A stretch of 64,000 nt of DNA, taken from positions 4,550,571 through 4,614,570 of the forward strand of contig CAIIXF020000011.1 in NCBI GenBank assembly GCA_903813345.2, in the 5' to 3' direction. Every line of letters starts with the position of its first letter. Within the stretch, counting starts at the first letter, position 1. Of this stretch, positions 1 to 64,000 are shown in pieces. The translations under genes and the position numbers were made by a program. Below the pieces are notes generated by a model. The model was not told where the DNA came from and did not search any database. It saw nothing but the letters and a program-made list of their open reading frames with translations. The DNA is from Owenia fusiformis. Its lineage: Eukaryota; Annelida; Polychaeta; Sabellida; Oweniidae.

Positions 1-189
1 TCTTATCTTTGAATTAATTACATAATGTATTTCTAAAAAATGAATAAATTAGATGGAAAACTGAAGATGACACTCAATATTTCAACCTCTGCTGCAATCC
101 TTGCCAACCTCTGCTACAATCCTTGCCAATCGAATTGTTTCTTATCTAAGTTAGCAAATCAATAACAAATACATTGTCCAAGTTGTTGC

Positions 190-195
190 TTTATT
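190..195 (-). promoter_or_regulatory. Possible NPAT polyadenylation signal
   Basis: The minus strand reads AATAAA here, about 330 bases past the NPAT stop codon at 527-529. It is the first canonical hexamer I see downstream of the stop. The stretch between them is a minisatellite. No cleavage site can be seen directly, so this is inferred from position. Confidence 0.4.
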
Positions 196-271
196 CCCAC
201 ATCATTCCTTGTTAAATCCTTATTATTCCATGTTTCACATTGAACCACACTGTAACTGATACATTCTTGGA

Positions 272-545
272 TCATGTTAGACATTCTGGGATATTACCGA
301 TAGGTTCTTGGAAATTATAACTGATGCATTCTAGGATGCTGTTACTGATGCATTCTGGGATAATGATACTGATGCATTCTGGGATGAAGACACTGATGCA
401 TTCTGGGATTATGTTAGTGGATGATTTTACTGATAGATTCTAGGATGATGTTGCTGGTGTATTCTGGGACTGTTACTAATGAATTCTGGGATGATGATAC
501 TGATGCATTCTGGGACGATGACACTGTTACTGATGAATTTTAGCC
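272..545. repeat. 24-bp minisatellite in NPAT 3' UTR
   Basis: About a dozen degenerate copies of a unit close to 24 bp, with the core CTGATGCATTCTGGGAT, run right up to the NPAT stop codon. Read on the minus strand, the last codons plus stop (ATTCATCAGTAA) match the repeat core (AATGCATCAGT), so the array probably grew from the end of the coding sequence. It would be transcribed in the NPAT 3' UTR. Confidence 0.75.
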
Positions 546-3500
546 AAAAAGGCATCTATGTCCATTTCGCCTAGATTCACTGGTAACTTCTTTGACTTCT
601 GGAAACAAAAAAAAACAATTTTTAATATTTTTTTTCTTTATTTAAAAATACTAACATAATAAAATTACAATTAATGAGTGGTTTTGTCATTTTAATTTAC
701 TTGACATGTAAATGTAATGGCCATATAAGGGGGGGGGGGGTTTAAATAAGCAATGTTTTGAAAATGTGAATGTGAAATATGGTCCTCCAATCATACCCAA
801 TTGAGTATTAAGGTATAAGACAAATAGTAGAAGCCATAAAATGCCTGAGTCACATTTGCTCCGATTCATTGAGTATTTTGATCAGAATTCTATTCAGTTT
901 GGAACAAAATACTTAATCGGCCAGGTGCCAGTCGATAAGTCGGAGCAAATGTGACCCAGGCATTAAGGGGAAATAATAATCAAAGAGGGTCATAATACAT
1001 GTATCCTTATTTTCAAAATAACCTTATTCTTTAAACGAGGATCATGAAAACTCAAAAAAAATTAGACATAACTGGGCACTCACATTTCATGAACATGTGT
1101 TGTATTGTAAGATTGACATAAAAATGTGATTTCTAAAAAGTAACCTTAAAGGCAGAATCAGATCTACGTGGCTGACAGAATTACTAGCAACATGTACAAG
1201 TGCAAAAATGGATGAATAATGTTTAAATTCTCCCAAATAATAGGCATGGTAACCATTCTTATAGAAAAATAATACATTATTGTAACAATCTTTAGTTTTC
1301 CTGAAATAAAGTGTGCACTTTGGGGATTTTTAGAAAGTAGACATGAAAAGGAATAACATAAGCCAGAAACATACAAAAATTGAAATAATTTTTTGTTAGG
1401 CTAGATCTGATTCTCTCTTTAACCTTTTGACTACCTGGAGTGACGAGATTTCTCGCCACCTCAGAAATGATCTTGAAACCCAGAGAGACGAGAAAATCCG
1501 TCACAATTTTTTTCACTAAAATTGCTCTTATTTGAACAATTTTCATCCGGTTTACACAAAAATTGTTTCAAAATGTGTAGAAATGTTCTCTGCCGTCTAA
1601 AGTTACTAAGTTGAGCTTCTATAGTTGTATAGGTATGTAGTAAAATGTCAAATGGTGGCAAAAATGAAAAATGAAAAATTCTTTGGTTTCAACCGATTTT
1701 AGAGCCTGGGATTCAAGAGGTTAAATATGAAAAATAATATATGAAGAACTTACACTCTTTGTCTTGTACTTCTTTGGCTGGAAATAGAGAACAAAATATT
1801 AAATCATTTGCAAATTTATTGCATTTCTTTGAAGTTTTCCCTCTTAAAAATACAAAAAAACTAGTCCATATTATTTTGCTCTTAATGATATCATCATAAG
1901 AGACATAAGAAGTACCCAATTTTGCATGATGAGTGTGAAGTGTTTCAAGATGAAATGCATTTGTATACAACATTTAAGTGTTCTACCCACGTTTTTTATG
2001 GAATATTTTTTGTAATTCTGCAATTGCAACATTTCAAATTTTTAACTTTTAAGTGAATATTTAAGAATTTTGTAACTTTCAAGAGAAACAATTTTAGAAG
2101 CATATTGAGTTATTAAAGGAACAATTCAATGTTACGAATTAATGAGAGATTTCAATCTGGAGATAGCACTTCTTAATTTCTTTATTAATCAACAACCAAA
2201 GTTGGTTGAAAGACATCTGTTTAAAGATTCTCGCAATCTTTATCCAATCAGCGTTTGCGAGTGTGTCGGCTCACGTATAAAAGGCGAATCCAACTCAAAT
2301 CCATGCAGGGGTGTATGAGGTACTCGAATAGAAAAGAGCTCGTGAAATCTGAATTTATATGCACATGGTCAATGTTTACACATTTTTGGAGTTATTGAAG
2401 AAAATGTGATATGGGTGTGGTTCCGGATTTGAAGTCATTGCTGGAAAATATGATTTTAATACGTAAAATTATATCTATAAATACAGCACTAAAAATAACA
2501 CATACAGTACATGTATGATTGTGTCCAGAAATGTTTAAAACCCTTACGGAAAATTCTGTCTGCATTTTGTCACCATTGCTCTTTCTTCCCGCATTCTAGT
2601 GCTGTTTGAATGAATATATTAATTAATGTATTTCTAACTAAAATATATCACATTTTTAATAAACCACAAACATTTAGATCATAAAAAAAAAAATTCAATA
2701 CTTGAGTGAGCACGATATGCAAGGGTTACTAAGTTGATACAGTAAATGACCACTGATATTGTGTGAGTTCATGCACACAGCGTATTCTGGTAATACTCAT
2801 TTGCTAACACCCCCACTTTCATAGTGAAGTGACTAATTGGTTTATGTTTACGTTTTAATGTGTTTTGGGTTCCTTGTTACAGCAAGGGGGGCCAGTAAAG
2901 TAGACTAACTTGTTTGCATGGCAAATTTTGATCGAATATGTGAGACACTTTAAGACATTTATTCATCAGAGGAGTTTCACAAGCTGCTTCAAGCACAGTG
3001 CAATTCATCAAGTTCAAAATCAGTTTTAAAGTTTTTTTAAAGTTTTTTAAAGTTTTAAATCATTTTGTCATTTGGAGGAATTTGGCAGTAATCTGTATTG
3101 TAGTTAAAAATCCAATAATCAAGACATTTATGGTTTTCATTTGTTTTGTCAGAATTTCTAATGAAACTCCTGAATTTTCTTACCAGGAGTTCTCTTGAAA
3201 TAAGTTGCCAAATCAACAGACTAAAACAAACAAATGTATTACCTTTTTCTTTCTAGTTTCTTCACCATCAGGTTCTCTCTTTCTCTTTCTTGATGTTGGT
3301 TTTGGCGTTTCATGAGGCCCATCCTCATGTGAAGAATTATTTTGTTTATCAACGTCACTGGCCTCGAGTTCTCCATTCACTTTTGTTGTACTGGTTGGAA
3401 GTTGGGGGTCATCCGAGGACACATGAGGGGCAGGCACGTCACTAGATTGCGACTTATTAAGTGTTTGAGTTGTCTCTTGAATCACTTTTGGTATTTTTGA

Positions 3501-6500
3501 TGTCTTTTTTGATTTCGTTTTTGATTTGCGTTTCGAGTCTAATTTTTTTGGACTGTTACTGTGAGAATTATCAACAACACTTGGTGAAAATTGGACCCGT
3601 TTACTGCTAGTTTTTGCACTTGGAGATCGATCTTTGATTGAGGAGAATTTGACGGCTTTTAATCCAGACGTACTTGGGCTTTTCATTATTGATTTCCCCG
3701 ATGGTGAAGCACCGTTTGACCTGGTTGTGTTTGCCATTTGGATTTCCTCATGTTGTATATTTGCCAGATCAATTAAGGATTGTAACTGAGCAGTTCTCGG
3801 TGACATACATTTACTTGGACTCGCAAAATTCTTGGTGGGAGTTTTGAAGCCTTTTTCAACGAAACATTTTTCAGGTGTAAAGTCAGGTATGCTTACGATA
3901 ACTCCATCTTTATTTGGGGTCCTCACTTCTGTTCCAAGTGCAACAAGGGCCTCCGCAACCTCCGTTTCAAATGATCTGTCATCTGATTCGACATTGTTAG
4001 ACTTTCGAGGAGTACTCTGTTCGATACTTGTCGGTACAAATGGTGCTTCAGGTAGTGTACTTTTCAATTCTTTTGATTTCTTTAAAATTTTCGATGATTC
4101 TTTAGATTTTGAGATTTTTGATTTTCCAGATTTGGAGTCTTTTCTGGTATTTCGTTTTGACTTTCTAGAGGGACTTTTCTTATCTGTTTTTGTTGAAAGT
4201 CTTTCCTTTACCTGATTTTCGCAACTACTTCTTGATTCAGTTTCCATGTCACCAGGTGTTAATTCCTCAACAGAAGACTCCAGGTCCTTTTCATTCATTC
4301 CTGGATCATCATTCAATTCATCAAGTTCATGTTTGTCATCTGATTTCACTCCTTTTCCCAGAGTATTGACCATTACTACATTATTCCAAGTTTTCCCCTC
4401 TTGCTCACATACTGAACTTACAGGATTTGTCAATTTGGGATTAATGTTTTGTGAGATTGAGCTGTGCTCCGTAGTTGGAACTACGTTTTGAATAGTTCTC
4501 GTCTTTGATCCTCGATTTCTTGTGTGATATCCCTTGTATGTAATTTCTTCCTTCGATGAGTCAAAGGAAAGTGTCCGAATATGAGTAGCAATTTTGATTG
4601 CACTAGATTTACTAACTTTCTTTAGTTTATTTTGTAACTCTGATGGTGAATGGGGCTCAATAGATGGCAGCATTTCATCACTGTTACCACCTATAGGTGG
4701 CACTGATGGTAAATCATTTTCATCCTTACTATTTGAAGAGCTCTTTTTTCTCCCAGTCGATACTTTCTGCTGGGCCTTAAGTCGATTGATATTTTCACTT
4801 ACTAATTCAGATTCTAATTTTCGTATATCTTGTACATCTCTAGGTACACCCTGTTCCAGAGCGGGTCTTGTTCTTTCTACATTTTGAATTGTCTCTGATA
4901 ATGTCGTCTGCCTTGTACCTGTCCCTGGATTACAACTTGTGACCCCTAGTGATCCTGAATTAGTTTGTGTAACCCCCATGGATCCTTGTGTGATATTTGG
5001 ACCAATCGGTGGTCCTTGAGTTTGTATAATTATTGGGTTGGTTGAGGGTATGACCTGGTTGTTTAGTGTCACAGTAATCGGGATCTGTTTTGGCGAGAAA
5101 TGCAGAGACTGCACAGCACCCTGAAAGTACACAAGAATATATGGTTAACGAATGAATAGAATAACACGAGCAGGGGCGAATAATGGATCTTAAATTAGGT
5201 GAGGCAAAAATTCGAATATATTTTTGTAATATTTTGTTGAGGCAATTGCCTCCCTTGCCTCACGCCTGGCTATGTCCATAACATACTAAGCAGTGATATC
5301 CTGGAATTTTTCTCAACAGGGTATAAGCCCGTAGCCAGGGGGGGGGTTCAATGGGTTCGAGAGAAACCCCCTGGCCAAAAACTCTTTCAAAATCATGCAG
5401 TTTTCACCACTCTGAGCACTTTTTATGTGATTTTGGCCATTTTTGGGCCAAAACTGTCAAAAGTGAACCCCCCTGGTATTTTTCATAAGTGAACCCCCCT
5501 TGGAAAATATGGACCTGGGGTGCTCAATCCCAATTGTTCCAGTTATGGTCAAATCTCGATTTTCACCCTTTTGACAGGGTGCAAACAAATTTTCAGCTGG
5601 GTGGCATGAATTTTTCAACTTTTCAACAGGGTGAAATGTTAGTAAACAGCACATTGAAACCTGCATATTCAAACACTTCTCAATGTGAACACTTTTTCTA
5701 GGTCCTAAATTTGTTATCTTCCATTGACCTACACGTTGAAAAAACTTTAGAATATGAACACCTGCTAATCCCAATAAACACTTTTGGCTACTCCCAGAGG
5801 TGTTCAGATTAGACATGTTTTTCTATATAATAAACAATGTGCTACTTTGAACTATTAAACTTGAGATATTCAAATACCTGTATATGTTTGTTTCAGATTT
5901 TATAGGTGTCCAGTAATGAAGTTTTCCTGTATTGCCTGATATTGACTTAACTCTCGAAGCCACAGACAGCTGATCAACATTGAATTGACACAAACAATGT
6001 ACCATTCAAGATATGTAATCAAGAAACACATTTACTCATGTCAAAATATATGATTTTCAACTTATATCAGCACTAGTTATTGACACCGAAAGGATACAAA
6101 ATGTTCTTAGTGTAGAAATTGAGATGATGAGTCACCATTGTATACTTAAAGGCAAAATCAGATCTATAGGGGGTGACCAAGTTACAAGCAACATGTATAA
6201 TTGACCTACCAATCTATTCCTTACAATCTGATCTCCCAAAAGATCTATGATATGTTATAAATTAGTGAAGTTATTATGGATTCAAAGTGCAAAAATGGGT
6301 GAAAAATGTTAAAATTCTCCCAAATAATAAGAATGGTAACCATTCTTATACAAAAGTAATATATTATTGTAAAAACCTTTAGTTTTCCTGAAATAAAGTG
6401 TGTACTTTGGGGATTTTTAGATAATAGACATGACAAGGAATGACATGAGACAGAAATATTCTTAAATTGAAACAATGTTTTGTTTGCCTGTCTGCTTGAT

Positions 6501-9500
6501 CTGATCCTCTCTTTAACTTATTGAAGAAGAGGAAATACACCAGAATACATAGATGACCCTGATATGTCTAGAAGTTCAAAGGATTGGTATCGATATGGAA
6601 AACTGAATTCAACAATGTTTTTCTCTTAAACCAATCATTGAAAACAATCTGTAAAAAAACACGGTATTTTATGTAAAGTTGACTGATTGACAATTTAATG
6701 CAAAAATTATTTAAAAACATTTTATATAACTGGTTTTGTTAAAAAAATTTGTTTTTTTAGTGCAATTGTTTTTGCTCCTTTCTACCAATTCTTGAGGATG
6801 AAATAAAATGTCTTTCCGAACCTTGTTGGAACAAAATAGCATATACAAATATGTTCCTCTCAATAGTATAGTTATACAAAGGAATTTTTGGTTGATTTTA
6901 AAAAAGTATTCAAAAAATTAAAACAAAATCCCCCAAAATAGATAAAAATCAAGATACACCTTTTATTTCATTAACAAGATACTTTTTTAAAATCAACCAA
7001 ACTTTCCTTTGTACAATTACAATATTGAGAGACCCAAACACGTTGTGTTAACGTGACAACATGAGGCCCTACTCTAATATCATATAGACAAATATATCTT
7101 CAAAGTTCATGACTTTTTTGTCAATAAATATGCCTGGAGCTAGGCTAAACCAACATTGAAACTGTCACTGACGAGGCAACCTCTTTGTTTTGTATGCATA
7201 ACTATTAACATACTCAACTCATTCTATTAACTCAAAGATGTTTTAACACATAATATATTGGCCAATATTGAGATTAGAGATTTAAAAACTGTGTTTAAGA
7301 ATCATGAACTATATTGTCTTTGAAGAGTTGAAGAGAACATCAATCAAATCCAGCATCATTCAAACAAAAATATTTAAACACACCAGATCGACTATTTATG
7401 TTAAATGCAGATTTTTATTGCTCAGATTCCAAAATATTGATTTCTCAAATGATAAACTAAAAGATGGGTTCAGTTAAATTAATTTCTAGGGTCCCCAGAG
7501 AAGAAAATGGAATTTATATAAATGGGCACACCAATGAATCTGTTGGACACACCCATGAATCCAATGGACATACCCATGAATCCAGTGGACACACCCATGA
7601 ATCCAATGGACACACCCATGAATCCAGTGGACACAGCCATGAATCTAGTGGACACATCCATAAATCTAATGGACATACCAATGAATCCAATGGACACAAA
7701 AATGAAGGTTTTGATGTGGAGCTGAATGACATCAAACTGAACAAGAACAAGACGGAAGAAGAGGTTGATTACTATGGTAGCACAAAATCCAAAGAAGAGG
7801 AAGCGATGGAAGAGAAAATGGAGAAGACAAGAATGTCAAATAAGGTGCAGTGCTACAGGATGGCGAAGACTCTGTTGATAATCACCTCTTGGATCATCAA
7901 TGTAAGTTTTCTTTTCTTACAATTAGTCAACTTAATGACATTAAAGGCTATGGTTTAAAGGTTAATATTACACCATTTATTTGTTATCTCAAAGGCTTCT
8001 ATTTCCAAGATATTAACTAAACACTTTATTTCCATTATAGGGCATGCTACTGTCGATCCGCTATCCAACAATGCCTGACCTGCGTGCCCGCCTTGGCGTG
8101 AACTATGAGGAGCTCTCGAGGGCATTGATAGGACGTGATGTAGGCTGGGCTGTGGGATCCTTCATTGCTGGCATCACATATGACAAATTCCAGAGCACTT
8201 GGGACTTGCAGCTAGCTGTGGGTTTCTTTATTGAAGCCCTAGCAGTGGGGATTAAACCATGGTGCAATGGTTTGGTGTTGCTTGGTTTGTCTTACTTCGC
8301 TGAAGGAGTGGCACATGGACTTTATGGACTGGGTAAGAAATCACAATACGTATTGCTATTTTTATTTCATTTTGGAGATGTATCTGGTTTTAATGACCAA
8401 AAAGTGAAATAACGGTATTCATGCTAACAGGGTCAAAAAGGGTCATGAAAACTATGTACTAAAATCAAGACATCACCTTCAGTAAAATTGGCCTGTATTC
8501 TTATATTTTCAGTTGGGAATGCTACAATGATTGCCTTATGGGGAAAACATACCCCTTCACCAATGCATTCGATGCACTTTGGTTGGAAGACTGGTGCATT
8601 TTTAGCCCCTATGATTGCATATCCCTTCTTATCTGGGCGCATAGAGGTCCCTGCATTGGTCAACTCAACAATGAGTCCCGATGCAATGAATTCAACTGGT
8701 CCGATGCTCATAAATGGAACCATATCTATATTGACAGAATCTGAAATTATCTACCCATATTTGATCACTGGTGGCCTCGGAGTACTCGCTTCTCTTGTAT
8801 ACCTTGGGTTCTTTTTAGCGCCCCGTCCCGATGGGATCAAATACACTAACACAGCTAAAAGTCGCCAACTGAAGAAATTTTTGTCACCAGCATCATGCGC
8901 TGGTGGTAACTTGAGCTTTGGCGTGTTGATGATGATTGGTCTAACATCTTATTACTTCTTCGTTGATGCATTAGGCAATGTTTTTGTGACATTTCACACA
9001 GCTGTCGCAACAGAAAATCTCAACATGACGGAACAGGAAGCTGCCCTTGTAAACAGTGCTTCAACTGGAACTGGCATCGGTGGACACTTTCTCATGATAC
9101 TCCTTGCAAAATTTATTCCGATGCCCGTGCTGATCTTCGCTGAGATACACGGTATTTTAGCTGTGAGTATCGCAGCAATTTTCCTCGTTCTCAATGATGT
9201 CATTGGATTCTGGGTTCTCAGTTGCCTGTTCCGTTTGTTCAGTGCCTCATTATGGGCTGGCGGCATGGCATGGTCGGAGAATTACATAAACATCACCGGC
9301 GCAGCTATCATGTTGTGGGATGTAGGATCAGGTGTCGGCGGTGTTGTTTTTAACTATCTAAGTGGATATCTATTGACCAATCACGGTGCTAGCACTATAC
9401 TATGGCTGGATCTATCAGGTGCGATTATGATGTGTTTAATCTTGTATGGGACGCAAATTATCATGTCACGACATGGGCACAAGAGTAGGAAAGACTAATT

Positions 9501-12500
9501 TGTCCTCCCTTCGAGAGGAACAAGACGGTGACAAATAGTAACCCAAAACATTCTAATGATCTGGGGACCATTTACAGAAACTTCGTAAGAAACCATTGTT
9601 TTCTAACTGTGACATCATTATATCCATGGTTACAACAATTGATTTAGAAATTCATAACTTTACGAAGTTTCTGTTAATGTCCACCTGAATGATACAGTTT
9701 GGCCCAATAACAATATCATCCTATTTTAAAAGAGATAAGAGGAAAATCCCATTGATAGAGTACAAACAACTTCATGCTTATTCAAAGCAACATATTTTAG
9801 TAGTATTGGAGATGTTATTAACTGACAATGTGAGGAGTACAAAGGGAAAGAAAGTCCCATTGATAGAGTTAAACAAACAACTTCACGCTTATTCAAAGCA
9901 ACACATTTTAGTAGTATTGCAATGTTATTAATTGACAATGTGAGGAGTATAAAGCTTGTACAAACAATTTCAAACTTGATACAGAGAAAAATAGCATCAT
10001 GATTGTAAATATCTTGTTAGCTGTTATGGATTTACACATGCCATGGACTACTGTCAGTATATTTTGATAAGCCCAGCTAGGCTGGGTTGATTTATGTCAA
10101 CCTACCAATATAAAGAACAATAAACTTAACAAATCTTATATATAATGTAAAAATGTAGTTTAGGATATATAACAATGTTAAAAAAATTGAATATTTGCCT
10201 ATTGTAATGTTGTATTTTATACTGATTTTATACTAATTATGTTTGGCACTGGATTTTGAAAGAGTATACGGGCTATTTTTATAAATAAATGAAAACATAT
10301 GATAAATAAATAAATCCTATTATCAAAAGAATGGTTCACTTTTAAAAGTTTATTTCTTAAAGGAGTTTTAAAATATGTTTAGGTTTTTCTCTAGGCATTG
10401 ATCTAATGTCAAAAAGTAAGACACATTCAATGTTAATTAAAGACATACTGTGCTGTCTTGAGCCACGTGATGATCCATCACTATCAACAAACACATTTTG
10501 ATGTTTACTTGACATTATATTGTATTCATCTACTTACCAACGCATCTGATTAAAGGTACAATCAGATCAATATTCATAGAAAATTTAATACAAAAAGAGT
10601 ATACACATTGTTTTTTTAGAAAATGAAGGACCCACGGTCCTATGTTCACACAGTTTGGAACCTTCAGAGGAATTTATATCCTGACTTTCAAACAAAAATA
10701 TTGATTTGGATTTGTAGTCTCGAACTTTGACAAACTTAGATAGCATAGTTGTGTGACCTATTTGATGACATTTGACCTTGAAAATTTTACTTATTCAGAG
10801 CTCAGTAAGGTCTTTTGTGATTAAGCTGACCAAAATTTACATCCAAAAATCAATTTGAAAAATCAAGCTTTTTGACCTTTCGAAGGTCACTGAAGGTCAA
10901 GTAAAGGTCAAATCCTAAAACTAATGTCAGATTTGAACTCCTGGTAACTTGTAGATGATTTTCAAAAAAAAATTTGGTCAAATTGAAGCAAGTTGAAAAA
11001 TAACTTATTTTTACTGTTTTTTGGCGTCAAATATCTCAAAAACGGTAAAAATTTGATGCTGACATATATTGAGAAATATGTAAGGAATGCTTAAATCTAT
11101 TAATGATGTAATTTATTGCAGGAAATGATCAAGTATAAGGCAAACTTTAAGAATCTTGTCAATCACAAAAGCTGCCATTGACTTTACATATGAGAAAGTT
11201 TCCTGAACTTTTCAAATTTTATAGAGTAAACACCAAAAACCGTAATTCCAAGACCTTTGAAATCTTCAGAGGACATAATTTGCATATACACCAACTACTA
11301 AAAGGTATTTGAAAGTTCTACTTCAACAAAGTGTCTAGTATTTACAGAAAATTTGACTTTTTGACGTCAAAATCCGCAATTTCTCGGAAACCGGGCGAAC
11401 TTGGGAAATGGCAATGATAGGTCAAATAGGAATTATGGATATGCATAAAATGAATGTGGATAGGACTCAATCCGAATAGCAGTTTTAATTTGTGCGGCCA
11501 ATGTTGACGGACGGACCAACGGACGGACGGACGGACGTACTCCCGCAGAGTCCTTTGTGCAATTTTTGTCTTGTGCTGTGCAATTAGATTAGCGGGTTGC
11601 ACATTCTAGTACAGTCCACAGTGCCAAATCTGTCCAAGTTATAATGGACAATGTTAAGCATATCAAAATTGATACAGGGTGCGATTTTTCTTTATGAATG
11701 TGAGGTGCACTGGTTATGAAAACTGACCAACTTCTGGGTTGCACCACAGAAGTAGGTAAAAACCCCAGAAGGGTATATCTGAACGCATGGCGCACAGCAC
11801 TAAGGACTCTGTGGGAGAGGGGACGGACCAACGGACGGACGGACAATGAATAATATGAGCCCTAAATATTCTAAAATTGATAATTTTTGTCTGACAACTA
11901 CTTGCCAGCTGGATAAATCTGATACTACCTAATTCAACATTGTAGTAAAAATGTTGCAAAACGTAACACATGTACACGCACATTGATAAGACTAAAGCTG
12001 ATGATTGAAGTTAGGACTGGAGTGACTGAAAGTCAGTTCATAAAGGCCAAAATCATGAGTTTATTTGTGATTAAATTGAGACAGACAACATGATAGATAA
12101 GCAAACGTGTTATTGTACTTTTATTTATATAAAATTAAACATATTCTAAGTGAAACACCTATGGTACCGCTAATAAGTGTTTCAATGGGTGTTCAAATTA
12201 TACAGGTTCATTTAACATTAAGTCAATTATAGAGGTTCATTTAACATTAAGTCAATTTGTCTTGTTGACATTTTCCCCTAAAGCAACTGATGCCATTTGG
12301 AAATCCTGAGAAATTGATTGGTTGCATTGCACATATTATCAACAAAAGTTTAACTCAAAATTCTTTCATTAGAGACTTCTAATATTTCATTGTTTTTGAA
12401 ACAAGAGTGGACGAATTTCTCCAGATTGTGGATATTTTCATTTGCTCACTATATAGGAGCTTGTTTGCAATTGAAAAAATCCTCGAAGCATCAAATCATT

Positions 12501-15500
12501 CAAAATGCCAATCAACAGGCAGTACTAGTTAAAATGGGAAGATTTTCAATGGCTAACACCAGTTCAGCATATCAATTGGTATAATCAGCATGATATGCAC
12601 ATTTTGCACATTACTTTAACCTGTGAGCCATAGTGTCTTATCTAAGATTTTTTACGATTTGATTGTTCAATCCTACATTTTCAACCCACTTTTTTGATTG
12701 TCGAGGCTACTGCCAGTACTGAGTATGCTACATGACATCATTGTCATATCAGTATGAACATGTACATCTTTATCTTCAATTTATCACACCTAAGGCATGA
12801 AACATTGTAATTGACATTGTTGTGACAACCACTTTGCATTGTATACAAGTGTTTTAACATCAAATCTAATCTTTTTGGACAGAAGATGTTCACGTACATG
12901 TATGCTGAACAGAGTCGGTTATTTAATCTATTGTTGAGATTTCAACGTATCTTTGGATCAAACTTTTTTGAATGCATATGAACAACAATTCATTTGGACC
13001 AAGTAAATGTTAAATATAACTATATAATATTGAATTCAAAATTTACAACACTTTCTTCAAGTCAAAATTTATAGATAGAACATACAAAAATTCACAAAAG
13101 GACCCATTCAACCATAAGTTAGTTTTTAAGGAAATAAAATGGGTCCAGTTAAATTAATTTCCAACGTCACTAGGTGTGAAGACGGAATTTATGTGGATGG
13201 ACATTCCAATAAATCCTTTGGACATATGAAGGTATCCAATGGACATACAAAAGAATCCAAAGCACACACCAATGAAGGTTTTGATGTGGAGCTGAATGAC
13301 ATCAAACTCAACAACATTAAGACTGAAGAGGATGCTGATGATTCTGACATCAAAAAATCCAAGGAAGAATCGATGGAAGACTCAAGAAAAGCAAAAAGGA
13401 TGTCTAATAAGCTACAGTACTACAGGATGGCAAAGACATTGCTAATTATCATCTCTTGGGTTGTCAATGTAAGTTAGATTTGAAGAAGATATATCCCATT
13501 GCCACATTGAGTTTACATAATCCCCATGCAAAAGGGCATTCTCATGTTGAAATAGGATTTTTGAAAGACTCTATAAATCATTTATTGAAAATCTGCCAAT
13601 TTAGTTTTCAAAATATGTATAGTTTTTCTTTTTTCTTTGTAGAATTTCATTAAGTATTTCAAATGTTTTCTTGATATTAGATGAAGCATACATGAAGCAT
13701 ATAACGTGGATCATATGCCCCTTGGGGTGTCTTCCACTATTGTGATTGTACTTGTATTATTTGTAATTTAGGAAATAAATAAAACAAACAAACAAAAAAT
13801 ATCTGAAAACATGAATGAAAATTATATGACCAATGAAAATCACAAAATTGGAGTAGTTGAAAGACAAAGTAGATTTCAATAAAATAATATAATTTCAATC
13901 ATTCAGGGGATGCTAATGTCAATCCGCTTTCCCACAATGCCTGATCTGCACGATCGACTGGGAGTGAACTATGAGGAACTGTCTAGAGCACTACTAGGAC
14001 GTGACATAGGCTGGGCTATGGGCTCCCTCATTGCTGGCATCACATATGACAGATTTCAAAGCACTTGGGACTTGCAGCTAGCTGTGGGTTTCTTTATTGA
14101 GGCCATAGCTGTTGGCATTAAACCATGGTGTAATGGTTTGGCTGTACTTGGTCTGTCCTACTGGGCCGAGGGTGTGTCACATGGACTTTATGGACTAGGT
14201 AAGATATACAAATAAATAGTCTCTTTTCTGAATAGATTTTTGCATGGTAAACCATTGTTGGGTTTTTATTCCCTATTGACTGGATGTACTTTATATTCCT
14301 TTTCGAACTGTGCTTTTTAATAATTAATTATATCATATTTGCTATCATTGATACAATATATATATAATATGTCTGAACGCTATTTCCAGTGGGAAATGCC
14401 CTGATGATTGCCTTATGGGGAGAACATACCCCTTCACCAATGCACTCAATGCACTTTGGTTGGAGAGCCGGTGCATTTTTGGCCCCAATGATTGCATATC
14501 CATTCCTCTCTGGGCGTTTAGAGGTTCCCATATTGGTCAACTCAACATTGAACAACACAACAGAAGCGACGATTGTAAATGGAACAAGAATTATATTAAC
14601 TGAGTCAAAGATTATCTACCCTTATATGATCACAGGTGGTCTCGGGGTACTGATTTCATTTGTCTATCTTGGGTTTTTCCTTGCGCCACGCCCTGATGGT
14701 ATGAGATTCACCAACACAGCAAAGAGTAGACGACTGAAACAATTCCTGTCACCTGCATCATGTGCTGGTGGTAACTTAAGATTTGGTACACTAATGATGA
14801 TCTGTCTTACCCTTTATTACTTATTCAATGATATAGTAGGCAATGTCTTTGGCAATTTCCAAACAGCTGTTGCAACAAAAAGTTTAAATATGACAAAACA
14901 GGAAGCTGCACTCTTAAACAGCGCATCAAGTGGAACTGCTCTAGCGACACAGTTTCTGATGATCTTTCTAGCAAAATATGTCCCGATGCCTGTGCTAGTC
15001 TTCAGCGAGGTGCATGGTATTTTAGCAGTTAGCATTGCTGCTTTTTTCTTCGTCCTAAACAACATCCTGGGCTTCACGATCTTGAGTTGCGCGTTTCGAT
15101 TCTTCAGCGCTGCATTCTGGGCCGGAGGCATGGCATGGGCAGAAAATTACATTGACATCACTGGAGCGGCTATCATGTTGTGGAACATAGGTTCAGGGGT
15201 AGGAGGTGTGTTTACATACCTGAGTGGCTATCTATTCAGTAATCATGGGGTTAGTGCTATCCTATGGCTAGATCTATCTATTGCAATTTTGGTGTGCTTA
15301 CTGTTATATATTACACAATGCATCATGTCCCGACATGGACCTAAGAGAAGGAAAGACTAATTCATTTTCTCTGATGAACATTTTGACCTTTATTACTTAG
15401 ATTATTAACTGGGAACAGACATCCAGAGAAAGTACCTCAAAATATACAGTGCTCCATACTCAGCAGTTGCTATACTAAAAGGTACATATTAACTTATTAA

Positions 15501-18500
15501 AAAATGTGTTTGCACCCTGTGAAAAGGATGATAGAGTTACATCAAAAAGTGTAATAATAATGCTTGAAAGCCCACTATACTTAGCAAATAAAGATAAAAT
15601 AATCATTGAAACATGTTACTCACACACTCAATCAAATATGATACAAAGCTTGATTTGCATAAATGTTGAACAGAGAAAAAATAACTCAAGTATGAAACGG
15701 CATTTGAAGCTCAGAGATCCTTAGTAGGGTGTGCACATTTTTGACAAAATGCATGTTTTAAGTAACTCTTGATTGAAAAGATGGCAACACTTTTATAAAA
15801 TAAATAAATGAATAAATCATGTGATACAAATAAATTTAAATGAGACTGTATCATGCATCGAAGTATTTACATTTCAAATACAAGTATCAAAAAGTCCCTG
15901 ATGCTACTGGTTGTGTAAGTAGAGATCCCAGTTAATTAGCATTGAACTCTCACAGGCAACTTATGCTTGATAGCCATGTATCTGGTCTAGGGTTACAAAG
16001 GTCAATTGACTTATCCGTTTTAAAAGGCCACCATACATTATTCAAATGTCGTTGGTTGTTGGCAATGACTCCATCATATTAATTATATAATATAATGCAG
16101 TCACGACTTCTTTTTCATGAAATTTTGCAGAGCTTTTAAAGGAGTTGGGTAAACTAGCAACAGAGAGTGCCCCAATTGAAGTGTGAAAAAACTTTTTTTA
16201 AGAATAGGAGAAAAAAAACATCAGAAATGCATAGATTGAAGTCTATATTTTTGGGTAGTACTTTTAAAAAAATTTGGAAAAAATTGTTACGGTGTCTGGA
16301 GACCTTCAAAGAGGGTGGGGGCCAGAAGGAAAAAAATTCACATATTTTACAACCCTCTTGATGAATTCCAATTTACTCAGCTATGAATGAATGTTTTTGA
16401 TTTATCTGTCCAGGATTATGTAAATATATATTTATTTGATCCATACATACAATTGATTTAAACAATATGTACAGTTTAGAGGTAAGTAAAGCTTTGAAAG
16501 GACATTTCATGCTGAGTCTGGGTGACATTTTTATTCACTGGAGGTAGTAATCCTTTGAGTGTTTTCACATAGAGCATAACAAGTCTCCACTCTAATAAGT
16601 GCTTCTTTAGTTACATAAATGTTATATTGTTGCATACAAAGAATAATTTTGATGGAGACTTATTATGCTCGATGTGAATTTTAGAACTTTATAGAAAATT
16701 TTGCCTGCCATTTTTGTTGATTATTCAAAATGGCCAAATGCTATTCATGCTGCATATGTAGGAAGCAGGTTAATTCTCCTAGAAAACGGAGAAAGGTTAC
16801 AATAGATTTAGCTTCACAAGTCAAGACTATTGCAACTAATAATAGAAGTGATATTGAGGTAATATAAGCTTGATTTGGGAGGAGATTGTTGTGATATTAG
16901 GTTGATATCAGAACTTATATTTTTTGATATTGCTTATGTAATGGCAATATGTTGGTAATTAGGCAGATATAAAGTTAATATTGGATTGATATTTGTCAGA
17001 AATTGCTATCGAATTGGGCTTATATTTGGGTGATATTGCTATAATATTGGGCTAATATTTGGGTGATATTGGATTGATATTGGGCCAATATTTGCTTGAT
17101 ATTTGGGTGATATTGCTATCACATTGGGCCAATATTTGGGTGATATTGGATTGATATTGGGGTGATATCGCTATCATATTGGGTCCATTATTTGGCTCAT
17201 ATTTGGCTGATATTGGATTTACAGTGGGATATTATTACAATCAGAATAATTGGGTGATATTTGGTAAATAAGAGGGTTGATATTGGACTGTTACCTAAAT
17301 AATACGAGGCCAATACTTGGGTTATTTTGGATTGATATAGAGTGACATTTGATTGACAATTGGTTGATGTTGCTATGATATTAGGACATTATCTGGGTCA
17401 TGTTTGGGCGATATTGAATTCGGTGATATTGCTATTGAATACATAGAGGTTATATAATGGGAGGGATGGAATATGAATTTTATCCTGAGGTAAAATATGA
17501 TATTGGCAGAGGAAAATCATGAAATGTACATTCTAAATTTAAATGAATTAAAAATAATAAAGTATTTTCATTATTTTAGGTACTTTTGTTCTCTTTCAGT
17601 GTTGCGTGGGAAGGGCGGAATATATTAATATAAATATCTCATTATTGGCAAATTGCCAATTTACTATATATTGTAATTCAAACCTCTATGAGACTAAATT
17701 CCTACAGATATTTGTGATATTTTAACCAAAAAGGTATATTTTGGTAGAAAATAATGAATTTTTTAATTTGACCTTGACCTGGGGAATATGACCTTGACCT
17801 AAATTTTCATACATTTTTGAAACACATATATCACATAGATTAATAAAATAAAGAGAAAACTTGAAAATCAGGTGGGGCTTAAAATGGCCTTGTTTACCCA
17901 ACTCCTTTATTGTTTTTATCTAATGGTGTTATATGTAGTTGTTTTAGAGAGAATGTGGCGAATACATGTTATTGGAAGAAATATAATATAACAGAATTTG
18001 TGATGTCTGATAAATTAAAAAATCTGAACTCTGCATGTCTCACATTGGATTATGGTTTGGGATACTTGGGCTTTGTTTTCCTTATCTGGTGAACACTTCG
18101 ATATTTTTTCTTTTTCTGATGTTTTTGGTCCTTTCCCCTTGGCACTTGTGCATACATTTTGAATGGCTAGCTCCAGTTCGGCGGAACAATTGGCATGATA
18201 TACACACTTTGCACACCAGAGTTAGCCCTGAGAGTCACAAGTGTCTTATATAAGTTGTTTCACCATTTGATTGCTCTACCCTTTTGCAAAAACAGGTCTG
18301 TATTACTATAGTGTATAGAGTATAGTAAACCTGTTTATTTTGTATGGTGTCTAATTAGTGGCATCATGTTTTGCTTGTTAGCTGATAAATAATTGTTGCT
18401 TAAAGTGCAAAAAAAAACATTTATCTTTGTCCTGTGGCTCTCGATTCATCCATAATGAGCTTAATTGTCATAATACTACAGGGTGGTCAAAAAAGATGGC

Positions 18501-21500
18501 AACCATAGTTTTTTCTAATATCTTTGTCATTCTTAGAAATAACTCCCTGATATTTTACACATTTGTACATCATTCAATTTCCTACCAACCTACCATATTT
18601 CATGACCATCGGACTGATAGTCACAATATTACTGCATTTTAAACAACATGCCCAAGATGGACACTTACGGGCTGTATGTTATTCAAATGAACTCCATTTC
18701 GATGCACTGGTAAACTCTAACAATTATGTATTCTTGGGGAGCCAAGCACTTGGTGAAGTAGTGGAGGTACCTTCACACATATGCACAGTTTAGTGTGTTC
18801 TCAGAAGATACAGTCCTTTACCTTTGATGATATCAACGGATTTGCAATAACTGTCAACATCAAACTCTATTTTGTGATCCCCATGGAGTTCTTGGGGACT
18901 TTAGGTGAACCCAGGGGGGTTGATAAGCAACAACAATGGTTCCAACAAGACAGAACCATACCCCATACAGCCAATAAATGCACAATAATGCCTTTGGGAC
19001 CACTTCAATAACCACATTATCAGCAGTACAACAGACAATGAATGGGCACCCCATAGCCCAGATATGGCCCCATTTAAACTTTACCATTATGAAAGAGTGT
19101 AGGGTAATAACACCAGAAAGACATTTGACCTCAAAATAAAGATCATATGTGTCGTTCAGGCCATACTTGCTGAAGAATGCAGTTATGTCATTGACAGGTT
19201 TGGAAAATGTGTGCAGGTTTGCCTACAGCACGATATTGGAAAACTGGGGCACCTTGTTTAAAGTGCTGTAATGTTGCGACTATCAGTCCATTGTTCATGA
19301 AATAACACAGTCTAGCATGAAATTGAATGATGTACATGTGTGCCAAATATCAGGGCAAAATTTCAAAAGATGACAAAGCTATGAGGAAAAGTTAGAGTTG
19401 GCATTTTTTTACTAACCTGTATTTGACCGACATTTTCAAGCTTGACCCACTCTTTCGTTTGAACTGAGTCATGTGACCCAAACACTGTCGAGGTGACCAC
19501 CAGTGCTGAGTATCCTACATGACCTCATTGTCACATCTTTATCTTTAATTCATTGTGCTTAAGGCATTTAACATAGTAAATGACTTTGCCGAGACAACTT
19601 CTTCGCATTGTATACAAATCATTTAACCTGTGCATCTAATTTTATTGTTTAGAAGATGTTTAAAAACATTATATATTTGCAAGTACGAATGTATGCAGAT
19701 AAGAGTCTCAAATTTAATCCCCAGTTGAGATTTCAACGAATTTTGTTTTCAAGCATTTCTTGATCATATGATCAACAGTTCATTTGGATCAAGTAAATGT
19801 TTATATAGTAGCCTATCACAATTTCTTTGAGTCAATAGATTTAGATAGAACATACAAGGATTCAATTCAAACCATAAACTTGGTTTTATTGAAATAAGAT
19901 GGGTTCAGTTAAATTAATTTCCCATGTCACCAGATGTGAAGATGGAATTTATGTGGATGGACACTCCAAAGAATCCTTTGGGCATACGGAGGTATCCAAT
20001 GGACATACAAAAGAATCCAAAGAACACCGCAATGAAGGTTTTGATGTGGAAATGAATGACATCAAACTCGACAACACTAAGACTGAAGAGGATGCTGATG
20101 ATTCTGAAAATAAAAAGTCCAAGGAAGAAGAATCGATGGAAGACTCAAGAAAAACAAAAAGGATGTCTAAAAAGCTATATTACTACAGAATTGCAAAGAC
20201 ATTGCTTATTATCATCTCTTGGGTCGTCAATGTAAGTTGGATTTTGAAGATATACCATTGCTAAATCAAGTCAATAGAATTCTCATTCAAATCATTCTCA
20301 ATGAAGAAATAAAATTTATGAAGATTTGTCCTAATTTTGTTGATAAAATTGCCACTTAAGCTTCCATTATCTATGACAAGTGAAAATGACAAATGGAAGT
20401 TGCTGAAAGACAAAGCAGATTTAAACAAATTATATTTTCAATCATTCAGGGTATGTTATTGTGCATCCGTTTTCCCACAATGCCTGATCTGCACGATCGA
20501 CTGGGTGTGAACTACGAGGAGCTCTCCAGAGCACTGATAGGACGTGACATAGGCTGGGCTATGGGATCCCTCATTGCTGGCATCACATATGACAGATTCC
20601 AGAGCACATGGGACTTGCAGCTAGCTGTGGGTTTCTTTATTGAAGCCCTAGCAGTGGGGATTAAACCATGGTGCAATGGTTTGGTAGTACTTGGTTTGTC
20701 CTATTGGGCTGAAGGCTTGGCACATGGACTTTATGGACTAGGTATGATACTAGTCTCTTTTCTGAATAGATTTTTGTATGCTAGACCATTGTTAGGTTTA
20801 AAGTTCCCCATGATTGATTGTTTCTTTGAATATTCCTTTTCAATTTATCTATTTTAGTACTGTATATATTATTTTTCATTAGTGATTACATTTTTGATAT
20901 ATTGAAATTCTATACATTGATCCGGGTGTAACATGCAGTTATAGGGAAAACATACCCCTGCACCAATGCATTCGATGCACTTCGGTTGGACAGCCAGAGA
21001 ATTGCTCCACTGATTGCCTGCCCTATCTCTCTTGGTGTGTGAATATATATCTTGTGATATAACATGTTTGTTTTACTCATTTTCAGTTGGGAATGCAATG
21101 ATGATTGCCTTATGGGGAAAACATACCCCTTCACCAATGCATTCGATGCACTTTGGTTGGAAGATGGGAGCATTTTTGGCTCCAATGATCGCATATCCAT
21201 TCCTCTCTGGGCGTATAGAGGTTCCCATATTGGTCAACTCGACAATGAACAACACAACAGAAGGGACGATTGTAAATGGAACTAGACTTATATTAACCAA
21301 GTCAGAGATTATCTACCCTTACATGATCACAGGCAGTCTTGGAATTCTGGCTTCACTTGTCTATCTCGGGTTTTTCCTTGCGCCACGTCCTGAGGGTATG
21401 AGATACACCAACACAGCGAAGAGTAGACAACTGAAAAAATTCCTGTCACCCGCATCGTGTGCTGGTGGTAACTTAAGATTTGGTACACTGATGATGATCT

Positions 21501-24500
21501 GTCTTACCTCTTATTACTTCTTTGCGGACACATTAGGCAATGCCTTTGGCTCTTTCCACACCGCCGTTGCAACGAAAACATTAAATATGACGAAACAGGA
21601 AGCTGCTCTCATAAACAGTGCATCAAGTGGAACTGCCCTCGCGAAACATTTCCTGATGATCCTTCTCGCAAAGTGCATCCCGATGCCTGTGCTAGTCTTC
21701 AGCCATATACATGGTATTTTAGCAGTAAGCATTGCTGCGTTTTTCTATGTCTTAAACAACATACTAGGATTCTGGATCTTGAGTTGTGCGTTTCGTTTCT
21801 TCAGCGCTGCATTTTGGGCCGGTGGCATGTCTTGGGCAGAGAACTACATTGACATCACTGGTGCAGCTATCATGCTTTGGGATATAGGTGCAGGGGCAGG
21901 AGGCGTGTTTACATACCTCGGTGGCTATCTGTTCAGCAACCATGGAGTTGGCGCTATCCTATGGCTTGATCTATCTGGTTCAATTGTAATGTGTCTACTG
22001 TTGTACATTACACAATTCATCATGTCTCTACATGGACATAAGAGGAGGAAAGACTAATTCAATTTCTCTGATTAAAAAGTGATCACTCACACAGGATAAG
22101 CTATAATTGAGAACCTGTGCCATTACTTGCAAAGAAGTTTAAAGAAATATTCCATTATTTTCTGCATGAAAATAATGAATCCGCTCATAAATATTTTGCG
22201 AAATTGCCAAGCTAATTTACATAGAGGCTTAACTGGTAACAGGCTATAAGAGAATGTTCATTATCATCTACAGTTATCTTCCCAGCATTTAAGCAAAAAG
22301 TTACCACATTTTGTTGAAAAAACTTGTTGAATATGTTGAAAATCTGTTTACACCCTGTCAAAAATGATATATTTTGACCAAAATGTTTACAATTAAGATT
22401 GAGAATATCATTTGGAAAAACTTGAACAAAAAACTGATATAGTGCCATTCAGCTCATGAGCTCCAAGTTTGACCAATCATAAAAGGCCAAACTTGAGCTA
22501 TATATAATACTACATATACTAATGTTCTACATGAATACATGTAGACATTAACATATTTTAACTCTATTACTGGGGCAAAAAGCACTATAATACTGGCAGA
22601 TTTTTGAAAATTGCCATATATGGTACCTCTGAGATAATATATATAGTATATACATGGGCATAAATATATAAAGGTTATTTGATACAGGATATATCTGAGG
22701 AAAATTCAATATATCTACCCGAGGAACCTTAGGGAACGAGGGTTGATATATTGTATATACCATGGGATATAACCTGTATCAAAAATTGAGCATTCAATAA
22801 CTGATTTATCCCATACTTAGTAGTAATTAGAGAATTAAATATGCATTGAATGTTAGGGAACCCTATTGTAGTAATTACAAACGATAGTTACAATCAAAAC
22901 ATTAAATAATATTTATCTCAATTTAAAGTCCTCAACAATTTTTGTTTTTAAAACTCAACAGGTTTTAACATTTAACAGTGTATGAAATTAATATTTATCA
23001 AATAGAGCCAAATTCAAAAAAGCACCGAAAGAAATTCCTGGGGATTGCTGATGAGCGCAGCGGGAGATATTTATATCAACAGCTCACCTCAGATATCGCT
23101 TATATCCCCGCATGTTATTTATAGGATATCCTATGATTTTGAGGAATATCATTTTTATCTACGAGGTGATATTGATATCTGCACGAGAGAGCGAAGCGAA
23201 CAAGTGCATATATCAATATCACCGAGTAGATTAAAATGATATTCTGAAAAAAATCATAGGATGTTCTTATTATCCTACACTTACAAGGAGTGTACTAAAT
23301 GTATAATATCATTGCAAAATGAATTTCAGGCCAAATAGAGTCAATTTGGTGGGAAATCAACAAGCGGAGTATATCGTCACAATATCCTCCGCATATTGGG
23401 TTTTCCGGAGTATATCGTCACGATATCCTCCGCCCGGAGTATATCGTGACGATATCCTCCGGATATTCATTTTGCCCATAAATATCAAATTTATTTTTTA
23501 ATGTTATTATACATTTAGTACACTAAGTGTAGGATAATTACCTATAACACTACTAAGTATGGGATAAATAGTGTTATATATCATTTTAAAGCATATGATA
23601 AACTCTTTCAGAATGAATAAGTTTTTAAGTCCCATTTTATAAGTTGTCATAAGTAACAAGATTCCAAAAACTACATTGGGTTTGTGCTTGGATGTGATAT
23701 CATGTCCTTCTTAGTCAACGTATGTGCTTTATGTTAATCAGCACATTTATTAATGCTCCTCAAGAATATAATTCCATTGAGTCGATGAATCACTTATTGC
23801 TTATTATATGCAAACCTAAATATGATTAAACAATGGGTTCAATTTCTCAAAATTTGGATAAAGCCCAGCCCATTTCTAGCCAACCTTTTTATAAATAAAA
23901 ACACTCCCAGATTGAAGACAAATACAATATATCTATTTGAATCAAGACAACCCGACAAGTATACTTGAATTAAAGAAGGCTTTTTATTCATTTATTTTTA
24001 CCAAAATCTTGGTATCTTGAATCTTGTACTTGTAAGAGATTTTATAAATGCGTCTTATTTATAAACAATAAACAAAACCACCTGGACTACCATTTAAACA
24101 ATTCAAAGAACTTACTGTTGTATTGCTGGATGTGACAATCTGTTTTGATGGTGTAAGTTGTACAAGAGTAGCAGGTTGAACATTGTAAGGGGAGGGCTTG
24201 CTTGGGGACATCATGTAAACACTAGCTCCTGTGAAATAGAATATGTATGACATATAAGTGTTTATATTGCTATTTGCAGATTGTCAGCTGCACAAGAATA
24301 GCAGGTTGAACATTGTAAGGAGAGGGCTTGCTTAGGGACATCATGTAAACACTAGCTCCTGTGAAATAGAATATGTATGACATATAAGTGTTTATATTGC
24401 TATTTGCAGATTGTCAGCTGCACAAGAGTAGCAGGTTGAACATTGTAAGGAGAGGGCTTGCTTGGGGACATCATGTAAACACTAGCTCCTGTGAAATAGA

Positions 24501-27500
24501 ATATGTATGACATATAAGTGTTTATATTGCTATTTGCAGATTGTCAGCTGCACAAGAATAGCAGGTTGAACATTGTAAGGAGAGGGCTTGCTTAGGGACA
24601 TCATGTAAACACTAGCTCCTGTGAAATAGAATATGTATGACATATAAGTGTTTATATTGCTATTTGCAGATTGTCAGCTGCACAAGAGTAGCAGGTTGAA
24701 CATTGTAAGGAGAGGGCTTGCTTGGGGACATCATGTAAACACTAGCTCCTATGAAATAGAATATGTATGACATATAAGTGTTTATATTGCTATTTGTAGA
24801 GTGTCAGCTGCACAAGAGTAGCAGGTATTATGAAGAGTATGGAAAAAACTAGCAAAAATTAGAAAAAAAATACTCAGAGTTAAGAAATTCAGACTTGATA
24901 TCTAGCCAATATCCCAGAATTTCATCAGAACTTACCTCCCAGTTTAGGTGCAATTTTCCTTGGTGTTCTTGAAGTTGCAGGACATGTGGCTGTGACAAGC
25001 CCAAGATCAGATGCTTGTTTAGCAGAGATAGTACTAGCGCCATCTAAACTTTCCGTCTTCAGTGATTTCTTTTTTACAGCACCTTGATTATAAATTCGTC
25101 TGAATTACTTAATTTTCAAATGATTGAAAAATTAACTGTGGCATTTTAACTACAAAATGTAACCAAGCTATTCTTCATCATCTCCAAAAATCAGAGATGG
25201 AGAAAGACAAAGTATATGAAATTTCCAATAATTTTATGTGTTTTCATTTGTTATATATGCATGTTATCTGCAATGCTAATGAAACCCTCAATCGTGTCTA
25301 ATAAATGAAATATTACCTTTGTTTTTAGCACCAATTGTCTTCTTTGGTAAACTCAGAGTAGCTTTTAATTTAGGTTTTTTCTTAGTAGTACCTTTCACTG
25401 ACTTCTTCCCAGTAGCATTCCCTGATTTAGTTTGCAGTTCTTTTACTATCTGAATATCACTTGCACATTCTATTTCCAAAGAATCATTAATTTCATTTTC
25501 ATCCATTGATGAATTGATTTTACGATTTGAAGTTTTTGCAGGGATTCTTGTGCTGCCAGCTGTTGTACATAAGGGCATAGCAGCGCCATCTAGTAGATGA
25601 ATTTTGGCACTTTGATTGTTGTTATTTTGAGGTAGTTCAGAGCTGCTATTCAAGCTGGTGGAAGGGTTGTTTTCAGAGGGTTCAATTTGTGTGTCGGGAA
25701 CACATGGAGAAAGGATATTCTCCATTTTGTGAACTTCATGCTGAATGTTCTGCAGATTCCTTGTACTGTGCATCTCGGGAGACATGTGCAACTCTGAAAT
25801 ATCCACAAATATGAAATATATTGATTCAGGTTTCTTAAACTGCCAATCTTAAGGGACATATGCACCTCTGGAATGACAAAATGTTTTGCTCTAAACAGGC
25901 TCCATCATTTTACTTTTGTCACATGACATGATATTGACCAATCAGTGAGTGTGGAAATTGACAGTGTTAATCTTTGATTATCTGGTTGCACAAAAAGTAA
26001 CAAAGTGTAAAGAATTGTTACTAATGCCAAATGATGAGGGTAAGAAAGTGTTACTGATACAAAATATTTATGGTAAGGAATTGTTACTGATGACTAGGGG
26101 TGAGACGACAACCCGATGAGTCGAGGACACGCGGGTTTGGGGCTTCGAGTCGAGTCGAATCGAGTCGAAGTTGATGAATCGAATCATTTTAGAGTTGAGA
26201 AAAAAATTCGAAAAAATAAAAAAATTCAGAAAAATACTGTCAATATGCATGTTTTTACTCGATATTGCATTGAATATATAAGTTTCAATGACTTGGATAT
26301 GCTTGTATTAAATTATTATATTGTATGTACACATAAATGAAAGAATATATGTAATAAAATCAGAATAAACTTACGACGAATTGTGTTTGTTTATATTTCC
26401 GGCTTTCCACCATTGACGCATTAAAAATACGAACGGTCAAAAGCGATGTTGTTTGCACTTTATCTGACTCGAAACGGATTCGAAACTCGAATCGTCATTT
26501 TCTGACTCGAATCGGATTCGACTCGAATCGGATTTTTTCGACTCGTCTCACCCCTACTGATGACAAATGTTGAGGGTAAGAAAGTGTTACTGATGCCAAA
26601 TGTTGAGGGTGAGGAAATGTTACTGATGCCAAATGTTGAGGGTGAGGAAATGTAACTGATGTCAAATGTTGAGGGTAAGGAATTGTTTTTGATGCCAAAT
26701 GCTGAGGTTAATGAAATGTTACCCATGCCAAATGTTGAGGGTAAGGAATTGATACTGATGCCAAATGTTGAGGGTAAGGAAATGTTACTGATGCCAAATG
26801 TTGAGGGTAAGGAAATGTTACTGATGCCAAATGTTGATGGAAAGGTATTGTTACTGATGCCAAATGTTGAGGGTAAGGAATTGATACTGATGCCAAATAA
26901 TGAGGGTAAGAAATTGTTACTGATGCAAAATGTTGAGGAGGGTTACAAAAAATAGTGACTATAACAATATATATGTCACTACTTTTCAGTGTTGACATAA
27001 AAATTGTTCAAAGAAAAGTAACTTGCTTTCATTTAAGTGAACTTGTTGTTGTCTTTGTGGAGTTGCACTCCTATTTGAATGCACCTGCTGAAATTGTTGT
27101 TGTTGTTGTTGTGGAGTTGTTGCACTGTTTGAGTGCATTTGCTGATGCTGTAGGGTCAGACTCTTCTTACTTGCCGATTTACTGAGATATTCCTTCTCTA
27201 TGAAGTCATCCTTGTCTAAAATGAAAGAACAATTCTCATGGATGGATTGGCTCTTCGTTTTAGCAGTTATCACCCTGGACAAAGTGATAACTTAACCAAA
27301 ATCTAGGTGGAATCGAGTTAGAAAAAGACAATCCTACCAAAAATAATTAAATTCAGTACCAAAAATATTGAAAGGTGTTATTTGTGTAGCTAATAAAGGA
27401 GAATTATGCAAAGGTCTAAATAGTATGTGAATTTACGCAAATTTCATTAATTTGTGGATTATGTTAACTTCTCCTATTTTCCCCTCTGTTGTATGCAATA

Positions 27501-30500
27501 AATGATCCCAAAACAAACAAGGGGATTTATGAAAAGTATGTAAAGGACGATTCTCGGTTTGGAGAACGAAGTTCATCAATCTAAATGAGCATTATCCCTG
27601 CTTCGGACAAATTTGATTTTTTTACATAATATAGATTTGAATGTCTTCTTTTGAATAGTCATAATTTAATCTGGGTAATATTTCTAGATTTTTCGCAAAA
27701 AAATATTAGCGCAGTACACTGATGAACTTCTTTCCCAAAATCGAGACTTATATTTTATTGAATCGGTCTATTTGAGCATTATCCCTGCTTCAGACCAATT
27801 TGTTATTTTTACATCTTGTAGATTTAAATGTCCTCTTTTGAATATTCATAGTTTAATTTGGGTAATATTTCTATATTTTTCATGAAAAACTTTTTAGCCC
27901 AGGAGGCTGTTCTCCAAACCGAGAATCGTCCTTTCTGCAATTTTCATTGATGAATTTTGTTGATTTTTCTCAGAGAGAGACTGCCATTTCCTTATTTTGT
28001 CACAGGGGCTAAATCAATCATGGTACTATAAAACCATGGTCAGGGTTCTCACCAGAATTTTTTTTAGACTTTTTCAGATTTCTAGACCGGATTTTGAATT
28101 ACAAGCATTACATACTGCGCATGGAAAGATTTGTCGGTAGAAATTTTGTTAGTAATTTGCTACTTACCAACTTTGAAGAGGTCAAACAGTGCATCAAAGG
28201 CTGGGTCAGTCTGTGTCATTGTAACAATATCTTTTATGGCGGTTTCATCCATTGTATTCTCCTGGAATAAAAAATAAAAATAACAGCATGCCCAAAACCT
28301 AATCAGATCAGATTCATGCCAGCCAATCCAGGTGTCAAGACACCCTGGCACAAAAAAGACAATATAGCGCTTTGAAAAGTGTGATTATTACTATCTTTAA
28401 ACTTGAATCCTTTTGGAAAATCATCTGAATCACTGGACCCCCAGAGTTTTATTATGGACAGAGTGGCGATAAATTGAATCACCAAATTGAAATGGGCAGA
28501 AAGTTAATTAGATTAAGTACAATTCTTCCTCCTGGTCAGAGCAGTGATTAAAAACTTACTTCCAAAAACACCGTACTGATTACTGAGTTTATTATGTGTG
28601 GAGAGAATGAACTGATATAACATAGCCAATCTGCAACAGTACCGTACAGTACCGTGAACACTGTACAACACTAAACTGCAACGGTACCGTACTCTTAATG
28701 TACCATACGGTACTGTGATTTAAGATTGCGGATTGGGGGTGAAAGAAATGAAAAGTCATAAACAAAATGTGACCACCTGGAAAAAGTGTAATAATTGTTT
28801 CAGAAGCAGACACTGAACTCGGGTCACAAAACAAATGAAGGCTTTAATAATATGTCACCACCGTCCCGAATAATTAAAACCGCCACTTTAAATTCAACTC
28901 ACCTCAATTCCTAAAATAGCCTCAAGGGATCGCTCATGGGGAACTGGGCCTGGCTCAAGGTCACTCACTGGAGCAGTCAACGTCGCTTGTCCACTCCTAA
29001 CACGTTTTTTAACAGCTGGTGAGCTTACTTTTTTCTGCACTCCAGTTTTTTGAGCTTTGGGGGGTACATGAATGGCACTGCTAGCTTTGTTGATGTTTTC
29101 AGCAAGTTTGTTGTGAATGTCGGGATTGTTTAGAAGATCTTGAATAATATTCTGCAAAAGAAAAAGAAAATCTATATTCTAAAAAGTTGAGTTCACCATT
29201 TAGTAGTTTAGTAGTAGTTTAACTGTTAGTATAATGTAAAACAATCAAAATTCCACAGAGTCATATTTATAATGATAATGAAGTATCCCCATTTTGAGGA
29301 ATTTAGTGACTGTGTTCATGTTAGGATTTAAAATCACAAAATCCACAAAATTTACTTTTAAAATAATAAATTCACTAGTTATATTCAAAAAGACACATAA
29401 TTGAGAAATTTCAATGTTTTATCAAAAATAGCAGTGTGACAAACAATTGAGTAGCTCTTTTCCTGGAATTTCAATGAAAAGATTTATGAGGGCCTCACCC
29501 AACTGACAGCCCATCCACCCCGACAGCTAAAGATATAGGCATACCTTTTAGTATGAGGCAATGATCACATAACACTTTGAAAATGAAAAGTGTGATAAAC
29601 AGATAATGAAGGTTATCAAGTGTATTAAACAACAACTATAATTAAAATAAATAATAAGAAGTTAATAATTAAACCAATAAAAATGTAACAAAAACATTGT
29701 TCACTCATAGTTAATAAGTCATGAGGTCATAATACATTTATAAATATCTGACTGTACATCAGGTGATGTTAAATATCAAAATGGCGACAGCAATGGAGGA
29801 ACATGTTAAAGAGACACTGCAATGTAAGGTGTGTTATGAGACATTAACAGACCCTAGAACACTACCTTGTTTGCACACATACTGTCTTAACTGTCTACAT
29901 AAACTTGAGAAGAAAAGACAAGGGCAGAGACTAAGTCTAACCTGCCCAGAATGCCGACAAATTCACATTATTCCTAAAGGGGGAATAGCTCAATATAAGG
30001 TCAACTATACATCGAGTACTTTAGTTTGTTTGTTCCAAACCATGGATATTGATGACGAACCACAGTGTACAATATGTATTGAGAAACACCAGAAGGATAT
30101 TGCTGCTGTGGCTAAATGTGTCCAATGCAACAAACAATTATGTAAACAATGCCATCATTATCATGATATATTTTCACAAGGCCATACCGTACTTGATCTG
30201 ACGGGGGATGCAACTCAAAATATGGAGAGTGCGTTAGGTGCTGTTCATCAGCGTATAATATTTTGTGATATACATAAGGCTTCTCCAATGGAAATATACT
30301 GTAAAGAAGATGATTGTGTTGTTTGCGCTACTTGTTATGCAATTAATCACTCTAACCATGAGTGCCTAGACATCCATCAAGCTGCAGAGAGCAATGTCAA
30401 ATATATTGATGAACTTCTCAAGAAAGGTGAAATGTTGATAAATCACTGTGAAAACAGAATACAAAACGTACATGCCAAAAACGATATGAGGAAAAAAGAA

Positions 30501-33500
30501 ACAGACTATGCTGCCCAATTACTGAACAATGATGCAAATGTAGCTATCCAAGCGATTCGAGATAATTACAAAAAGAACATTGACTTACTGGCTCAGATAA
30601 AAGCCAAAAATGCCTTGAATGTAGATGTATGTGTAAAACATCACCGAATGCAAAAGGCAAGCACAGAGAGCACAATGAGCCAGTTAAGCCTTTTGAAACA
30701 ACATGGACATGCAATACAACTGGCTGGCATGGCTAAAGACTTAGATGATAAGTTGCAAGAATGGTCTGATCCTCTAAAGGTCTTTCCAGCCATAACATTC
30801 AAAATGCACAGAGGAAATGTGTCTGATGATGGAATTGATTTTGGTAGAGTAGAAATTAAGGTGAGAGACAAAGAACAGAAAGAAAAGCAAGTTCAACTTA
30901 AAACAATTAAAACAACAACACCCATGGTACTAAGCAGATTTGCAATGGTTATTTGTGGTCTAACTGTTGAAGGTTTAGCTGTGACCAAAAATGGTAATCT
31001 TGTTGCTCATGGTAATGAAACTCAAGCCAGCTTGTATAACAAAGACCTTATACATGTGGGAACATTTGGTAGTGATAGTAACACCAATGTTACAACAAAA
31101 GGAGAGGAAATTTTTTTAACTGGCGAATCTGATAAAGTCTACATTTACAATCTGGAAGGTCGATACAAAAGGGATTTAAATTTACCAACAATACAAAAGT
31201 GCGGAGCTATAGCTGTCAACTCAAATGGTAACCTTTTCATTTGTGACACTGGCACAAACAATTTCTTTTATGTCAACAGAATAACTGGAGAGATCATGAC
31301 TCATATAGAGTTCAGGATGTTATCATTCAACATCAAGATAGCTATCAACAGCAAAGATGAAGTTATTGTGTCTGACTTCAATAAATGCTGTGTGATAGGC
31401 ATTTCTTCAGATTTGGAAAGTGTACTGTTTGAATATGGCACCAAGGGTTATGCAAATAATCAGCTTGACGGTCCCTGTGGACTATGTACTGACAGAGCAG
31501 ACAATATCATAGTGGCTGATACCAAAAACAGTAGGGTTCACCTTCTAAACCAGGAAGGCAAATTAATCAGGTACATCCTGACAAGAAAAGATGGATTAAA
31601 GAATCCTGTGGCTGTGACTGTTGATAATGAAGGACATGTACTTGTAGGTGATTATAAAGGCTTTATCTGGATTGTTAAATATGCACAGTAACTTTTGTGT
31701 GTAGTAAATGGTTTATTCTGTAATATGTTAATCCTTTCTTATCATTATTTGAATTATCATGAAGAAACATAAAAATCAAAGCTTGTCAGAAAAATATATC
31801 AAAAGTTTAGCCTATATTATTAAGAAATTATCTCCTTTGATCTTGTAAGATTGATAGTTCATCACGATCATAGAAGGTATGAGAAATGTAGACTTTTGCT
31901 TAAAAGATTAATTGAGTAATTAATGACAGAGGAGAGCTCCTTTTCCCTCAGGCATCAGCATATTAAATATCAAAGATTATGTGTTTTTTTATGAAAAATG
32001 GCAGCCATTTTAAAATTCAGTGGCCATTTTGTAATTCAGCAGCCATCTTGAAAAGCCCTTCTCAAAGCATCTTTTGTCCCTAAGCATCAGCATAGAAAAT
32101 CTGAAAGTCGTTAACTGGTTATCAGTGATTACATTTTTTACGAAAACTGAGTTGAATTGAGTGGTCATATTGAGAATTCCTTCTTGAGCAGAAGTCCTAC
32201 ACCCATAAGGCGTTAGCATATAAAATGAAATCAAATCCGTCAACAGATATTTGAGTTATCGCCTGGACACACAAACGGACGAACGAATGGACGGAGTAAA
32301 CGAGTAGACAAGATCTAACAGACAAGATTTTAAGACTATTATGAATCATCCCTGAAAATTTGAATTTGATATATCAAAGTATTATCGCTTGCTGACTTTT
32401 CTTAAGATACTCAAAATGGCTGCCATGACTGAACCAGCATGTCAAAAACCTCACCAGATGTAAAAAAGAAGTGAGTACAGAAGATATTAGAGTTTTAAAA
32501 GCATTTGTGAAGCTGTTTTTCTTAAAGTAACAGACAAGAATTTTGGCATTTGACTAAAAAATGGCAGACAGGAAATAGGTATCAAGTTGAAATATTTCTA
32601 CTGCATCTGTATGCTGAAAATATGAAGGTGATATCTGGATAATTTTGGAGAAAACTGTGGGATGTCCATATGTATGTAAGGGCAGATAGACATACAACCA
32701 CACATGCCTAGGCCTTTCAATATGGAGACATAAAAAGTCAAAATCTACTGAGCTTACAGGCATATCAATGAGATCTTCAACAGGTGGTCGACTTGTCTTT
32801 TCACTAGTTGTCTCTGGTCGCCCTGTAGGGGGTCTTAGCTCATCAAGGGTTGCTGTTGGAAAACTACGTCTTTTAGGAGCATGACTGGAATGATAAAAAC
32901 AAAAAAATATTTCATGAATTATTTTACAAAAAATGTACAAAAGTGCCCCAATCAATCGATTTTGGTACAAAGCTTCCTATGCTCAAATTACCAAGGCTTC
33001 AGCTTTATTCAACATCATGTAATGTGAAAATTTTCAAGGGTATGCACTAATAGACATACAATTATAAACGAGCTTAACCAATGAACTTAAAATGTTACCT
33101 CTTTCTTTTAGGAGTCCTCCGCAATGTTGAGAGCCTGTCCTTATTTGGAGTGTTCAATTCTGACGTGAATGCTGTGGAGCAACTGTCTGCCGGGCTCATC
33201 TCGCCGAACATAGCTAAAAATGAAAATAAAAAAAATCATTACAAAGCATTATCATGACTTGTCACCACCTGATTACAAACATAGCTAAAAATAAAAAATC
33301 ATTACAAAGCATTATCATGGCTTGTCACCACCTGATTACAAACATAGCTAAAAATCATTACAAAGCATTATCATGACTTGTCACCACCTGATTACTAACA
33401 TAGCTAAAAATAAAAATCATTACAAAGCATTATCATGACTTGTCACCACCTGATTACAAAAATGTAACACTATTATTCAGTTTATTCTTTATTTCGACCA

Positions 33501-36500
33501 ATTCCTGTGTGTATAAATAAACAGTTACATGTGATATAAAATTAGTACATTATAAAATACAATATTTTAGTTTAGTCCATTTATAACTAGACATGTAAAT
33601 TGAACAAGTTCAATTTAAGACTCCAGATTTCAATTTTTTTTAAGCTGAGTCATCCAAATACTTGTAAGCTGAGTCATTCAGCTTAAGCTGAGTCAGCCAG
33701 AATATGGACATTTAGACAACTCTTAGGTATGTTATCTTGGACTCCATTGACTTAACATGGGGATATCATCATATCAACTTTCCAACACTTCAAACCGCTA
33801 TAACTATCTAACCAGAAGTTGGATCGAGATTTAGTTTAAAGATTCGGATTCCTGAGAAAATTCTACCCTTAATTCATAACTCATACGTTAAATTTGGAGA
33901 ACTTTTTATTTTGACCCACTTTTCGGACACCATATCTCAAAATTCTACACTTATTTCATAACTCACATGTTGAATTTGGAGAACTTGCTGTTCTGACCTA
34001 CTTTTCGGACGCCATATCTCAAAATCGGTAAGAGTAATCAAAAAACCATTTGTCATACGGAATTAGCGTTTTTTCAAAGGAACATGATGAAAAAAACCTG
34101 GAGCGAAAATACTGAATGACGACTGAGAAAACTGGCAAAATAGTGAAAACACACGATTGTGACCTAGTTCTTGACCTTTGACCTAGATAAAAATTTGACC
34201 TAATTTCCCAGAAAGCCGGATCCAGTCCTTAGTTAACCATGTAAGTTGGATTAAGTAAGCTGTTATAGTTGACGAGAAATTTGGTGAGGAGGAATAATAA
34301 TAATAATAAAGAAAACAGGCAAAAACAATAGACTCCAGATTTTCAATCTGGAGTCTAATAATTTTCAAAAATTCACTTGTATAATGTATGTATGACATGT
34401 ATATATATATGTATGACATATATAACAGTTGTTGGTAAATAGTACCCTTAATTTATACATATTTGGTCTATTTTAAGTATGGTTTTAAAACTTCTCCCTT
34501 TGTTCACAAAACAATATACATTCAAAAATAAAATGAAACGACTTCTTCTAATTTGTTACAATGGTTGCATATTCTTAGATTAATCTTCCCATTTCTATGG
34601 GTAAATTATGATTTCAAATCCTAAATTTTGTTATGAACAGACATATGCTCAATGAACGGTTGAGATAAGTATGTTACAGACGTGACAGAGACCACCAATA
34701 CTGAATGCCAAACTTCACTAGTAGAAATAAGTGGCTATAACAAAATGACATATTGATTCTTGACAGATATTTGAACTTCTATTTAGTGACTTTTGGAGTC
34801 AAAGACCTTATTTGTGGCAATGACACTTATAAAGTCTTATGGCCGATCAAAAAAAGTTTTAACACTTGAGGAGTTAAGGTTACTTCACATCCAAACTGAC
34901 CTGTAGCAGAATATACTGAAGAGGTTGGTTTCTTTGGTGGGGTCTGCTCTTGTTGTTTTCTGATTTGTTCCATACTCTCCCTCCTTTCTATAAGCTCCTC
35001 CCTCCTCTCAATTGGCTCCTCCCTCCTGTCAATTAATCCTCCTTTGCTGATGTCAATCAGCTCTTTGACAGTTTTGGTGCCATCCCTTGAAATTGCACCT
35101 AAAAATACAAGTCAAGATGAAGCCTAAGCCTTTCATCAAGTACACCATGTTGCTATAGTTACATTTTATATGCCATACGTTGCTAGGGTAACATTTAATA
35201 TGGCACAGCAAGGCCTAAGGGCATTACGGTCAATTTCTCCTAAACTACATGTAGCTAATTTTGTGATTAACAAATCAGTTGCTCTTTTCTCAAGTAAATA
35301 TCTCTGCTTTATTTTCCACTCAACCAGTGTGAAAATTTTGAGACAAACAGTCATGAAAAATTATTTTTGAGACAAATACCAAAGAAATAGATTAATTCAT
35401 TCGAAGATTAAAAAAAAACTTTCAAAATGAAGTTGCAAGTTAATAATTGTTGTCTTTCAATAAAATTAATTACTGATCAATTACATGCAAGTCTTTAAAT
35501 ATTAAAATGTTAATATCATAAGGACCATTACTATAGTGAGAGACTAAATGGAAATTGGACTACAACACCAAAGGGGACCATAATTCTGTAAAAATATTTC
35601 ACCTGTTCTTAGCTGAGTATTGCTAGAATTGTTGCTTTGTGTGTTATTCCGACTGCCCACTGAATTCGACATCCCCGTGTTTAATTGACTGTTCGTCTTC
35701 ACATTCTCTCGACTCACTCCAGAATTTTCACTGTTTTGTTCCACTCCTGGTAGACTCTCACTAGACCCTGATATTACATTAGGAAATTCCTTCCGATAAC
35801 CTGGTTTATTTGGCGACGTTAATTTCCTTCGAACACGTTGTCTTGTAGCACGTTTTAAAGGTGAGCTAGTTGCTTCGGGACGATTAGGAGATTTAAATGG
35901 AGATTCTATAATCCGTAAACTTTGACACGGAGATCCAATCGATGCTTGATCATCAAACTGAATATCATTTTCACTGGTATTTGCATTTCCAAAGGTATCT
36001 GAATTTTCATTGGTATTTGCTATATTTTCATTTGTATTTGCTATATTTCCATTGGTATTTGCTATTTTCATTGAGTTCGATGTTATAGTATGTGAGGGTG
36101 GTTTATTAAAACCCTGTAAGGACTGTGACACTTGGAGACACATGTTTAAGTGTCTAGTTCGTGAACTCTGCTTATTTTGTCCTCTTCTGTTTGAAACTGC
36201 TGTTGTAATATCAGGCATTGAAAGAAGCACATTGGACGACACAGGATTTAGAGGCCTCTGAAAATAGAAAAATAGTTCACCATTAGGACTGATTCAAATA
36301 CAAGAAAAAGCAATGTTATTTGCAAGTGAAAACAATTATAAGTGGCAAGTTGCAATCATTCAAATTTCTTGCTGTTTTGACATACAATAGGAGCTATTTA
36401 ACTTTTAAATGACAACATTAAGTTTGACTCATGAACTGGTTCAAAATAAATGCAAAATAAACATAATTTGACATTTGAGCTATTTTACTTTTAAATGACA

Positions 36501-39500
36501 ACATTTAATTTGACTCATGAACTATGTCAAAATTAGGTGCAAAATAAAACATACACCAAATCTCCTCACAAAACAATTATTATATTATACAAATGAGAAG
36601 CCAAGACTGCTTTGAATGCTAAGTGCTACAAACCTGAACTGTGGGTGCAACTTGTGACGTACATATTGGACGAGATACTGCTGTGTCAATACGAGTAGGT
36701 CGACCCTGTCGAACACTGCTTTGTGTGAAGCTCGTTCCAGTCCCAGATTGTAGCAATGAAGAATCTGGTGTCTCTGAATGTAACACATACTGTGTCTGTG
36801 AATTAACATTCACTGTCCCTAACTGTAACGTATTTGTATGCGGAGATACATTTGTTGTCCCTGCTTGTAACGCATTTGTTACATTTGTTGTCCCCGATTG
36901 TAACAGGTTGATAACATTGTTATATTTATTACTTCCAGATTGAGATGCACTACCTGAAAAAAAAAAATTTTAGTCTCATGAAAAATATAAATATATTAAT
37001 GGATGTTAGTCGATGATCTTAATACAAATAACGATGTGATTAAAAAATCTCCCTCTTTATGAATTGAAAAGGAAAATTTGAATTCACATTTTTGAATTAT
37101 TTTTTGTGAGAGATAGGGAGTTTGCAATTTTATAGAAAAGTGATAAAAACTGCCTATTCAACTTCCGTGGTACTTCGAAATTACAGTATTATTTTTGAAT
37201 TATTATTTTTGTGAGAGATTGGGGAGTTTGCGATTTTATAAAAAAGTGATAAAAAGTAATAAAAAGTGATGAAAACTGCATATTCACCTGAGGCTTTCCT
37301 GAGACAGTAATTGTTTAATTTTGTCACAAGAGATTCACCATCAATTGTGGTAGGATATTCCCTGCCTATCTTTAATAAAAGAGCATACTCCTGTATGTCT
37401 GCAGACTCCTCCAGAAAGACATTGTAAGTTCTATGACAGTTGACTTCTTTTAAATAGCCTGGAAATATGTTAAGAATAACTTCAAGTTAAAAATAAGCAT
37501 TAGGCATTAAGGTGTCAAATACTGTAGATACAATTATTTTGATGCTACTTTAAATTTGAAGAATTTGCTCAATTTCAAATATTGACTGAAGTTTAATTTT
37601 TGTCTATGTTTATGTCATAAAGACAGGTATTATTTACTAAGATGTTTTCTGTATTTCTTTTGGAATAATGACATATGTAGAATTTTGATGACATGTTGAC
37701 AGGAAAAGGGGGCCCAGAAGTTTAATTTCTGAACTGCATCGGACAAAAATTCCAAACTGAAATTAGACTGATTTTAATTTGGCGGATTCCGTCAAATTAA
37801 AATGGGAGCCAAATTAAGTCTATCTACAGTAATACATGTGCACATCCGACAGTTGTCTCAGTTTAATAATAATATGTTTGCATCCTACTTTGTGCCATAT
37901 TACATCTGTCTTTTTTTAAAAACAACAACATCCAATGCTACACATAGCAGCATCAGCATACTTGATGCTGCATCAGGTAAGTGACTGGTTTAGGGTGAAC
38001 TGAATCATTCCAAAGGCTTCGTTAAGTTATACCATTATCAAATTTGATTAAATTAACCAATCCACTACAGAAAATTTGCGCTCTTTGAAAAGTAATGTTA
38101 GGGTTGGGGCCGATGGATATTTTTCAAGGCATTACACACACATGTTACATCCTAGTTTTCTGCATGAGAAAAGTGCAAATTCTGCCCAGAAATTCTGCAT
38201 GAAAAAGTCGAAATCCGCGATAAATTCTGCAAGCAACGATTTCATTTGATCTATCATGAAATTGCAGGGAATTCAAATTTTGTGTCATATGAGAATCTCT
38301 AAGTGCAAAAGCCGGTTTAGCCGGAAGCTGGAGAATTTTAAACGGATTTCACATTTTCCCTCCATGTCCTCATAAAACCAGTTTCTGGTGACAATGAAAT
38401 GATGGTCTAAGGTGTCAAGGTGAGTGACAAATATAAGATGAGGTGGTTGACTGGAAAAATCAAGTTTTCCGCGAAATTCCGTATAAAAATTCAAATTCTG
38501 CAAAAAAATTGAAAACCCAAATTCTGCAGTTTTTCAGCGGCGATGTGGAATCACAGAATTCTAGTATCTGTGATTAAGAGAGAAAGTGTACATGGCACAT
38601 CTGTATGCAATTTAGTGTCCTATATTCATTGAGTAGCAATTCATATATGTGCATGATAAGCATAGTAAAGACACAGGTATAGAAACCCTTTTCGAAAAAA
38701 ACTTATTCCTGCCTGTATAATAAAGCATCAAATACAAGAAGCCATGTTGAACTTCAACTTCTTTCTGGGGCTATTTTGACCATGAAGTATTTCAACGTTG
38801 GCTTATATTTTCATGCAGTATGCCATGTTTGTTTTTTGAAAATAAATCAAAATTTCCAATGGGCGAGATCTTAATCCAAGATGGTCAGCAAAGAAAATGT
38901 GAACTATTGTGGCAGCACTTTAAACCATGTCAGGCAGTTGAAATTGTGGGGTAATTTGCCTTCCACAAATAGTATTTGCCTTTCACTAATAGATGGATTT
39001 GGGCTCTCTTATAGAATAGGCATCCACAAAGGCATGGATAGAATTAAAGTTGATGACTCATCATATTAAAACAAAATTAAAACAAACTGCTCCAAGAAAA
39101 AATGGTAATATTCGAAAACTGGATGTAAATGTCGTTAACGTCTGGCATTAGTTACTGGCTGTAAATTCTAAGTTAGCGATCCAGAAGATGTGAACTAATA
39201 CATTGATCACTTCATGTGTGTTTTGGAATTTTTGGTGAGGTAATAAGAACAAAACTTGTAATTCAAATTGTGATGTGGAAAAATTTTGAACACTTGATTT
39301 CAAATTTTATGATTACGACATGACCCGTATACATGACTCACATCCGGCAGAGTAAAAAACATGCAGAGCTTTATCTTGGGACAAGGGCCACAATATAATC
39401 CTATATATCCCTAGGGTTTCTAACCACTCCCCAAAAGATGGAGAGTAGAAGGACCCCTTTTCATTGCCACATAAAATATTATTTTGGCATAGAATTCATT

Positions 39501-39767
39501 TATGGACCACTCAGCCATACCCCTTTATTCAAAAGTCCAACAAAAATTGTGATAGACCAATGAATATATAAATGGTTAACCATCTATACATGTTCTAGTA
39601 AAAGCCGTATAGACTGAAGACTAGGTCAATGTCGAGCGCATCATCTGTTTTGAATTTCTTCAAAAACTGAAAATACTGAAACTTGTTGAATATTGTAACA
39701 GATTGTATCACCTACCTAGAACAAGTCTAGCTATTTCCGATGGAAGCAAATAGTTCATAGTTGTCAT
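527..39767 (-). CDS. NPAT: NPAT, histone-gene transcription co-activator (15 exons)
   Basis: Exons in transcript order: 39716-39767, 37288-37458, 36634-36953, 35603-36257, 34901-35098, 33099-33213, 32758-32884, 28903-29151, 28168-28261, 27171-27215, 25317-25793, 24936-25082, 24116-24228, 3243-5120, 527-598. All junctions are GT/AG and in phase; the total is 4713 nt, about 1570 residues (human 1427). The N-terminus LLPSEIARLVLGYLKEVN matches the NPAT LisH motif. Exons 8-9 carry AILGIE and NDPAF-like DPAFDALFDLF motifs. Exon 14 is Ser/Lys-rich and disordered, ending in the basic NLS-like SRKRKREPDGEETRKKK. The last exon gives LPVNLGEMDIDAFLAKIHQ, the conserved NPAT tail. In vertebrates NPAT sits in histone locus bodies, is phosphorylated by cyclin E/CDK2 and drives S-phase histone transcription. 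ATG at 39767 was chosen; a second in-frame ATG lies at 39758. Exon 10 is the least certain exon. Confidence 0.88.
840..964. mobile_element. Short foldback MITE
   Basis: The ends are near-perfect inverted copies: AATGCCTGAGTCACATTTGC on the left and the reverse complement of AATGCCTGGGTCACATTTGC on the right. A second, inner inverted pair (AGTATTTTG / CAAAATACT) follows. At 125 bp with no coding capacity it fits a miniature inverted-repeat element. The family is not identified. Confidence 0.6.
1150..1418. mobile_element. TTAA-flanked MITE, copy A
   Basis: The element begins AGGCAGAATCAGATCT, ends with the imperfect inverse AGATCTGATTCTCTCT, and is flanked on both sides by TTAA. Two longer relatives lie at 6150-6512 and 46160-46531; this copy is internally shorter. 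TTAA duplication plus short TIRs is the hallmark of piggyBac-type non-autonomous elements. The family link rests on the target site only. Confidence 0.7.
6150..6512. mobile_element. TTAA-flanked MITE, copy B
   Basis: This 363-bp element has the same ends as copy A (AGGCAAAATCAGATCT and the inverse of AGAGAGGATCAGATC) and TTAA on both flanks (6146-6149 and 6513-6516). The interior aligns with copy C at 46160-46531 over its whole length, including the shared CATTCTTAT and TTTCCTGAAATAAAG blocks. Confidence 0.7.
6578..7060. mobile_element. Truncated copy of the 62284-63011 TIR element
   Basis: The left end AAAGGATTGGTATCGATATGG and about 450 bp of interior match the complete copy at 62284-63011. 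Both share an internal foldback of TTTGGTTGATTTTAAAAAAG with its inverse. Similarity stops near the ACACGTTGTGTTAACG motif, so the right end is missing or replaced. Confidence 0.65.
7464..9498 (+). CDS. MFS transporter, NaGLT1/MFSD4-like, copy 1 (His-repeat N-terminus)
   Basis: Exons 7464-7901, 8041-8332 and 8513-9498 join with GT/AG and correct phase to give 571 residues. Motifs include GVNYEELSRALIGRD, CNGLVLLGLSYFAEGVAHGL and LWGKHTPSPMHSMHFGW, typical of the sodium-dependent glucose transporter 1/MFSD4 branch of the major facilitator superfamily. It is expected to be a polytopic plasma-membrane protein; the substrate is not evident. The first membrane segment spans the exon 1/2 junction (KTLLIITSWIIN then GMLL). 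The cytoplasmic N-terminus, residues about 20-80, is nine 7-residue repeats of the type GHTHESN, far longer than in copies 2 and 3 and possibly metal-binding. N-glycosylation-type NSTG/NGTI sites lie in an extracellular loop. The gene is nested antisense in NPAT intron 13. Confidence 0.85.
7524..7706 (+). repeat. 21-bp coding minisatellite (7-residue His-rich repeat)
   Basis: About nine tandem 21-bp units of the form GGACACACCCATGAATCCA translate in frame as GHTHES plus N or S. It lies in exon 1 of transporter copy 1. Copies 2 and 3 keep only three or four degenerate units at the same place, so the array expanded in copy 1 or shrank in the others. Confidence 0.85.
9572..9678. repeat. Foldback element in transporter copy 1 3' region
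   Basis: The end sequence ACAGAAACTTCGTAAG is mirrored about 100 bp later as CTTTACGAAGTTTCTGT, giving a strong hairpin just past the stop codon of copy 1. Size and symmetry suggest a MITE; no target duplication is clear. Confidence 0.5.
9728..9949. repeat. Two-copy 111-bp tandem duplication
   Basis: Two adjacent units share TCCCATTGATAGAG, CTTATTCAAAGCAACA, TTTTAGTAGTATTG and TGACAATGTGAGGAGTA in the same order, with scattered differences. It lies in the probable 3' UTR of transporter copy 1. Confidence 0.75.
10119..10124 (+). promoter_or_regulatory. Possible polyadenylation signal, transporter copy 1
   Basis: AATAAA lies about 620 bp past the stop of copy 1. Further AATAAA hexamers occur at about 10283-10315, so the used site is uncertain. 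Confidence 0.35.
10551..11870. repeat. AAGGTCA-rich dispersed repeat with GGAC tails
   Basis: The left edge TTAAAGGTACAATCAGATC resembles the TTAA-MITE end. From about 10660 the text (GAGGAATTTATATCCTGACTT, TTTTTGACCTTTCGAAGGTC, AACTTGTAGATGATTTT, ATATCTCAAAAACGGT) matches the repeat field at 58871-61590. Two GGACGGACGGAC blocks, at about 11508-11537 and 11819-11845, mark repeat ends. I see no long frame. Confidence 0.6.
11871..13138. other. Spacer upstream of transporter copy 2
   Basis: There is no gene. A 32-bp tandem doublet (AGGTTCATTTAACATTAAGTC) sits at about 12205-12256. The part from about 12550 to 13138 is homologous to the spacer upstream of copy 3 (18150-18290 and 19440-19898), showing that the duplicated unit includes the 5' flank. 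Confidence 0.6.
13139..15360 (+). CDS. MFS transporter, NaGLT1/MFSD4-like, copy 2
   Basis: Exons 13139-13468, 13907-14198 and 14390-15360 join in phase to give 530 residues with no internal stop. The intron positions equal those in copies 1 and 3. The family motifs GVNYEELSRALLGRD, CNGLAVLGLSYWAEGVSHGL and LWGEHTPSPMHSMHFGW are present. The N-terminal repeat is reduced to a few GHxxxSN-like units. The C-terminus ends RHGPKRRKD, near-identical to the other copies. Same family role as copy 1: a multi-pass membrane solute transporter of unknown substrate. Coding and 5' flanking similarity make it the closest relative of copy 3 overall. Confidence 0.85.
15361..16137. other. Transporter copy 2 3' flank
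   Basis: Probable 3' UTR and spacer. The GTTTGCACCCTGTGAAAAG motif at about 15510 has a counterpart downstream of copy 3 at about 22348, so the duplication covers the 3' flank too. AATAAA hexamers cluster at about 15798-15815. Nothing else is recognisable. Confidence 0.5.
16138..17908. mobile_element. 1.77-kb TIR element with internal GATATTGGG repeat
   Basis: Perfect 17-bp inverted ends, AAAGGAGTTGGGTAAAC and its reverse complement, bound this element. Counting the TIR from AGGAG, the flanks are TTAA on the left and TTAT on the right, close to the TTAA rule of the MITE family above. The interior has no long frame; about 16860-17450 is a degenerate minisatellite. It looks like a non-autonomous DNA element. 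Confidence 0.65.
16860..17450. repeat. Degenerate GATATTGGGY minisatellite
   Basis: Short blocks such as TTGGGTGATATTG, ATTGGGCCAATATTTGG and GGATTGATATTGG recur dozens of times with no fixed period. The array is wholly inside the 16138-17908 element. It is strongly strand-asymmetric (G and T rich on the plus strand). Confidence 0.75.
18479..19419 (+). mobile_element. Degraded mariner-type transposon
   Basis: TA dinucleotides flank an element whose ends, CAGGGTGGTCAAAAAAGAT and its inverse, extend into inverted repeats of about 180 bp. The interior keeps decayed transposase pieces: WFQQDRTIPHTA at about 18937-18975 recalls the WFQQDGAPPHT motif of mariner/IS630 transposases, and WAPHSPDMAPF near 19040 recalls PHSPDLTPCDFF. 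The frame is interrupted several times, so it is inactive. It sits in the copy 3 upstream region and is absent from the homologous region upstream of copy 2. Confidence 0.75.
19899..22057 (+). CDS. MFS transporter, NaGLT1/MFSD4-like, copy 3
   Basis: Exons 19899-20231, 20450-20741 and 21087-22057 join in phase to give 531 residues. The motifs match copies 1 and 2 (GVNYEELSRALIGRD, LWGKHTPSPMHSMHFGW, RRKD tail). The N-terminus aligns with copy 2 (VTRCEDGIYVDGHS), but two tracts in exons 2 and 3 are identical to copy 1, suggesting gene conversion. Intron 2 contains a decayed second copy of the exon 3 start. Same inferred role: a multi-pass membrane transporter, substrate unknown. Nested antisense in NPAT intron 13. 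Confidence 0.85.
20938..21030 (+). pseudogene. Decayed duplicate of transporter copy 3 exon 3 start
   Basis: An acceptor-like ACATGCAG is followed by GGGAAAACATACCCCTGCAC, CAATGCATTCGATGCACTT and GGTTGGA, copying the first ~100 bp of exon 3 (21087 onward) with substitutions and deletions. It has no open frame consistent with the gene and lies about 150 bp upstream of the real acceptor. Confidence 0.75.
22058..22678. other. Transporter copy 3 3' flank
   Basis: Probable 3' UTR with motifs shared with the copy 2 flank. A hairpin at about 22448-22500 pairs AGCTCCAAGTTTGACC with GGCCAAACTTGAGCT. No gene is seen. Confidence 0.5.
22679..22794. repeat. Short foldback element
   Basis: TTTGATACAGGATATATC at the left is mirrored by GATATAACCTGTATCAAA at the right over 116 bp. 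It abuts the larger TIR element at 22803-23570. Confidence 0.55.
22803..23570. mobile_element. Nested foldback element
   Basis: The outer inverted ends are TTTATCCCATACTTAGTAGT and its reverse complement. A second inverted pair (ATCCTACACTTA...ACTAAATGTATAAT and its mirror) spans about 23269-23541, and a third (GGTGATATTGATAT and ATATCAATATCACC) lies at about 23164-23222. There is no transposase; this is a non-autonomous structure of stacked hairpins. Confidence 0.65.
23365..23462. repeat. Three tandem 27-29 bp palindromes
   Basis: CGGAGTATATCGT followed by its near-mirror ACGATATCCTCCG occurs three times, at 23365-23391, 23405-23432 and 23434-23462. The GC-rich arms stand out against AT-rich surroundings. 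The array lies in the innermost loop of the foldback at 22803-23570. Confidence 0.8.
24117..24831. repeat. 130-bp tandem repeat built on the NPAT exon 13 acceptor
   Basis: Five units start at a spacing of exactly 130 bp (CATTGTAAGG at 24181, 24311, 24441, 24571, 24701). Each holds, on the minus strand, the branch/acceptor region and the first ~65 nt of NPAT exon 13. Units alternate in two variants (CTTGGGG/CTTAGGG and CAAGAGTA/CAAGAATA), so the array grew as 260-bp dimers. Only the unit at the array's left end is joined to the complete exon and its donor. Confidence 0.9.
25985..26945. repeat. 33-bp minisatellite in NPAT intron 10
   Basis: About 15 units of GATGCCAAATGTTGAGGGTA plus AGGAAATGTTACT run through this interval, split by the hAT-like element at 26095-26556. 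The 33-bp period leaves long apparent frames on both strands, which I read as repeat translation and not genes. Confidence 0.85.
26095..26556. mobile_element. hAT-type MITE with 8-bp target duplication
   Basis: The ends are TAGGGGTGAGACGA and its inverse TCGTCTCACCCCTA. Both flanks carry CTGATGAC (26087-26094 and 26557-26564), an 8-bp duplication as expected for hAT. The subterminal regions are rich in GACTCGA/TCGAGTC motifs, likely transposase-binding arrays. There is no transposase. It interrupts the 33-bp minisatellite, so it is younger than the array. Confidence 0.85.
27542..27934. mobile_element. TIR element (AAAGGACGATTCTCGG), copy 1
   Basis: The ends AAAGGACGATTCTCGGTTTG and its reverse complement are perfect inverted repeats of about 24 bp. 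The interior is a tandem duplication of a GAGCATTATCCCTGCTTCGG-led block. A shorter copy lies in PEX7 intron 7 at 50147-50425. Confidence 0.8.
28628..28730. repeat. GTACCGTAC-rich foldback
   Basis: CAATCTGCAACAGTACCGTA and the mirrored GGTACTGTGATTTAAGATTG bound about 100 bp packed with GTACCGTAC-type palindromes. It is a probable MITE in NPAT intron 8. Confidence 0.5.
29152..29765. other. NPAT intron 7, 3' end; TRIM upstream region
   Basis: AT-rich with no frame. It must hold the promoter of the intronless TRIM-NHL gene. I see no TATA motif in a clear position. A CAAAATGGCG motif overlaps the second possible TRIM start codon and resembles a YY1-type initiator. Confidence 0.4.
29766..31691 (+). 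CDS. TRIM-NHL E3 ubiquitin ligase-like protein, intronless
   Basis: A single open frame of 641 residues. The RING finger is at residues 20-63 (C20, C23, C35, H37, C40, C43, C60, C63). Two B-boxes follow at about 101-135 (CTICIEKHQ) and 168-210 (CDIHKASPMEIYC). A coiled coil spans about 215-340 and NHL-type beta-propeller repeats about 400-640. This is the TRIM2/3/56/71 layout: ubiquitin transfer through RING, substrate or RNA binding through NHL. Which TRIM it corresponds to is unclear; such intronless genes are multicopy in many invertebrates. ATG at 29766 gives the longest frame; ATG at 29781 has the better context (AAAATGG). It lies antisense inside NPAT intron 7, so it may have arrived by retroposition. 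Confidence 0.85.
   Translation: MLNIKMATAMEEHVKETLQCKVCYETLTDPRTLPCLHTYCLNCLHKLEKKRQGQRLSLTCPECRQIHIIPKGGIAQYKVNYTSSTLVCLFQTMDIDDEPQCTICIEKHQKDIAAVAKCVQCNKQLCKQCHHYHDIFSQGHTVLDLTGDATQNMESALGAVHQRIIFCDIHKASPMEIYCKEDDCVVCATCYAINHSNHECLDIHQAAESNVKYIDELLKKGEMLINHCENRIQNVHAKNDMRKKETDYAAQLLNNDANVAIQAIRDNYKKNIDLLAQIKAKNALNVDVCVKHHRMQKASTESTMSQLSLLKQHGHAIQLAGMAKDLDDKLQEWSDPLKVFPAITFKMHRGNVSDDGIDFGRVEIKVRDKEQKEKQVQLKTIKTTTPMVLSRFAMVICGLTVEGLAVTKNGNLVAHGNETQASLYNKDLIHVGTFGSDSNTNVTTKGEEIFLTGESDKVYIYNLEGRYKRDLNLPTIQKCGAIAVNSNGNLFICDTGTNNFFYVNRITGEIMTHIEFRMLSFNIKIAINSKDEVIVSDFNKCCVIGISSDLESVLFEYGTKGYANNQLDGPCGLCTDRADNIIVADTKNSRVHLLNQEGKLIRYILTRKDGLKNPVAVTVDNEGHVLVGDYKGFIWIVKYAQ
31692..32757. other. TRIM 3' flank within NPAT intron 7
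   Basis: No gene. Three CAGCCATTTT-type blocks lie at about 31999-32056, and a GGACGAACGAATGGACGGAG tract at about 32277-32297 marks a repeat end like those at 11508 and 11819. The rest is AT-rich and unremarkable. Confidence 0.5.
33203..33462. repeat. 66-bp tandem repeat built on the NPAT exon 6 acceptor
   Basis: Four units of about 66 bp share AACATAGCTAAAAAT and CATTACAAAGCATTATCATG and CTTGTCACCACCTGATTAC. On the minus strand each carries the TTTTTAG/CTATGTT acceptor core of exon 6; only the leftmost leads into the exon (33099-33213). Confidence 0.85.
33463..34900. other. NPAT intron 5, repeats only
   Basis: There is no gene. GACTCCAGAT occurs near 33620 and, as an inverted pair, near 34330-34360, suggesting the ends of a degraded element. 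A perfect TGACCTTTGACCT lies at 34172-34184, an ATAATA tract at 34294-34312 and an AT/GT tract at about 34395-34425. Confidence 0.45.
36372..36565. repeat. Two-copy tandem duplication in NPAT intron 3
   Basis: Two units of about 86 bp share AGCTATTTTACTTTTAAATG, TTTGACTCATGAACT and GCAAAATAAA. It lies just downstream of exon 3 in transcript terms (36634-36953). Confidence 0.65.
37085..37286. repeat. Two-copy tandem duplication in NPAT intron 2
   Basis: TTTTTGTGAGAGAT, GGGAGTTTGC and AAAGTGATAAAAA blocks occur twice about 115 bp apart, directly after the exon 2 donor on the minus strand. Confidence 0.6.
37459..39715. other. NPAT intron 1, no further feature seen
   Basis: About 2.3 kb of AT-rich sequence between the first exon and exon 2. 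Short frames lack codon structure. I recognise no element ends here. Confidence 0.5.
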
Positions 39768-40178
39768 CGTTGTATATTATAGAGCATTGTTCTCCCTATG
39801 TTCTCCTATATATCCACATTTCCATCATCTTTAAAAAAAATTCAAAAACATTTCAAAATGGCGGTCAAACTGATTCGACTGATTTGTATCAAATCACGAC
39901 TTCCAATTTATAAAAATATTTGTCAAATGAAATTTGATACAATGATATCAATTCACCAACTTAAAATCTTCTTGAATTTACCTAAAATGTATTTTATAAA
40001 CATTGAAATATGGTATTATTCGAACTTTTAAAACTGATTGTCGCAATTTTCTATAGCAAGTTGGTCTCTTCAAGGTGCAAAGTTTTAAAAAGTTCACGAA
40101 TTTTTTTATTCTTGTGCTAAATTCAGTAATAACTGAACGCTTATTGCTGAAATGCAGCATGAACTAGTTTAACGAAAA
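39768..40178. promoter_or_regulatory. Shared NPAT/PEX7 bidirectional promoter region
   Basis: The start codons of NPAT (minus) and PEX7 (plus) are 411 bp apart, so both transcription starts must lie in or near this interval. There is no obvious TATA box. CAAAATGGCGGTC at 39854-39866 matches the YY1 consensus (AAAATGGCGG), a frequent element near starts of TATA-less bidirectional promoters. A plus-strand frame opens at that ATG and would be an upstream ORF if transcription to PEX7 starts before it. Confidence 0.65.
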
Positions 40179-43100
40179 ATGAATCTCAGCTTTAGGACAG
40201 AAGCAAGACATGGTTATGCAGTAGAATATTCTCCATTCTTCCCTCAAAGATTGGCCACTGCAACTTCTCAGCATTTTGGCATAGCAGGTTTGTTTATCTT
40301 TCTCACAATCATTTCCAGGCAATACATGTAGATCTAGATTGATATGTTTCATTTCAATCATTGCTTAGTAATTATCAGACTCTGGAGTTCATTTTTGGTA
40401 CGGTCGTAACTTCTGATTTTCTACTTTTTGATAAACAAAGACTTGCAACAAAATTGAAGTTACTACGGTCCAAAAAGACCCCTGTATCGCAGGGTATTTT
40501 ATTCTTTGAAACCCATTGGGTTTTCTTTGAGCAGTCTGTGGGCTTAGAAGTTAGATGTCGACCAAACTGATATTGTATTTTACAGTACATGTATATGCTA
40601 TTATCCCAGCTCTGTGTTTAGCATCAGGCTTCGTTGATATTAGAGGGCATTATGTCATATGAGAATAGGTTTACCTTCCAATAAATGTGACGAAATGGAT
40701 TGCTCTCTTGGTTGACTCTGATCATTACACCTCAAAATTGGTCATCATTGGAATCTTTCCAATGATCATTTTGAGTGATTTTGGATGTTCCTCCACAATT
40801 TAATCAGTCATTTGTTCATTTGAAGGTTGCGGGACACTCATAGTTCTAGATATCACTCCGAAGGGACTTGTGCTCGCTCGGGCCCTTGACTGGAATGATG
40901 GCCTCTTTGATGTCACTTGGAGTGAAAATAACGAGAACATTTTAGTAACAGGAAGTGGAGACGGAAGTATTCAAGTATGGGATATTGCTCAACCAAAGGT
41001 AGAGTACGAGTCAGAGTACATATTGTAGTTTTTTGGGTCAATATGCAATATTTTGTTCACAAGCAATTTCTGAGTGTTAGTATTTTTCATGCATAGCTAT
41101 AGTTACATGTATTTCCTTCCACATTATTTATGATTATGTAAACTGTAACCATATGATCAATACCAGGGTTTGTGTAAAAAACAGGGTAGCTGGGTGACTG
41201 GGTACCTAACGTTCCTAGCAGGGTTACCAACTTTCAAAGTTGCACATTTTCCCCTAATATACATGATGTGCAAAAAAACGTTCATATTTGTTATTTCGAT
41301 ACAACGCAATATCATGGCCGTAAATTGAACAAAAGAAATTAAACAAATGTGGACGAATATGCACACGCGTATATATTGAAACAGCAATTGCCGTTTATCC
41401 GTCATTTGATGTAAGATGACGTGAAATGCTTGGTTTATTGCCTACAAGTGAGTGATTGACAGAATGTTGATGATTGTTTCATACGATGGCAATTTCTACG
41501 AGATATTAAACAAATCTGGAAGATTTACGCATGTATGTTGAAATGTTAATACTTGAACGCTTTTCCAATTAACGTACAATGTACATGTAAGACGTTGGTT
41601 GCTTGTTTTATTGCCTGAGTGATTGACAGGGTATCGATTGGTTGGTTGGTATTGGTAGATTCATTAGTTTGTTTCATGGTTATTTGGTGAACCAGGTTAC
41701 CCGTACACCCGTTTTTTTACACAAACCCATCAATACCATCTGTACTGAGATATACGTCACAATATGCTGATATGATTTCTCCCTCAATATGCAATATTGC
41801 TATATCTAGTTCCAAAATTTAACACCATTATTTATAATGTTTTTTATTTCCAGCCTGCCCATATACAGGTATACAAATTATTTATAGTAGTTTCTTGTTT
41901 CCAGCCTGCTCCTATACAAGTGTACAAAGAACATAGTAAAGAGGTTTACAGTGTTGATTGGAGTGTAACGAGAAATACCAACCTATTGCTCAGTGGCTCT
42001 TGGGATGGACAAATAAAATTGGTAATGATGTATCCTGTATCAGGCTTATTATGAAATAACTATTTTAGTAAAGAACACTTCTTCAAGCTACCTCATAATT
42101 AAAATAATCAGCCCCAAGTTTTCATATAGATGTCCGTGTGATATTCACTAGATATTCTCGAGCATATATTTCTTCTGGATAAATCCCATATCCTGAGTTC
42201 ACATAAAGTAACCTCTCTATACGCTTGTTTCAGTGGGATATTCACCAACCCAAGTCTCTGAACACATTCCAGAGACATGAACATTTAGCATACAGTGCAA
42301 TGTTGTATTCCCTCTGAATAAATCTCATATCCTGACTTCACATGAAGTAACCTATATACACTTGTTTCAGTGGGATATTCACCAGCCCAAGTCTCTTAAC
42401 ACATTCCAAGGGCATGAACATTTAGTCTACAGTGCAATATGGTCTCCGCATATAACTGGCTGCTTTGCTTCAGCATCAGGTATTTATGTCCCCTTTTGCA
42501 TTCACTTAAAAGATAGCTTCATCTACACTGTTTAAATTTAAGAGAAGTCTTTGAACTCATGGAGCTTATCATTGCCAGAAGGACAATTTCCATATATGGT
42601 CATTTCCTCTGACGTTAATATTGACCAGCATTAAAATATTATTGAAACATGTTTTTCCTGCTTGCTGATTGGTTGAGAAAATGCAAGTTCACAGTAAAAT
42701 CTGGTAGGTGGAATGCTTCAGTGAGTAAAACACCTTTTTTAAATGAAACAGGTTTTCTGTATAGTCCCATTATCCATTTGGCCAAAGTTGCTACATCCTC
42801 CGATCACAGGGCTTCAAAATCCAGAATATATTCTTTCTTTTTACCCTCTGCAATAAGCAGTTAGCAACTCGCAATCTGATTGTCTGACGCAACACTGCGA
42901 CAGAAATCATGTATAAGTCATTGCGCATAATTAGATCATGTGATTCAGTTTAATTGGGCGCTTTCAAATTGGTAACGGCAGGGGTAAGAAGGAGGTACAG
43001 ATTCTGGACACCTGAGGCCTCATTATCATCTGGTCGCAACGCAAAATCGCATGCGAATCGCATCGCAAGACATCGCAACGCAACTATTTCCCAAAAATGT

Positions 43101-46100
43101 TATTATCATTCCATCGCATCGCAAGACTGACGCAAAGTTATCGATTTTCTGATCGCAACTAAACAAAAAGTTGCGACGACGTTTACCCTGTCGCAAATCA
43201 AATCGCGAATCTAGTTCATCTTTGAGCGTTATTTTATCTATGTTAATGGATATTTTGTGGTGTTTTATATCGGTCATTTCACTACCTGTTAAGTATTAAT
43301 CAATAGTATCGAAGAAATTGTTCAATTTTATTTATTTAGTATGATTAAAATATACATTTAATTGAGCCTGTAAATCCTTAAAAATCACGTTTGTTTCTAA
43401 ATATTGCGAACGCATCACATACTGTATACGTCTTAGATTGGTGCCTGCAATATTTCGTGCTCTTTGGAGCATAGGATTTTCGCCAATTAAATATTTATCT
43501 AGCTAATAAAGCTTGTTTGGTGAATTAATCTTGCCACTACTACACTAATGTTCTGAGTATTCCTAGTGTATATGTACCTCACCTACATCGTCTGCAAAAG
43601 TACAAGAACACCAAGATGTTTCATTTCATTCTGGATCACCACAATCGTATTGGCCGAAGAGTATTTCGAGATAGGTTTAACCCACTCGATTCACTAAATG
43701 ACATCGAGATGCTCCAGAGATACAGAATGCCGAGAGCATTGTTAATAGAGGTTATAAACCTTTTTGAAGACGAACTGACACCAAAGAATAGGAACAATCA
43801 TTTCATTCCGGGGTTTCTAATTAAAAATGTTGATCACTATCAGATTCCTGGCAACTGGACAACTCCAAATGTCAAATTCTTCCTGCATTGGAACATGGAT
43901 TTGTTAAAACAATGGTTGAACTCCCGTGGTATCTTTGTACAGTATTGGAGGTGCTCGTTTTTCTGAATGATCTCTACCATGTTCCCAGATATAGATTAAA
44001 TATTAAAGACATTTTATTTGATCGAGTTTGAATATGAATAGAAACGTTGTTAATTCTACATAATAGAATAAATGCATCACTGCAAATTACTAAGTTGTTA
44101 AATTTAATAGTAGTCAGGAATATTTAGGTGAAAATATTTCAAAAATATATAGAAGCAATTTTAAGGTGGATTTCAAAACTTCATACCATTCTTTTGAAAA
44201 CCTGAAGTGGCACCAAGCGATCCATTGACTTTTTCACCAAAAATCCAAGATGGCCGCCACGATGTATCGAAAAATCATAAAAATTGACTAAAGTTGTAAT
44301 TTAATAAGTCAAAATGGTTGTATACTGATCAAACATGACTTATAATAGTACCTATTAGGTGTTCATATGCAGTTAAAGTCACTGGATCATTTTTGTATGA
44401 AAACTGGAGTCCCACAAGGCTCAATTTTATGTCCGCTACTTTTTTTGTCTAATGACTTGCATTGACCATGGCATTTGCACATAGCAGTGGATACTTATCC
44501 ATTTTTGAAATGTAAGCACCCAGGACCACATTTCACCATGCACCCATACTTGACCAATGCTTGGCATGCCTTGGCTGCTTGAGGAAGGGATGTCAATAGT
44601 GGCACCAGGAGAGACATGTCATACTTCCAGCCCCATGTTGTGAACTCCAATACCAATTTTAGATGGAGATTGTACAGTTGCCCCCAAACAATACCACCTT
44701 GGTTAGCAAGTTCTTAAGATTTTCTGAGCAAGGCCTCCTTTTGTTGGTTGTATTCTGTCAATGACTGTATGGCCGCCACAGAACATTAGTCTTCGTGCTG
44801 CATTGATATCTATCTGGTTGCTGGTTCGATCATATAATAGAACAGTAAAACAGTTTAGGGACTGAATGGTCTGAATTTACAAAACCAGGTTTGTTGTAAG
44901 CATTTGTGCCACTCTTTTGTAGAAAAGCTGGAGTAACTTCCTTGAACACATTCCATAGCTTGAAGGCAGATCCTTTGCTATGGCCAAAGAATGATGCAGT
45001 TAATATAATTTAATATCTGTAATATTTGAGAGATTCGAAGGCAATCCAGATTGACACTTATTGGGCCTTAATTATTATTATTATATCTTGGTTACCGCCA
45101 TATTTGGCGAGCAATAGCTCATTGGTATATTCTGTACTTTACATATTTTACACTCGAAGACAGAGCCAGAAACCCCTCCTTGGAGGAGCCCTGTGTTCTT
45201 TTGTGTGCACAGGTACACAGACATACAGGTACACACCACAGCCTTTTATACGAGTCGTGAACCACTCAGTCAAACACCCAGAATTACATGATGCACAAAC
45301 AAACTTGTCTGAACCGGGAATCGAACCCGGGGCCAAGCGATATTGGTAACCTTGACTCTGCCACTGAGCCATAGCGGGTGGACTAATGCTGCAGCCATGG
45401 CAAGAACAACTACATCAGTATCTCCACTTCTGATTATGAAGTCTTTTTTCCCTCTGAGGTCATCTGTTTTACATGAACAAAGAGTCTAGTGTCAACTTCT
45501 TCATGAGTACAAGGTTCAATCATTGCTGTATCAGGCAAGTGAGGAAATCACTGAACAGATTCCACAATAGTAGTTATTATTTGCTTGTCATTTACATCAA
45601 CCTCAAAAATAGAGTTGGCCAGGAATGCTAACAGCTCAGTCTTGTTCTGGCCATTTCTTAGAAAGCCTAGCCAATTCTTGGGCATCGGATTCTCTGCATA
45701 AACCATCCAGTGCCACGATGAATCCTTGTCAGGGACTTCCCACTGTTTTGTTGGTAGACATCCCAGATAGCATCTAATCTTGAAACACCTTCCATAGGCT
45801 GCCATAACTTGGGATGAGACATTGGTAGCATATTCTTGGAAGTTGGTAGCCACACCAGGACGCATCACATAGACCAGAAGGGTGCCAACTATTAAAATTG
45901 CATCTGCAGGTTTTTTCCAATACTTCAGATCCATCTGGCTTAGCTTCTCAACATTTAAGTAAGTCTGCTTCTGTTGTAGGTCTCATGGCTCCATACTTAG
46001 CTAGGGATGGCCTGAACTCATGTTTTTCATGTTTGAAAAACTCAGACATGTCAACGTGTCTTGATTGGCATCCCGTCATCCCTAGCTAAGCACAGAGCCA

Positions 46101-49100
46101 TGTGACCTATGACAGACTTACTTAAATGTCTAGAAACTGGTCCTCTCATCCCAAGTTAAAGAGAGAATCAGATCTAGCGAGCAGCCTAACAAAAAATTGT
46201 TTCAATTTTAGAATATTTCTGGCTTATGTCATTCCTTTTCATGTCTATTTTCTAAAAATCCTAAAAATACACACTTTATTTCAGGAAAACTAAAGATTTT
46301 TACAATAATCTATTATTGTTCTATTAGAATGGTTACCATTCTTATTATTTGGGAGAATTTAAACATTTTTCACGAATTTTTGCACTTGGAATCCATTATA
46401 ACTTCACCAATTTATAACATATCGTGAATCTTTTGGGAGATATTGTATTTGAGATAGTAATGAATAGATTGGTAGGTCAATTGCACATGTTGCTTGTAAT
46501 TTTGTCACCTCCTATAGATCAGATTCTGCCTTTAAGGTAGCTTATGGAAGGTGTTCCTAGATGTTGTCTGGAATGTTTACCTACAAAACAGTGAGAAGTC
46601 CTTAACAAGGATTCATCGTGGCACTGGTGCTAGAAGGATGATTTATGCAGAGAATGCGATGCCTAAGAATTGCCCAGCTTTTCTAACAATCAACGGAACA
46701 AGACTAGGCTGTTTGCATTCCTGGCCAACTCTATGTCTGAGTTTGATGTTAATGACAAGCAAATGATAACTTCTATTGGAGAATCTATTCAGTGCTTTCC
46801 TCAATTGCCAGATACAGCAATGATTGGACCTTGCACTCATGAAGAAACTGACACAAGACTCTTTGTTCATATAAAACATGACCTCAGAGGGTAAAAGACT
46901 TCACAATCAGAAGTTGAGATACTGATGTACTTGCTCTTACCATGGCTGCAGCATTTAAGGGCGTAATAAGTGTCAATCTGGATTGTCTTCAGACCTCTCA
47001 AAAATTACAGATATTTAATTATATTATATTAGCTTCACCATTCTTTGGCCATAGCAAAGAATACCACCAACAAAAGGAGGCCTTGCTCAGAAAATCTTAA
47101 GAACTTGCTAACCAAGGTGGTATTGTTTGGGGGCAACTGTACAATCTCCATCTAAAATTGGTATAGGAGTTCACAACATGGGGCTGGAAGTATGACATGT
47201 CTCTACTGGTGCCACTATTGACATCCCTTCCTCAAGCAGCCAAGGCATGCCAAGCATTGGTAAAGTATGGGTGCAAGGTGAAATGTGGTCCTGGGTGCAC
47301 ACATTACAAAAATGGATAAGTATCCACTGCTATGTGCAAATGCCATGGTCAATGCTAATCATTAGACAAAAAAAGTAGCGGACATAAAATTGAGCCTTGT
47401 GGGACTCCAGTTTTCATACAAAAATGATCCAATGAATTTAAATGCATATGAACAACTTATAGGTACTATTATTAGTCATGTTTGATCAGTATACCACTAT
47501 TTTGACTTATTAAATTACAACTTTAGTCAATTTTTATGATTTTTCGATACACTGTGGCGGCCATCTTGGATTTTTGGTGAAAAAGTCAATGGATTGCTTG
47601 GTGCCACTTCAGGTTCTCAAAAGGATAGTATGAAGTTTTGAAATCCACTTTAAGATTGCTTCTATATATTTTTGAAATATTCTGTGAACTTATCTCCTAT
47701 TCAAACCCGACTATAGTTTAAAAATGAAAAAGCACCATTTTCTTTTTTACATAGACATGTACTCTGTATCTGTTGTTCAAGCATCACCCATCGCATTGAA
47801 GTTGACTCGTCGGAAAGAGTTAGATTTTCAATTTGAAATGAGAGTTCGTCTCAAAATTGTAGATTTTTAGATTTTCACATTTTCATCCCGACCCTGATTC
47901 AAACATGATTTGCTTTGATCACAATGCAAAAGACGTGTTTCATATTTTGTTCCAAAGGAAAATAAATGCAATACACTGGAGACATATTTAAACATATATC
48001 GATATGGAACCCACAACTTGCAATTTTCTTGCATGTGTATAAAATGTAAAATATACACCACCAAATAGAAAACTCATTAGCTGTTATCGTTTCATTGTCT
48101 GTTGAAAAATTATGTTGACAGATTTTAGATAGAAGCATTGTAGAACACATACAACAACGACCAAAAGTTCATTTTATTTCAGTTAGTTTCAGTAACATGA
48201 CAACTTCCCGTTTTAACAGTTATTTATTTTCAGTGATGTGTGACTTACATAACGTTTTTTCTAGTCCTCATTTCCACACCAAGTGAACTTATTTTTTCAG
48301 TTACCCTTGCCCAGCAACTATCTGTGACTGTATTGTTATTTGACAGCTAACTGGTGCCAAAAGAATATTTGCATCCTTCTCAATGAGAGATACAAATAAT
48401 TCTTGTTCATCATTTGTCCAATTCCTTGCCCTCGACATGTTTCTTCGACTACCGTCTGTTCAATGTAAATCGATTTGCATTTTGGCGCACTTATGTCTTG
48501 CACAAGTGTAATGCATGCGCAACCGATCAAATCATATCAATTATTGGATTTCTATCAATTTCAATCAATCAATGTCAAAAACTAGCGCCAGTGTCCTTTT
48601 AAATTTCGCGCCAAAATGCACTCTAGACTTGCGATCGCAACTTACGTTTTAATTGTTTTGCGATTGCTTTGCGTCTGCGATTGCGCTCAATTGATAATAT
48701 CACGCATCGCATGCGTTACGAATTGCGATCGCAATCGCATCGCAGACGCAACGCAACTATTTGCGACCAGATGATAATGAGGCCTCAGCTCAGGAGGATG
48801 AAGTTACTATGAAATTGACCTCCATGCATGGGATACCTCCCTCCAAGATGAAACACTATTTTGAGGCAGTAAAGGTGCTCCACATAATATGCAAATTTAT
48901 ATCAAGTACTAATAAGAATGATATTTAACAACAAACAAAATGATTGTTATCTTAAATTCAGGAGACCGAACTTTAAGAGTATGGGACGTGAAGAAGCCCT
49001 ATATGGCCCAGGTGACCATTCCTGCTCATGATTCTGAAATCCTCACTTGTGATTGGTCCAAATATGACCAGGTAGGTCACATGACTCGCTATAAGTTCTT

Positions 49101-51748
49101 TGATGTTATTCCATTTTTGCTTGATTTTGATGATGGGTTCGTTCTTAATTTAAATTTGACAAATAAAAAAAGTTCTCTTACTAAAATGTGTTTGTTGTGT
49201 CAGTTTTTACTTGTTTTTGATGCAGATTGTCTGAAGAGAATGGCCAGCATTTTCTCTTTGTAATAACTTGTTTAAGATAATAAAGTATTTATTTCAAGCT
49301 GCCAAATTAAATAGGCTTCAATAATATTCCAAAATAACCCAAAAACAATGTAGTTTATTGTTCATTCATTTGAATTATTCAATAAAATGTAATTATAGAT
49401 TTAATTGTTTTATTTCAGCATCTGATGATAACTGGTGCAGTAGATTGTTCAATACGTGGTTGGGATCTCCGGCAACCAAAACAACATGTATTTGAACTGA
49501 AAGGACATCAGTATGCTGTTAGGAGAGCTAAGGTAAAATGCAATCTCTTTTGATTGTATGTTGTATGTATATTTATTTTGTCACCACCACAAAAATGTTG
49601 GAGACTACAACAATATGTCACTATTTGTGGTATTGTTGTTGTTTGGTGTTCGCCCTTTTGTATCTGTAACAAATGGCAGGTGATGACATTTTGCATGTTC
49701 ATGCCTTAAATGTACATTATGTATGTATTTTTGGATGATAGTGTGAAAACTAAATGGTCAACATAAAAATCCCACTTTCCTAAATATACCACTGAAAAAA
49801 TTTGTTTCTAGATAGAGTGAAATGTCAGCCTATAGTAAATATATTTCACTTACCAGTATCTTAAAAATTATGTAAGAAGAGTTTTGTTACTGTTTCAGTG
49901 CTCACCGTTTGTTGCTAGTCAAATTGCCAGTTGTAGCTATGATTTTACAGTCAGGTAAGAACTTAATATAATAGGGGAGGTTAAGCGTACATAGAACTTG
50001 GATGGAGATATGTAGAATAAAGGTGCTCTAGGGATTAGTCCCCCCCCTTTGTAATGTTTATTTGCAGTATTGAGTATTTAAGGTACATGGAGAGTTGTAT
50101 TTAGGTCCCTGGAAAAAACAGTTGAGAGGGGGACTGTAAATCTGTTAAAGGACGATTCTCGGTTTGGAGAACGAAGTTCATCAATCTAAATGAGCATTAT
50201 CCCTGCTTCGGAAAAATTTGATTTTTTTACATAATATAGATTTGAATGTCTTCTTTTGAATAGTCATACATTAATTTGGGTAATATTTCTAGATTTTTCG
50301 CAAAAAATATTAGTGCAGTACACTGACAACTTCTTTCCCCAAATCGAGACTTGTATTTTATTGAATCGGTCTAATTGAGCGTTATCCCTGCTTCGGACCA
50401 ATTTTTATTATTAGAATCGCCCTTTGTCATGCTACTATATTTCATGCTTTTGGCAAGTTTGGGGAAATTTGCAAAACATAATAGTCGTGACATTCCAGTG
50501 CTAAACTGTGGTGTACCATTTTCAGTGTAACAGATTGGTAAATCAATTTTTTTGAAATATCCCAAAATATCATTTTGTGCGTTCTCACTCTTTTGAGAAA
50601 CAACATCATGAGATGTTATTTTATTGTAATATTGTATTTTATTGTAACATTGTATTTTATTGTAATATTGTATTTTATTGCAGATTATGGGACTTCAAGC
50701 AGCCCCATCCTATTGAGACCATAGAACACCACACAGAGTTTATTTGTGGACTTGATTGGAACTTACACATTCCAGGGCAGGTAGGTGTTGGATATGATAT
50801 CCTCTTGAAGGATATCATTCATATCGTATCCCCAACCTCAAAAATTTTTTGGGTTTGAAAATATTAATAATTATATATTATTCAGTCGGTGACATCCTCC
50901 GATCACAGGGCTTCAAACTCCAGAATATATTCTTTATTTTTACCCCTGCAACAGAAATCATGTGTAAGTCATTGCGCATACTTAGATAACGTGATTCAGT
51001 TAAATCGGGCGCTTCCAAATTGGTTATAGCAGGAGGAAGAAGGAGGTATGGATTCTGGACACCTGCTTAGGAGGATGGTCGGTGAACACCCAGAAAAATC
51101 CATAATTACTTTTTCTGCCAAAGTTCAATTTCTTGATATCCCATTGACACCCCTTGACCCTTCCTTAACACCTCTGATTATGGGCATTTAATTTTGTCCC
51201 AGCAAAGTATTGTATCCAAGTGCCCACTAAAAGCTAGTGCTTCTGTGTGGGTAGGCTCCACAAAGTCTTGTTAGTAAAATTCCATAAATCCTCACTGCAT
51301 GTCCGTTAACCCAAAATTTTTACAGATGGGAGAGCCAACCTTCTAAGCAGGTGTCCAGAATCTGTACTTTCTTCTTCCCCCTGCTATAACCAATTTGAAA
51401 GCGCCCGATTAAACTGAATCATGTGATCTAATTATGCGCTGATGACGTATTCAAGATTGCTGTCGCATAGTTGCGACAGCGAACCAAATTGCAAGTTCTT
51501 AATCAGGGAAATGCTAACTGCTTATAGCTGGGGGTAAAAAGAAAGAAAATATTCTGGATTTTGAAGCCCTGTGATCGGAGGATGGTGAGAGCAGACTAGT
51601 GCGAACATATGATAGGGGTTTGGGCATGCTGGGTAAAGTGCGATATTTATCACTGTGTATCGTTCTATATTTGCAGATCGCTGACTGTTCTTGGGATGAA
51701 CAGGTTAGAGTGTACTCTCCACAAAGTATAGCAAACACAAGGACATAA
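40179..51748 (+). CDS. PEX7: PEX7, peroxisomal targeting signal 2 receptor (9 exons)
   Basis: Exons 40179-40287, 40826-40998, 41905-42021, 42371-42479, 48962-49071, 49419-49532, 49899-49954, 50684-50780 and 51677-51748 join in phase to 957 nt, 318 residues (human 323). Recognisable PEX7 text includes [79 protein letters not shown] and the terminal ADCSWDE. It forms a WD40 propeller of about six to seven blades. In the known pathway it binds PTS2 cargo in the cytosol and, with PEX5L, PEX13 and PEX14, delivers it to peroxisomes. Start chosen by alignment with the conserved [10 protein letters not shown] region. Introns 2 and 3 carry decayed duplicates of the next exon's start; intron 4 holds a nest of mobile elements. 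Confidence 0.95.
41838..41880 (+). pseudogene. PEX7: Duplicate of PEX7 exon 3 acceptor and first codons
   Basis: TTATTTCCAGCCTGCCCATA precedes the real TTGTTTCCAGCCTGCTCCTA by 51 bp. It repeats the acceptor and the codons for PAxIQVYK, then runs into an in-frame continuation to the real exon with no stop, so using it would insert 17 residues. Confidence 0.8.
42174..42358 (+). pseudogene. PEX7: Duplicate of PEX7 exon 4 acceptor region and 5' half
   Basis: A tandem unit of about 135 bp copies the intron end (TCCTGACTTCACATGAAGTA-like) and the first ~65 nt of exon 4 ([18 protein letters not shown]). It then diverges and meets a stop (LYSL then TGA). The real exon 4 follows at 42371. Confidence 0.85.
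42794..43011 (+). mobile_element. CATCCTCCG long-TIR repeat, arm split by Harbinger
   Basis: The text CATCCTCCGATCACAGGGCT through GATTCTGGACACCTG matches the arms of the element at 50893-51584. It breaks at 43011 where the Harbinger TIR begins and resumes as CTCAGGAGGATG at 48789, showing insertion of the larger element into this repeat. Confidence 0.8.
43616..43966 (+). pseudogene. Harbinger transposase N-terminal relic
   Basis: The 116-residue frame has [19 protein letters not shown] and [20 protein letters not shown], matching the N-terminal helical part of HARBI1-like transposases (RVFRDRxNPLDxxxD). The catalytic DDE part is absent from this frame, so it is a truncated relic. Confidence 0.75.
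45074..45383 (-). mobile_element. tRNA-derived SINE
   Basis: Read on the minus strand, the head has an A box (TGGCTCAGTGGC, 45360-45371) and a B box (GGTTCGATTCCC, 45316-45327) spaced as in a tRNA gene, then a 200-bp unrelated body and an ATT-repeat tail. The homologous site in the right palindrome arm (near 46960) lacks it, giving the empty site CTTATTACGCCCTTAAATG. Confidence 0.85.
46160..46531. mobile_element. TTAA-flanked MITE, copy C
   Basis: A 372-bp copy in the opposite orientation to A and B, flanked by TTAA at 46156-46159 and 46532-46535. The matching place in the left palindrome arm reads CAAGTTATGGCAG without the element, so the empty site is visible. Confidence 0.8.
48301..48438 (-). 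pseudogene. Harbinger Myb/SANT-like protein relic
   Basis: A 45-residue frame, [20 protein letters not shown] onward, resembles the Myb/SANT-like DNA-binding protein that PIF/Harbinger elements encode beside the transposase. It stops early, so only the first helices remain. Confidence 0.6.
50147..50425. mobile_element. TIR element (AAAGGACGATTCTCGG), copy 2
   Basis: The left TIR and first block match the 27542-27934 element almost base for base. The interior is shorter and the right TIR is diverged (AGAATCGCCCTTT). It lies in PEX7 intron 7. Confidence 0.75.
50617..50683 (+). repeat. PEX7: 18-bp repeat forming the PEX7 exon 8 acceptor tract
   Basis: TTGTATTTTATTGTAATA recurs three to four times and ends directly in TATTTTATTGCAG, the acceptor of exon 8 at 50684. 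The pyrimidine-rich tract is therefore repeated. Confidence 0.8.
50893..51584. mobile_element. CATCCTCCG long-TIR element, complete copy
   Basis: The arms of about 180 and 245 bp (CATCCTCCGATCACAGGGCT to GGATTCTGGACACCTGCTTA, and mirror) flank about 270 bp of unique interior. GTGA lies on both outer flanks. No transposase is present. It lies in PEX7 intron 8. Confidence 0.75.
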
Positions 51749-53040
51749 GGATATATCATATATACTGATAATATCTCCACAAGGACTTATTAGAGAGAGT
51801 GTAAACTGATAATATCTCGAGTGAAGAAATGAAGACGTTAAGTGTGTATGTAAAGGAAAAATCAATTTCGATTTTAGGGGCAAAATGAGGCCTTCTGTCG
51901 CTCTCATGAAAATATGAAATATTTTAGTAAAGTGATTGGTTAATCAGATATTGCTCGAGATGGTCAATCTTCCCATCCAATATAGGGATATAAGGTTGAG
52001 TTGAAATAAAAATAAAAAACAGGGGTTTGATCCTAGACTACAAGTGAATTTGTATATCTATCTCAGTCATTTTGAGTATTACTTAGTCAGTTAGTATGTT
52101 CAATAAAACGACATTTGGTTTGCAATGAGTGCAATCTATGATATTTATTATATACAATATTTTAGTGAAAATTGTACAATTGTTTGATTGTAAACTTATA
52201 ATTTAACAATAAATACACAAAAAATATAATTTATACAATATTTAACATTTGATCAGATGATTTACAGACTATGTTCTACCAAAGTCTCCAAGAGTGACAT
52301 CTATAGTCCGTCCCCTAAAGCTAGACTGTTAGGACAACAGAGAGCATTTTCGTTATAAGCAAAACTTTCAAGCTTGAGGCAAACTTTTCGTGCAAGTTTT
52401 TCTTTAACAAAAATTGAACATATTCTCCCATTAGGACTTGATGAATGACAGTTTGAAAACAATTGAACAATGGCAAAACTTGAAAAAAACTTTGAAATAT
52501 AAATTGCGATGTGAATTTTGACTTTTTTTACTTTAATCAGGCAAAAATGTCATGTTTGATCAGGCTTTCTTGACGTCTTATCTCTAGACTGTCTAAATAT
52601 CCTTTAACACTTTTTTGTGCAAGCTGATTCCACCGACATGTGTGTAATACTGCCATGACATCTTTTTGAATCAATGAAAATAAATATACTTCTCTCTGTA
52701 CAAATATAATTGGCAAACAAAATCAACAAGGAATTAACATGACAAAATGTCACCACCAACTTGTAACTTGCTGGAAATTGTTATAGACGCCAAACGCTAA
52801 TTGTTACAGACTCAAAATGCCAAACACTGTCCACAAAAAAGTTTGAGACTAATGACAATATGTCACCACTTCTGGTGGTGACATAAAAACTGGAGAGATT
52901 TCAGGAGACTTGTCACTTGCACATTAGAACTTTGGAAGTTGAGGGTCAATGTGACAGAAGTTATAAACTGACAGAACAGCCTTGGAGTTAAACTCTGCTC
53001 GTATTTACTCCTTACATGCATCTTGGTACAAGTGCATTAG
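51749..53040. other. PEX7 3' region
   Basis: Probable 3' UTR and flank. AATAAA at 52102-52107 is a candidate polyadenylation signal; an earlier AAATAAAAATAAA tract lies near 52003. Nothing else is recognisable. Confidence 0.45.
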
Positions 53041-54960
53041 AATAATGTAATGCACTGTATGGCTACTCCTTCAGTTTTAGTACACAACAGTATTGCTACT
53101 ATAATGCACTTAAGTCACTATTTGTTCACTGGTGTATTAACTATTTTAAAATGCACTATGTAACATGTTCCTTCATTCTGCAATGTTGTTGCTACAATAA
53201 GCTGCAGTATATTTCGCCTCAGGTTTATCATAATAGTAGAATACTGTATTGCCAGTGCATTACTGCAGCTTATTATGACTATTGTCATAATGCACCAAGT
53301 GGAATTGCCAAACTCTTTCATTGCTGGTGCATTACTGTCAAAATAATGCACTATTTACAATGTATACATACAAAACCATTCCTTTTTAGTGCATTTCAGA
53401 CACTATTATGCACTTTATGGTAAACCTGTTGCATTACTGTCATTTAAATGCACTATATGACAAAACCCTTCACTGTTCATACATAGTTAATATTTGCATA
53501 TTCCTTCCTTCTTAATGCATTACTGTCATTTAAATGCACTATATGACAAACCCCTTCACTGTTTGTACATAGTTAATATTCGCATATCCCTTCCTTCTTA
53601 ATGCATTACTGTCATTTAAATGCACTATATGACAAAACCCTTCACTGTTCGTACATAGTTAATATTCGCATATTCCTTCCTTCTTAATGCATTACTGTCA
53701 TTTAAATGCACTATATGACAAAACCTTTCACCGTTCGTACATAGTTATTATTCGCATATTCCTTCCTTCTTAATGCATTACTGTCATTTAAATGCACTAT
53801 ATGACAAAACCCTTCACTGTTCGTACATAGTTAATATTCGCATATCCCTTCCTTCTTAATGCATTACTGTCATCACAATGCACTATATGACAAAACCCTT
53901 CACTGTTTGTACATAGTTAATATTCGCATATTCCTTCCTTCTTAATGCATTACTGTCATTTAAATGCACTATATGACAAAACCCTTCACTGTTCGTACAA
54001 AGTTAATATTCGCATATCCCTTCCTTCTTAATGCATTACTGTCATCACAATGCACTATATGGCATATTCCTTTTAAAAGCATTACTGTCATCACAATGCA
54101 CTATATGGCATATTCCTTCTTAATGCATTACTGTCATCACAATGCACTATATGGCATATTCCTTTTAAAAGCATTACTGTCATAATAATATACTATGTGG
54201 CATGTTCCTTCTAAGTGCATTACTGTCATTATAATGCACTATATGGGGTATACCTTGTAAGTGCAGAACTGTTATTATAACGCACATGTGTGGCACATTA
54301 TTTCCTTCTGAGTGCACTACTGTTATCATAACGCACTATGTGGCATATCCCTTCTAAGTACATTACTACTTATTATACACTATGTAGCATATTCCTTCCT
54401 TCTTAGTGCATTACTGTAATAACAATGCACTAGGTGACATATTCTTTCTTAGTGCATAACTGTTATCATAATGCACTATGTGGCATATTCCTTTCTTCTA
54501 AGTGCATTACTACTTATAATACACTATGTAGCATATTCCTTCCTTCTTAGTGCATTACTGTTATAACAATGCACTATGTGACATATTCTTTCTTAGTGCA
54601 TAACTGTTATCATAATGCACTATGTGGCATATTCCTTTCTTCTAAGTGCATTACTACTTATAATACACCATGTAGCATATTCCTTCCTTCTTAGTGCATT
54701 ACTGTAATAACAATGCACTATGTGACATATTCTTTCTTAGAGCATAACTGTTATCATAATGCACTATGTGGCATATTCCTTCCTTCTTAGTGCACTACTG
54801 TAATTACAATGCACTATGTGACATATTCTTTCTTAGAGCATAACTGTTATCATGATGCACTATGTGGCATAATACTTCCTTCTTAGTGCACTACTGTAGT
54901 TACAATGCATTATGTGGCATATTCCTTTCTTCTAAGTGCATTACTGACCATTGCAGCTGA
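53040..54960. repeat. 1.9-kb palindrome-bearing minisatellite
   Basis: The core is GTGCATTACTGT followed shortly by TAATGCACTATGTGGCATAT and TTCCTTCCTTCTTA. In 53435-54030 the units repeat every 86 bp; further right they shorten to about 50 bp and form longer composites. Each unit contains the inverted pair AGTGCATTA/TAATGCACT, so every unit can form a hairpin. Confidence 0.9.
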
Positions 54961-55021
54961 TGTCATCATGTCTAGGAGACATTTAGTTTTTGCCAGTTCT
55001 TCTTGTGTCTCAATTGAACAA
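54910..55021 (-). CDS. Terminal exon of an unidentified gene
   Basis: On the minus strand a strong acceptor (CTATTTCTATGTTTTCAG) opens a frame, one base into a codon, reading CSIETQEELAKTKCLLDMM then TSAAMVSNALRRKEYAT and a TAA stop. The helix-like composition and splice site support a real 3' exon. The last dozen codons and the stop come from the final unit of the minisatellite. I do not recognise the protein and found no convincing upstream exon in the window. Confidence 0.45.
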
Positions 55022-55547
55022 CTGAAAACATAGAAATAGAAATTAGGTCAACTATTGATAGAAATGAACTGTGTAAAGCTAATACTCTGACAAAAGAAAT
55101 ATTTGTATTTACACACCCCTGCAAAAAGTTTGGCATCTGGTCTGAAAGTTCCGTTTTGAATCACTTATAAAGCCTATTTATGGCTGTTTAAAAACATCCA
55201 TCATCATTTGTTCAAAATATTGAAATTAAGGAACAAAAGGATATAAACATCAGATTTTGATATGCTATCCTGTGAAAACTCCAAACTTATGCAGGGGAGG
55301 GAACCTCTGCATTTTTTGTGAATAGTGTATTTACTTATTCAAAAACAAATATCAACCTTAACAACCGAAGAGCCGTGGAATAAAATAACATTTATGTTCT
55401 ACACATTTAAAAGCTTACTGTCTACTTGTATATTTTGATTTCTCCTATTGATTAAGTATTTTTCCATCATGCCAGTTTGATTCTGATAATTCCTATATTT
55501 GTCACATATTTTAAATGCTGAACTATTAAAATTGTGAACTAATGTTA

Positions 55548-57960
55548 ATATGGACCATCAATATCCTGCCCTACATATGGTATCGTGAGGTGACCTTTAA
55601 CCCTATTAACATATGACATGCAGTTCCGCCATTTTGAAACCTGTCACGTGTAAATAAGGTTGAACGTCATAATACCATATATGGGGTAGAATATTCTGGA
55701 AGCCAATCCTATTTGCCGGTAGATGTCAGGTCACATCCGCTTCCTCTTGCCTCCATGGATATAGTGGTCACACATATTTTAATTTCTAGCGGAAAATCGA
55801 CAAGAATATCATACTTTGGTAAGTCATCCACTATTTATTTTACTTTAATATATTTCATTATACATCAATTCATTAATTACGACACATATTTTAGTACATA
55901 TTTCCCAAATTTGTCACCAAACTCATGGTCTGATTCAAAATTCAATTGAGTACTTTTTGAATTTAAAAAAGCAATCAAATGACCATATTGCAACAGAATA
56001 TGAAAAAATAGATACATATGTACAAGGCCTATAACTTTTGTATAGTTCAGATAGTTATGTATAATGTGCAGTAAAGCTGTGGCCTTTTGTAATTTATGGA
56101 GTTTCAGCCATGTTAATTAATCAAAAATAACATGGCAGAGAAGCATCAAAATATAAGAGGTTACACATAATATAGCCAAACTACAAAACAAACCAAAATA
56201 TACAAAGTTATGCCTTGTTTGAATGTTAGACTCAGTTATAGTTGCGACTCATCAAAAATTTATACCGGTAAATCAGGAGGATTGGCTCCCAGAATGCAAC
56301 ATTGATATCCTGCCCTACATATGGCATCGTGACCTTTAACATTATTAACATATGACATGCAGTTCCGCCATTTTAAAACCTGTCACGTGTAAATAAGGTT
56401 GAAGGTCACAATACCATATATGGGGGAGAATATTCTAGAAGCCAATCCTCCTTGCCGGTAGATGTCAGGTCACATCCGCTTCCTCTTGCCTCCATGGATA
56501 TAGTGGTCACACGCATTTTATTTTCTAGCGGAAAATCCACCACAATATCTAAATTTGGTAAGCCATCCACTATTTATTTTACTTTTATATATTTCATTAT
56601 ACATCAATTCATTAATTAAGACACATATTTTAGTACATATTTCCCAAATTTGTCACCAAACTCATGGTCTGATTCAAAATTCAATTGAGTACTTTTTGAA
56701 TTTAAAAAAGCAATCAAATGACCATATTGCAACAGAATATGAAAAAATAGATACATATGTACAAGGCCTATAACTTTTGTATAGTTCAGATAGTTATGTA
56801 TAATGTGCAGTAAAGCTGTGGCCTTTTGTAATTTATGGAGTTTCAGCCATGTTAATTAATCAAAAATATCATGGCAGAGAAGCATCAAAATATAAGAGGT
56901 TACACATAATATAGCCAAACTACAAAACAAACCAAAATATACAAAGTTATGCCTTGTTTGAATGTTAGACTCAGTTATAGTTGCGACTCATCAAAAATTT
57001 ATACCGGTAAATCAGGAGGATTGGCTCCCAGAATGCAACATTGATATCCTGCCCTACATATGGCATCGTGACCTTTAACATTATTAACATATGACATGCA
57101 GTTCCGCCATTTTAAAACCTGTCACGTGTAAATAAGGTTGAAGGTCACAATACCATATATGGGGGAGAATATTCTAGAAGCCAATCCTCCTTGCCGGTAG
57201 ATGTCAGGTCACATCCGCTTCCTCTTGCCTCCATGGATATAGTGGTCACACGCATTTTATTTTCTAGCGGAAAATCCACCACAATATCTAAATTTGGTAA
57301 GCCATCCACTATTTATTTTACTTTTATATATTTCATTATACATCAATTCATTAATTAAGACACATATTTTAGTACATATTTCCCAAATTTGTCACCAAAC
57401 TCATGGTCTGATTCAAAATTCAATTGAGTACTTTTTGAATTTAAAAAAGCAATCAAATGACCATATTGCAACAGAATATGAAAAATAGAAACATATGTAC
57501 AAGGCCTAACTTTTGTATATTTCAGATAGTTATATATATAATGTGCAGTAAAGCTGTGGCCTTTTGTAATTTAGTGAGTTTCAGCCATGTTGATTTTTCC
57601 GAAAATAACATGGCAGAGAAGCATCAAAATATACCTTGTTATACCTTGTTTGAATGTCTCTATTGGAATGTTATAATAAAAACCCTGCGACCTCCTGCGC
57701 CCCTTCGACTTACATTTGTAATTGTTTGCTATGAAAATTTCAGAAAAATCATTCAACCTCTTTTTTCTAGGCTTTGTCTACACACTCCATCTTTTCAGGC
57801 AAAAAACTGTCGACACATATACCAAAGGGTACATTCAGTTTCTATTTTTACATTTACTGTATCAACATGGTCCTCTGATTGCTTATTTTTTAGATTCAAA
57901 CTACTCAATAGAATTATGAATCTGACTTAAGAAACATATTTGTATTTTAGATCAGGCAGT
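55548..57960 (+). repeat. 739-bp promoter-like block in three tandem copies
   Basis: Three units with a spacing of exactly 739 bp, the second and third nearly identical. Each holds a CACGTG E-box (55645-55650 in the first), a perfect CArG box CCATATATGG (55675-55684), an ATG in fair context (CCTCCATGG) and a short frame ending at a TTTG/GTAAG donor (55818, 56557, 57296). This looks like a promoter plus first exon copied three times. The third copy diverges after about 57560. Confidence 0.75.
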
Positions 57961-58039
57961 TCAGGTAAAGTGCTGCAGCTTCCACCATCTCTCCTTGAAG
58001 ATCCAGTTGTGCCAGTAAATTAGTCAAGTCTCCAATTTG
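57951..58039 (+). other. Possible internal exon on the plus strand
   Basis: An acceptor TTTGTATTTTAG and a strong donor TTTG/GTAAGT bound 89 nt. It has no long frame with the putative first exons, so it could be a 5' UTR exon of the gene at 63476. The minus strand also reads protein-like (LLAQLDLQGEMVEAAALYL) but lacks splice signals. Confidence 0.35.
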
Positions 58040-58084
58040 GTAAGTTCTCAGTTAGGCTAGTTAATGTAGAACCTTTAGAGGAAT

Positions 58085-58870
58085 GGGTACACCCCAGTTC
58101 TCCGAAACCCAGTTGTCCGAAACCCAATTCCCCGAAACCCAGTTGTCCGAAACCCATTACTCCGAAAAATAAAGTCATAATTTAACAGAGAAAGGGGGGG
58201 GGGGGCGTAGCTTACTTAAGCTTACGTCAGTTTCATGCCATGTATTTGGCCAAATTAATGGCATGGACGCATTCTGATATTCATAAATCTCGCTCTCACT
58301 TTGAATTGCATCCATTGCATGGCGTTACCAGAATGGCAGGAACGGGAGATGGAATTAAAGAATTCTTATGAACAAGTCATGCAAGATACTAGAACTAAAG
58401 TCACTGTAATGTATTGGATAAGTTAATTTCTGATGGATCTGGATAAAATATATTTCAAAACTTTGTCAACACTAATTAACTTCATTTAGGCAGATATAGT
58501 ATCTTGATTATTTGGCTATCATGCGTTTAAAATACGTTCCTAAAACTATGAAGACGTTAGGTGAGAAATATTGCTATTGTACGTTCGAAAAGTATTTGGT
58601 TGTATTTTGTAGTTCTCAAGTTACCCATGAACTTTCGTGGGCTAATTAACGTCTTGACTTCGCATATTTAGCCTAATTTTGCAATGATGTCATGTCAACG
58701 TGATTCAAATGTTATGCTGTCGTGATTCGCAGAGGTTGCGACAAGATTCGTTTTAAAAAATTGTATTTTTTGATAAGATCCCCTTATTTTCGGAGAACTG
58801 GGTTTCAGACAACTGGGTTTCGGAGAATTGGGTTTCGGACAACTGGGTTTCGGACAACTGGGTTGACCCC
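58085..58870. mobile_element. MITE with repeated CCCAGTTGTCCGAAA ends
   Basis: The ends are inverted arrays of a 17-bp unit (CCGAAACCCAGTTGTCC), four to five copies each side. TAGAGGAAT flanks both ends (58076-58084 and 58871-58879), a target duplication of 8-9 bp as in hAT-like elements. It is inserted at the start of an AAGGTCA-rich repeat. Confidence 0.8.
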
Positions 58871-61590
58871 TAGAGGAATATGTATCCTGACTTTCATTAA
58901 AAAATATTGAATTGCAGTCACCAATTTTGAGAAACTTAGAAAACACAGTTTATGATTTAGTTTGATGACCTTGCAAATTTTACTTTTTTTACCTCAGTGG
59001 GGCTTTTCTGATCAAATATTTCTGAATTTGAATCCAGAAAATCAATTTGAAAAATCAACTTTTTGACCTTTCGAAGGTCACTGAAGGTCAACCAAAGGTC
59101 AAGGGTCAGAACTAAGGTCAGATTTGAGTTCCTGAGAACTTGTAGATGATTTTAAAAAAATTTGGTCAATTTGAGGCAAGTTCAAAAATGACCAATTTTT
59201 ACCATTTTTTGATGTCATTTATCTCAAAAATGGTTATAAATTAACGCAAACATATAGCAACCAATTTGTAAGGAATGCTTGTATCTAATTACATTTTAAT
59301 TCATCGCAAGAAATAATGAAGTATGAGGACGAAATCTGAGAACCTTAAAAAAAACTTTGATTTGACCTAGATTTTGACCTTTGACCTTGACCTAGATATG
59401 AAATTATTTTCCGATAAGGTCAGGCCAAGGCTCTAATAGCAGCATAAGATAACTCAAACCTTATTTGAACCTGGAGAAAAAATGCAAAGAAGAAGCATCC
59501 GTAATCATTTCTGTATTTTGATATTCTGGTCTAGGTAAATTCTCTTGGTGTTACTGCTCTAAAATTATTTTGGTCTAACTCCACCAATCCGTAATAGGTC
59601 AAAATGTGGGTCGGATCTGAAATCGGTTTGCAGTTTTGGACTCCTGACATCTAGTAGATGCTTTTGAAAAAAAATTCGTTCGATTTGAAGCAATTTGAAA
59701 ATTGACCTATTTTTGTCGTTTTTTTTAACATCAAAAATCTCGAAATTGGGGCACATTTTCTATACATAACTTTTGGCTATAGAATACTTATATCTATCTG
59801 TATGCGAAAGCTCAGGAAAAAATAGTGAAATGTAGTATCAAGCTTTGAGAAACTTAAAAACAACTTTGACCTGACCTAGATTTTGACCTTTGACCTTGAC
59901 CTAGATAAAAATTCCTTTCCCTCCAAGTCCAGCCCAGGTCCCTAGTAGGAGCATATATGAGATGACTAAAAACATGGCGAAAGGGGTAGAAAAAGTTTCA
60001 GGGGGATTATTCATGATTCCTTCAATCTATCGATCGAAGGATCATAAATAATACTAGGGAGGGTTGCTAGAAACGGGAGGGGTGAATTTTCGCCGAACTT
60101 CGAAAGGCCAGGACTCATATTCTTAGCAATTTTTGACTACTTTTTCTCAAAATCGGTGAACATTTGAAAAAAAATTCGTTCGATTTGAAGCAATTTGAAA
60201 ATTGACCTATTTTTACCGTTTTTTTTACATCAAAAATCTCGAAATTGGGGCACATTTCCAGTACATAACTTTTGGCTAGCACTAATAGAATACTAATATC
60301 TATCTCTATGCGAAAGCTCAGGCAAAAATAGTGAAATGTAGATCTATCGATCGAAGGATCATAAATAATACTAGAGATCAAGATTGCAAGCAATCTTACG
60401 GAGGCCCGTAGGCGTTTTGGCCTTATATGGTCAACCAATGGTCAACAGATGGTTATTAAGTCAGTTTCTAAGTCAGCTAGTTACTAAGTACTTATTGACT
60501 AACTAAGTAAGTTACTAAGTTAGTAACTAAGTATATTACTAAGTAAGTTATGAAGTTGGTTACCTGGTTTCTTCCAAGGTCAACCAAAGGTCAAAACTAA
60601 AGTCAGATTTGAACTCCTGATAACTTGTAGATGGTTTTTCAAAAAAAGATTGGTCAATTTAGAGCAAGTTGAAATTTGACCTTAAAAAATTTCGAAATTT
60701 GACTTTTTTCAGTTTTTGAGTTCTAATATCTCAAAACTGGTGCAAAATCTTAATAGATAATCAATAGCTAATATGTGTGGAAGCTTTAGAGAAATATATA
60801 TCCTGACTTTCATCAAAAAATATTGATTTGTAGTCACCAATTCTGAGAAACTTAAAAAACACAGTTTGTGATTTAGCTTGATGACCTTGACCTTTGACCT
60901 TGCAAATTTTTACTTTTTTAGACCTCAGTTTGTCCTTTGTGACTAAATATACCTAAATTTAAATCCAGAAAATCGATTTGAAAAATCAACTTTTTTTACC
61001 TTTTGGAGGTCACTGAAGGTCAACCAAAGGTCAAAGGTCAAAAGTAGGGTTTGATTTGGAATCTTGAGAACTTGTAGATGTTTTTTAAAAAAAAGTTTGG
61101 TCAATTTAGATCAAGTTGAAATTTGACCTTAAAAAATTTCGAAATTTGACCTTTTTTCAGTTTTTGAGTTCTAATATCTCAAAACTGGTGCACAGTTTTA
61201 ATTAATAGTCAATTGCTAATATGTGTAGAACATATAGAGGAATGTATAGCCTGACTTTCATGAAAAAATACTGATTTGTAGTCACCAAAACTTAGAAACA
61301 TAGAAAACACAGTTTGTGTTTTAGTTTGATGACCTTGACCTTTGACCTTGCAAATTTTACTTTTTTAGACCTCAGTGGTTCTTTTGTGATTAAATATACC
61401 TAAATTTGAATCAAGAAAATCAATTTGAAAAATCAACTTTTTGACCTTTCGAAGGTCACTGAAGGTCAACAAAAGGTCAAAGGTCAAAACTAAGGTCAGA
61501 GTTGAACTCCTGAAAACTTGTAGATGTTTTATAAAAAAAGTTTGGTCAATTTAGAGCAAGTTGAAATTTGACCTTGAAAAATTTCGAAAT
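58871..61590. repeat. Field of AAGGTCA-rich dispersed repeats
   Basis: At least three diverged copies of a unit with the order ATATATCCTGACTTTCAT, AGTTTGATGACCTTGACC, TTTTTGACCTTTCGAAGGTC, CTTGTAGATG and ATATCTCAAAACTGGTG. It is related to 10551-11590. There is no transposase or reverse transcriptase frame. A duplicated block with ATCGATCGAAGGATCATAAA occurs near 60029 and 60347. Confidence 0.7.
60450..60565. repeat. TTACTAAG simple repeat
   Basis: Imperfect tandem TTACTAAGT/TAAGTCAG units fill about 115 bp between two AAGGTCA-rich blocks. Confidence 0.7.
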
Positions 61591-61594
61591 TTGA

Positions 61595-62095
61595 ACTGGT
61601 CCCTTTCCCTATATTAACCCATGTTATATTGCCATTGAAAAAGTCGTTTTGGTTACTATTAACTGAGTTATATAAGACACTGAACTGACCCTTTCTCTAT
61701 ATTAACTCGGTAAATAATACCCAACCCATGATTAATTGCCATTGAAAAAGTCATTTTGGGTACTATTTACAGAGTATATAAGGCACTGAACTTACCCTTT
61801 CCCTATATTAACTCGGTAATTAGTACCCCAACCCATGTTAAATTGCCATTGAAAAGTCATTTTGGGTACTATTTACCGAGTTGATATAAGACACTGAACT
61901 GGTCCCTTTCCCTATATTAACCCATGTTATATTGCCATTGAAAAAGTTGTTTTGGGTACTATTAACCGAGTTATATAAGACACTGAACTGACCCTTTCTC
62001 TATATTAACTCGGTAAATAGTACCCAACCCATGATTAATTGCCACTGAAAAAGTCATTTTGGGTACTATTTACCGAGTTGATATAAGACACTGAA
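61595..62095. repeat. About 105-bp tandem repeat with Tyr-type palindromes
   Basis: Four to five units share CCCTTTCCCTATATTAAC, CATTGAAAAAGTC and TTTTGGGTACTATTTACCGA. CTCGGTAAATAGTACCCAA and TTGGGTACTATTTACCGAG form an inverted pair within each unit. The first and fourth units are the most alike, implying block duplication. Confidence 0.8.
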
Positions 62096-62113
62096 GATAA
62101 ATAATTTACTTAA

Positions 62114-62168
62114 ATGTCCACATATCCATGGGCTTTCAACAATTCTATTTGAAAGCCCATGACATATC
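62114..62168. repeat. Hairpin
   Basis: ATGTCCACATATCCATGGGCTTTCAA-like left arm pairs with TTGAAAGCCCATGACATAT; the core stem CATGGGCTTTCAA/TTGAAAGCCCATG is perfect. Confidence 0.6.
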
Positions 62169-62283
62169 TAAAACAATAACCAATGATAACATTATGGAAA
62201 TACAGTTTATAAAAAAGGACCCGTTAGAATGACAATAAATCTGAAAAAAGTGGGTACTATTTACCGAGAATGCCTATTTTTTC

Positions 62284-63011
62284 AAAGGAGTAGTATTGAT
62301 ATGGAGAACTGAATTCAACAATGTTTTTATCTTAAGCCAATCATTGAAAACATTCTGAAAAAAACACGGTATTTTATGTGATGTTGACTGATTGACAACA
62401 ATTTAATGCAAAAATTATTTAGAAATATTTTATATATTTTTGTTAACATTTTTTGTTTTTTAGTGCATGTTTTTGCTCCTTTCCACCAATTCTTGAGAAT
62501 GAAATAAAAAATCTTTCCGAACCTTGCTGGAACAAAATAGCATATACAACATGTTTTTAGATCTCTCAATATTATAGTTATACGAAGGAATTTTTGGTTG
62601 ATTTTAAAAAAGTATTCAAAAAATTAAAACCAAATCCCCCAAAATAGATAAAAATCAAGATAAACCTTTTATTTCATTAACAAGATACTTTTTTAAAATC
62701 AACCAAAATTTTCTTTGTATAATTACAATATTGAGAGACCTAAACATGTTGTGTTTAGGTCGCTTTGTTCCAATGAGGTCCGGAAAGATGTTTCATTTCA
62801 CTCTGGAAACATGATACCAAGAACAAAACAAGTGTTTGATGTGTTTTCTAAAACAATATAGATGAAAGTATATATATATATTTCAAATTATATTGTTACC
62901 ATTCAAAAGATGACCATAAAATTGACGATGTTTTAAATTTTCAGATTTTTTTATGACTGGTATAAGAGAAACGTGTGTTCAAAAGGCTCTCCATATCGAT
63001 ACCACTCCTTT
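62284..63011. mobile_element. 728-bp TIR element, complete copy
   Basis: The ends AAAGGAGTAGTATTGATATG and the inverse of AAAGGAGTGGTATCGATATG are about 24-bp inverted repeats. The interior holds a foldback of TTTGGTTGATTTTAAAAAAG. A truncated copy lies at 6578-7060. No transposase is present. Confidence 0.75.
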
Positions 63012-63475
63012 CAGTTGATTTCCAGGTCGCCTTAATTTATTATTAATTGTTATATAACTGCTTTCTGAACAGGAACCATGGATCAACCCTAATTGATAAC
63101 CATGATTTATTACTTCACCATCTTTAAACATCTTTTTGATATTTGAATTGATGTTTTTATGCCAGTTTGATGTTGTTTAATTTCAATGAATTTTTGTTTT
63201 TCAATTCAGATAAAATCTCAATCTCAGGCGATTCTATTATTCAACTTTATTATAACATTTTCCTATTATCTTTCCAGGCAAAGTAACTAGACTAATGTAA
63301 GGAGCTGATGGAACAGTCACTGAATAATTTGCATTGGTATATGATGATCAGGGAATTCACACTGATTCAAAATCATCTTATTCATTGAATTGAAGACATA
63401 CAATGATGAAGTCAGACACACATTGTAAATAAGCCAAAATTGGTATACAAACTAAACTGCTTATCAAAACAGACA
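63012..63475 (+). other. Upstream exon region of the right-edge gene
   Basis: A good acceptor (TTATCTTTCCAG, AG at 63276-63277) precedes the coding start at 63476 by about 200 bases, so the gene probably has a spliced 5' UTR. Short upstream ATGs occur, each closed by a stop. Confidence 0.4.
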
Positions 63476-64000
63476 ATGGCTATGAAGATGGATGTGGATG
63501 AATTTGACATTTATTTGTGGAATGTCCATGGTCCTACAGGAGCAGGACAGCAGAGCGAGCGTAATAGTGCTATAGTTGACACTATTACATGGATAAGGAA
63601 AAATACTGTTGAAACGACTATACTCACACTCTCCGAAGTAATCACAAATAAAGTGGGAGAGATAATAGGAGATAAATGCACTAGTGAAACTACTAAGAAA
63701 AAGGATGCCGTAGTTCATATGATAAATGAAACTGGTGATTATGATTTTGAGAGAGTCAATGAAACCGCAAAAATAAGGGACAGCATTAAGGACTTTATTG
63801 ATAATAAACAGCCAGATCTAGAAAGACTGGATTGTGGTCGTTTATCTTTACCAAGCGGTATTCTAGTACTAGTCGTAGCATGGCATGGACCTAAAAATCG
63901 TACATCAATACAACAACGCAAGAATGCATTTGATAACATGATTATGTTAGTTGAAAAAATCAGAGAGAGATGTGACTGCTGCTCAGTTATTGTTGGAGGA
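63476..64000 (+). CDS. Endonuclease/exonuclease/phosphatase-fold-like protein, partial
   Basis: An uninterrupted frame of 175 codons starts at ATG 63476 (ACAATGG, good context) and runs off the window. Text such as FDIYLWNVHGPTG, ILVLVVAWHGPKN and the final CSVIVGG is laid out like the DNase I-like (EEP) fold, where the next residues would be DFN. I recall uncharacterised invertebrate proteins with the same WHGP...IIGGDFN order. The catalytic residues lie mostly beyond the edge. It lacks the LQET-type motif of LINE endonucleases, so I favour a host gene, though a repeat-borne origin is possible. Confidence 0.55.
   Translation, partial: MAMKMDVDEFDIYLWNVHGPTGAGQQSERNSAIVDTITWIRKNTVETTILTLSEVITNKVGEIIGDKCTSETTKKKDAVVHMINETGDYDFERVNETAKIRDSIKDFIDNKQPDLERLDCGRLSLPSGILVLVVAWHGPKNRTSIQQRKNAFDNMIMLVEKIRERCDCCSVIVGG

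Follow-up and report, generated by a model that had tools for sequence, protein, structure and literature searches.

The closest described counterparts of the structures analysed here are the "mirages" of amphioxus, tandem minisatellite-like copies of intron/exon boundaries that were found in Adh3, in the globin genes BflGb6 and BflGb9 and in PGBD5 (PMC3087553; PMC3902484). According to the consulted sections of these two papers, mirage units are 10-160 bp long, many of them carry AG/GT signals and either end of an exon can be affected. RT-PCR is said there to suggest regular splicing, and mirages have been proposed as a source of new introns (PMC3087553; PMC3902484). A further case comes from potato, in which, as far as the consulted text goes, duplication of the 3' side of an intron together with the start of the exon made a new intron (PMC4974935). 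For an annelid, the consulted part of a report on earthworm metallothionein describes minisatellites in introns and exon-4 duplications that are absent from the transcript (PMC12783039). Our literature searches returned no report of boundary minisatellites in annelids among the matches listed. Here, we analysed 64,000 nucleotides of the annelid Owenia fusiformis (contig CAIIXF020000011.1, positions 4,550,571 to 4,614,570), referred to as the window. The boundary copies found in it are real, ordinary in kind and already known by name, as mirages. The part that could be new is a possible asymmetry between acceptors and donors.

Results

Gene models in the window

Exons in the window were placed with our own gene finder, for which long open frames served as training set, and were kept only after read-through of the exons. 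The same finder over-predicted in the 230 kb downstream; its output was left unused there and no exons were counted from that stretch. In total, the window models contain 26 acceptors and 25 donors, all acceptors with AG and all donors with GT. Besides transporter genes with three coding exons each, the gene models are:

40179..51748, plus strand: PEX7 gene, 9 exons, a clean 318-aa WD40 protein when read through
24116..39767, minus strand: NPAT gene, 13 exons placed, position of the exon 10 donor tentative
24116..24228, minus strand: NPAT exon 13 proper, acceptor side 24228, read from the sequence

PEX7 reads through without needing any new intron, and its protein matches the peroxisomal targeting signal 2 receptor in PDB (3w15, E 5e-51), which ranks third among the best 60 of 220 matches, behind two Tako8 sequences that we take to be designed propellers. 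The second gene is presumably NPAT, as named in the original prediction, and the domain evidence for it is a sub-threshold LisH match (E 0.044). The family match of the transporters is a weak, sub-threshold MFS hit, seen in transporter 1 only. Transporter exon 1 contains 21-bp coding repeats, with 8.5 copies in transporter copy 1 (T1; 7521-7698), 3 in T2 (13197-13260) and 3 in T3 (19957-20020). A stop-free frame of 652 aa (29733-31688, plus strand) is located within an NPAT intron on the opposite strand; it encodes RING, B-box and NHL domains and is TRIM/NHL-like.

Tandem copies of acceptors in NPAT and PEX7

The original prediction held that at least six acceptors carry extra upstream copies or repeats of the acceptor region. 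Direct reading of the six listed sites and Tandem Repeats Finder (TRF) bear this out for four of them, the acceptors of NPAT exons 13 and 6 and of PEX7 exons 3 and 4, while PEX7 exon 8 and transporter copy 3 turned out to be of a different kind. The arrays in NPAT and PEX7 are:

24162..24826, minus strand: NPAT exon 13 acceptor array (TRF, 130-bp unit, 5.1 copies)
33207..33460, minus strand: NPAT exon 6 acceptor array (unit of about 63 bp; TRF array 33231-33460, 3.8 copies; the start at 33207 includes the true acceptor)
41827..41928, plus strand: PEX7 exon 3 acceptor duplication (TRF, 51 bp, 2 copies)
42167..42438, plus strand: PEX7 exon 4 acceptor duplication (TRF, 137 bp, 2 copies)
50617..50680, plus strand: PEX7 exon 8 pre-acceptor repeat (TRF, 18 bp, 3.6 copies; the exon starts at 50684)

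At the four confirmed acceptors the tandem copies span the acceptor and 7-77 exon bases, and at several acceptors the copied stretch takes in at least 13 intron bases besides this first part of the exon. The NPAT exon 13 array holds five acceptors, four of which are decoys at -130, -260, -390 and -520, and every unit contains TTCA(C/T)AG, continued across the boundary by GAGCTAG, and about 77 exon bases. Similarity among its copies is 91-100%; no difference separates copies 2 and 4, while the others differ, as expected of an array that can gain more than one unit at a time. The NPAT exon 6 array has four acceptors (three decoys) with TTTTTAG before and CTATGT after the boundary, and just 7 exon bases are copied. 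For PEX7 exon 3 the decoy exon start lies at 41854 and the true one at 41905, and use of the decoy would add 17 open in-frame codons. For PEX7 exon 4 the respective positions are 42234 and 42371, and the decoy brings a stop. These copies are real and not due to chance, since none of 2850 simulated intron-like positions reaches a copy score (defined below) of 16, while the four acceptors score 18.5, 24, 39 and 60. At PEX7 exon 8 the repeat is confined to the tract before the acceptor and the acceptor itself is single.

Transporter copy 3 and its paralogues

The element in the third transporter copy copies the interior of exon 3 from its 24th base onwards, without the acceptor:

20939..20990, plus strand: T3 copy of bases 24-75 of exon 3, placed in the preceding intron
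21110..21161, plus strand: source of this copy within exon 3, which starts at 21087

Both stretches are 94% identical over 52 bp, and the AG sites of the intronic copy are weak (PWM 1.1 and 1.9). The paralogue T4, about 123 kb away (C11, about 4,448,576, minus strand; boundary moved by 3 bases after inspection), carries complete copies of the acceptor at two positions, -181 and -340, and an additional decayed copy upstream. Since T4 carries complete acceptor copies, the T3 element may be the relic of a longer array. A search with transporter 3 as query revealed none of these copies in T1, T2 and T5, and copy number differs among the paralogues T1-T5. Arrays of this kind could in principle be stretches that were falsely repeated in the assembly. 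This is a most improbable explanation, because the copies differ from each other, in NPAT to the extent given above and in the two PEX7 boundary arrays with TRF matches of 84% and 87%, and because the paralogues carry different arrays.

Boundary copies in a sample of myosin exons

Outside the window, a sample of myosin exons was drawn from profile matches (23 of 92 matches) that were picked by exon density, blind to repeats. This choice led to short introns and to a restricted search space for copies, at both exon ends alike. For these exons, and for three linker exons used below, profile matches and splice-site scores determined the boundaries. Among the 23 myosin exons we found one strong acceptor array (L057), one weak acceptor copy (L055) and one donor array (L059). 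L057 shows four acceptors in 61-bp steps, each with CAG followed across the boundary by GCCACATATG; the acceptor counted is the copy at -61, which leaves the tally unaffected. In L059 the donor reads AAT and, from the boundary on, GTAAGAGC, and three more GTAAGAGC copies follow within 370 bases. Both genes lie on chromosomes other than that of the window. Thus, boundary duplication extends beyond the window and affects both exon ends. The sample leaves out a tandem exon array at C9:37986-37994 kb. This region (C9:37986009-37994334, minus strand) has twelve tandem matches to myosin-head positions about 18-84, two of them with an internal stop, and resembles a series of alternative exons from a muscle-type myosin gene.

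Repeat units and the tandem-array landscape

The units had been described as differing in length and sequence and therefore as not representing one element, and for the three units searched this description holds. Unit lengths range from 18 to 137 bp across the sites, and in a genome-wide search (498 Mb in 525 contigs, very common words skipped) the units of NPAT exon 13, NPAT exon 6 and PEX7 exon 4 matched their own loci only, indicating local duplications. A single element copied at all sites is ruled out for these three units. Altogether the window contains 40 merged arrays with a total of 7213 bases (11.3% of its length), and arrays make up 9.6% of the intron bases in the five genes. Large tandem arrays with a period of up to 448 bp are also located beyond the annotated genes (53430-54946 and 60452-62095). 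The 230 kb downstream of the window are rich in transposable elements, judged from a domain search of eight long open frames. Four of these encode a reverse transcriptase, one a DDE transposase and one a sulfotransferase, one has a sub-threshold Ty3 capsid match, and one is without match. The frames with reverse transcriptase domains (L025, L033, L018 and L020, all on C11) are retroelement frames, two of them long and uninterrupted.

Strength and consequences of the decoy acceptors

We examined 14 decoys, one at PEX7 exon 3, one at PEX7 exon 4, four at NPAT exon 13, three at NPAT exon 6, two in T4 and three in L057. According to PWM scores, ten of them are predicted to equal or exceed the true site in strength. 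Predicted values for decoy vs true site are 9.0 vs 8.2 at PEX7 exon 3, 6.3 vs 5.6 at PEX7 exon 4, 5.4-7.2 vs 7.2 at NPAT exon 13, 8.5 (each copy) vs 6.2 in T4 and 6.8-7.6 vs 6.8 in L057, while those at NPAT exon 6 are weaker (1.9-6.2 vs 7.9). Signals of such strength, together with the open codons that the PEX7 exon 3 decoy adds, would suit outer copies that function as alternative acceptors and either switch the protein off (by stop codons and nonsense-mediated decay) or extend it. However, 13 of the 14 decoys lead to a frame shift or a stop, for L057 provided that the exon starts in phase 0, and for T4 and NPAT exon 6 as read from the insert lengths alone, none of which is a multiple of 3. 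The 51-bp insertion at PEX7 exon 3 is the sole one with an open in-frame stretch. This pattern fits passengers and not used alternatives, and copies like those seen in T3 and T4 were not found in T1, T2 and T5, so that we consider a function of the outer copies very unlikely. Apart from the copies, PEX7 and the transporters have the look of intact genes, so splicing probably passes over the outer copies. It had been argued that either a shared mechanism or a tolerance of decoy acceptors is needed to explain an excess of copies. Of these two, tolerance can be retained, because decoys of full predicted strength have to be tolerated, and we infer it on these grounds; an excess that calls for a special acceptor mechanism did not emerge.

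Acceptors, donors and intron interiors

Acceptors, donors and intron interiors were compared by a copy score, which needs no array caller and asks for a copy of the ±4 bases around a boundary within 600 bp of it. The set comprised the window exons and, from elsewhere, two transporter genes, 27 myosin exons and three linker exons (erythrocruorin linker domain PF16915, three matches on C6), in sum 59 acceptors and 57 donors. The linker family is not known outside annelids, and its presence speaks against amphioxus as the host; a search for the mitochondrial marker COX1 found no match. Left out of these counts were the L058 acceptor (PWM -1.9), the L029 and L030 donors (low score, probably last exons) and the donor of NPAT exon 10. 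At score 14, copies are found at 7/59 acceptors and 1/57 donors (Fisher P 0.06), at scores 16 and 18 at 6/59 and 1/57 (Fisher P 0.11). Outside the window, the counts are 3/33 vs 1/32 at score 14 and 2/33 vs 1/32 at score 16. In simulated sequence, 0.2% of the 2850 positions reach score 14. Random intron positions (n=3000, taken from window genes only and with the boundary arrays themselves included) have a copy within 600 bp in 9.8-12.7% of cases at scores 14-24, compared to 5-7 of the 59 acceptors. Hence, the equal density elsewhere that would speak against an acceptor bias is found on one side of the comparison: acceptors are on a par with random intron positions (12.7% at score 14), while donors lie below this rate (P 0.004-0.014). 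The acceptor rate is thus close to that of the intron interior and perhaps above that of donors.

When the 40 arrays of the window were shifted circularly, acceptors were covered in 3/26 cases vs 2.9 expected (P 0.59) and donors in 0/25 vs 2.8 expected (P 0.07), with P 0.07 for the difference between both. Within 25 bases of an array there are five acceptors and one donor. Fisher tests in the window yield P 0.11 for 4/26 vs 0/25 and P 0.051 for 5/26 vs 0/25. Compared with a random distribution of the 17 non-coding arrays over the five window genes, 4/26 acceptors are hit vs 1.8 expected (P 0.085) or, with a 5-base margin, 5/26 vs 1.9 expected (P 0.028). Without the by-eye extension of the NPAT exon 6 array there are three acceptors (P 0.26), or four with margin (P 0.10). 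For donors (0/25) P is 0.12-0.14, and for acceptor minus donor 0.003-0.05. In the NPAT-PEX7 block alone, 4 or 5 of 20 acceptors are struck (P 0.07 and 0.02). The placement tests and the window Fisher tests were all post hoc, and since acceptors were the reason for choosing the window, its P values flatter the acceptor claim. Thus, arrays at acceptors beyond chance placement are weakly supported and the acceptor bias over donors is at most suggestive.

Two explanations take the bias at face value. According to the first, duplications form everywhere; those at donors are purged, as splicing is diverted by a second donor, and those at acceptors are nearly neutral. This selection asymmetry is possible, if rather unlikely. 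It would account for acceptors at the level of random intron and donors below it, and for the acceptor-donor difference under random placement. It has to be weighed against Fisher P values of 0.06-0.11 overall, the counts outside the window (3/33 vs 1/32), a window picked for its acceptors and the donor array at L059 with its three further GT copies. The second explanation assumes that mutation is specific to acceptors, with local duplication promoted at intron ends, either by the T-rich tract or by a transcription structure. The 18-bp array that lies wholly within the tract before PEX7 exon 8 would agree with this, as would the 4-5 acceptors struck where 1.8-1.9 were expected. Yet the acceptor rate equals that of random intron, the copied exon portion varies widely (7-77 bases) and a donor is struck too (L059), which makes such a mutation bias improbable. 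An acceptor-specific duplication mechanism is unnecessary for the present numbers.

Discussion

We consider it probable that the boundary copies of Owenia are ordinary minisatellite-like tandem duplications spanning intron/exon boundaries, that is mirages, in an array-rich genome in which they are tolerated and their outer copies are mostly silent. The duplications would originate from the general array-making process at work here, by slippage or unequal exchange. Exon definition is an established splicing principle, and the spliceosome would accordingly join to the copy that is attached to a whole exon and its donor. Boundary copies would then be kept because splicing still uses the copy on the whole exon, and the outer copies would stay mostly silent.

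Some real asymmetry between acceptors and donors is possible. In its strongest form, with about one acceptor in ten carrying full-strength decoys and donors almost never, a permissive acceptor side and a purged donor side, it appears unlikely. If true, it would be an experiment of nature, on the scale of the genome, in the choice of the whole-exon copy by the spliceosome, and a standing pool for intron gain. Should the minisatellite reading hold genome-wide, boundary minisatellites would exist in a distant animal line and be no mere amphioxus oddity. It would also provide many natural duplicated splice sites at which the choice between two equal acceptors can be tested, and material on how tandem duplication feeds intron gain.

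Among the known systems, intron gain by tandem duplication in potato (the AGGT model), as presented in the consulted text, shares with Owenia the duplication of the 3' side of an intron and the 5' side of an exon. In contrast to potato, no new intron is evident in Owenia and the copies look unused. Earthworm metallothionein has an annelid host in common with Owenia, as well as intronic minisatellites and exon copies, but the consulted part of that report does not describe its arrays as straddling a splice site (PMC12783039). Unlike the amphioxus mirages, the Owenia copies belong to an annelid and are known here from the sequence of one assembly. In the following respects, and as far as the consulted sections on mirages go, both systems are alike: the copies span the intron/exon boundary, in Owenia at the four window acceptors, in T4, in L057 and at the donor of L059; the units are local and unrelated between genes (in Owenia for the three units searched, with very common words skipped); and both 5' and 3' exon boundaries are affected, as the L059 donor and the acceptors illustrate.
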